The notes beneath the pieces were generated by a model that saw only the letters and a list, made by a program, of their open reading frames with translations, was not told the DNA's origin and did not search any database. Below are positions 1 through 39,279 of a DNA stretch of 39,279 bases, piece by piece. Each line of letters starts with the position of its first letter. Position 1 is the first letter of the stretch. A program made the position numbers and the translations under genes. The DNA comes from Betaproteobacteria bacterium (lineage in GTDB: Bacteria; Pseudomonadota; Gammaproteobacteria; Burkholderiales; SG8-41): assembly GCA_028292225.1 (NCBI GenBank), contig JAQGMV010000194.1, forward strand, positions 1 through 39,279, in the 5' to 3' direction.

Positions 1-224
1 GACCCACCAAAATCATCAGGCACTTACGGTAGTCACTGGGTCAGAGCCGCGCACCGATTGCGGTTCCCGTGCCCACTCGGTGCCAGTTAGACGGTTGCTT
101 AAGGCGTCGATAGGCCGACATCGGCGACGGCCGCCGGTGTCTGCACGAGGCATCGGCCATGGCGGTCCGTTATCACGAAGGCAGATTCCCCCTTCGGAAC
201 CTCGATTGAGATCAGCTGATTCCA

Positions 225-1061
225 TTGACAGGGCCGTCGTCGTCGGCGGCGGCTAGATACGATGGAACGCTTGCCGCTATTCCCAATGTTACTGTCCTCC
301 TGGCGCCCCTAACCACGCAGGAGGCGGTTTTGTCCTCGCGTATCGAGGGCACGCAGGCGACCATGGGGGAGGTGCTCGAGTTCGAGGCAGAAGGGGATGC
401 GAGCGAGTTTTCAGCCGAGCGTAAAGCGGATATCCATGAGGTCTTGAATTACCGCGGCGCCATGCGACGCGCCGAGGCAATGCTCAAGGAGCTTCCGCTC
501 AGCCAGCGCGTGCTTTGTGCGGCGCACGAAGACCTGTTGTCCGGGGTTCGCGGCCACGGGAAGGCGCCGGGCGACTATCGTAGGAATGCGAATTGGATAG
601 GGCCGGCTGGATGTACGATCGAGGCCGCGCGTTTCGTGCCGATCTCGGCTGAGAAACTGCCGGACGCGATGAGCAGCTTGGAGCGCTACTTTCACGAGGA
701 CGCTCCAGATCGACTTGTGCAGCTCGGCGTAATCCATGCCGAGTTCGAATCCCTTCATCCCTTCTTGGACCGCAATGGCCGGCTGGGGCGGATGCTCGTG
801 CCGTTTTTTATGTGGCAAACCAAACTGATCCAGCGGCCGATGTTTTACTTGAATGCGTATTTCGAAGCTAATCGCGATGAGCATTACGATCGATTGCTTG
901 CCGTATCACGCCATGACGATTGGACGGGGTGGTGCCGATTTTTCCTGGAAGGCGTGCGGGTGCAGGCTGAGGAGAATCAACGTAAGGCTAAGGCTATTCT
1001 CGATTTGTACGAGTCGATGAAGAAGCAGGTTACGGAGCTCGTTCGATATCGCGGAGGGTAG
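225..1061 (+). CDS. Fic-domain protein (probable AMP-transferase), apparently C-terminally truncated, TTG start
   Basis: Fic core HPFLDRNGRLGR (variant of HPFx[D/E]GNGRxxR); N-terminal SSRIEG matches the [S/T]xxxE[G/N] inhibitory helix motif; ends shortly after the Fic core without the usual C-terminal wHTH region. Confidence 0.8.
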   Translation: MTGPSSSAAARYDGTLAAIPNVTVLLAPLTTQEAVLSSRIEGTQATMGEVLEFEAEGDASEFSAERKADIHEVLNYRGAMRRAEAMLKELPLSQRVLCAAHEDLLSGVRGHGKAPGDYRRNANWIGPAGCTIEAARFVPISAEKLPDAMSSLERYFHEDAPDRLVQLGVIHAEFESLHPFLDRNGRLGRMLVPFFMWQTKLIQRPMFYLNAYFEANRDEHYDRLLAVSRHDDWTGWCRFFLEGVRVQAEENQRKAKAILDLYESMKKQVTELVRYRGG

Positions 1062-1333
1062 AAAAGCTTTTCAGAGGCGAGCGCGTTGGCAGGGCGGCTC
1101 GAGCTAACGCGGTGGCCGTTGCCTAAAGCCACGACAGGGGCGCATATGGGCGCAGGTTGCGTTGCATTCACCTCGACGCTCAGCGTGTCAGAATCGTGGC
1201 ATTCTCGCCTCGGCTCATGGTGCGGCCGAAAGCATACAGCTACGTCTTCGCCGGCGAAACCGCCTGCCGCCACAGCGATCATTTCGAGTCGACGTAATCG
1301 CATGCCGACAATCACACATAACGGGCTACCTTC

Positions 1334-3457
1334 ATGAGATTTAACCGGCTGCGTCGCGTCACGCTGGAAGGACTTCTCGGCTTAGGCTTCGGCTCACTCA
1401 TCGCGGGTGGCGTGTTGGCGGCCATCTTGGCCATTTCAGCTTGGCGCTTGGCGGACACGGGCTTCGATGAGTACGAAAGGCAGGATGCCCCGATAGCAGT
1501 ACACGCCTCAAAAGGCGTCGATGCATGGCTGAAGCTTCGTAACCGTGAGCAGCGCTTCGTGCTGTCTGTTGGGAATGATGTTCGACCTGCCGAGGCGAAA
1601 GCGCAATACATCCCGTTGTGGAAGAGCGGCGTAGACGATCTTCAGGCGTCCTTGCTACAGATCCGCCGGTTAGCCGACAAGACCGACGAACGCGTTGTTG
1701 CCGTGATCCCGGGTATCGAATCAGCCCTCAGCCGTTATGTCACGAGCTTCACGTCCATTGCAGATTTAGTGGTGCGGCTCGGAGATGCGGAGACCGGCTT
1801 GGACGGCGAAATGAGGGCCAAGGCGCGCGCGGCGGAGGCCCTCATCTCGGAGATGAAGTTTCCCGCGATGACGCAAAGCCTGCAGCGATTAAATCGAAGT
1901 CGTGAGGACTTCGCTGCGACGAGAAAGGAGCAGTACGTTAAGGAATTTCTGGACGAATCAACACGCGCCGAATCATTTGACATACGTGCTCCGCAAACCC
2001 AGGACGTACGCGCAACTCTCAGAGATTATGCTGAGCTGTTTAGAAATTACGTGAAAGTCTCCGGGGATCTGGAAACGAAGAAACGTGAGTCTGCTCAGGC
2101 CGTGGCGCTCCTGGAGCCACGCCTCGAGCAGCTAGAACATGAAGCGCTCGAGAATACGCACGAAATGTTACTGGCGCTCGAGCGCCGCATCGTTGCCGTG
2201 ACGCTTTGTTCGGCTCTTATCGCTGTCCTGGCCGTTGTGCTCGGAAGCGTTGTAGCGTGGTTTGCCAGTGATCGGATCCGTCTGGCCACGCGGCGAATTA
2301 TCGGCTTTGCAACCCACGTCGCAGCCGGCAGATTGGATACCCGACTCGACCGCGTTGATGTCGGCGAGCTTGGCGCGCTGGAGTCGGCCCTGAATACCAT
2401 GGCGGACCGACTGCAAGAGAACGACGAAGTCATGAATAAGCAGGCGCACGGTCTTGAGGCGAGCAATCGGCGGATCGCACTGCTCTCAGAAATGACGACG
2501 TTGCTACAGACTGCCGTGGACGCTGGTGAAGCCGCAGCGATCAGCGCGCGCCATCTGAGCCGTATGCAGCTCGGTCGCGGGGGTGTTCTATACATATGCA
2601 ACGAATCGCACGATCATCTCGACGCCATTGCGCGGTGGGGAGACGCAACGTCGTCGACCGACAGTTTCTTCGCAGCCGACTGCTGGGGTTTAAGGCGTGG
2701 ACAACCGTACGAATCAAGCGAAGCTGCGTCACCGCTCGTGTGCGCGCATGTGGTGTCCGGCACCGCGGTGCCCTCCTATCTTTGCCTGCCGCTGGTCACG
2801 TCGACGGGGATACTCGGACTTGTGTACGTCGATTTCGGCAACGCCGACTCCATCGGGCACGCCGAGGACACGCACTTTGCGCACCGGCTGTCGGAGCAAC
2901 TCGGCCTCGCCTTCGCCAATTTAAAGCTACGGGAAACGCTGCGGCAGCAGACGCTATGTGACCCTCTGACAACGCTTTTCAATCGGCGCTTTCTGGAGGA
3001 ATCGATGCCTCGTGAGTGCGCTCGAGCCAGTAGGGAGAAGCTTCCCCTTGCACTGCTGATGATTGATGCTGATCACTTCAAGGCGTTCAATGATAACCAT
3101 GGGCATGAAGCAGGCGATGCCGCGCTGCGACAACTTGCGCTTGTGCTAAGGGAAAACTGTCGAGCGAACGACCTTGCATGCCGCTTTGGGGGCGAGGAAT
3201 TTACGGTAATTTTGCCTGCGACCGGTAGAGAAGGGGCGCAGGCGTGGGCCGGTCGTTTGCTCGATAAAGTGCGGGAAATGACTGTCAGCTTGCGCGGGAA
3301 GCCCCTTCCGCGCATCACGGTTTCGATAGGCGTCGCGATTTATCCGAACGAAGGTGTTGACGCCAGCACCCTGTTGCAGGCCGCGGACCGCGCCCTCTAC
3401 GAAGCCAAGGAGGCTGGACGCGATCGAGTCGTGGTGGCATCACAATTCAAAAATTAA
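1334..3457 (+). CDS. Membrane diguanylate cyclase: helical periplasmic sensor, HAMP, GAF-like, GGDEF (GGEEF)
   Basis: Two N-terminal TM segments flanking a helical region, HAMP-like linker, CRFGGEEF active site with RxxD (RAND) I-site five residues upstream. Confidence 0.9.
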   Translation: MRFNRLRRVTLEGLLGLGFGSLIAGGVLAAILAISAWRLADTGFDEYERQDAPIAVHASKGVDAWLKLRNREQRFVLSVGNDVRPAEAKAQYIPLWKSGVDDLQASLLQIRRLADKTDERVVAVIPGIESALSRYVTSFTSIADLVVRLGDAETGLDGEMRAKARAAEALISEMKFPAMTQSLQRLNRSREDFAATRKEQYVKEFLDESTRAESFDIRAPQTQDVRATLRDYAELFRNYVKVSGDLETKKRESAQAVALLEPRLEQLEHEALENTHEMLLALERRIVAVTLCSALIAVLAVVLGSVVAWFASDRIRLATRRIIGFATHVAAGRLDTRLDRVDVGELGALESALNTMADRLQENDEVMNKQAHGLEASNRRIALLSEMTTLLQTAVDAGEAAAISARHLSRMQLGRGGVLYICNESHDHLDAIARWGDATSSTDSFFAADCWGLRRGQPYESSEAASPLVCAHVVSGTAVPSYLCLPLVTSTGILGLVYVDFGNADSIGHAEDTHFAHRLSEQLGLAFANLKLRETLRQQTLCDPLTTLFNRRFLEESMPRECARASREKLPLALLMIDADHFKAFNDNHGHEAGDAALRQLALVLRENCRANDLACRFGGEEFTVILPATGREGAQAWAGRLLDKVREMTVSLRGKPLPRITVSIGVAIYPNEGVDASTLLQAADRALYEAKEAGRDRVVVASQFKN

Positions 3458-3542
3458 ATGCCTTTGACCCGTAGCAAGATCAGTCCCTTGTGTCAGACAT
3501 CGTTGCCGTTGGGGCCTTCATGACGTTTCCAGAGGAGATGCA

Positions 3543-5900
3543 ATGCATATACGGCCGCCCAAACGCCTAGTTGCTGCGCTCACCGTCCTATGCCTCACGC
3601 TTCTCCTGAACTCCGTTGCGACTTACTTCAACGTAACGCGGGTAGTCAACGACCAGAATCGGATAAGTCACACCCTGCAGGTGCGACAAGCGCTTGCAGA
3701 GCTGTTCGGCGCCGTCGTTTCATTGGAGACGGCGTTGAAAGGCTATGCGATCAGCGGCCAGGCCCCGTATCTGTCGCAGCACAAGGCGGCTGCAGAGACC
3801 ATCAACGCCGTGGCCCCCCCATTGCGCCGCCTCATTGCAGATAACTCGCTTCAGCAACGATCATTCGATGCACTCATCGCACAAATTCGACAGAAAGCCG
3901 TCTTCGCGCAACACGTAGTCGACACCAGGCAGAAATCCGGCCAGAACGCGGCGCTGGATGTGATCGCGGAACGAGGCCCGGCCTTGCTCGAAAGCATCCG
4001 TGCGATCGTCGACGAGATGGACGATCGGGAGGATGCATTGCTGATCACGCGCAACGAGATAGCCGCCACCAGTCTTCGCGCGACCATCGCGGGCCTCGTC
4101 GTGTTCACCGTCGCCAGCATCCTTCTCGCGTTGCTCGTCGTGTACATGTTGCGCCGAGAGGTGCTGATTCGAGACCGCGCCCAGAAGCAACTCTTCGGCG
4201 CCAACGAAATGCTCCGAACCGTGCTGAACAGCATTCCACAGCGGGTCTTTTGGAAGGATCGTGAATCGCGATATATGGGCGCCAACCGCCTTTTTGCGGA
4301 AGACGTCGGCTTCCAGCGGGCCGAACAGATCGTTGGGAAAACAGACGAGGATATCGGCCCGTCTGCGCGCACGGCTGACCGCGCTGACGATCAGATCGTC
4401 ATGGAGACGGGCGCCCCCAAGCTGCAGTACCAGGAGACACTGCAGCGACAAGATGGGACCACGACCTGGTGTGAGACAAGCAAAGTGCCTTTGCGGGATA
4501 TGAGCGGCACCGTCATCGGGCTGTTGGGCACTTACCAGGACATCAGCGCTCGGTTGCAATATGAGGGTGAACTCCAGCGGCAGGCAAACTTTGACGCATT
4601 GACCGGGTTGCCAAACCGTCTGCTCCTGGTCGACCGGGTCAACCGGGAGATTGCACAGGCCAGGCGCATCGACGGCGCATTCGCGCTTGCGGTGGTCGAT
4701 CTGGACAACTTCAAGCTCGCGAACGACGCACACGGACATGCGTTTGGTGACCAGGTCCTCGTCGAGGTCGCGCGGCGCCTCGAAAAAGCTGTGCGCTCCG
4801 ATGACACGGTGTCCCGGTACGGCGGGGATGAGTTCGTGCTCGTCGTTGGATACGGGGGCAGCGAGAGCTTTGTAACCGTGGTGGACCGGGTTCTTGCCGC
4901 CATTGCAGAGCCGATCATCGCAGGCGATCGTAAGGTGTTCGTGACGTGCAGTGTCGGCGTCAGCACCTATCCGCAGGATGGCGCTGACTGCGCGTCCCTG
5001 CTCAGCCACGCTGATGTTGCAATGTATCGCGCAAAGCAGGCTGGGAGAAATTGTTTTGCCGTGTTCGAGCCTGTCATGGCGCGCCGGATTCAGGAGCGGG
5101 TATCGATCGAAGGCGGGCTGCGCAGCGCTCTGGAGAATGGCCAGCTCTTCCTCCAGTACCAGCCGCAGTTCAGCTTTCGATCGGGGCGGGTCGAGGGCGT
5201 CGAGGCACTCGCGCGCTGGAGGCATCCCGAACAAGGCCTGATTTCTCCCGCGCGATTCATTCCTGTCGCGGAGGACAGCGGCCTGATCGTGCCTATGGGC
5301 GAGTGGATATTGAGAAAGGCGTGCGCTCAGGCGAAGGACTGGATCGACAGTAGCGTCGGGCCTCTGGTCGTGGCCGTGAACTTGTCAGCGATTCAATTCC
5401 GGCAAAAGGGCTTTACCGAGCTCGTCGCGCGCGTCTTGTCCGAGACCGGATTGCCTTCACGATATCTCGAACTGGAAATTACAGAGAGCCTGCTGATGTC
5501 CGAGGCAGATGAGGCATTGGCGATCCTCACCGAGCTCACGGGCATGGGGATCTGTCTGTCGATCGACGACTTCGGCACGGGATACTCCAGCCTGAGCTAT
5601 TTAAAGCGCTTGCCTGTGGCCAAGCTGAAGATCGATCAGTCATTCGTCCGCGACATTCCCCAAGATCCCGAGGACGTAGCGATCGCGAAGGCCGTCATCG
5701 CGTTGAGCAGGGGCCTGGAGCTGAGTGTCATTGCGGAGGGCGTCGAAACGTCCGAGCAGTACGAATTTCTGCGTCGCGCCGGTTGTGATGAGGTCCAGGG
5801 TTACTACCTCAGCCGCCCCGTCGACGCGGGCGCGCTCGGAAAAGCTATCAGGGATATTGCTACGCTGACGGAGGCTAGGGCCGCCGTCGAAGACAGTTAG
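3543..5900 (+). CDS. CHASE3-PAS-GGDEF-EAL c-di-GMP signalling protein
   Basis: N-terminal TM/CHASE3-like region, PAS (NSIPQRVFWKDRESRYMGAN), RYGGDEF with RSDD I-site, EALARWRHP and DDFGTGYSSLSYLKRLP EAL motifs. Confidence 0.93.
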   Translation: MHIRPPKRLVAALTVLCLTLLLNSVATYFNVTRVVNDQNRISHTLQVRQALAELFGAVVSLETALKGYAISGQAPYLSQHKAAAETINAVAPPLRRLIADNSLQQRSFDALIAQIRQKAVFAQHVVDTRQKSGQNAALDVIAERGPALLESIRAIVDEMDDREDALLITRNEIAATSLRATIAGLVVFTVASILLALLVVYMLRREVLIRDRAQKQLFGANEMLRTVLNSIPQRVFWKDRESRYMGANRLFAEDVGFQRAEQIVGKTDEDIGPSARTADRADDQIVMETGAPKLQYQETLQRQDGTTTWCETSKVPLRDMSGTVIGLLGTYQDISARLQYEGELQRQANFDALTGLPNRLLLVDRVNREIAQARRIDGAFALAVVDLDNFKLANDAHGHAFGDQVLVEVARRLEKAVRSDDTVSRYGGDEFVLVVGYGGSESFVTVVDRVLAAIAEPIIAGDRKVFVTCSVGVSTYPQDGADCASLLSHADVAMYRAKQAGRNCFAVFEPVMARRIQERVSIEGGLRSALENGQLFLQYQPQFSFRSGRVEGVEALARWRHPEQGLISPARFIPVAEDSGLIVPMGEWILRKACAQAKDWIDSSVGPLVVAVNLSAIQFRQKGFTELVARVLSETGLPSRYLELEITESLLMSEADEALAILTELTGMGICLSIDDFGTGYSSLSYLKRLPVAKLKIDQSFVRDIPQDPEDVAIAKAVIALSRGLELSVIAEGVETSEQYEFLRRAGCDEVQGYYLSRPVDAGALGKAIRDIATLTEARAAVEDS

Positions 5901-5936
5901 TATCGCGTCAGCATCCGCTCGCGAATGGCGGCGTAA

Positions 5937-6257
5937 GTGGCTCCTCAGTTCTTACATATTGTCGTCGGCCTGGCGCTGCCCACTTGCCGCTTCCCACGCG
6001 TGCGAGATCGCGCGCTGCCCCTTAAGCCAATTACGTTTCCAGTAGGCGTTATCAATGATGAATGGCGAGAAGAGGATCCTCGCATCCACGGAACCCCAAC
6101 GTGGTTTTTGCTGGATCAGCAAGGGGTGATTAGAAAGGTCGTGATCGGTAAACAAACGATCACCGGCGGTTGGTTTGACGGCCTTAAGGGGGACTTGCAG
6201 AAGCTTCTGCCAAAGGAAGCCGCTAAGCCAAGAGTGGACGCCGAAGCAGCGCGCTGA
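5937..6257 (+). pseudogene. Thioredoxin/TlpA-like redoxin C-terminal fragment
   Basis: GTPTWFLLDQQGVIRKVVIG resembles the C-terminal half of TlpA/thioredoxin folds; no CxxC and no recognisable N-terminal half. Confidence 0.5.
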
Positions 6258-6393
6258 CTCAGCGCCTGGCCGCGTGCTGGTCGTTGTCATATTGGTTCCT
6301 TCGACCGACATTGGGCGCGCCAGCGGCTCCCGCCTGCCCCCGCTCTTTTCGCTCGAGTTGCTGCTAGCATGCGTTTCGACCAAAAAAAGGAAC

Positions 6394-6789
6394 ATGCCTG
6401 TGGCTGTTGCACTCAGCGATTTACTTGGCGCCATGATCGCCGCGTTCATTGGGGTAGCGCTCCTGTTTCCACGACAGCAAGGGCCGACCGCTGAGGGAGA
6501 TGAGACCGCCGTATATTTCCTTTACCGCGCGCCGATGGAGGTCGCAGCATGCATGTCGCACAACCTGCCTTTTACGGGCCACCATGAGGCTTCCGTGCAG
6601 GCCTTGCCCCTTTTCGGGACGAGCAAGGTGGCCGTGACAATTCGAGACCGCCCGACCGGGGACGTAATCGCGGTAGCGGTGATCACTGAGGCGCCGAATT
6701 CGTCGACCTCCGTTGCCGCCGTTACTGCGATGGCGCCCGGGGCAGTTGAACACCAACGGATGGTCAAGCAACTCGCAGACGGCTGCTGA
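6394..6789 (+). CDS. Hypothetical protein with N-terminal hydrophobic segment
   Basis: ORF open from ATG at 6394 (MPVAVALSDLLGAMIAAFIGVALLF...); no family recognised. Confidence 0.4.
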   Translation: MPVAVALSDLLGAMIAAFIGVALLFPRQQGPTAEGDETAVYFLYRAPMEVAACMSHNLPFTGHHEASVQALPLFGTSKVAVTIRDRPTGDVIAVAVITEAPNSSTSVAAVTAMAPGAVEHQRMVKQLADGC

Positions 6790-6905
6790 GCGCGGCGAGC
6801 GCTCAAGGCAAACCAGCCGTCCGGGATGGAGGGCGGAGCGTCACCTAGTGACGCGCTTCGTTCTCTTTCGACAGCCGCATCGTCGTAGGTTTACAATCGC
6901 GCCCC

Positions 6906-7172
6906 ATGAAACCCGACGTCTTGACCTTCGAGGAAGCGGTCGCCCAGTTGCAGTATTGGCGAGAGTTGCTCGTGTCAGCCACAGGCGCTCGCAATCGCGA
7001 TGCCATGTTCGAGGCGGCTGGCCATGTAGGGAAGTTGGGCGCGCTGGTCCGTGAGATGCGTGAGCAACGCTGGCAATCCGAGTCGCACGGAAGCGACCGG
7101 CGAGAAAACCGCGCGATAGGCCTCGATCGACGAAGTGCGGCCCGGTCGGAAGGGGTAGACCGACGCAGCTAG
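6906..7172 (+). CDS. Small hypothetical helical protein with DRR-rich tail (paralogue of 7242..7430)
   Basis: AQLQYWRELL...A motif shared with the next small ORF; tail DRRENRAIGLDRRSAARSEGVDRRS. Confidence 0.5.
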   Translation: MKPDVLTFEEAVAQLQYWRELLVSATGARNRDAMFEAAGHVGKLGALVREMREQRWQSESHGSDRRENRAIGLDRRSAARSEGVDRRS

Positions 7173-7241
7173 TCGGCGGCTTCTTGCTCTGCACGCGGTA
7201 ATTGCGCGGCAGTTCGAAGCCGGCTTACGTCGGGACGGGCA

Positions 7242-7430
7242 ATGACGGCGATATCCGAGACGATTCTGGACGGCACTCGGGCCCAGTTAGAGCATTGGCG
7301 TGAGGAATGTTCGAGGGCTCGAGCTGCCGGTGATGCTGCTCGCATTGAACAGTGTCAGCGTCACATTCAGCACCTTGCTGCTGTTATGGAGAGCCTGGAA
7401 AAGGTGCCTCATGGTTCGGGCAGCGCTTAA
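7242..7430 (+). CDS. Small hypothetical helical protein (paralogue of 6906..7172)
   Basis: AQLEHWREECSRARAAGDAARIEQCQRHIQHLAAVMESL aligns without large gaps to the upstream ORF. Confidence 0.5.
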   Translation: MTAISETILDGTRAQLEHWREECSRARAAGDAARIEQCQRHIQHLAAVMESLEKVPHGSGSA

Positions 7431-7536
7431 GTCTTTCGCCCGCGGGTTTTCCCGCTCGGGGCGCTGCCGCAACGAGCACATGGCCGCAGTGCGGAGGCGC
7501 GTTAGTCGGGCTCGCTCGGTTTGCTCAGCTTGACGA

Positions 7537-7728
7537 TCAGGGTGTATTTAGCGAATACGCAACGCAAGCCGGTGCTGTGGCTGCCGCGCTGGCGTGAAGT
7601 TGCTCGCGAAGCAGGGTGACCGAAATTCCGCATGTCTGTGCCGCCTGCTCCGGTGTGCTGCACCCGCTTTGGACCATCCGCACCGCGTAACGAAGATCCG
7701 CGTCAAGCACACTTTCGGTGTCTCTCAT
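7537..7728 (-). CDS. Small hypothetical protein with HTH-like segment
   Basis: ATG at 7728 preceded by AGGAGG; MRDTESVLDADLRYAVRMVQSGCSTPEQAAQTCGISVTLLREQL looks helix-turn-helix-like. Confidence 0.5.
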   Translation of the reverse strand: MRDTESVLDADLRYAVRMVQSGCSTPEQAAQTCGISVTLLREQLHASAAATAPACVAYSLNTP

Positions 7729-8264
7729 GAAGGCCTCCTGGATCAGACGCGCCGATCCGAGCGATTGTTGGACGGCTTGCCCCCACACGAAAACGCGTCA
7801 GCGCCGTGGCCGAAGCAAGAAAGGAAAGGGTCCAGCCAGCGAGATGACCGGCCCGGCTTGGCTAAGAAGCGCCAGAAGTGTCCTGACGTTTCGGCGGTCC
7901 CGCTGCCTTGGAGCCGAAGCTCTGTAGGCTGGTGACTTTGCGTCCCCACCTTTCGGAGGGTTTGCCCTTTCGTTCGGTAGCGACATTACGGGCCGCCGGC
8001 GATCCCTGGTATGACTTTCAGCACGTTCTAGCTGAGCGAGGAAGCGGACGGCCTCTATCCCGGCCGTGAGCGCACAGTGTCGTCCGGTGAGCTATCCCAG
8101 CGCGGACTTTTCTTCGCGCGGCCTGGAACCGGATGCTCACGCATTACGACCGGGACGGATGTCGTGCTGATCGGTCTCGGCTACCGCGTTTGACGGTGTC
8201 GCACCAAAGCAACCCACGCAGGGCCGGCCGAATGGCGTTCTTCCGCGAGCTTTCGTTCGATGGC

Positions 8265-9023
8265 TTACCTTGCCGTCCGCCCCGTTCTCCGCATCCCGAT
8301 GCTCGCAAGAACGCCCGCCAGTAATCCCGTCAGGAAAATAGCGTCAAAGGTTCCAGCACCCCCGATGGACATGACGGGTGCCTGCATTTCAGAGATCAAC
8401 GGAAGATTGAACAGGTCGGCTCCGACGAGAGTGCCCAGACTTCCTGAGGCATAGGCTAATGGAGCTGCATACGTCCGAGACAGCACAAGGGCGACGACGG
8501 CGGTGACCAAAGGCGGGTAGAAGATCGGAATCGTGACGCCCACGCCCGCTACCGGTGAGGCCATCACATAGCAAGCGATTGCAACGATGAGCACACCCCA
8601 CGCTGCCTTTCGGTGGATGCCATTCTTCACGATCAGATAGATCGAAAGCAGGATCGGGATCAAGCCTCCGCCCACGTTGATCGCCAGCAGCGTACCGGGA
8701 GAGTCTTCTACCAGGGGGACCACATAAGGGATGCCGAATACTGTGACGTGCTGAGGGCTCAGGACCTCGGTCTCGGGAAACTGCAGGAGGGGGATGTTGA
8801 TGTAGCTCCCCACCAAAGTGAGGACGAGGATGGCGAAGAAATACTGGGGGGCGATCCCGATCCTGGCGTACGCAAATCTCAGCACATTCAGTACGAGAAG
8901 CACGCAGAGGACTCCTAGCAGCCCTGCCAGCAGCAACAGGAAGATCCCCGGAATCGGAAAGTAATGTATTCCACTGCCAGTCATGAGAGCACCATTCGTC
9001 TGATGGAACGCTTTGGCAATCAC
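8265..9023 (-). CDS. DUF1614-type multi-pass membrane protein
   Basis: Multiple TM segments; motifs such as HYFPIPG, GSYINIPL, INVGGGLIPI, GVGVTIPIFYPP, SIGGAGTFDAIFLTGLLA are typical of DUF1614. Confidence 0.75.
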   Translation of the reverse strand: MIAKAFHQTNGALMTGSGIHYFPIPGIFLLLLAGLLGVLCVLLVLNVLRFAYARIGIAPQYFFAILVLTLVGSYINIPLLQFPETEVLSPQHVTVFGIPYVVPLVEDSPGTLLAINVGGGLIPILLSIYLIVKNGIHRKAAWGVLIVAIACYVMASPVAGVGVTIPIFYPPLVTAVVALVLSRTYAAPLAYASGSLGTLVGADLFNLPLISEMQAPVMSIGGAGTFDAIFLTGLLAGVLASIGMRRTGRTAR

Positions 9024-9438
9024 CTGGGCTTTTCAGAAATGGCCCTTCAAACAAGCTCCCCGCCTCGTTGCCGGTGCTGGAAGAGTAATCGAGAAGTCGT
9101 TCAAAAGAAAACCGGCCTGAGCCGTTGGGCGCTTCTGTAAAGCGCGGGCTGCTTTCGTTTGCTTCGGCCGCTTCCCGCCTTCGGTCTAAAGCTGATTCCC
9201 CCGGACGACGCTTTCACATACGCCGCCGCCAACGAATGCTTTAACCGTTTCGCCATCGTCTTCATCGGTGTCTCTGTCTTACTCGTGCACGGTCGCAGTC
9301 ACCAGCGCTCGAGTCACTCAGCTGTACGTACGTATGGAACAGCGAATGCACGCCCCGGATTGTTAGAACGCGCGCCGTGCATTTGTCCCTACAGCGACGA
9401 TGCACGGCCGCCGTTACACTCGTGCAAAGGAGGACTAC

Positions 9439-9648
9439 ATGAACTGGTTATTCTTTAAAGAAAGTACAAACGGGTGGCGTTGGGAATTGTGGGATAAAGA
9501 CGAAATGTTCGCCTACGAAGTCGGCTTCAAGACAGTCGCGGACGCCGTAGCCGGCGCTGCCAAACACGGCTACGTCGACGCGAGCCCATCCCGTGACAGC
9601 CTGACATCGATCGGCCTTCGCGACGAGTTAGTCGGTTCAGCTAAGTAG
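9439..9648 (+). CDS. Small hypothetical protein
   Basis: Strong SD (AAAGGAGG) before ATG 9439; MNWLFFKESTNGWRWELWDKDEMFAYEVGFKTVADAVAGAAKHGYV... Confidence 0.6.
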   Translation: MNWLFFKESTNGWRWELWDKDEMFAYEVGFKTVADAVAGAAKHGYVDASPSRDSLTSIGLRDELVGSAK

Positions 9649-9984
9649 CCTTTAGTAATCGTCCTTATGATGGTTATCGCGCAGGCGTAAGACGCTACGC
9701 GTTATGCGCCGCAACGGAAGCGGGCGTTGCGAATCAGGTCTGATAAACACCTGCACCGGCATTCTCCCCAACGCGTCCCGCAGCACCAGCACGGCCTCGT
9801 ACGTTGGGGGGGGCGATCCAGCGACGTTTTACATGACGACCCGCGTCCTGTTTGTCCGGTGCTTCTCCGCTGCGAAATTACTGCTTTGTAATGTCGGCGT
9901 CACGCGATAGAGAGGGTGCGCTTTCTATACTTCACATACGGTCGAATAAACGATCGCTTTGAGTAACCTCAAGGAGATTTCCAG

Positions 9985-10287
9985 ATGGCACGCACTATTT
10001 CTCGCATGATCGCCGCAGGCGTTTCAGCACTTTCTCTGAGCGCTGGCGCTTTCGCTAACGACACGTACCCACTCTCGGCGAATGAGTCGGGGCCGGTATA
10101 CCCGCAGTACTCCAGCGCCCCTGCGCAGCGAGAGGGCGCGACTCGAGGCGACGCACCTGCTCGTGATATCGGCGCAACTCAGAGCAACGCTCCTGCTCGT
10201 GAAATCGGCTCACGCAGCTACGAAGTGCAGACGCCCTCGTCCGTGAGCGAATCCGCGCCGTGGCTCACGGGCACCGGCCGCCGTTAA
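9985..10287 (+). CDS. Small exported protein with short internal repeat
   Basis: Signal peptide MARTISRMIAAGVSALSLSAGAFA; AAGGAGA SD; internal repeat GATRGDAPARDI / GATQSNAPAREI. Confidence 0.65.
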   Translation: MARTISRMIAAGVSALSLSAGAFANDTYPLSANESGPVYPQYSSAPAQREGATRGDAPARDIGATQSNAPAREIGSRSYEVQTPSSVSESAPWLTGTGRR

Positions 10288-10315
10288 GGAAGGTTATTCC
10301 TTCGCGTGGTTCCCG

Positions 10316-10837
10316 CTACGTAAGCTTCAGATAACCCAGCCGGTAGTACCAGGCGACCGCTTGTCTGCTGCTTGCGTCGTAGCGCAGCGTGCCCAGCGCT
10401 TCGTTGTGGCAGAGCGCGTTCAACCACGGCGAAAGCGGCGGCTCGTCTTTCTCGATGTCGAGGCGGGTCTGCATGAGCCGCAGCAGGCCGGCTTCAGTCA
10501 GATCGCGCGCGTGCAGTTGCGCCTGCAGGTCGAGAAAGCGATTCCTCAGTCCGGTGTGGCGCTCGAGCCTGGCCGCCGGGGCGAGCAGTATGTTGATCAG
10601 GATCGATCCGGCAGTGATGCTCGAAAGTACGAGCGCCGCCGCTTTGGTGTCGACTTCGAGCAGCGCCAGGACGGCCCCGGCGCTTCCGATCAATGCCAGG
10701 AACTCGAGGCTTTTTCCGAAGGCTTCGAAAAAGACACGTCGTTTGTCGTGGTAGCACAGCGACTGCACGATGCTGAGTCGCAGCTGAGCGCGATCCTCTC
10801 CGCCGTCAAAGACCCGTTCGCGAGCGTTCGTCGTCAT
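10316..10837 (-). CDS. Two-TM protein with SLATT-like architecture
   Basis: RLSIVQSLCYHDKRRVFFEAFGKSLEFLALIGSAG, then a second hydrophobic segment and a long helical region ending in RLDIEKDEPPLSPWLNALCHNEAL; start overlaps upstream stop (ATGA). Confidence 0.55.
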   Translation of the reverse strand: MTTNARERVFDGGEDRAQLRLSIVQSLCYHDKRRVFFEAFGKSLEFLALIGSAGAVLALLEVDTKAAALVLSSITAGSILINILLAPAARLERHTGLRNRFLDLQAQLHARDLTEAGLLRLMQTRLDIEKDEPPLSPWLNALCHNEALGTLRYDASSRQAVAWYYRLGYLKLT

Positions 10838-11688
10838 TCGAGCTTTGCCCTCACGTCACGCGCAGCAAGCGTGCGCTGTGCATACAAAGCGCCGACCGCC
10901 TCGGCGCTGAGCACGAAGTTGTAGAACCGCACGTCGTCGAGTTTGCCTTTCCACGGCCACCTCGCGGAGCCGTCGTACTCGGCGACAAAAAGGTCGTGGT
11001 CGCGGTTGACCAGCCACCTGGGAATGCCGGTTTTCTTGGTGCCGTAGGGCTTACCGTCGATAAAGAACTGCGCCTCGCCGCGGGTGTTGTCGAGCGAAGC
11101 CACCACATGATGCCATTCACGCAGCGGGAGCTGATAGCCCGACTCGACGTGCATATTGCGTTCTTCGCCCAAGGCGATCCCGAAATCCAGATAACGGTCG
11201 TCCGCCTGTGCGCCTTTGGTCGTGGTGCACAGCCACCACCCATCGCGCCCCCAGGTGCTCTTGGCGGCGATGGTGGGCACATCAGCCGTCTCCGCCAGCC
11301 ACACCCACGCGGCAACGGTGAACTGTTCGGACGCCAGGCAATCGTTGTTACCCGCCGCGATCCAGTGCTTGCCTCCGAACTCCAGCGCCTGGCCGTGCAG
11401 ACCCGGGACGAGCTTCGGGTGATCGAATCGCAGCGGTGCGAAAGCGCGCGGGGCGAGCGCGAGCTTGCCATGATGGCCATATGGCCCCGCGTCAGGCGTC
11501 ATGTCGTCGATCACTTCATCGAACTTCCAGTGCGCGACGAGCCCCGGTCCCGCGCACTTGCCCGCAACGTGTGAGGTGGTCGGAGGATGGGTCGTGCGGT
11601 AGCGGCTATGCAGGACCATCGCCAGCGCCACGAGCCAGAGTAAGGCGAGCACGAGCACTGTCCGGCGGTATATTTTTATTCGGTTCAT
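10834..11688 (-). CDS. Membrane-anchored LamG / concanavalin A-like domain protein
   Basis: N-terminal TM; LVAHWKFDE, QFTVAAWVWL, WHHVVASLDNTRGEAQFFIDGKPYGTKK, GKLDDVRFYNFVLSAEAV are LamG hallmarks. Confidence 0.82.
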   Translation of the reverse strand: MNRIKIYRRTVLVLALLWLVALAMVLHSRYRTTHPPTTSHVAGKCAGPGLVAHWKFDEVIDDMTPDAGPYGHHGKLALAPRAFAPLRFDHPKLVPGLHGQALEFGGKHWIAAGNNDCLASEQFTVAAWVWLAETADVPTIAAKSTWGRDGWWLCTTTKGAQADDRYLDFGIALGEERNMHVESGYQLPLREWHHVVASLDNTRGEAQFFIDGKPYGTKKTGIPRWLVNRDHDLFVAEYDGSARWPWKGKLDDVRFYNFVLSAEAVGALYAQRTLAARDVRAKLE

Positions 11689-11713
11689 CGAGGCTTAACG
11701 TCTGCAGCAAACC

Positions 11714-11809
11714 TTATGCGCCGGCGCCCGGGCGTGCCCGAATAGTAATACGCCGCTTGCGCACGCACTTGTGCGGCAGTTCACAGACACGGACTTCAGC
11801 CTCTGGCAT
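11714..11809 (-). CDS. Candidate Arg-rich microprotein upstream of LamG gene
   Basis: 31 codons (MPEAEVRVCELPHKCVRKRRITIRARPGAGA) with GGGGGAG SD about 8 nt before ATG; ends 25 nt before the LamG start. Confidence 0.35.
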   Translation of the reverse strand: MPEAEVRVCELPHKCVRKRRITIRARPGAGA

Positions 11810-11829
11810 CGTGTGTCTCCCCCTTTCCC

Positions 11830-11854
11830 GGCCGCGCAAGCGGCCTTCTTTTTT
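11830..11854 (+). terminator. Rho-independent terminator-like hairpin (plus orientation)
   Basis: GGCCGC-GCAA-GCGGCC stem-loop followed by TTCTTTTTT. Confidence 0.65.
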
Positions 11855-11919
11855 GGGGAATATACAGATGAACGATATATTCGCATGTCTTCGGCAATCC
11901 CACAGCCTCGCCCAGGCCG

Positions 11920-12798
11920 CTACGTGCGTGCGGCGACCTGCCGCGCCATATCGATGATGCGCTGGTAGAAAGCCCGGTACGAGTAGACGGTCCACGCCTC
12001 GGTGAACATCACGCGGCTGATGCCTTCGAGTACGGTGGGGGCGTGATCTGCACGCTGCACGAGCGCCTGCACGTCGAACGCCGCATAGGCGCCGTCGAGG
12101 TGAGGGAGCGACAGGCTCGGGCAGCAGCCATAGAAGGTCACGCAGCCGCTGCGGATGCTGTTGAAGAGTTTCTCCGAGTGGTAGCCGTGGGTGGCGTGGT
12201 TCTCCGCGACGATTCGATAGCGATACCGGCGCGACGTGGCGGTCTCATCCTCGGCGTATCCGCGCCAGCTCGATAGAGGCCACGGCGCGAGGCTGTAGAT
12301 ATCGAGCGGCACTCCGCTGCGCTCGAGCCCGCGCGCCATCTCGAGGCGCGCCGGCGTTGGCCTGCCGATCCAGCAGACGCGGTCTTCGCGCCGATGCCAG
12401 CCGTCCAGCCGGGGATCGAGCCATACGCCTGCGAAATAAAGGCGCTGCAGATCATCTCCGGGCGCGCAGGCGAGCGTATTTTCCGGACGGGCAAACCGAT
12501 ATTCGAGCGGCGACGCTTCGCGCGGCTCGCCGAGGAGGACCACCGAGGACCGGTCGGCGCCGAGCCAAGTGCGAAAGGTGCCGCGCACATAACCCGCCAG
12601 GTCGAGTTGCCCATGGCCCGGCTTGCAGATGCGCACCTGCGCGGCGCCCGGGTCTACGCGCTGCCATCTCACGTTCTGCTCGCGCAGGAAATCCGCTACG
12701 GTCACGCCCGAGCGATCGATCGCCGAAGTGAAGGTCGGTTCCAGCGTCCACAGACGCGAAGGCGCTTCATAGAGGGTGAGCGGCGACATCGGCGCCAT
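11920..12798 (-). CDS. GT10 (fucosyltransferase-like) glycosyltransferase
   Basis: YRYRIVAENHATHGYHSEKLFNSIRSGCVTFYGC matches the GT10 C-terminal motif class (FxxxxEN...YxTEKLxxAxxxGxVPIxxG). Confidence 0.65.
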   Translation of the reverse strand: MAPMSPLTLYEAPSRLWTLEPTFTSAIDRSGVTVADFLREQNVRWQRVDPGAAQVRICKPGHGQLDLAGYVRGTFRTWLGADRSSVVLLGEPREASPLEYRFARPENTLACAPGDDLQRLYFAGVWLDPRLDGWHRREDRVCWIGRPTPARLEMARGLERSGVPLDIYSLAPWPLSSWRGYAEDETATSRRYRYRIVAENHATHGYHSEKLFNSIRSGCVTFYGCCPSLSLPHLDGAYAAFDVQALVQRADHAPTVLEGISRVMFTEAWTVYSYRAFYQRIIDMARQVAART

Positions 12799-12948
12799 AG
12801 TAATACGCCCGTGCCGCCGTTCAGATCATCGGGCCGAGTGCGCAAGCCCCTGGTGTACGTCGTAAAAGGCTGTCGCTATACTACGCGCGGTCAAGCGTCA
12901 CGGCATATCCTGCACGCCGTCGCAACGACGTCCAAGGGGAGGAACAGG

Positions 12949-13556
12949 ATGAATCGCAACGTAAAATAATGCTGATTGCCGGTGGTCTCCTGTCGCTGAC
13001 GTCCCTCGGGGCGCAGGCGCAGGCGCCCGGGGTCCAGCTCAATATGGATTCAGGGGTGTATATCGGCGCGGGCGGCGGCGGGTCCCGGGCGACCACGGGC
13101 TGCGCCACGGCGTGCGACAAAACGGACAAGACCTGGAATGTTTTCGTCGGGTATCAGCTCAACCGCAATATCGGGATCGAAGTCGGGTACGCGGACTTCG
13201 GCAGCCTGACGACCGGCGGCACGCTTTTCGGCGTGCCATCTGCTGCCCGCACCGACACCACGGCGTGGGACGTCACCCTCGTCGGCACGTTGCCGATCAC
13301 CGACAGGTTCTCGTTCTACGGGAAGCTCGGCGTCTTCCGCTACGACAGCGACGCGACCATGAGTGGAGCGGCGACCGGCACTGCGAGCGCGAAAGGGACT
13401 GCATTCACCATCGGCGGCGGGGTTCAATATGCGCTCACGGCCAACATCGCCGGGCGCTTCGAGTGGCAGCGTTACAACGACGTGGGCAACGGCGTTCCGG
13501 GGCTCGCCAAAGACGACATCAGCGTCTGGCGCGTGACCGGCCGGTACAAGTTCTGA
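12949..13556 (+). CDS. OmpA/OmpW-like outer-membrane beta-barrel; signal peptide interrupted by apparent frameshift (in-frame ATG at 12969)
   Basis: Alternating beta-strand pattern ending in RVTGRYKF; GVYIGAGGGGSRA, VFVGYQLNRNIGIEVGYADFGSL. SD GGGAGG serves ATG 12949 (MNRNVK*), while the main ORF begins at 12969. Confidence 0.75.
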
Positions 13557-13659
13557 CGCGCCGCACCCGGCCGGGCGTCGAATCCGCGCGAATCGCGGCG
13601 CACGTGAAGTAATCACTTCCGCGGCGTACGTCGCGCCCCTAATCTCGGCGCATCAGGAG

Positions 13660-13905
13660 ATGCGTCGCATGGGTATACACAATTCGGACTCGGCTCATTC
13701 ACCGGCAGGCGCCGCGAGCGAGGGCATGTCCGGCCTCGCCGAATGGATCAATCTCACCCACGCCTTGATGCAGCTCAAGGCCGGCGACGCGGCGGTCGCG
13801 GTGACCCGTCGCGAGCGTCTGCTCGCGCTCGAGCTGGTGGCATTCGACGACGGCGAGCTCATCCTGACGCCCCGCGGCCGCAAGGCGATCGGCCTGCGGC
13901 AGTAA
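13660..13905 (+). CDS. Small hypothetical protein
   Basis: Open ORF; possible wHTH-like C-terminus (ELVAFDDGELILTPRGRKAIGLRQ). Confidence 0.4.
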   Translation: MRRMGIHNSDSAHSPAGAASEGMSGLAEWINLTHALMQLKAGDAAVAVTRRERLLALELVAFDDGELILTPRGRKAIGLRQ

Positions 13906-13922
13906 GCGCTCGCAGCCGTTGC

Positions 13923-14048
13923 GGGTCGACGCCGGGCGAGCTCCCGGCGGCTCGTTGCACCGGTAAAGATTCCACGGGCTGAGCCTCCCGCACGCTGGCG
14001 CACGTAGCGATTCCACGCCTGGCGAGCCTCCTGCAGGCTCGTAAAACG
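13923..14048. repeat. About three degenerate 40-46 bp direct repeats
   Basis: GATTCCACG...GAGCCTCC occurs at 13969 and 14009 (40-nt spacing), with a weaker related unit from about 13923. Confidence 0.45.
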
Positions 14049-14121
14049 TTAAAGAATTCACGCTTCGAGCCGTTTACTTTCCCAGGTAAACAACAAGTCC
14101 GGGCAACTCGAGAGTGCCTGC

Positions 14122-14286
14122 ATGCAACATTCGTCCAAACATACCCGGGGGAGAGTGAGCGCCTGTCCGCCCGGCCTGCTCTTTTTCGTCCTGCTGTTCG
14201 TGGCTCAGCTCGCCTGTGCGGATGATCACGGTCGCGGGGGGCAGCGCGTTGCGCCTGCCGCCGCAGCAGGCTGGACATGCGCCTGA
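14122..14286 (+). CDS. Candidate small exported peptide overlapping the start of the GGDEF-EAL gene
   Basis: 54-codon ORF MQHSSKHTRGRVSACPPGLLFFVLLFVAQLACADDHGRGG... with signal-peptide-like core; its stop overlaps the ATG at 14277 by 10 nt. Confidence 0.35.
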   Translation: MQHSSKHTRGRVSACPPGLLFFVLLFVAQLACADDHGRGGQRVAPAAAAGWTCA

Positions 14287-15935
14287 CGACGGCGGTGGTG
14301 AGCGCCATCGGCCGCCGAGCTGCGGCCGTCGCACTCGCCGTCAGCCTGTCCCTGCCGCTCGCCTATTGCGGCGTCCGCTACGCTGCGACCGGCACCGGCG
14401 CCGGGAGCGACGAGGCGCTGCTGCTCCTCCTCGCGGCGGTCGCGCTCGGCTTCGGAACGCTCGCCGGTCTTCGCCTGTCGCCGCTGGGGGCCTTGCATCG
14501 TGCCCTGTCCGAGCTCGACGACGAACGCGAGCGCGCGGTCGTCTCCGCCCGCGACATGGCCCAGCAGCTTTCGTGGCAAGGCAGCCATGACGCGCTGACA
14601 GGGCTCGTGAACCGCAGCGAATTCGAGCGCCGCCTGGAAGAGCTCATCCGCGTGACCGCCGGGACCGAGCGCCACCACGTGCTGTGCTACATGGATCTGG
14701 ACCAGTTCAAGATCCCGAACGATACCTGCGGCCACGTCGCAGGCGACGAGCTCCTGAGACAGGTCACCACGCTCATGCAGGGCCGCATCCGCGAGTCGGA
14801 CACGCTTGCACGCCTGGGCGGCGACGAGTTCGGCCTCGTGCTCGACGGCTGCTCGCTCGAAAAAGGCCGCGAAGTGTGCCAGGCGCTGCTCGACGCGGTC
14901 TGCGCCTTCCGCTTCAGCTGGCAAGACAAGACTTTCGCGGTCAGCGCGAGCATGGGGCTGGTGCGGATCGATACCGACACCGTGAGCAAGGCTGCGCTGC
15001 TGAGCGCCGCGGATGCTGCGTGCTACACCGCCAAAGAGGCCGGCCGCGGCCGCCTCCAGACCTACGAGGCCGCCGACGCCAACATCGCGCGCCGCCAGCA
15101 GGAGATGGACTGGGTCGCCCGCATCACGCGCGCGATGGACGAGAATCGTCTCCTGCTCCACGCCCAGGAGTGCAGCGCGATCGTTCGCGACGACGGTGCG
15201 CCACTCCACTTCGAGCTCCTCGTGCGCATGCTCGACGAGCAGGGCAACATCGTCGCGCCCGGCGCTTTTTTGCCGGCCGCCGAACGCTACGACCTCATGC
15301 CGAGCATCGACCGTTGGGTGATCCAGGCGGCTTTTGCGGCCATCGCCAAAGTGATCCCGCATTTCGGCGGTCGCGCAGCGATGTTCGCGATCAACCTTTC
15401 CGGCGCCTCGATCAACGCCGATTTCCTGATCGACTTCGTGAAGCAGCAGACCCAAGCCCACGGGCTCGATCCGCGCTGCGTGTGTTTCGAGATCACCGAG
15501 ACGGTCGCGGTCAACCAGTTCCGGCGCGCGGCACACATCATCAAGGAGCTCAAATCGATGGGGTTTTGCTTCGCGCTCGACGATTTCGGCTCGGGCATGA
15601 GCTCGTTCGCGTATCTCAAGAACCTGCCGGTCGACTTTCTCAAGATCGATGGGGGTTTCGTGCGCGAGATGGACAAGGATCCGGTGAGCCGCAGCATGGT
15701 CGCGGCCATCAACCAGATCGGTCACGCAATGGGGTTGAAAACCATCGCGGAGTGGGTCGAGAACGAAGCGGTCCTGCGCGAGCTGCGCGTGATCGGCGTC
15801 GATTTCGCGCAAGGGTACGCGATCGGCAGGCCCAGCCCGCTGCCGGAGTCATCGGTTGAAGCCGGGGCAGGGCGCCCGCGCGTTTACGCTCACGCGTGCG
15901 CCGAAGCATTCGGGGGCGTTACAGCCGCCGCGTAG
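14277..15935 (+). CDS. Membrane GGDEF-EAL protein (EAL motif reads ELL)
   Basis: Two N-terminal TM segments; RLGGDEFGLVLDG with RESD I-site; FELLVRM, FALDDFGSGMSSFAYLKNLPVDFLKIDG. Confidence 0.92.
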   Translation: MRLTTAVVSAIGRRAAAVALAVSLSLPLAYCGVRYAATGTGAGSDEALLLLLAAVALGFGTLAGLRLSPLGALHRALSELDDERERAVVSARDMAQQLSWQGSHDALTGLVNRSEFERRLEELIRVTAGTERHHVLCYMDLDQFKIPNDTCGHVAGDELLRQVTTLMQGRIRESDTLARLGGDEFGLVLDGCSLEKGREVCQALLDAVCAFRFSWQDKTFAVSASMGLVRIDTDTVSKAALLSAADAACYTAKEAGRGRLQTYEAADANIARRQQEMDWVARITRAMDENRLLLHAQECSAIVRDDGAPLHFELLVRMLDEQGNIVAPGAFLPAAERYDLMPSIDRWVIQAAFAAIAKVIPHFGGRAAMFAINLSGASINADFLIDFVKQQTQAHGLDPRCVCFEITETVAVNQFRRAAHIIKELKSMGFCFALDDFGSGMSSFAYLKNLPVDFLKIDGGFVREMDKDPVSRSMVAAINQIGHAMGLKTIAEWVENEAVLRELRVIGVDFAQGYAIGRPSPLPESSVEAGAGRPRVYAHACAEAFGGVTAAA

Positions 15936-15953
15936 GCAGCGCCTCGCGGCGAA

Positions 15954-16873
15954 CTACGGCTGCGCCGGCTGCTGCCCGGCGTCCGCGCGTTCGATCCTGA
16001 GCGACACCGGAGCCGACCGGATGTTCAGGTCGCGCTGCGGGTTCGGTATTTCAATTCCGCGCTTGGTCAGCTCTTCCTCGAGCGCCCACAACACGCGCGA
16101 TATCGTCCGGGCCGGTTTCGTGACGAGCTCAGCGCCCACCCACACCCCGATCTCGAAATCGAGGCTGCTGTCGCCGAAGCGTTTCAAGAACACGGCGACC
16201 GGATGCTGCTCGTCGATGATGACCCCTTTCACGCTGTGTGCCGCGGCGAGCGCGGCCTCTCGCACCTGATTTTTGTCGGAGCCGTACGCGACGCCGAATG
16301 GTACGCGCATGACCCGGCTGCGGTCGCCGTAAGTCCAGTTGGTCACCGGGTGGTTGATGAATTCCGAATCGGCACCAGCACGTCGACCGCGTCGTTGGTG
16401 GTGATCCTCGTGTAGCGCATGCCGATTTCGACCACCGTTCCCCGCGTCCCCGATTGCAGGTCGACGAAGTCCCCGACCTTCAGGGTTTTCTCCACCAGGA
16501 TGATGATCCCGGAGATGAAGTTCTGGAAAATGTTCTGAAGGCCGAAGCCGATGCCCAGGCCGATTGCGCCGCCGAGGAACGCGAGGCTGGTCAGATCGAA
16601 CCCCATCACGTTCAGGCCGATCACGGTGCCGAAGATCCACACGACGTAGCGAACCAGGCGCGTAAACGCGTAGACCGTGGAGCTCGTCGCGTGCGCGTGA
16701 TGACCGCGCAACGCGAGGCGCCGCAGCGCGCTCTCGAGTACCGACGACAGCCACCAGACGAAAAGGAGCATCAGGACCAGCCCGCCGATCCGGGCGAGAG
16801 TGATCTCGGTGCCGCCCACCGTCAGGATGGGCGAGTAAATCCAGGCGTACAGGTTGTTCCAGTCCCAACTCAT
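15954..16873 (-). pseudogene. MscS-family mechanosensitive channel, interrupted by a frameshift near 16368
   Basis: MSWDWNNLYAW... GLGIGFGLQNIFQNFISGIIILVEKTLKVGDFV ...VDVLVP then frame change; continues as EFINHPVTNWTYGDRSRVMRVPFGVAYGSD... in the adjacent frame. SD GGAGG before ATG 16873. Confidence 0.88.
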
Positions 16874-17098
16874 GCAGCCTCCGGAAGTCTGTCGCAGCGA
16901 TGGGGCAATCAGCATGCCTCGCTTTTGAGGGACGGGGGATGGGGGTCAAGGCAAGGGCCAAGGGCAGCCGCCGGCCGCCCATAGGAACTAACGGCCTGTT
17001 CCGGCGGTCCATCAGGGTCGCGTTTTTGCTCCAAATCCTGTAAAAATCAGCCCCTTTCGTTTCCGCGCCGCTGGCCGTCCAGCGTAGCTGCTGGAAGC

Positions 17099-17119
17099 CT
17101 GCACGCGTCCCGCGTGCAG
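17099..17119 (+). promoter_or_regulatory. Perfect 9-bp hairpin in the prfC leader
   Basis: CTGCACGCG-TCC-CGCGTGCAG, 16 nt before the prfC ATG. Confidence 0.5.
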
Positions 17120-17135
17120 TTCGCTGGAAAAGCTT

Positions 17136-18737
17136 ATGTCCGTCGCCCAGGAAGCCGCCCGCCGCCGCACTTTTGCGATCATTTCGCACCCGGATGCGGG
17201 CAAGACCACGCTCACCGAGAAGCTGCTGCTTTTCGCCGGCGCGATCCACATCGCCGGCAGCGTCAAAGCGCGCAAGGCGAGCCGCCACGCGACTTCCGAC
17301 TGGATGGAGATCGAGAAGCAGCGCGGCATCTCGGTCGCGAGCTCGGTCATGCAGATGGAGTACCGCGACGCGGTGATCAACCTGCTCGACACCCCGGGCC
17401 ACAAGGACTTCTCCGAAGATACCTATCGTGTGCTCACCGCGGTGGACGCGGCGCTCATGGTGATCGACGCGGCCAATGGCGTCGAGGCGCAGACGCTGCG
17501 GCTGCTGGAAGTCTGCCGCCTGCGCAACACGCCCATCATCACTTTCATCAACAAGATGGACCGTGAAGTGCGCGACCCCCTCGAGCTGATCGACGAGATC
17601 GAGCGCGTGCTCGGCATGCCGGTGGTGCCGTTCACATGGCCGGTCGGCATGGGCAAGCGCTTCGGCGGTGTCTTCGACATTCGCCAGGACCGCATGCGGG
17701 TCTTCCGCGCGGGCGAGGACCGCCGCAGCTTTGATGACGACGTGATCGAAGGTCTCGGCAACCCCGAGAACCTCGAGCGGTTCGGCGATGCTTTCGAGCA
17801 GGCGAAAAACGAGATCGAGCTCGTCCGGGGCGCGTCTCCCGATTTCGACCGCGCGGCTTTCCTCGCGGGGCAGCAGACCCCGGTCTTCTTCGGTTCGGCC
17901 ATCAACAACTTCGGCGTGAAAGAGACGCTCGACGCGCTGATCGATCTGGCGCCCCCGCCGGGACCGAAAGAAGCGATCCAGCGCATGGTCGAGCCCACCG
18001 AAGAGAAATTCACGGGCGTGGTGTTCAAGATCCAGGCGAACATGGATCCCGCGCACCGCGACCGCGTCGCTTTCGTGCGCGTGTACTCGGGACGCTTCGA
18101 TCGAGGCATGAACCTGAAGATCAGCCGCAACGGCAAGGATCTGCGCACCAACAACGTCGTCTCGTTTCTCTCGCAACGGCGCGACCTGCTCGAGGAAGCG
18201 TTCCCCGGCGATGTGATCGGCATCCCGAACCACGGCGTGCTGCAGCTCGGCGACACCCTGACCGAGGGCGAAAAGCTGCAATTCACGGGGCTGCCTTTTT
18301 TCGCGCCCGAGATCTTCTATTCGGTCGAGCTTGCCGATCCGCTGCGCAGCAAGCAGCTGCGTGCAGGTCTCGCGCAGCTGGGCGAAGAAGGGGCGATCCA
18401 GGTATTTCGTCCGCACGCCGGCGGCGCGCTGCTGCTCGGCGCGGTAGGCCAGCTTCAGCTCGAAGTCGTGGCGCACCGTTTGAAGCACGAGTACGGCGTC
18501 GATGCGCGGCTGGCGCCTGCGCGGCACAAATATGCGCGCTGGATCACGGCAGACGACGAGCGCGAGTTGAAGCGCTTCATCGACAACAACGCGCATCGCA
18601 TCGCGTACGACGTGGTGGAAGCGCCGACTTTTCTAGCGGGGCACGCGACCGAGCTCACAGCGGCCGCCGACAACTGGAGCAAAGTGCAGTTTCACGCGCT
18701 GCGCGAGCACGCGGGTCTCGTGTTCCAGTCCGCCTGA
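17136..18737 (+). CDS. prfC: Peptide chain release factor 3
   Basis: RRRTFAIISHPDAGKTTLTEKLLLF, KARKASRHATSDWMEIEKQRGISVASSVMQMEY, LLDTPGHKDFSEDTYR; full-length 533 aa. Confidence 0.97.
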   Translation: MSVAQEAARRRTFAIISHPDAGKTTLTEKLLLFAGAIHIAGSVKARKASRHATSDWMEIEKQRGISVASSVMQMEYRDAVINLLDTPGHKDFSEDTYRVLTAVDAALMVIDAANGVEAQTLRLLEVCRLRNTPIITFINKMDREVRDPLELIDEIERVLGMPVVPFTWPVGMGKRFGGVFDIRQDRMRVFRAGEDRRSFDDDVIEGLGNPENLERFGDAFEQAKNEIELVRGASPDFDRAAFLAGQQTPVFFGSAINNFGVKETLDALIDLAPPPGPKEAIQRMVEPTEEKFTGVVFKIQANMDPAHRDRVAFVRVYSGRFDRGMNLKISRNGKDLRTNNVVSFLSQRRDLLEEAFPGDVIGIPNHGVLQLGDTLTEGEKLQFTGLPFFAPEIFYSVELADPLRSKQLRAGLAQLGEEGAIQVFRPHAGGALLLGAVGQLQLEVVAHRLKHEYGVDARLAPARHKYARWITADDERELKRFIDNNAHRIAYDVVEAPTFLAGHATELTAAADNWSKVQFHALREHAGLVFQSA

Positions 18738-18794
18738 GGGCGATCAGGCACGGCGCTTGACTGTAGCCGGATAAAAACCGACGCTCGACCCTCC

Positions 18795-20459
18795 ATGCCC
18801 AACGGCGCACAGAACAAAGCAATCAACAAAACGCTACGCGACACATTCGGCTATACCCGGCTGCGCGCCGGACAGCAGGAAGTGATCGACAGCGTGCTCC
18901 AGAAGCGCGACACACTGGCGGTCATGCCGACCGGCGCGGGCAAGTCTCTGTGCTACCAGCTTCCGGCGCTGCACCTGCCGGGAACCACGGTCATCGTCTC
19001 GCCGCTGATCGCGCTGATGAAAGACCAGGTCGACAAGCTTGCGTTGGCCGGTGTGCGCGCGATCGAAGTGAACAGCACGCTCACCGGGCGGGAGGAGAAA
19101 GCGGCGCTCGAATCGATCAGGAACGGCGAGACCGAGATGGTCTTCACTACGCCCGAGCGTCTGTCCGATCCGACTTTCCTCGATGCGCTGCGGCGCAACG
19201 CGATCGATCTGTTCGTGATCGACGAAGCGCACTGCATCTCCCAGTGGGGCCACGATTTCAGACCGGCTTTCCTCGAGATTTCGAGTGCGGTCGAAGCGCT
19301 CGGCAATCCGCCGGTGCTGGCTCTCACGGCGACGGCGACCAGCGCGGTCACCGAAGACATCGGCCGCCAGCTCAGGCGCTCGCTCGAAGTCATCAATACC
19401 GGCATCTTCCGGCCGAACCTGCATTATCGCGTCGTCCACGCCACCAGCGACCGCGAAAAGCTCGAGCACACCCTGCGGCTGGTGCAATCGCTCGAAGGCA
19501 GCGGCATCGTCTACACCGCCACCGTCAAGAATGCCGAAGTCGTCTACCAGGCGCTGAAGGAGGCCGGTGTCGAAGTCGGGCGGTATCACGGACGTCTTTC
19601 GGCCAAAGAGCGCGAAACCACGCAGGACGATTTCATGGCCGATCGCTGCCGCGTCATGGTCGCCACCAACGCCTTCGGCCTGGGCATCGACAAATCGAAT
19701 ATCCGCTTCGTCGTGCATTACCAGGTTCCCGGAACCCTCGAAGCGTATTACCAGGAGTCGGGCCGCGCAGGCCGCGACGGCGATCCCGCGCAGTGCATCC
19801 TCATTTACGACACGCGCGACAAGCGGGTGCAGCAGTTCTTCCTGGGCGGCCGCTATCCGACGCGCGAAGACGTGGTTCGCGCGTACGAAGCGCTGCTCGA
19901 AGCGGACGCGCAGAACGAGCCGATTCCCTATACGCAGCTCGAAGAGCGGACGCCGAACGTCTCCGGCAACAAGCTGAAGGTCGCGTTGAAGCTCATGAAG
20001 GACGCGGGCTGCCTGAAGCAGGACCGCAGCTTCCGCTATCGCATCGTCAATCCCGATGTGCGAGCCGAGGACCTGCTCCATCTTGCCGACGAATACGGCA
20101 AAAAAAGCGAAGCGGATCGCGAGAAGCTCGAGCGCATGATCTTCTACGCCCAGACCGCGTTCTGCCGCTGGCGAGTACTGCTCGAGTATTTCGAAGGCGC
20201 CGAGGACTTCGATCGCTGCGGCACATGCGACAACTGCCTGGACCCGCCCGAATTGAAGCCGGTGAAAAAGTCGAGCCTGCCGCGCTGGGCGCGCCGCGCG
20301 CCGCTCGGGGCGGTCTCCCCGTTCAAGACCGGCGATCGCGTGCGCGTGCCGCGCTACGGCGAAGGCCGGGTCGAAAGCGCGACTGCCCAGCAGGTCGAGA
20401 TCGTCTTTCCCGATGGAAAGAAACGCCAGTTCCTGAGCGCTTACGTGGGCACTGCGTGA
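18795..20459 (+). CDS. RecQ-family ATP-dependent DNA helicase
   Basis: FGYTRLRAGQQEVIDSVL, MPTGAGKSLCYQLPAL, DEAHCISQWGHDFRP, YYQESGRAGRDG, zinc-binding Cys region FCRWRVLLEYFEG...CGTCDNC; 3' GDRVRVPRYGEGRV domain instead of HRDC. Confidence 0.95.
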   Translation: MPNGAQNKAINKTLRDTFGYTRLRAGQQEVIDSVLQKRDTLAVMPTGAGKSLCYQLPALHLPGTTVIVSPLIALMKDQVDKLALAGVRAIEVNSTLTGREEKAALESIRNGETEMVFTTPERLSDPTFLDALRRNAIDLFVIDEAHCISQWGHDFRPAFLEISSAVEALGNPPVLALTATATSAVTEDIGRQLRRSLEVINTGIFRPNLHYRVVHATSDREKLEHTLRLVQSLEGSGIVYTATVKNAEVVYQALKEAGVEVGRYHGRLSAKERETTQDDFMADRCRVMVATNAFGLGIDKSNIRFVVHYQVPGTLEAYYQESGRAGRDGDPAQCILIYDTRDKRVQQFFLGGRYPTREDVVRAYEALLEADAQNEPIPYTQLEERTPNVSGNKLKVALKLMKDAGCLKQDRSFRYRIVNPDVRAEDLLHLADEYGKKSEADREKLERMIFYAQTAFCRWRVLLEYFEGAEDFDRCGTCDNCLDPPELKPVKKSSLPRWARRAPLGAVSPFKTGDRVRVPRYGEGRVESATAQQVEIVFPDGKKRQFLSAYVGTA

Positions 20460-20513
20460 TATGGTTTAATCGCCGCTCAACCCATAAAGCGGCGACCAGC
20501 CTGGAGACACGCG

Positions 20514-21485
20514 ATGCCCTATGCCATACGCATTCATGAGAACGGCGGCCCCGAAAAGCTGCGGTGGGAGGAAGTCGAAGTCGCGAAACCGGGGCCCGGG
20601 GAAGTCCGCGTGCGCAACACCGCGGTCGGTCTGAACTACATCGACACCTATCACCGCTCCGGGCTCTATCCGATGCCGATGCCGATGACACTCGGCTCCG
20701 AGGGCGCAGGCGTCGTGGAAGCGGTCGGTCCCCGCGTCAAGGAATTCAAGGTCGGAGATCGCGTCGCGTATGCGCAGCCGATCGGCGCGTACGCCGAAGT
20801 CCTGATTCGCCCCGTCGCGAGGCTCGTCAAGATTCCGTCGGGAATCGACGACAGGACTGCCGCGGCGATGATGCTCAAAGGCATGACCGCGTGGTATCTG
20901 TGCCGCCGCACCTACAAGGTCAAGAAAGGCGACACGATCGTCGTGCACGCGGCCGCGGGCGGGGTCGGGCAGATCCTCTGCCAGTGGACGAAGTATCTGG
21001 GCGCGACGGTCATCGGCACCGTCGGAAGCGAAGAGAAAGCGGCGCTCGCGAAAAAGGCGGGCTGCAAGCACGTGATCGTGACCTCGAACGAGAAGACTTC
21101 CGAGCGGGTGAAAGCGATCACCAAAGGCAAAGGTGTTCCGGTCGTGTACGACGGCGTGGGCAAGGACACCTTCATGGATTCGCTCGACTGCCTCTCCCCT
21201 CTCGGCCTCATGGTGAGCTTCGGCAACGCGTCAGGCCCGGTGCCTCCGGTCAACATCGGCATCCTCGCGACCAAAGGGTCGCTCTTCCTGACCCGGCCCA
21301 CGCTCGTGAACTACACCTCGACCCGCGATGACCTCCTCACCGCTGCGCGCGAGTTGTTCAGCGTGGTGAAGAAAGGCGTGGTCAAGATCAAGGTCAACCA
21401 GACTTATCCGCTGCGCAACGCAGCGCAGGCGCACGCCGATCTGGAGAGCCGCAAGACGACCGGTTCGACTGTTCTGCTCCCATAG
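20514..21485 (+). CDS. NADPH:quinone oxidoreductase-type MDR (Qor-like)
   Basis: Medium-chain dehydrogenase motifs: GPGEVRVRNTAVGLNYIDTYHRSGLYP, HAAAGGVGQILCQWTKYLGATVIGTVGSEEK. Confidence 0.92.
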   Translation: MPYAIRIHENGGPEKLRWEEVEVAKPGPGEVRVRNTAVGLNYIDTYHRSGLYPMPMPMTLGSEGAGVVEAVGPRVKEFKVGDRVAYAQPIGAYAEVLIRPVARLVKIPSGIDDRTAAAMMLKGMTAWYLCRRTYKVKKGDTIVVHAAAGGVGQILCQWTKYLGATVIGTVGSEEKAALAKKAGCKHVIVTSNEKTSERVKAITKGKGVPVVYDGVGKDTFMDSLDCLSPLGLMVSFGNASGPVPPVNIGILATKGSLFLTRPTLVNYTSTRDDLLTAARELFSVVKKGVVKIKVNQTYPLRNAAQAHADLESRKTTGSTVLLP

Positions 21486-21495
21486 GGGAGCCCGC

Positions 21496-22725
21496 GTGCT
21501 TCCACTCGATTCCTTACCCGCGCCTTCGAAGGGCGCGCCGATCGCGCTGCTCGACGGCGTGCGCGTGATCGACCTCACCACTTCGATCGCCGGACCGTAC
21601 GCGACGATGCTGCTCGCCGACATGGGCGCGGACGTCGTCAAGATAGAGCGTCCCGGGTCGGGAGACGACAGCCGCGCGTGGGGTCCGCCGTTCCTCGACG
21701 GCGAATCGCTGTGGTTCCTGAGCGTCAACCGCAACAAGCGCAGCGTGACGCTCGATTACACCAGCGGCGCGGGACGTGAAGTCCTGCGCGACCTGGTGCG
21801 CACGGCCGATGTCGTCGTCGTCAATCTCGTGGATCGCGTGCAGAAAAAACTCGGCGTCGATTACGCGAGCCTCAAAGCGCTGAAGCCGGATCTCGTGCAC
21901 GTCTCGATCAGCGGCTTCGGCCTCGAAGGCGCGCGCCGCGATTTTCCCTGCTACGACTTGATCGCCGAAGGCTACAGCGGCGTGATGGACCTGACCGGCG
22001 AAGCCGGCAGCCCGCCGCAGAAAGTCGGCACCCCCGCAGCCGACCTCATCGCGGGCATGGATGCATCGTACGCGACCGTGGCGGCGCTTTTCGAGCGCTG
22101 CCGCAGCGGCCGAGGCCACGCGATCGACATTTCGATGATCGACAGCATGACCCGCTTCATGTCGCCTCGCATCGTGCCGTATCTCGGCTCGGGCGAGGTC
22201 CCCAAGCGCACCGGCGCGCGCGACAGTGTGATCGCCGTCTACCAGGTGTTCGAAACCCGGGATGATCCGATCACCCTCGGCCTCGGCAACGATGCGATCT
22301 GGAAGCGCTTCTGGGAAGCCGTCGGCCGGCCGGAGCTCGGGCGCGATGCGCGCTACGCGAGCAACGCCGATCGTCGCGCCGCGCGTGAGCAGATCGTGGC
22401 CGAGATCCAGAGCGTGCTGGCCACCCGATCGCGCGACGAATGGCTGAAGCTCTTCGTCGAAGCGAAAGTGCCCGCAGGCCCGGTCAACCGGGTCGACCAG
22501 GTGAGCAGTGACCCCGAGCTCGTCTCCCGCGGTCTTTTCTATGCCGATACCGCCGGCGGCCGGCGCATTCCCCAGGTCGGGTTGGGAATAGGCGTCGACG
22601 GCGGATGCGCGAGCTATCGCACGCCCCCGCCGCGCCTGGGCGAGCACACCGGTGAGGTGTTGCGAGAAGGGCTCGGTTACGATGATGCGGGGATCGAGCG
22701 GTTGCGCAAAGAGAAGGTAATCTGA
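21496..22725 (+). CDS. CaiB/BaiF family CoA-transferase (class III), GTG start
   Basis: LDGVRVIDLTTSIAGPYATMLLADMGADVVKIERPGSGDDSR; NRNKRSVTLD; PVNRVDQV. Confidence 0.94.
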   Translation: MLPLDSLPAPSKGAPIALLDGVRVIDLTTSIAGPYATMLLADMGADVVKIERPGSGDDSRAWGPPFLDGESLWFLSVNRNKRSVTLDYTSGAGREVLRDLVRTADVVVVNLVDRVQKKLGVDYASLKALKPDLVHVSISGFGLEGARRDFPCYDLIAEGYSGVMDLTGEAGSPPQKVGTPAADLIAGMDASYATVAALFERCRSGRGHAIDISMIDSMTRFMSPRIVPYLGSGEVPKRTGARDSVIAVYQVFETRDDPITLGLGNDAIWKRFWEAVGRPELGRDARYASNADRRAAREQIVAEIQSVLATRSRDEWLKLFVEAKVPAGPVNRVDQVSSDPELVSRGLFYADTAGGRRIPQVGLGIGVDGGCASYRTPPPRLGEHTGEVLREGLGYDDAGIERLRKEKVI

Positions 22726-22729
22726 AAAC

Positions 22730-23509
22730 ATGACTTACGAAACCATCCTCTACCGCGAAGAAGGTGCCGTCGGCTGGCTCACCCTCAACCGTCCCGACGA
22801 CGGCAACATGTTCACGCCCCGGATGTGCCACGACCTCCGCGACTGCATCAACGAGGTGAGGCGCGAGACCCGCACCCGGGTGCTCGTCATCACCGGAGCG
22901 GGCGAGAAGTTCTTCTGCATCGGCGGGCGCAAGGAAGGGATGGAGGACAGCACGCTGTATGCGGGCATGCTGCCGACGCTCGAGATCTACGAGAGCATCG
23001 AGCGCCTGCAAAAACCGGTGATCGCGTCGGTCAACGGGTTCGCGGTGGGCGGCGGGCAGGTGCTGCAGGTGATGTGCGATCTCACGATCGCCAAGGAGAG
23101 CGCGATCTTCAGGCAGGTCGGCCCGATGATGGGAAGCTTCGACGCGGGCTACGGCACGTGGTATCTCGAAGACCTCGTCGGCAAGAAAAAAGCCAAGGAG
23201 ATGTGGTTCCTCAACCCGAAGCTCACCGCGCGCGAAGCGCTCGACATCGGGCTCATCAACAAAGTCGTCCCCGACGAGAAGCTCGAGGAAGAGACCCGCG
23301 CGATGGCGAACGCGGTCGCCGAGCGCGGCGCTTTCGCGCTGGCGGCGATCAAAGGCGCGTTCGTGGCGCGCCACGGCGGCGTGTCGGGGCTCTCGCGCAT
23401 GTCGCACGACATGCTGCTGCGGCTCTATCTGGACACCGACGAATCGAAAGAGCTCGGCGAGGCTTTCCGCGGCAGGCGCACGCCCGACCCCGACAAGTTC
23501 GGGCATTGA
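22730..23509 (+). CDS. Crotonase-fold hydrolase/synthase of the MenB/BadI type
   Basis: Crotonase motifs plus AIFRQVGPMMGSFDAGYGTWYLEDLVGKKKAKEMWFL and C-terminal LYLDTDESKELGEAFRGRRTPDPDKF, characteristic of MenB/BadI rather than generic enoyl-CoA hydratases. Confidence 0.82.
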   Translation: MTYETILYREEGAVGWLTLNRPDDGNMFTPRMCHDLRDCINEVRRETRTRVLVITGAGEKFFCIGGRKEGMEDSTLYAGMLPTLEIYESIERLQKPVIASVNGFAVGGGQVLQVMCDLTIAKESAIFRQVGPMMGSFDAGYGTWYLEDLVGKKKAKEMWFLNPKLTAREALDIGLINKVVPDEKLEEETRAMANAVAERGAFALAAIKGAFVARHGGVSGLSRMSHDMLLRLYLDTDESKELGEAFRGRRTPDPDKFGH

Positions 23510-23522
23510 TGTCGAGAGGCAC

Positions 23523-25187
23523 GTGAGCACGCTCCTCACCCTTCACGATCCCGGCATCGCGAGGCGCTACTACGCCGAAGGGCACTGGCGTGAGGACACC
23601 CTGTATTCACTGCTGCGACATCATGCGAAGGCGCGGCCGCAGGCGTATGCGCTGCGGGACGGCCGCCGCCGGCTGACGTGGCGCGCGCTGGCGCAGTGGG
23701 TCGACGCGCTCGCGGCGGACCTGCACGCGGGCGGGTTGAAGCGAGGCCAGCGCGTCTCGGTGTGGCTGCCGAACAGGGTCGAGGCGGTCGTCGTGCTGCT
23801 CGCGTGCTCGCGCAACGGCTACGTCTGCAATCCGTCGCTGCACCAGAACTATCGCGTCGGCGAAGTCATTCAGCTCACGGAGCGCATCCGGAGCGCGGCG
23901 CTTTTTGCGCAGCCGGGTTACGGCTCCGATGCGGCGCAGAACGACGTTTTCGCGGCCGCTCGGGCGCTGCCTTCGATGAAGCGGGTGTATGCGCTCGCGC
24001 CGCTCACTCGCGCCGCGAGCGTTCCCGAAGGCTGCCATGCGTTTCCGGCGTCCGAGGGGGAATGCGGCGCGCTGCCCCCGGCCGACGATAACCCGGACAA
24101 GATCGCTTATCTCGCGTTCACCTCCGGGACGACCGGCACGCCCAAAGGCGTCCTGCACTCCGACAACACGCTGCTCGCCAACGGCCGCGCAATGGTCGAC
24201 GACTGGCGACACGATGAGCGCACGGTGCTTTTCAGTCACAGCCCGCTGTCGCATCATATCGGCACGGTGGCGATCGAGCAGAGCCTCGTCGCCGGCTTCG
24301 AAGTGGTCGTGAACGATCTGCCCGACGGCATGAAGCCCCTGGACAGGATCGTGGAGAGCGGCGCGACTTACGTGATGGGCGTTCCGACGCACGCGATGGA
24401 CATCCTCGCCGACATGAAGCGCCGGGGCATGGAGAAGCTCGGCCGCGTCACGGTCTTCTACATGGCGGGCTCTGTCATTCCGCCCGAGACCGCGCGAGCG
24501 TTCCTCGGTATGGGTGTGAAGCCGCTGAACGTGTACGGCATGACCGAGAACGGATCGCACCAGTACACCCTTCCCGACGACGATGCGCAGACGATCACTT
24601 CGACGTGCGGCAAAGCCTGCAGCGGCTACGAGACCCGGATCTGGGATCAGGAAAACGGCGACCGGGAAGCGGTGACCGGCGAGATCGGCGAGATCGGCAC
24701 GCGCGGCGCGCTACTGACCCTCGGTTACTTCGACAACCAGAGCGCGACCGAGAGCTCGTTCAACGCCGGCGGCTGGTTCATGAGCGGCGATCTAGGTAGG
24801 CTGGATGCGCAGGGCAATCTCACGATCGTCGGCCGCATGAAAGACCTCATCATCAGGGGCGGGCACAATATCCATCCTTCGCATATCGAAAATCTCGTGC
24901 TCAAACACGCTGCGGTGCTGAAAGCCGCCGCATATCCGGTTGCCGACGCGAGGCTGGGCGAGCGCGTGTGCCTCGCGGTCATTGCCCGCGACGGCGCGGC
25001 GCTCGAGGCCATGGCATTGCTCGACCACCTGCACACGGAAGGGCTTTCGAAGTACGACATGCCCGAGTACTTCATCGCGATGGACGCGTTCCCGCTGACG
25101 CCGAGCGGGAAGATACTCAAGCGCGAGCTGGTGGAGATGACCAGGAGCGGACGCATCAGGCCGGAGCCGGTGAGGTGGAGCGGATGA
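23523..25187 (+). CDS. AMP-forming acyl-CoA ligase
   Basis: AMP-binding motif LAFTSGTTGTPKGVLHS, YGMTENGS, GWFMSGDLGRLDAQGNLTIVGRMKDLIIRGGHNIHP, PLTPSGKILKREL. Confidence 0.94.
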   Translation: MSTLLTLHDPGIARRYYAEGHWREDTLYSLLRHHAKARPQAYALRDGRRRLTWRALAQWVDALAADLHAGGLKRGQRVSVWLPNRVEAVVVLLACSRNGYVCNPSLHQNYRVGEVIQLTERIRSAALFAQPGYGSDAAQNDVFAAARALPSMKRVYALAPLTRAASVPEGCHAFPASEGECGALPPADDNPDKIAYLAFTSGTTGTPKGVLHSDNTLLANGRAMVDDWRHDERTVLFSHSPLSHHIGTVAIEQSLVAGFEVVVNDLPDGMKPLDRIVESGATYVMGVPTHAMDILADMKRRGMEKLGRVTVFYMAGSVIPPETARAFLGMGVKPLNVYGMTENGSHQYTLPDDDAQTITSTCGKACSGYETRIWDQENGDREAVTGEIGEIGTRGALLTLGYFDNQSATESSFNAGGWFMSGDLGRLDAQGNLTIVGRMKDLIIRGGHNIHPSHIENLVLKHAAVLKAAAYPVADARLGERVCLAVIARDGAALEAMALLDHLHTEGLSKYDMPEYFIAMDAFPLTPSGKILKRELVEMTRSGRIRPEPVRWSG

Positions 25188-25248
25188 GGGTGACTGCTGC
25201 AGTGTCGTCAGTCCGGCGCAGGCCGGAATCCAGGAAGACAAGCTGACC

Positions 25249-26016
25249 ATGAGTATCGAGCTCACGCGCATCGATGAATTCGCGCTCATCACCCTGAACC
25301 GTCCCGACGCGCTCAACGCGCTGTCGTTCGCGCTGATCGCCGACCTCGGCCGCGCGCTAGACGAAGTGGCGCAGTCGGATGCGCGCGCGCTGCTGATCAC
25401 GGGCGCAGGACCAAAAGCGTTCTGCGCAGGCGCAGACATCACGGAGCTCACCGGCCGACCGCTCGTCGAGCACAAACGCGGTGCCGAGCTCGGCCAGGCC
25501 GTGTTCTCGAAAATCGGGCGCCTGCCGTTTCCATCGGTTGCGATCATCAACGGCTACGCTTTCGGCGGCGGCCTCGAGATGGCGCTCGCGTGCACGTTTC
25601 GGATCGCGACGCCGAACGCGAAGATGGGTCTCCCCGAGATCAAGCTCGGCCTTATTCCGGGTTACGGCGGCACGCAACGACTGCCCCGCGCCGTAGGCGA
25701 AGCGCGCGCGATGGAGATGATATTGACCGGACGCACCCTCGACGCCGAGGAAGCGCACCGAATCGGCCTCGTTCAGCGCATCGTCCAGGGCGAAGCGCTG
25801 GCGGCCGGTGTGGCTTATGCGCGGGAATTCTCCGGCTACAGCCTGCCTGTCCTCGGCTTCGCCCGCGAGGCGGTGAGCCGCGCGCTCGATACGCCGCTCC
25901 ACGAGGGCTTTAAGATCGAAGCTGACCTGTCGACGCTCGCGTTCCAGACCAAAGATGCGGCGGAAGGGATGGCGGCGTTCGTGCAGAAGCGGAAGGCGAA
26001 ATTCGACGATGAATAG
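25249..26016 (+). CDS. Enoyl-CoA hydratase/isomerase
   Basis: LNRPDALNALSFAL, GAGPKAFCAGADITEL, INGYAFGGGLEMALACTFRIATPNAKMGLPEIKLGLIPGYGGTQRL. Confidence 0.95.
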   Translation: MSIELTRIDEFALITLNRPDALNALSFALIADLGRALDEVAQSDARALLITGAGPKAFCAGADITELTGRPLVEHKRGAELGQAVFSKIGRLPFPSVAIINGYAFGGGLEMALACTFRIATPNAKMGLPEIKLGLIPGYGGTQRLPRAVGEARAMEMILTGRTLDAEEAHRIGLVQRIVQGEALAAGVAYAREFSGYSLPVLGFAREAVSRALDTPLHEGFKIEADLSTLAFQTKDAAEGMAAFVQKRKAKFDDE

Positions 26017-26755
26017 TCGTGAACAACGAACGATAGCGGTGACCGGCGCGAGCCGGGGTATCGGCGCGGCGATCGCGCTCGAGCTGGCGAGGCGCGGTTT
26101 TCGCGTGGCGTGTCTCACGCGCAAAGGCGCAGGGCCGGAAGCGGCGGCCGCTGCCGGGCTCGCGGGGCGTTTCGTCAATCGCGCGTGCGACGTGAACGAT
26201 GAAGCGAGCATGCGCGCAGCGCTCGCGGCGGTGGCGGCCGAAGGGGTGCTGCACGGGCTCGTGAATAACGCCGGGATCCATCTCGATGCGCCGAGCCAGG
26301 AGATGGAGACCGCGATGTACGAGCGCGTCATGCAGACGAACGCGACCGCGGTCTTCACGACGTGCCGCGAAGCTTATCCGTACCTGGCCCGCGCCGGCGG
26401 CGCGACGATCGTGAACATCGGCTCGTTCTTCGACAAGGTCGGCGTGAAGCGCAACCTCGCGTACTGCGCATCGAAAGCGGCGGTCGGCGCGATGACGCGC
26501 TGCCTCGCGGTCGAGTGGGCGTCCAAAGGCATACGCGTGATCGACGTCGCCCCGGGTTACGTGGTGACGGACCTGAACCGCGAATCGCTCGAGCGCGGTC
26601 CGGTTCGCGAGTACATCGACAAGCGCATTCCCGGGCGACGGCCCGGCACGGCTGAAGAGGTCGCAAAGCTCGTCGCTTCGATGTACTCCGAAGACATCCC
26701 GTTCCTGACCGGCGAGACGATCTACATCGACGGCGGGCAGGGGATGGCGCATTGA
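26009..26755 (+). CDS. SDR family oxidoreductase
   Basis: AVTGASRGIGAAIA, NNAG, YCASKAAVG; ATG overlaps the upstream hydratase stop. Confidence 0.93.
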   Translation: MNSREQRTIAVTGASRGIGAAIALELARRGFRVACLTRKGAGPEAAAAAGLAGRFVNRACDVNDEASMRAALAAVAAEGVLHGLVNNAGIHLDAPSQEMETAMYERVMQTNATAVFTTCREAYPYLARAGGATIVNIGSFFDKVGVKRNLAYCASKAAVGAMTRCLAVEWASKGIRVIDVAPGYVVTDLNRESLERGPVREYIDKRIPGRRPGTAEEVAKLVASMYSEDIPFLTGETIYIDGGQGMAH

Positions 26756-26757
26756 TG

Positions 26758-26857
26758 ACGCAAACGGCCAGCGGTAAACGGTGAACCGCCGGATGAGCTG
26801 CACGTCCTCCAGCCACGGCGTCGACACGGTTTACCGTTCACCGCTTACCGTTTACGG
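26758..26857. repeat. Intergenic inverted repeat built of 7-nt units (element 1)
   Basis: Left arm CAGCGGTAAACGGTGAACC, right arm GGTTTACCGTTCACCGCTTACCGTTTACGG; right arm runs into the SD GGAGG of the next gene. Confidence 0.8.
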
Positions 26858-26863
26858 AGGTCC

Positions 26864-28033
26864 ATGAAAGTCTTCCACCGCCTCGATGCGACCGTCCGGT
26901 TCAGCGACGAGGAACGCATGCTGCTCGAAGCCGTGCGCAACCTCGCGCGCGATCGCATCGCGCCGCGCGCGGCCGAGTACGACCGCAGCGGCGAGTTCCC
27001 GTGGGACAACATCCGGGCGATCAATGCGCTCGGGCTGAATGCGATGTTCATCCCCGAGGCTTACGGCGGCGCTCCGCTGTCCTACGCCGCGTATCTCGAA
27101 AGTGTGCGCGAAATATCCAGGGCGTGCGCGTCGACCGGTGTGATCTGGGCGACCAACTTCCACGCAATCAAGCCGCTCATCGATTTCGGAAGCGAGGAGC
27201 AGAAGCGCCGGCTGCTGCCGGCGATGGCCGAAGGCGGTCTCGCGTCGCTCACGATCACCGAGCCCACCGCAGGCTCGGATGCGACCGGCATGAAGACCGA
27301 GTTCAGGCCCGAGGGCGGCGAGATCATCGTCACCGGGACCAAGACGTTCATCACGAACGGCGCGCATGCGGACCTGTTGATGCTCTTCGGAAAATGGAGC
27401 GAAATCGGGGACAGCCGCAAGTCGATCTCGGTGCTGGTGCTCGAGAAAGGCACGCCGGGCCTGACGGTGGTGCGTGAAGAAGACAAGATGGGCCTGCGCG
27501 CCTCCAGCACCGCGACACTCGCGTTCGACGGTTGCCGTGTGCCTCGCGCGAACCTGCTGGGCGCGCCCGGAGACGGGTTGAAAATACTCCTCGCTTCGCT
27601 CAACAGGTCCCGTCCCAGCGTCGCGGCCCACGCGCTCGGCATCGCGCGCGCGGCCTTCGAGGATGCCGTGCAGTACATCAACGACCGCCGCCAGTCAGGG
27701 CAGCGCATCGTCGAATTTCAGGGCATACAGTTCATGCTCGCGGACATGGCGACCGATCTCGCGATGTGCGAGGCTTGGCTCTGGCACGTCGCGCGGCTGA
27801 TCGACGGCAATGCGCCCGATTTCGGCGTCGAAGCGTCGATGCTCAAGATGCGCGCGTCGGATCTGGCGATGCGCATCGCGACCGATGCGGTCCAGTTGCA
27901 CGGCGGTTACGGTTATTGCAAGGATTACCGCGTCGAGCGGCTCATGCGCGATGCGAAGATCACGCAGATCTGGGAAGGGACGAACCAGATCCACAGGCAG
28001 TTCATCGGACGAAGTTTTGTCAGAAAGCCGTAA
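26864..28033 (+). CDS. Acyl-CoA dehydrogenase
   Basis: SLTITEPTAGSDATGMKT, EDKMGLRASSTATLAFDGCRVPRANLLG, QLHGGYGYCKDYRVERLMRDAKITQIWEGTNQIHR. Confidence 0.96.
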   Translation: MKVFHRLDATVRFSDEERMLLEAVRNLARDRIAPRAAEYDRSGEFPWDNIRAINALGLNAMFIPEAYGGAPLSYAAYLESVREISRACASTGVIWATNFHAIKPLIDFGSEEQKRRLLPAMAEGGLASLTITEPTAGSDATGMKTEFRPEGGEIIVTGTKTFITNGAHADLLMLFGKWSEIGDSRKSISVLVLEKGTPGLTVVREEDKMGLRASSTATLAFDGCRVPRANLLGAPGDGLKILLASLNRSRPSVAAHALGIARAAFEDAVQYINDRRQSGQRIVEFQGIQFMLADMATDLAMCEAWLWHVARLIDGNAPDFGVEASMLKMRASDLAMRIATDAVQLHGGYGYCKDYRVERLMRDAKITQIWEGTNQIHRQFIGRSFVRKP

Positions 28034-28124
28034 ATGGTTAATGGTGAATCGTAAATCGTTGACGGCCGCCGCGCGGCGGGCGTCCATCAGCAGCCACGAC
28101 TTACCATTTACCATTTACCGTTCA
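28031..28124. repeat. Intergenic inverted repeat built of 7-nt units (element 2)
   Basis: TAAATGGTTAATGGTGAATCGTAAATCGT versus ACGACTTACCATTTACCATTTACCGTTCA; nested GC-rich hairpin GACGGCCGCC-GCGC-GGCGGGCGTC in the loop. Confidence 0.82.
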
Positions 28125-28135
28125 CGAAGAACACC

Positions 28136-29011
28136 ATGACCCCAATCAAAACCGTAGGCGTCGCCGGCAGCGGCACGATGGGCGCGGGCATCGCGATCGT
28201 CGCCGCGCGGGCGGGCTTTCGTACCATCGTGTACGACACGCGCGAGGACGCACTGGCCCGCGCGCGCAAACAAACAGAAGGCTTTTTCGCAAAATCGGTC
28301 GAGCGCAGGAAGCTCACCGTAGGCCAGGTCGACACGATCCTCGGCAATATGTCGGCCACGACCGACATCGGCGGGCTCAAAGCGTGCGACATCGTGATCG
28401 AAGCGGTGTTCGAGGATCTCAAAGTGAAGCACGCGGTGTGCGCAGCGCTCGACGACGTGTGCCCGCCGCATACGCTCTTCGCGTCGAACACCTCGACGCT
28501 TTCGATCACCGAAATCGCAGCGGGCTCGGGCCGCGAGGATCGCTTCGTCGGGATGCATTTCTGCCTCCCGGCGCAGCTCATGAAGCTCGTCGAAATGTCG
28601 CCGGGCTTGAGGACGAGCGAATCCTCGTTCGATGCGGCGTGGGATTTCTGCAAGGCGATGGGGCAGGTGCCTGTGAGGACGAAGGACAATCCCGGATTCA
28701 TCCTCAACTACTTCCTGGTGCCTTTCAACAATGACGCGATCCGCCTGGTCGAAGCGGGCGTGGCGGCGCCGGCGGACATCGATCGCGCGATCAAGACCGC
28801 GCTCGGCTACCCGATGGGGCCGCTCGAGCTCCTCGATCTGGTCGGCCTCGACACCCACCTGCTCGTCGCCGAAGCGCTGTATGCGTCGACCCACGAGCCT
28901 CGCGCTGCCGTTCCGGCGCTGGTGAAGCGGATGATCGCGGCCGGCCAGCTCGGCCGAAAGACAGGGCAGGGTTTCTATACCTACGGCGGCGCCGCGATGT
29001 TCGGCGGCTGA
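28136..29011 (+). CDS. 3-hydroxyacyl-CoA dehydrogenase
   Basis: Rossmann VAGSGTMGAGIA; FASNTSTLSIT; NPGFILNYFLVPFNNDAIRLVEAG; ALGYPMGPLELLDLVGLD. Confidence 0.95.
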   Translation: MTPIKTVGVAGSGTMGAGIAIVAARAGFRTIVYDTREDALARARKQTEGFFAKSVERRKLTVGQVDTILGNMSATTDIGGLKACDIVIEAVFEDLKVKHAVCAALDDVCPPHTLFASNTSTLSITEIAAGSGREDRFVGMHFCLPAQLMKLVEMSPGLRTSESSFDAAWDFCKAMGQVPVRTKDNPGFILNYFLVPFNNDAIRLVEAGVAAPADIDRAIKTALGYPMGPLELLDLVGLDTHLLVAEALYASTHEPRAAVPALVKRMIAAGQLGRKTGQGFYTYGGAAMFGG

Positions 29012-29042
29012 AATCGGGGAAATCGGGGACAGACCCCGATTT
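29011..29042. repeat. Short palindromic element AAATCGGGG-AAATCGGGG-ACAGA-CCCCGATTT
   Basis: Perfect 9-bp inverted repeat (29020-29028 / 29034-29042) preceded by a direct copy of the left arm. Confidence 0.7.
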
Positions 29043-29129
29043 ACATCCGTTCGTGCCGAGCAGCGATAGCGGCCGTCGAAGCATGAACGGCACGGCGCGA
29101 GCCGCGAACAGCGAGACAAGGGACCCAAA

Positions 29130-29783
29130 ATGTTCTACCAGTTGATCGATACAGGTAACAGCCGCTCGTTTTCGGCGCGGCATGCGCTGCTGGAGAGCGC
29201 GCAGACCGACGGCGATGTCGTGATCATCATCGGCGAGAAAGTCGGCCACGCACTGCAGACGCTCGACGGGAGTGAGCGCAAGACCGCAGTTCTGATCGAG
29301 CTCGGCGCCGAAAGCCTGGGCATGCATACCGGCGAGAGCCGCGGAGCCGAAGGATCGAATCTGCTCGGCTTCTCGCGCTTCCGGCTCGGCACCGACGAGC
29401 CGACGCGGCTCGTCGAAGTCGTGCGTCAGCCGGGTTCCCCGGCTACGGCGCTCGCCGCAGCGAAGGAGATCTTCGAAGGCGCCGGACTCGAGATGGCGGT
29501 GTGCGGAGACTTCGACGGGCGCATCGTCGACCGGCTCGTGCGGCCGTACTACAACGCTGCGCTGAAGCGCCTTGACGAAGGCCTGGCCACTGCCGACGAC
29601 CTCGACATGACGCTGAAGCTCGGCCTCGGCTATCCCGAAGGCCCCATCGCGCTGCTAGAGCGCACCGGGCTCGAGCATCACTACGACATGACCCACGCCC
29701 TTTTCGAAGCGACCGGGGATCCGGCGTACGCGCCTGCCCGTCGCGCTCGCGTTGCCAAGCTCAGAGCTGAAACCAAAGCTTGA
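29130..29783 (+). CDS. 3-hydroxyacyl-CoA dehydrogenase C-terminal-domain protein lacking a recognisable NAD-binding motif
   Basis: C-terminal FDGRIVDRLVRPYYNAALKRLDEGLATADDLDMTLKLGLGYPEGPIALLERTGL matches the 3HCDH C-terminal domain; N-terminal ~100 aa has no GxGxxG. Confidence 0.72.
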   Translation: MFYQLIDTGNSRSFSARHALLESAQTDGDVVIIIGEKVGHALQTLDGSERKTAVLIELGAESLGMHTGESRGAEGSNLLGFSRFRLGTDEPTRLVEVVRQPGSPATALAAAKEIFEGAGLEMAVCGDFDGRIVDRLVRPYYNAALKRLDEGLATADDLDMTLKLGLGYPEGPIALLERTGLEHHYDMTHALFEATGDPAYAPARRARVAKLRAETKA

Positions 29784-29863
29784 ACCACGAAGGACACGAA
29801 GGACACGAAGGAAAAGCAAAACCGCTTTTGACCTCCTTCGTGCCCCTTCGTGTCCTTCGTGGT
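29783..29863. repeat. Near-perfect inverted repeat of 9-nt CACGAAGGA units
   Basis: AACCACGAAGGACACGAAGGACACGAAGGAAAAGC versus GCTTTTGACCTCCTTCGTGCCCCTTCGTGTCCTTCGTGGT; 6-nt loop, a small bulge and a few mismatches. Confidence 0.85.
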
Positions 29864-29882
29864 CGATGCCCTTAAGCCTCAT

Positions 29883-31025
29883 ATGCAACCCCTGCACGGT
29901 ATCCGCGTCCTCGACTTCAGCACCCTGCTCCCGGGGCCGCTCGCGACCCTGATCCTCGCCGAGGCCGGCGCGGAGGTGATCAAGATCGAGCGGCCGGGAC
30001 GCGGTGACGAGATGCGCGCCTACGAGCCCAAGCTCGGCGCCGACAGCGTGAACTTCGCGCTGCTCAATCGCGGCAAACGCAGCATCGCGATCGATCTGAA
30101 AGCGCCGGGTGCCGTCGACGCGCTCAAGCCGCTGATCGAGTCCGCGGATGTCGTGGTCGAGCAGTTTCGCCCCGGCGTGATGGACCGGCTGGGACTCGGC
30201 TACGAGGCGTTGAAAGCGATCAACCCGCGGATCGTCTACTGCGCGGTCACCGGCTACGGACAGCACGGACCGCGCGCCGATGTCGCGGCGCACGACCTGA
30301 ATTACGTGTCCGAATCGGGGATGTCGTCGCTGACGCAGGGCGCGGACGGCGCGCCGGTGCTGCCGTCGGCGCTCGTCGCAGACATTGCGGGGGGCACCTA
30401 TCCCGCCGTGATCAACATCCTCCTCGCGCTGCGCGAGCGCGATCGCACGGGTCTGGGCTGCAAGCTCGACGTCGCCATGGCCGACAATCTGTTCACCCTC
30501 ATGTACTGGGGGCTCGGCAACGGTCTGGCCGCAGGGCAGTGGCCGACGCCCGGCGGCGATCTCGTCACCGGCGGCTCCCCGCGCTACAACATCTATCGCA
30601 CGCGCGACGATCGTTTCCTCGCGGCCGCGCCGCTCGAACAGAAGTTCTGGGACACCTTCTGCGCGCTGCTCGATCTGCCGCAAGCTTTGCGCGATGACGC
30701 GCGCGATCCTGCGGCGACGCGCGCCGCAGTGGCCGAGCGCGTGCGAACACGGAGCGCCGAAGAGCTGAGCGCGCTCTTCAAAGGGCGCGACGTCTGTTGC
30801 ACGATCGTGGTGACGCTCGAGGACGCCGTTGCCGATCCGCATTTCGCGGCGCGCGGCGTCTTCGCCCGGGAGTTGCGGGCGGGCGACCGGGCCATCAGCG
30901 CGTTGCCGGTGCCGGTTGCCGATGCATTCCGGTCCGGGGACGCCTCTGCGGGATATCCCCAGCTCGGCGAAGCAAACGACCTGCTTTCCCTTCATCCCAA
31001 CGTTCGCGGGGAGAGCAAGACCTGA
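29883..31025 (+). CDS. CaiB/BaiF family CoA-transferase
   Basis: MQPLHGIRVLDFSTLLPGPLATLILAEAGAEVIKIERPGRGDEMR; NRGKRSIAIDLK. ATG 29883 preferred because the upstream in-frame ATG lies at the repeat edge. Confidence 0.93.
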   Translation: MQPLHGIRVLDFSTLLPGPLATLILAEAGAEVIKIERPGRGDEMRAYEPKLGADSVNFALLNRGKRSIAIDLKAPGAVDALKPLIESADVVVEQFRPGVMDRLGLGYEALKAINPRIVYCAVTGYGQHGPRADVAAHDLNYVSESGMSSLTQGADGAPVLPSALVADIAGGTYPAVINILLALRERDRTGLGCKLDVAMADNLFTLMYWGLGNGLAAGQWPTPGGDLVTGGSPRYNIYRTRDDRFLAAAPLEQKFWDTFCALLDLPQALRDDARDPAATRAAVAERVRTRSAEELSALFKGRDVCCTIVVTLEDAVADPHFAARGVFARELRAGDRAISALPVPVADAFRSGDASAGYPQLGEANDLLSLHPNVRGESKT

Positions 31026-31097
31026 AGCGCGGACCGGATATCATTCACGGTTTGCCGCTCACCCCTTCACCCTCCACGCAGCAGCAGGAGCCACGCA

Positions 31098-32093
31098 TTG
31101 AAAGCATTACTCGTACGCGAACACGGTCCCATCGAAAGCCTCACCCTCGCCGAAGCGCCCGATCCCGCACCCAAACCCGGGGAAGTCGTGGTCGACGTGC
31201 GCGCGGCGAGCATCAATTTTCCGGACCTGCTCGTCATCGGCGGGACTTACCAGAAACTGCCGCCGCGGCCGTTCAGCCCCGGTAAGGACTTTGCGGGCGT
31301 CGTCGCTGCGGTCGGTGAAGGCGTCACGCTGTGCAAGCCGGGCGATCGCGTCACCGCGCAGATCGAATACGGCGCGTACGCCGAGAAATGCGCCGTGCGG
31401 GAAGCGAACTGCCACGTGATTCCCGACAGCATGAGCTACGCCGACGCCGCAGCGATGGGACTCACCTATCTCACGGCGCATTTCTCGCTCGTCGAGCGTG
31501 CGAGATACCAGCCCGGTGAAGTGGTGCTGGTCAACGGCGCCGCGGGCGGCGTCGGTGTCGCGGCGGTGCAGATCGCCAAGGCGCTCGGCGCGACGGTCGT
31601 GGCGAGCGTCAGCAGTGAGGACAAAGCGGCGCTGGCGAAAGCGAACGGCGCCGATCACATCGTCCGTACCGACGTGCCGGACATTCGCGAATCGTTCAGG
31701 AAGCAGGTCTACGACGCAGTGGGCAAGCGCGGCGTCGACATCATCGTCGATCCCGTCGGCGGCGACGTCTTCGACGCGAGCTTTCGCACGATCGCGTGGT
31801 CGGGGCGGGTCGTCATCGTCGGGTTCGCCGAAGGCCGCATCCCGCAGGTGAAGGCCGGCATCCTGCTCGTGAAGAACATCTCGCTCATCGGGTTGCAATG
31901 GAGCGACTACCGCGACCGCGAGCCGCAGAAGGTGCGTGCGGTTCAGCAGGAGCTCTTCCGCATGTACGAGCAGGGCAGGATCAAGCCTCACGTCATGGCC
32001 GCCTACGCGATCGAAGAGCACCAGAAAGCGCTCGCGGTGGTGCGTGACCGCAAAGTGGTCGGCAAGGTGTTGCTGCTCATGGGCGAGCAGTGA
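31098..32093 (+). CDS. NADPH:quinone oxidoreductase-type MDR, TTG start
   Basis: MKALLVREHGPIESLTLAEAPDPAPKPGEVVVDVRAASINFPDLLVIGG; NGAAGGVGVAAVQIAKALGATVVASVSSEDK. Confidence 0.93.
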   Translation: MKALLVREHGPIESLTLAEAPDPAPKPGEVVVDVRAASINFPDLLVIGGTYQKLPPRPFSPGKDFAGVVAAVGEGVTLCKPGDRVTAQIEYGAYAEKCAVREANCHVIPDSMSYADAAAMGLTYLTAHFSLVERARYQPGEVVLVNGAAGGVGVAAVQIAKALGATVVASVSSEDKAALAKANGADHIVRTDVPDIRESFRKQVYDAVGKRGVDIIVDPVGGDVFDASFRTIAWSGRVVIVGFAEGRIPQVKAGILLVKNISLIGLQWSDYRDREPQKVRAVQQELFRMYEQGRIKPHVMAAYAIEEHQKALAVVRDRKVVGKVLLLMGEQ

Positions 32094-32221
32094 CGCTCAC
32101 GCGCAGGCCTCGCCGTTTGACAGTCCCATAGCGCTTGTTTATAAACATTCGAAACGCTCTCGCTGGTGTTCGACGCGAGCGCCCCGTCTTTCGAGCTGCC
32201 CTCCTCAAGGAAACGCCAAGC

Positions 32222-32950
32222 ATGGGACGTATAGGCCTGTTGGTGCCGTCATCCAACACGACAGTCGAGCCCGAGTTCTATCGCGCTCTGCCCCGCGGCG
32301 TGACGCTGCACACCGCGCGGCTGTTTCTCACGCGCATCACGCCCGACGCCATACTCGGCATGGTGGAGGACATGGAGAAGCAGGCGAAGCTCCTCGCCTC
32401 CGCCGACGTCGATGTGATCGTGCTCGGTGCGACCGCGCCCAGCTTTCTCAACGGACTCGGCTACGACCGTGAGCTGATCGCCAAGATCGAGAGCGTAACC
32501 GGTAAACCCGCAACCACGACGTCGACCGCTCTGGTCGAAGCCATACGCCACGTGGGTGCGAAGCGAGTGGTGCTGGGCTCGGCGTACACCGAGCAGGTGA
32601 ACGGCATCGCCGGCGCCTTCCTCGAAGCGAGCGGGATCAAAGTGGCCGGCATGGCGGGCCTGTCGCTGGTCGACAATCTCGTCGTCGGCAGACTCTCGCC
32701 GGACACCGCTTACGATCTCGCGATGAAAGTGAACCGCGACGATGTCGACGCGATCGTGCTCTCGTGCACCAACTGGCAGACGATGGACGCCATCGAGCGC
32801 ATCGAGCGCGATACCGGAAAACCGGTCATATCGACGACGCAGGCGAGCATCTGGGCCGCGTTGCGCGCGATCGGCAGCGTCGAGAGCATTCCCGGTTATG
32901 GGCGGCTCCTGCGGGAGCTGGCACCCGCGGACACTGCCCGAGCCGCCTAA
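32222..32950 (+). CDS. Maleate isomerase / arylmalonate decarboxylase superfamily protein, single catalytic Cys
   Basis: GRIGLLVPSSNTTVEPEF; VIVLGATAPSF in place of the first Cys motif; AIVLSCTNWQT second Cys retained; TTQASIWAALRAIG. Confidence 0.85.
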   Translation: MGRIGLLVPSSNTTVEPEFYRALPRGVTLHTARLFLTRITPDAILGMVEDMEKQAKLLASADVDVIVLGATAPSFLNGLGYDRELIAKIESVTGKPATTTSTALVEAIRHVGAKRVVLGSAYTEQVNGIAGAFLEASGIKVAGMAGLSLVDNLVVGRLSPDTAYDLAMKVNRDDVDAIVLSCTNWQTMDAIERIERDTGKPVISTTQASIWAALRAIGSVESIPGYGRLLRELAPADTARAA

Positions 32951-32968
32951 CCCTTCAGGAGGAACACC

Positions 32969-33730
32969 ATGTACGGATGGCGTGGACGTATCGGACTGCT
33001 CGTACCCTCGATCAATACGACGATGGAACCCGAATTCTGGCGAATCGCGCCGGAAGGTGTTTCCGTCCACAGCGCGCGGATCGCAGGCGGACGCCACGGC
33101 ACGCCCGACGAGCTGCGCAGCATGGAGAACGCGAGCAAAAAGGCGGCTGAAGATGTCGCGATGGTCGAGCCCGACGTCGTCGTATACGGCTGCACCAGCG
33201 GGAGCTTCTTCGAAGGCCCCGAATGGAACCGGAAGATCTGTGAGCAGCTCACCGCGATCACCAGGGCGCCGACCGTCACGACCGCAGGCGCAATGGCCGC
33301 GTGTCTGCTGGCCGGCGGCCATAAAAAAGTCGATGTGGTGACGCCGTATGTCGAGCTCACCAACGAGCGCCTGAAACAGTTCCTCAAAGCGCACGGCGTC
33401 GACGTGGTCAAGCTCGGCACTTTCGACATGCTCGACATGTTCGACCACGCGAAGATCCTGCCCGAAGAGATTTACCGCAAGGTGAAGGAGATCACGACGC
33501 CCGATGCGGATGCGGTCTTCATCGCGTGCACCCAGCTGCGGTCGCTGGAGGTGGTCGACATGCTCGAGCGCGATCTGGGAAAACCGGTGTACACCGCAGT
33601 GCAGGCGTCGGCCTGGCAGGCGTATGAAGCGATGGGCGTCGACCCGAAGATCACGAATTGCGGAAGCCTGCTGCGGCGGCTCTCCGAGCCGGGTGCTGCG
33701 AAAGCGGCGCCGATGCGGCGCTCCGCGTAA
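32969..33730 (+). CDS. Maleate isomerase / Asp-Glu racemase superfamily protein, two catalytic Cys
   Basis: GRIGLLVPSINTTMEPEFWR; VVVYGCTSGSF; AVFIACTQLRS. Confidence 0.87.
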   Translation: MYGWRGRIGLLVPSINTTMEPEFWRIAPEGVSVHSARIAGGRHGTPDELRSMENASKKAAEDVAMVEPDVVVYGCTSGSFFEGPEWNRKICEQLTAITRAPTVTTAGAMAACLLAGGHKKVDVVTPYVELTNERLKQFLKAHGVDVVKLGTFDMLDMFDHAKILPEEIYRKVKEITTPDADAVFIACTQLRSLEVVDMLERDLGKPVYTAVQASAWQAYEAMGVDPKITNCGSLLRRLSEPGAAKAAPMRRSA

Positions 33731-33733
33731 GCG

Positions 33734-35257
33734 TTGTCCGGGCAGCTACAGATCACCGAAGCTGACGTCGTCGTCGTCGGCGGCGGCGGTTCAGGACTTG
33801 CGGCCGCGTCGGAGGCGGCGCGGCTCGGCAGGAGCGTCATCCTGCTCGAGAAAAACCCGCGCACCGGCGGCACGACCTCGTGGTCGGTCGGCTCGGTGAC
33901 CGCGACCAACACGCCGCACCAGAAGCGCGCGGGAATCCAGGACAGCCCGCAGGCGCATTTCGAGGACCTCGCCGCGCATGCGGGCGCGCTCGCGCCGCGC
34001 GACAACCTCGCGCTGCGACGCATCCTCGTCGACAACACGACCGACATGCTCGAATGGCTCATGCGGCTCGGTGTCGTCTTCGTCGGACCGATGCCCGAGC
34101 CGCCGCATCGCTATCCTCGCATGCACAACGTGGTGCCGAACTCGAAGTCATTCGCCTACCACCTCACGCGCCACTGCCGCGACCTCGGGGTCGACATCCG
34201 TGTCGACACGTCGATCGAGCGCCTGATCGAAGAGAACGGCCGCGTCACATCGGTCGAAGCGAAGGACGCTCACGGCGCGCGAGAAATCTTCCGCGCACGC
34301 GGCGCCGTGGTTCTCGCCGCCGGCGATTACAGCGGCGGCAGCGACATCAAGGCGCAGGTCGCGAGCCCCGACGTCGTCGACGTCGAAGCGGTCAACGCGA
34401 CGAGCACCGGCGACGGACATCGCATGGCGCAGGCGCTGGGCGCGACCATCGTCAACGGCGACATCGTGCGCGGACCGATCATGCGGTTCATACCGCCTGC
34501 ACAATCGAACCTGATCCAGAAGCTTCCGCCGTTGAAAACGGTGGCTCGTTTAATCGCGTGGGCGATGAACGCGATGCCGCAATGGCTGCTGCGGCCTTTC
34601 CTGATGAGCTTTCTGACCACTGCCCTCGGCCCGTCGGCCGACCTGTTCAGGGAAGGCGCGATTCTCGTGAACGATCGCGGCGAGCGCTTCACCGACGAGC
34701 TCGGCAAACCGGCCTACGACGTCGCAAAACAGCCCGACCGCCTCGCGTACATCGTTTTCGACGACGCCATCGCAGAGAAATTCGAGGCGTGGCCGTACTT
34801 CGTGTCGACCGCGCCCGGCGTGGCTTACGCGTATCTCAAGGACTACCGGCGCAACCGCCGCGACATCTATCACCAGGCGGACACGATCCCGGGGCTCGCG
34901 GCGTCGATGCGGGTCCCGGCGGACCGGCTCGTGACTATGCTCAACCGTTACAACGGCGGCGAGCGCTTTGATCGCCCGGCGCTTTCGCGCAAGCCCTATT
35001 ACGCGCTGGGGCCGGTGAAGAGCTACGTCGTCTTCACCGACGGTGGCCTGAAAGTGAGCGAGCGGCTCGAAGTGCTGCGCGCCGACGGTTCAGTCATCCC
35101 GGGCCTTTATGCGGCCGGCTCGACCGGCCAGGGCGGGCTGCTGCTCGAAGGACACGGACACCATCTGGGATGGGCATTCATCTCGGGGCGCATCGCCGGC
35201 CGTCACGCGGCTTTCGAAGTGCCTCTAAAAAAACGCAGTGATGCGGCGACCCATTAA
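33734..35257 (+). CDS. FAD-dependent oxidoreductase of the fumarate reductase / 3-ketosteroid dehydrogenase superfamily, TTG start
   Basis: ADVVVVGGGGSGLAAASEAARLGRSVILLEKNPRTGGTTSWSVG; LAAGDYSGG; GLYAAGSTGQGGLLLEGHGHHLGWAFISGRIAG. Confidence 0.9.
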   Translation: MSGQLQITEADVVVVGGGGSGLAAASEAARLGRSVILLEKNPRTGGTTSWSVGSVTATNTPHQKRAGIQDSPQAHFEDLAAHAGALAPRDNLALRRILVDNTTDMLEWLMRLGVVFVGPMPEPPHRYPRMHNVVPNSKSFAYHLTRHCRDLGVDIRVDTSIERLIEENGRVTSVEAKDAHGAREIFRARGAVVLAAGDYSGGSDIKAQVASPDVVDVEAVNATSTGDGHRMAQALGATIVNGDIVRGPIMRFIPPAQSNLIQKLPPLKTVARLIAWAMNAMPQWLLRPFLMSFLTTALGPSADLFREGAILVNDRGERFTDELGKPAYDVAKQPDRLAYIVFDDAIAEKFEAWPYFVSTAPGVAYAYLKDYRRNRRDIYHQADTIPGLAASMRVPADRLVTMLNRYNGGERFDRPALSRKPYYALGPVKSYVVFTDGGLKVSERLEVLRADGSVIPGLYAAGSTGQGGLLLEGHGHHLGWAFISGRIAGRHAAFEVPLKKRSDAATH

Positions 35258-35279
35258 CGCGAGTGCGCGCAGGCGATGG

Positions 35280-35345
35280 CGCCGCTCTTCGACCGGAGGA
35301 GCGGGGTATTCGACGCAGGGCGAAGAGCGGCGACCAGGTCGCCGC
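35280..35345 (+). promoter_or_regulatory. Overlapping, mutually exclusive inverted repeats
   Basis: CGCCGCTCTTCG (35280-35291) pairs with CGAAGAGCGGCG (35321-35332); GCGGCGACC (35327-35335) pairs with GGTCGCCGC (35337-35345). Confidence 0.55.
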
Positions 35346-35401
35346 TTAGCGCAGTCGTCGCACTCAAAACTCGCAGTCGATAGAACAAGAGAGCATCTGC
35401 A

Positions 35402-35914
35402 ATGATTTTCATGAGTCAAAGCGGCATCACCGACCACACCCGCGAAAGCGACTGGGACCGCTGGTATGACGAGCACCTGCGTATCATGGCGAGCGTTCCG
35501 GGAATCAGCTCGGCGCAGCGCTTCAAGTGCGCCGATTCGAGCCATCCGCCGTCGCTCGCGATGTACAGCGTCGCGTCCGCGTCGGTGTTCGAGGATGCCT
35601 GCTATCTCAAGGTCCGCGGCATGGGTGAGTGGCTGCCGCTGATCGATCGCGCACACTACAAACGCAACCTTTTCGACGGTGCGCAGCGCGCGCCGGAGGT
35701 GCGCGACGGCGAGCTCCTGCTCATCGCCGACCGCGACAAGCCGGAGATCGGGCGCGCTGGAATCGAGTGGAAGTGGCTCGAGTGCGTCGGAATCGATCGC
35801 AGCACCCCGCACCGCGGGATTGCGGTCGTGCCGCCACGGGTGGCCGACAGGGCGCGGCGGCATGCGGGCATCGCGGTATACGTCCCCGCGACGCCGTGCC
35901 ATAAGCCGCATTAA
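35402..35914 (+). CDS. EthD/dimeric alpha-beta barrel-like protein
   Basis: ESDWDRWYDEHLRIMASVPGISSAQRFK, the W-Y-[DN]-x-H-[IL/V]...VPG pattern of EthD-like ferredoxin-fold proteins. Confidence 0.65.
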   Translation: MIFMSQSGITDHTRESDWDRWYDEHLRIMASVPGISSAQRFKCADSSHPPSLAMYSVASASVFEDACYLKVRGMGEWLPLIDRAHYKRNLFDGAQRAPEVRDGELLLIADRDKPEIGRAGIEWKWLECVGIDRSTPHRGIAVVPPRVADRARRHAGIAVYVPATPCHKPH

Positions 35915-35920
35915 CCCCGG

Positions 35921-36973
35921 ATGGCCGCGCGTCACGCGCTCGTGGCCGGTGCGACAGGAATCGTCGGGACACGTGTCGTCGAGCGGTTCGCCGAAGACGG
36001 GTGGCGGGTGACCGGCCTGTGCCGGCGGCCGCCGGCCGACCCGCAGGGGCGCGTATATGTCGGCGTCGATTTGACAGACGCCGCCGACTGCATCTCGAAG
36101 CTCGCACCGATGAGCGACGTGACGCACATCGTTTACGCCGCGCGCTACGACCATCCGGAAGGCGAATCCGAGGCGGTCGGCACCAATGCTTCGATGCTGC
36201 GCAATCTCATCGACGCGGTGGAGCCTGCCTCGAGAGCGCTCGAGCACGTCCATCTCGTACACGGGACCAAATACTACGGGCACATGCTCGGCCCGCTCGC
36301 AGTGCCGCTGACCGAAGAGAGCCCGCGCGCACGCGTTGCGAACTTCTACTTCGAGCACGAAGACTGGATCCGCGGCCGCCGGCGCGGGAAACGATGGACC
36401 TTCAGCACTTCACGGCCGCACACTTTCTGCGATGACTACGCCGATGAGCCGCGCAGCGTCGCGCTGCTGATCGCCGTGTACGCGTCCATCGCACGGGCGT
36501 GTGACGAGCCGCTCGCCTTTCCCGGAAGCGACAAAAGCTTTCACGCGCGCACCCAGTTCACGCACGTGCCTCTGCTTGCGAAGGCGATACGCTGGATGTC
36601 CACCGAGCCGTGCGCCGCTGACGAGTCATACAACGTCACGAATGGCGACAGCCCGAGCTGGTCGGCACTGTGGCCGCGCTTTGCAGACTATTTCGGCGTC
36701 GAGGCGGGTGGGCCTGGGGCATTCCGGCTGGCAGACTACGTGGCGGACAAGGAGAGCGTGTGGCAGGCGCTCGTGCGCCGCTGCGATTTGCAGCGTATAG
36801 CGCTCAGCGAGCGAGTGCTCTGGCCTTACGCCGATTACGTCTTCAAACCGGAATGGGATATCGTTTCCGATACGTCCAAAGCGCGCCGCGGCGGGTTCAC
36901 GCCCCGGATCGACAGCGCTGAAATGTTTCTCGCATCATTCGACCGCTTTCGCGAAAACGGCATCACTCCCTGA
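35921..36973 (+). CDS. PRISE-type (progesterone 5-beta-reductase / iridoid synthase-like) SDR
   Basis: GATGIVGTRVVERF; HVHLVHGTKYYGHMLGP; RVANFYFEHEDWI; TFSTSRPHTFCD; YNVTNGDSPSWSALWPRFADYFGVE; C-terminal SFDRFRENGITP. Confidence 0.78.
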   Translation: MAARHALVAGATGIVGTRVVERFAEDGWRVTGLCRRPPADPQGRVYVGVDLTDAADCISKLAPMSDVTHIVYAARYDHPEGESEAVGTNASMLRNLIDAVEPASRALEHVHLVHGTKYYGHMLGPLAVPLTEESPRARVANFYFEHEDWIRGRRRGKRWTFSTSRPHTFCDDYADEPRSVALLIAVYASIARACDEPLAFPGSDKSFHARTQFTHVPLLAKAIRWMSTEPCAADESYNVTNGDSPSWSALWPRFADYFGVEAGGPGAFRLADYVADKESVWQALVRRCDLQRIALSERVLWPYADYVFKPEWDIVSDTSKARRGGFTPRIDSAEMFLASFDRFRENGITP

Positions 36974-36983
36974 GGAGATGACA

Positions 36984-37952
36984 ATGAGCAGGTGGGTTCG
37001 TCTTGCGGCGATAGCCGCGCTGTCTACGCCGGTCGCGGGCGTCGCGTGGTGCCAGTCCTACCCCGTAAAGCCTGTGCGGTGGATCGTGCCGTGGCCGCCG
37101 GGCGGAGGCGCCGACACCCTGACGCGCATCGTCAGTCCGAAGCTCTCCGAGGCCCTCGGTCAGCAGATCATCGTCGACAATCGCGGCGGTGCGGCGGGCA
37201 ACATCGGCGCCGAGCTCGCGGCGAAATCGCCGCCTGACGGTTACACGATCGCTTTCGCTTACTCGGGCACGCATTCGATCAATCCGAGCATCTACAGCAG
37301 GATGGCTTTTCGCGAGAGCGATTTCACTCCGGTGATCTGGCTCTCGTCGGTGCCGCAGGTCGTCGTCGTCCATCCCTCGCTCCCGGTGAAGAACATCAAG
37401 GACCTGATCGCGCTGGACAAGGCGAAGCCGGGGCAGCTTTCGTACGGATCGAGCGGGAGCGGCGCGATCAACCATCTGACGGGCGAGCTTTTCAACAGCA
37501 TGACCGGGACAAAGCTCGTCCACGTGCCTTACAAAGGCGGCGGGCCCGCCGCCGTTGCGCTGCTCTCGGGCGAGATCGGAATGATTTTCGGAGAGCCCGC
37601 TTCGATCGCGCAGCAGGTCAAAGCCGGCAGGCTGAGGGCGGTGGCGGTCACGAGCGCGAAGCGCTCACTGTTTCTGCCCGATCTGCCCACCGTCGCCGAA
37701 TCGGGCGTTCCCGGTTATGAAGTGACTTCGTGGAACGGCGTGCTGGCCCCGGCAGGCACCCCGGCGGAGATCGTGAGGCGACTGAATTCGGACCTCAACA
37801 GGATCATCGCTGCGCCGGACATGACGAAGCGGATGATCGAGTTCGGCTTCGAGCCCGTCGGCGGTCCGCCTGAGAGGTTCGGCGAATTCATCCGCGCCGA
37901 AACGGCGAAATGGGCGCCGGTCGTGAAGAAAGCCGGGGTGAAGGTCGATTGA
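36984..37952 (+). CDS. Tripartite tricarboxylate transporter substrate-binding protein (Bug/TctC family)
   Basis: Signal peptide; YPVKPVRWIVPWPPGGGADTLTRIVSPKLSEALGQQIIVDNRGGAAGNIGAE; LPTVAESGVPGYE. Confidence 0.95.
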   Translation: MSRWVRLAAIAALSTPVAGVAWCQSYPVKPVRWIVPWPPGGGADTLTRIVSPKLSEALGQQIIVDNRGGAAGNIGAELAAKSPPDGYTIAFAYSGTHSINPSIYSRMAFRESDFTPVIWLSSVPQVVVVHPSLPVKNIKDLIALDKAKPGQLSYGSSGSGAINHLTGELFNSMTGTKLVHVPYKGGGPAAVALLSGEIGMIFGEPASIAQQVKAGRLRAVAVTSAKRSLFLPDLPTVAESGVPGYEVTSWNGVLAPAGTPAEIVRRLNSDLNRIIAAPDMTKRMIEFGFEPVGGPPERFGEFIRAETAKWAPVVKKAGVKVD

Positions 37953-37960
37953 TCGAGGCG

Positions 37961-38062
37961 CGTGAACGGTGAACGGTAAGCCGTTCCTCCCGAGCGGGCG
38001 CGGGGCGATAGCGGGCCCATGAGGCGTCGCGGTTCAACGTTTACCGCTGACCGTTTACGAAG
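37961..38062. repeat. Intergenic inverted repeat built of 7-nt units (element 3)
   Basis: CGTGAACGGTGAACGGTAAGCC versus GGTTCAACGTTTACCGCTGACCGTTTACGAAGG, ending at the SD of the next gene. Confidence 0.75.
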
Positions 38063-38070
38063 GAAGCCGG

Positions 38071-38721
38071 ATGTCATCGAACCCCATGGGATTGCTCGTC
38101 GCCGGATTCGATTCCGCCCCGGTGAACCCGGACGAGTTCAACGACTGGTACGACACCGAGCACGTGCCTGAGCGCAGGCGAGTGCCCGGCTTCGTCAATT
38201 GCGAGCGCTGGGTCGGCGCGGAGAATCCCGGGCTCTCGATCGCGACTTACGATCTCGAGTCGCTCGACGTGCTGAAGACCGGCGCGTATCGCGCGATCGC
38301 CGGCGAGAACCTCTCACCATGGTCAAAACGCGTGATCGGCAAAGCGAAGCGCCTCTGCCGTTTCGAAGCGGTGCAGATGCCGCCCGGTGACGTCGTTGCA
38401 CCGGCACAAGCCGGCGGATTGCTGCTCTTCGCGATGAACGTCGCGCCGCAAGCCGAATCCGACTTCAACGCGTGGTACGACGAAGAACACATCCCCCGGC
38501 TGGCGGCCGTAACGGGCTGCCTGTCGGCGCGCCGCTTCACGATCGTCGATGCGGTGAGCGATGGCAGGCATCGATACCTCGCCCTGTACCACCTCAGCTC
38601 ACCCGAGGTGTGCGCGTCGAAAGCGTGGGAAGAAGCGGCGGTAACGCCGTGGACCCGGAAGGTCAGGCCGTTTACGCGCGACCGGATGAGAATCCCGCTG
38701 CGCCGGTACGAGCGCGAATAA
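38071..38721 (+). CDS. Internally duplicated EthD/dimeric alpha-beta barrel-like protein
   Basis: Repeat 1 DEFNDWYDTEHVPERRRVPGFVNCERW; repeat 2 SDFNAWYDEEHIPRLAAVTGCLSARRF. Confidence 0.75.
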   Translation: MSSNPMGLLVAGFDSAPVNPDEFNDWYDTEHVPERRRVPGFVNCERWVGAENPGLSIATYDLESLDVLKTGAYRAIAGENLSPWSKRVIGKAKRLCRFEAVQMPPGDVVAPAQAGGLLLFAMNVAPQAESDFNAWYDEEHIPRLAAVTGCLSARRFTIVDAVSDGRHRYLALYHLSSPEVCASKAWEEAAVTPWTRKVRPFTRDRMRIPLRRYERE

Positions 38722-38726
38722 CCTGT

Positions 38727-39279
38727 TTACTTCCTCGCCGAAGCTCCGCCGTCTACCGTGATCACGGTTCCAGTCGTGTAAGACGACAGGTCCGAGCACA
38801 GGAACACGATCATGTTCGCGACTTCGTTGACCGTCGCGAGGCGGCCGAATGGAAAACCCCTGGTCAGCTCGCGCCAGTGGTCCGCATTGCCGAGCTCTTT
38901 CTCCGCGCGCGCGCGCCAGCGTACGACCTGGCGGTCGGTTTCCGTGGCGCCCGGGTTCACCCCTACGACGCGCACGCCCGAATCGGCGCTCTCGGCCCCG
39001 ACCGCGCGAGTGAGCGCGATCAGGCTCGCATTGCCCATGCTGCCGGCGATGTAGTTCGCGACCGGACGCTCACCCGCGGTGCCGATCACGTTCACGATCA
39101 CGCCGCGGCGGCGCTCGCACATGACCGGGTAGATCTCGCGGATCAGGTTGATGAAACCGAAAACCTTGAGGTCCCACGCGGTGCGCCAGGTCTGCTCGTC
39201 GAGCCCGGTGACCGTCCCCTGCGGGATCGCGCCCGCGTTGTTGACGAGGATGTCCACGTCGAAGCACGCTTTCGCGAGC
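38727..39279 (-). CDS. SDR family protein, N-terminus outside the window, catalytic Lys replaced
   Basis: DILVNNAGAIPQGTV, GVIVNVIGTAGERPVANYIAGSMGNASLIALTRAVG, GVNPGATETDR, TGTVITVDGGASA; reading frame stays open to the window edge. Confidence 0.9.
   Translation of the reverse strand, partial: LAKACFDVDILVNNAGAIPQGTVTGLDEQTWRTAWDLKVFGFINLIREIYPVMCERRRGVIVNVIGTAGERPVANYIAGSMGNASLIALTRAVGAESADSGVRVVGVNPGATETDRQVVRWRARAEKELGNADHWRELTRGFPFGRLATVNEVANMIVFLCSDLSSYTTGTVITVDGGASARK

Follow-up and report, generated by a model that had tools for sequence, protein, structure and literature searches.

The window, by which we mean the whole 39,279-nucleotide stretch of DNA analysed here, carries 18 plus-strand genes, A to R, between positions 20514 and 38721. 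The genes overlap or are separated by 3–18 bp at the A-B, B-C, C-D, E-F, L-M, M-N, O-P and P-Q junctions, and gaps of 41–144 bp lie at the remaining ones. A previous inspection of the DNA, the sequence-only reading, had counted about 17 co-directional, tightly spaced genes: the common direction holds, the number is 18 and the spacing is mostly short. Three starts were corrected, F beginning likely at ~26009 (its open reading frame opens at 25955), J at ~29883 (29850) and L at ~32222 (32135). Ten genes, B to K (21496–32093), make up the core, and gene A (20514–21485), encoding an MDR-type NADPH:quinone reductase of the QorA type (391 bits on NF008024, cut-off 348; 15 of 90 loci), lies outside it. 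The MDR reductases A and K, the TctC receptor Q and the EthD-like proteins O and R had been left out of the sequence-only reading. The intergenic repeat patterns that were looked for do not make up a large family in this genome.

How well is this arrangement conserved? We sampled 90 loci, picked by crotonase C alone. At least six core genes are contiguous on one strand in 63 of these loci and at least eight in 49, which is clustering beyond chance. The core order recurs in Alpha-, Beta- and Gammaproteobacteria and partly in Myxococcota, and core copies are often found on plasmids. In some of the 90 loci E is missing beside C, and in others J is missing. B–K is a conserved operon, and the comparison of gene order that had been set beforehand as a check thus found the genes to be syntenic. 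Within the same genus, two relatives keep the order prfC-recQ-A...R except for P, and one of them also lacks H and I.

Genes L to R are accessory and lineage-specific. L (32222–32950) is arylmalonate-decarboxylase-like, with a single Cys211, 109 bits to the decarboxylase structure 2vlb and 145 bits on NF052327 (arylmalonate decarboxylase; cut-off 225); Ala99 and the conserved Cys211 occur in 8/8 sequences. M (32969–33730) resembles maleate isomerase (4fq7, 91 bits) and keeps Cys75 and Cys187 in 18/18. N (33734–35257), with orthologs in seven loci, is an FAD oxidoreductase of the fumarate/urocanate reductase and KstD superfamily, and P (35921–36973) is a PRISE-family enone reductase (PF22917; 170 bits to progesterone 5-beta-reductase 6el3). 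The flavoprotein, the PRISE reductase and the decarboxylase/isomerase pair had been named beforehand, and profile and structure matches confirm these families. Q (36978–37952) is a TctC periplasmic carboxylate receptor (PF03401, 238 bits). R (38071–38721) is a tandem dimeric alpha-beta barrel (EthD/DUF4286; PF14114), whose model (pLDDT 91.6) shares its fold with 2pgc and with an anthrone-oxidase-like protein; the small protein O (35402–35914), which has no Pfam match and has orthologs in 15 loci, is EthD-like by resemblance to R. Through L–R, oxidised or dicarboxylate compounds related to the substrate may enter the pathway.

The catalytic residues are intact in each core enzyme that was checked. 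B (21496–22725; PF02515) is a class III CoA-transferase whose catalytic Asp154 is present in 58/58 orthologs; its closest solved structures are CaiB/BaiF and SUGCT, and it is a candidate for the activation step. D (23523–25187; PF00501) is a class I acyl-CoA ligase. E (25249–26016) is an enoyl-CoA hydratase with both catalytic glutamates (E130 in 66/66, E110 in 63/65), and its end is overlapped by F (26009–26755), a FabG-like SDR dehydrogenase with a conserved Y170/K174 motif. G (26864–28033) is an acyl-CoA dehydrogenase with the catalytic Glu371 in 72/72. These four classes had been named by the sequence-only reading, together with a MenB/BadI-like crotonase, and all are borne out. It had also placed 3-hydroxyacyl-CoA dehydrogenases downstream; the family stands, but the two genes seem to encode parts of a single enzyme. 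H (28136–29011; PF02737 and PF00725, with H141/E153/N191 in 57/57) and I (29130–29783; matching PRK08268 376–492) look from their alignments like the N- and C-terminal halves of one split PaaH-type enzyme: in one relative, L087, they are fused into a single stretch covering PRK08268 4–491, an alignment that is nearly full-length at 317 bits, short of the PaaH-type cut-off of 508. Of two CoA-transferases claimed earlier, B is upheld and J (29883–31025), a CaiB/BaiF protein, is not. H148, D178 and E263 of J, each in 54/54 copies, align with H126, D156 and E241 of the racemase MCR (1x74); by its residues J is of the alpha-methylacyl-CoA racemase type and not a CoA-transferase. K (31098–32093) is a PIG3-like NADPH reductase of the MDR family (TIGR02824, 247 bits; 46 of 90 loci).

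Gene C (22730–23509) is the proposed ring-opening hydrolase. C, BadI and MenB group together in the tree (support 100/98), and C forms its own clade (100/100) outside the BadI clade, the tree not fixing the order among the three; a grouping with hydratases is disfavoured (p-AU 0.011). Gly131, Ser136, Asp138 and Tyr233 align with MenB residues and are kept in 90–91 of 91 C sequences. The glycine sits at the bicarbonate site, and C carries the Ser/Asp and C-terminal Tyr that define the BadI/MenB group; in MenB, Ser161 and Asp163 are active-site residues (PMC3637252). The best fold matches of C are MenB structures (TM ~0.82), the alignments used for structure prediction having left out plasmid-derived sequences. 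Tree, residues and fold therefore sustain the assignment of C to the BadI/MenB group. C lacks the hydratase glutamate pair that E retains, which together with the p-AU value rules out an enoyl-CoA hydratase. It scores 215 bits on the BadI model TIGR03210 (cut-off 467.6; BadI-clade proteins 424–509) and 212 on the MenB model TIGR01929 (cut-off 342.7). C is a third clade of the group, neither hydratase, BadI nor MenB; its identity to BadI and MenB is only 38–43%, so that its substrate could be an acyclic or heterocyclic 3-oxoacyl-CoA. That it serves as a biosynthetic Dieckmann condensing enzyme in the manner of MenB, whose residues and fold it shares, is very improbable given its shortfall on the MenB model and its catabolic surroundings of acyl-CoA dehydrogenase, racemase and importers. 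Moreover, menD exceeds its cut-off in 0 of 16 C-carrying genomes checked, and a menaquinone role for C is rejected on this ground. A true BadI (438–476 bits) occurs alongside C in four of the 16, none with menD, and a strong BadI match is absent from 12.

The cluster had also appeared unregulated. As a property of the cluster this does not hold: where relatives have a sigma54 activator next to the operon, 24 of 27 show a near-consensus -24/-12 promoter upstream of the operon, as against 8 of 61 without the activator (p=9e-12). In the window itself no sigma54 promoter was found, sigma70-like sites are no more frequent than chance, and no divergent MarR-type BadR was found beside the operon. The unregulated look is a local loss or absence.

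What would such an operon degrade? We propose, with a probability of roughly 0.58, that B–K is a self-contained operon for breaking down a small alicyclic carboxylic acid, probably one with an alpha substituent, whose 2-oxo-acyl-CoA would undergo hydrolytic ring opening. The clade, residues and fold of C, the recurring core order, the complete triad of J and the above-noise scores of D and G on alicyclic models speak in its favour. We infer the step order, the ring opening and the substrate class as follows. The acid would be imported by the TctC system in the window, or by HAAT ABC, TctC or TRAP systems in relatives, where all three kinds of carboxylate-type importer lie near the operon. Ligase D or CoA-transferase B would make the CoA thioester, and racemase J would fix the configuration next to it; its presence would indicate only that an alpha stereocentre matters. 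G may then put in a 2,3 double bond, E hydrate it and F oxidise the hydroxyl to yield a cyclic 2-oxo-acyl-CoA. C, which judging from its sequence probably cuts the ring open, would break the ring C–C bond hydrolytically in a retro-Dieckmann reaction that, as in type I MenB, probably uses bicarbonate, leaving an open dicarboxylyl-CoA. The next beta-oxidation steps would fall to the split PaaH-like H/I and reductase K, with a thiolase encoded elsewhere in the genome or, in some relatives, next door. No thiolase lies within the window, which counts against the proposal, as do the loci that lack E beside C or lack J. A curated 3-oxoadipyl-CoA thiolase adjoins the operon in L124 (725 bits, cut-off 597) and thiolases lie beside it in other relatives too, as expected if the product is a dicarboxylyl-CoA. 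Thiolase matches in the sampled flanks amount to 4 of 90 loci, and this scarcity suits a rival in which the substrate is an acyclic branched acid or diacid and C replaces thiolase by hydrolysing a linear 3-oxoacyl-CoA in a thiolase-free beta-oxidation; a racemase and a PaaH-like dehydrogenase are likewise typical of branched or dicarboxylate beta-oxidation. We consider this unlikely, although worth weighing, as every characterised member of the BadI/MenB branch that we know of closes or opens rings, two types of hydroxyacyl-CoA dehydrogenase (F and H/I) fit one round on the ring and another on the chain, and some relatives do carry adjacent thiolases. An AroQ-like gene next to the copy in Cupriavidus had pointed to a reductive shikimate/quinate route; this was dropped, since only 1 of the 90 loci has AroQ.

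Returning to the ring-opening proposal, we suggest more tentatively, and at somewhat less than even odds, that among ring-opening crotonases C may make up a third functional type that has its own substrate. Its pathway, hitherto undescribed, would be mobile and under sigma54 control, would degrade alpha-substituted alicyclic acids of the naphthenic-acid, terpenoid or carboxyl-rich alicyclic type, and would run on a core that contains no oxygenase. Oil-derived naphthenic acids, plant terpenoids and refractory dissolved organic matter are all rich in alicyclic acids, for which, to our knowledge, few ring-opening routes are known. Such routes become directly accessible through a conserved, plasmid-borne operon that combines a distinct candidate enzyme for ring opening with a promoter predicted to be inducible, and its sigma54 activator can serve to identify the substrate. 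Open-access literature on the cluster, on menthol degradation in Thauera and on the natural role of arylmalonate decarboxylase yielded no description.

How does the operon compare with known systems? With Bad/Ali of Rhodopseudomonas palustris and Aromatoleum sp. CIB (PMC9795900) it shares a ligase, an acyl-CoA dehydrogenase, a hydratase, an SDR and a BadI-type crotonase, with dicarboxylyl-CoA beta-oxidation expected downstream. These common classes, the 12 C-carrying genomes with no strong BadI match and the partial similarity of D and G to alicyclic-acid enzymes would suit a diverged cyclohexanecarboxylate pathway in which C does the job of BadI on the same substrate. On alicyclic models D (268 bits on TIGR03208, AliA; cut-off 792.3) and G (305 on the cyclohexane-1-carbonyl-CoA dehydrogenase model) rise above noise, yet stay below cut-off; G also falls short on TIGR03207 (AliB; 155 bits, cut-off 575.4) and on the AcrC model (358). 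A full Bad/Ali set, as claimed by the sequence-only reading, is therefore not supported: with the curated AliA, AliB and BadI cut-offs all missed, this is Bad/Ali-like chemistry and not the Bad/Ali system. The coexistence of true BadI with C, a sigma54 activator in relatives instead of the MarR-type BadR, and the additional racemase, class III CoA-transferase, split PaaH and MDR reductase K likewise make the diverged pathway improbable. A catabolic acyl-CoA operon with a route unlike the classical one is supported all the same. The mrc monoterpene ring cleavage cluster of Castellaniella defragrans (PMC4109377), for which hydration of perillyl-CoA, SDR oxidation and BadI-type cleavage were proposed, is similar in outline; its MrcE, at 88% to BadI, is genuinely related to that enzyme, whereas C stands at ~40%. 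By its published description, EchA20, the HIEC-CoA hydrolase of steroid ring D (PMC5380842), is also a crotonase that clusters with MenB, and its reverse Dieckmann reaction opens a ring; the same description sets it apart by a reported ~28% to MenB and a steroid KstR2 context. The anaerobic naphthalene thn operon of culture N47 (PMC11659651) differs in that ThnP is a family I transferase carrying out intramolecular CoA transfer. Finally, J has the His/Asp/Glu triad of mycobacterial MCR at the same positions, but sits in a dedicated proteobacterial catabolic operon.

Genes A to R, eighteen in all and on the plus strand, span 20514-38721 downstream of prfC and a RecQ-like helicase gene, in a genome of 5.4 Mb and 544 contigs that its relatives place in the Betaproteobacteria. 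The ORFs of F (SDR), J (racemase type) and L (AMDase-like) are overlong if called from the first start codon, and orthologs and overlaps re-place their starts at about 26009, 29883 and 32222. Between I and J lies a near-perfect 80-nt hairpin (29784-29863; z -12.9) built of CACGAAGGA repeats, a unit with one further site in the genome. Palindromes of TTTACCG/TTCACCG-like heptamers also break up the operon at intergenic 26756-26863, 28034-28135 and 37953-38070; the first two, but not the third, form better folds than shuffled sequences. Elsewhere in the window, a c-di-GMP-I riboswitch (7890-7976, minus strand, 72 bits) sits between GGDEF/EAL genes at 1334-5900 and 14277-15935, with no long ORF directly after it.

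How widely is the arrangement kept? The crotonase C (22730..23509) was used to scan GTDB genome contigs, and the best 80 loci, from Alpha-, Beta- and Gammaproteobacteria and Myxococcota, were combined with 10 plasmid loci. The sequence-only reading had expected synteny in relatives, and this is borne out for the ten-gene core B-K (21496-32093): despite many incomplete contigs, at least six core genes are contiguous on the strand of C in 63/90 loci and at least eight in 49/90, all synteny counts being conditional on the presence of C, by which the loci were chosen. Neighbouring pairs recur likewise (BC 54, CD 65, DE 53, EF 53, FG 58, GH 53, HI 46, JK 39), and several Afipia and Bradyrhizobium copies are ordered D-J-K-B-C-E-F-G-H-I, with or without B. 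The C family is rare overall: at E 1e-90 it was absent from 399 evenly drawn Pseudomonadota, own genome set aside, and it occurs in 14 of the 40 nearest relatives, own genome counted. The operon is plasmid-borne in Cupriavidus basilensis, Paraburkholderia fungorum, Aminobacter, Celeribacter, Salipiger, Achromobacter and Burkholderia multivorans, and incomplete forms of it occur in Ancylobacter. A diverged relative of C (51%) is carried by Rhodococcus opacus B4 plasmid pROB02 (L121, 14989-15771); the cluster around it is actinobacterial, includes class I and III CoA-transferases and lies close to biphenyl genes.

The sequence-only reading set a BadI-like C against two rivals, an ordinary enoyl-CoA hydratase and a MenB in a menaquinone context. 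In trees, C forms its own clade (support 100/100) on a long stem and groups with BadI and MenB at 100/98, the branching order among the three being left unsettled; grouping with hydratases is rejected (p-AU 0.011). Hydratase models give about 140 bits or less, and the hydratase glutamates, kept in E, are missing from C. On the PRK07396 MenB, BadI and MenB models C reaches 243, 215 and 212 bits, each below its curated cut-off. The AlphaFold model is moderate (pLDDT 76; segments 71-79 and 131-141 poor), and MenB structures are its best solved-structure matches. The menD gene exceeds its cut-off in 0/16 C-carrying genomes versus 7/14 controls. C is not a BadI duplicate; a BadI-model protein of 438-476 bits accompanies it in 4/16 genomes, over the cut-off in two, and the other 12, own genome included, lack a strong match. 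A second BadI/MenB-like paralog in the same genome (G000:C51:10318-11085; L002, L159) has a C-terminal extension and an adjoining TctC gene, and scores 238 bits on a MenB model, below cut-off. Gly131, Ser136, Asp138 and Tyr233 of C, common to BadI and MenB, are kept in 90-91 of 91 sequences; from the alignments we take Tyr233 to be the counterpart of MenB Tyr258. C reads GGRK (R 77/91, K 89/91) where BadI and MenB have GGDQ and, unlike both, carries Trp after GYGT. According to PMC3637252, MenB has Ser161 at the substrate and requires Asp163 for catalysis, and type I enzymes use bicarbonate as their base.

Two CoA-transferases had been proposed. B retains the transferase Asp, but J is of racemase type: in an alignment with mycobacterial alpha-methylacyl-CoA racemase (MCR), the MCR triad falls on His148, Asp178 and Glu263 of J, each kept in 54/54. 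H and I are adjacent, and I has no domain other than the C-terminal 3HCDH one; in L087 they form a single 548-residue protein aligning with nearly the whole PRK08268 model, below cut-off. Among the accessory genes, AMDase-like L has one Cys and maleate-isomerase-like M two, the nearest matches of N are urocanate reductase and flavocytochrome c, KstD matching more weakly, and P belongs to the PRISE reductases. Because the tandem alpha-beta barrel fold of R also occurs in cofactor-free oxygenases, R might be an oxygenase. L, M, N, O (EthD-like), Q (TctC receptor) and R recur in Betaproteobacteria. The block is divergent from the C genes in L018, L046 and L158, and likewise in L038 and L047 but without L; in L152 all genes, P included, are co-directional. 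Relatives of N and L adjoin the Ancylobacter operon and one of P the Cupriavidus operon. This recurrence beside C supports a link to the pathway, yet outside the core. Also adjoining the Cupriavidus operon, a type II 3-dehydroquinate dehydratase-like gene (L116, 9539-9982) lies by PRISE and DUF4286-annotated genes and is in no other of the 90 loci.

The description of the cluster as unregulated-looking stands for the window, where neither regulator nor convincing promoter was seen, but not for relatives, in which the operon often has beside it, mostly divergent, an activator that interacts with sigma54 and bears a Fis-type HTH. A predicted sigma54-type site (TGGCACG-N4-TTGCW, at least 11/12 positions, no more than 300 bp from the first gene) occurs in 24/27 loci with the activator versus 8/61 without (Fisher p = 9e-12, which overstates independence because loci share descent); among random stretches of 470 bp, about 1.1% score as high.

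What might the operon do? With enzyme families, residues and clustering as observed ground, we infer the substrate, ring opening and step order. An imported acid would be converted to a thioester by ligase D or transferase B, epimerised by J, dehydrogenated by G, hydrated by E and oxidised by F, whereupon C would hydrolyse the ring; H/I and an external thiolase would complete beta-oxidation. In Paraburkholderia, Aminobacter and Ancylobacter a thiolase gene lies next to the operon, the Paraburkholderia one being a curated 3-oxoadipyl-CoA thiolase. A search of the open-access literature found no published description of the operon. The full Bad/Ali set seen by the sequence-only reading did not hold up: membership tests placed the operon outside Bad/Ali, and C, at 215 bits, is below the BadI cut-off. 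Bad/Ali clusters of Gram-negatives have a MarR-type BadR and yield pimelyl-CoA (PMC9795900), the Castellaniella mrc cluster employs the BadI relative MrcE (PMC4109377), and a reverse Dieckmann reaction is the means by which EchA20 opens a ring of steroids (PMC5380842). In its proposed working, the operon would resemble all three.
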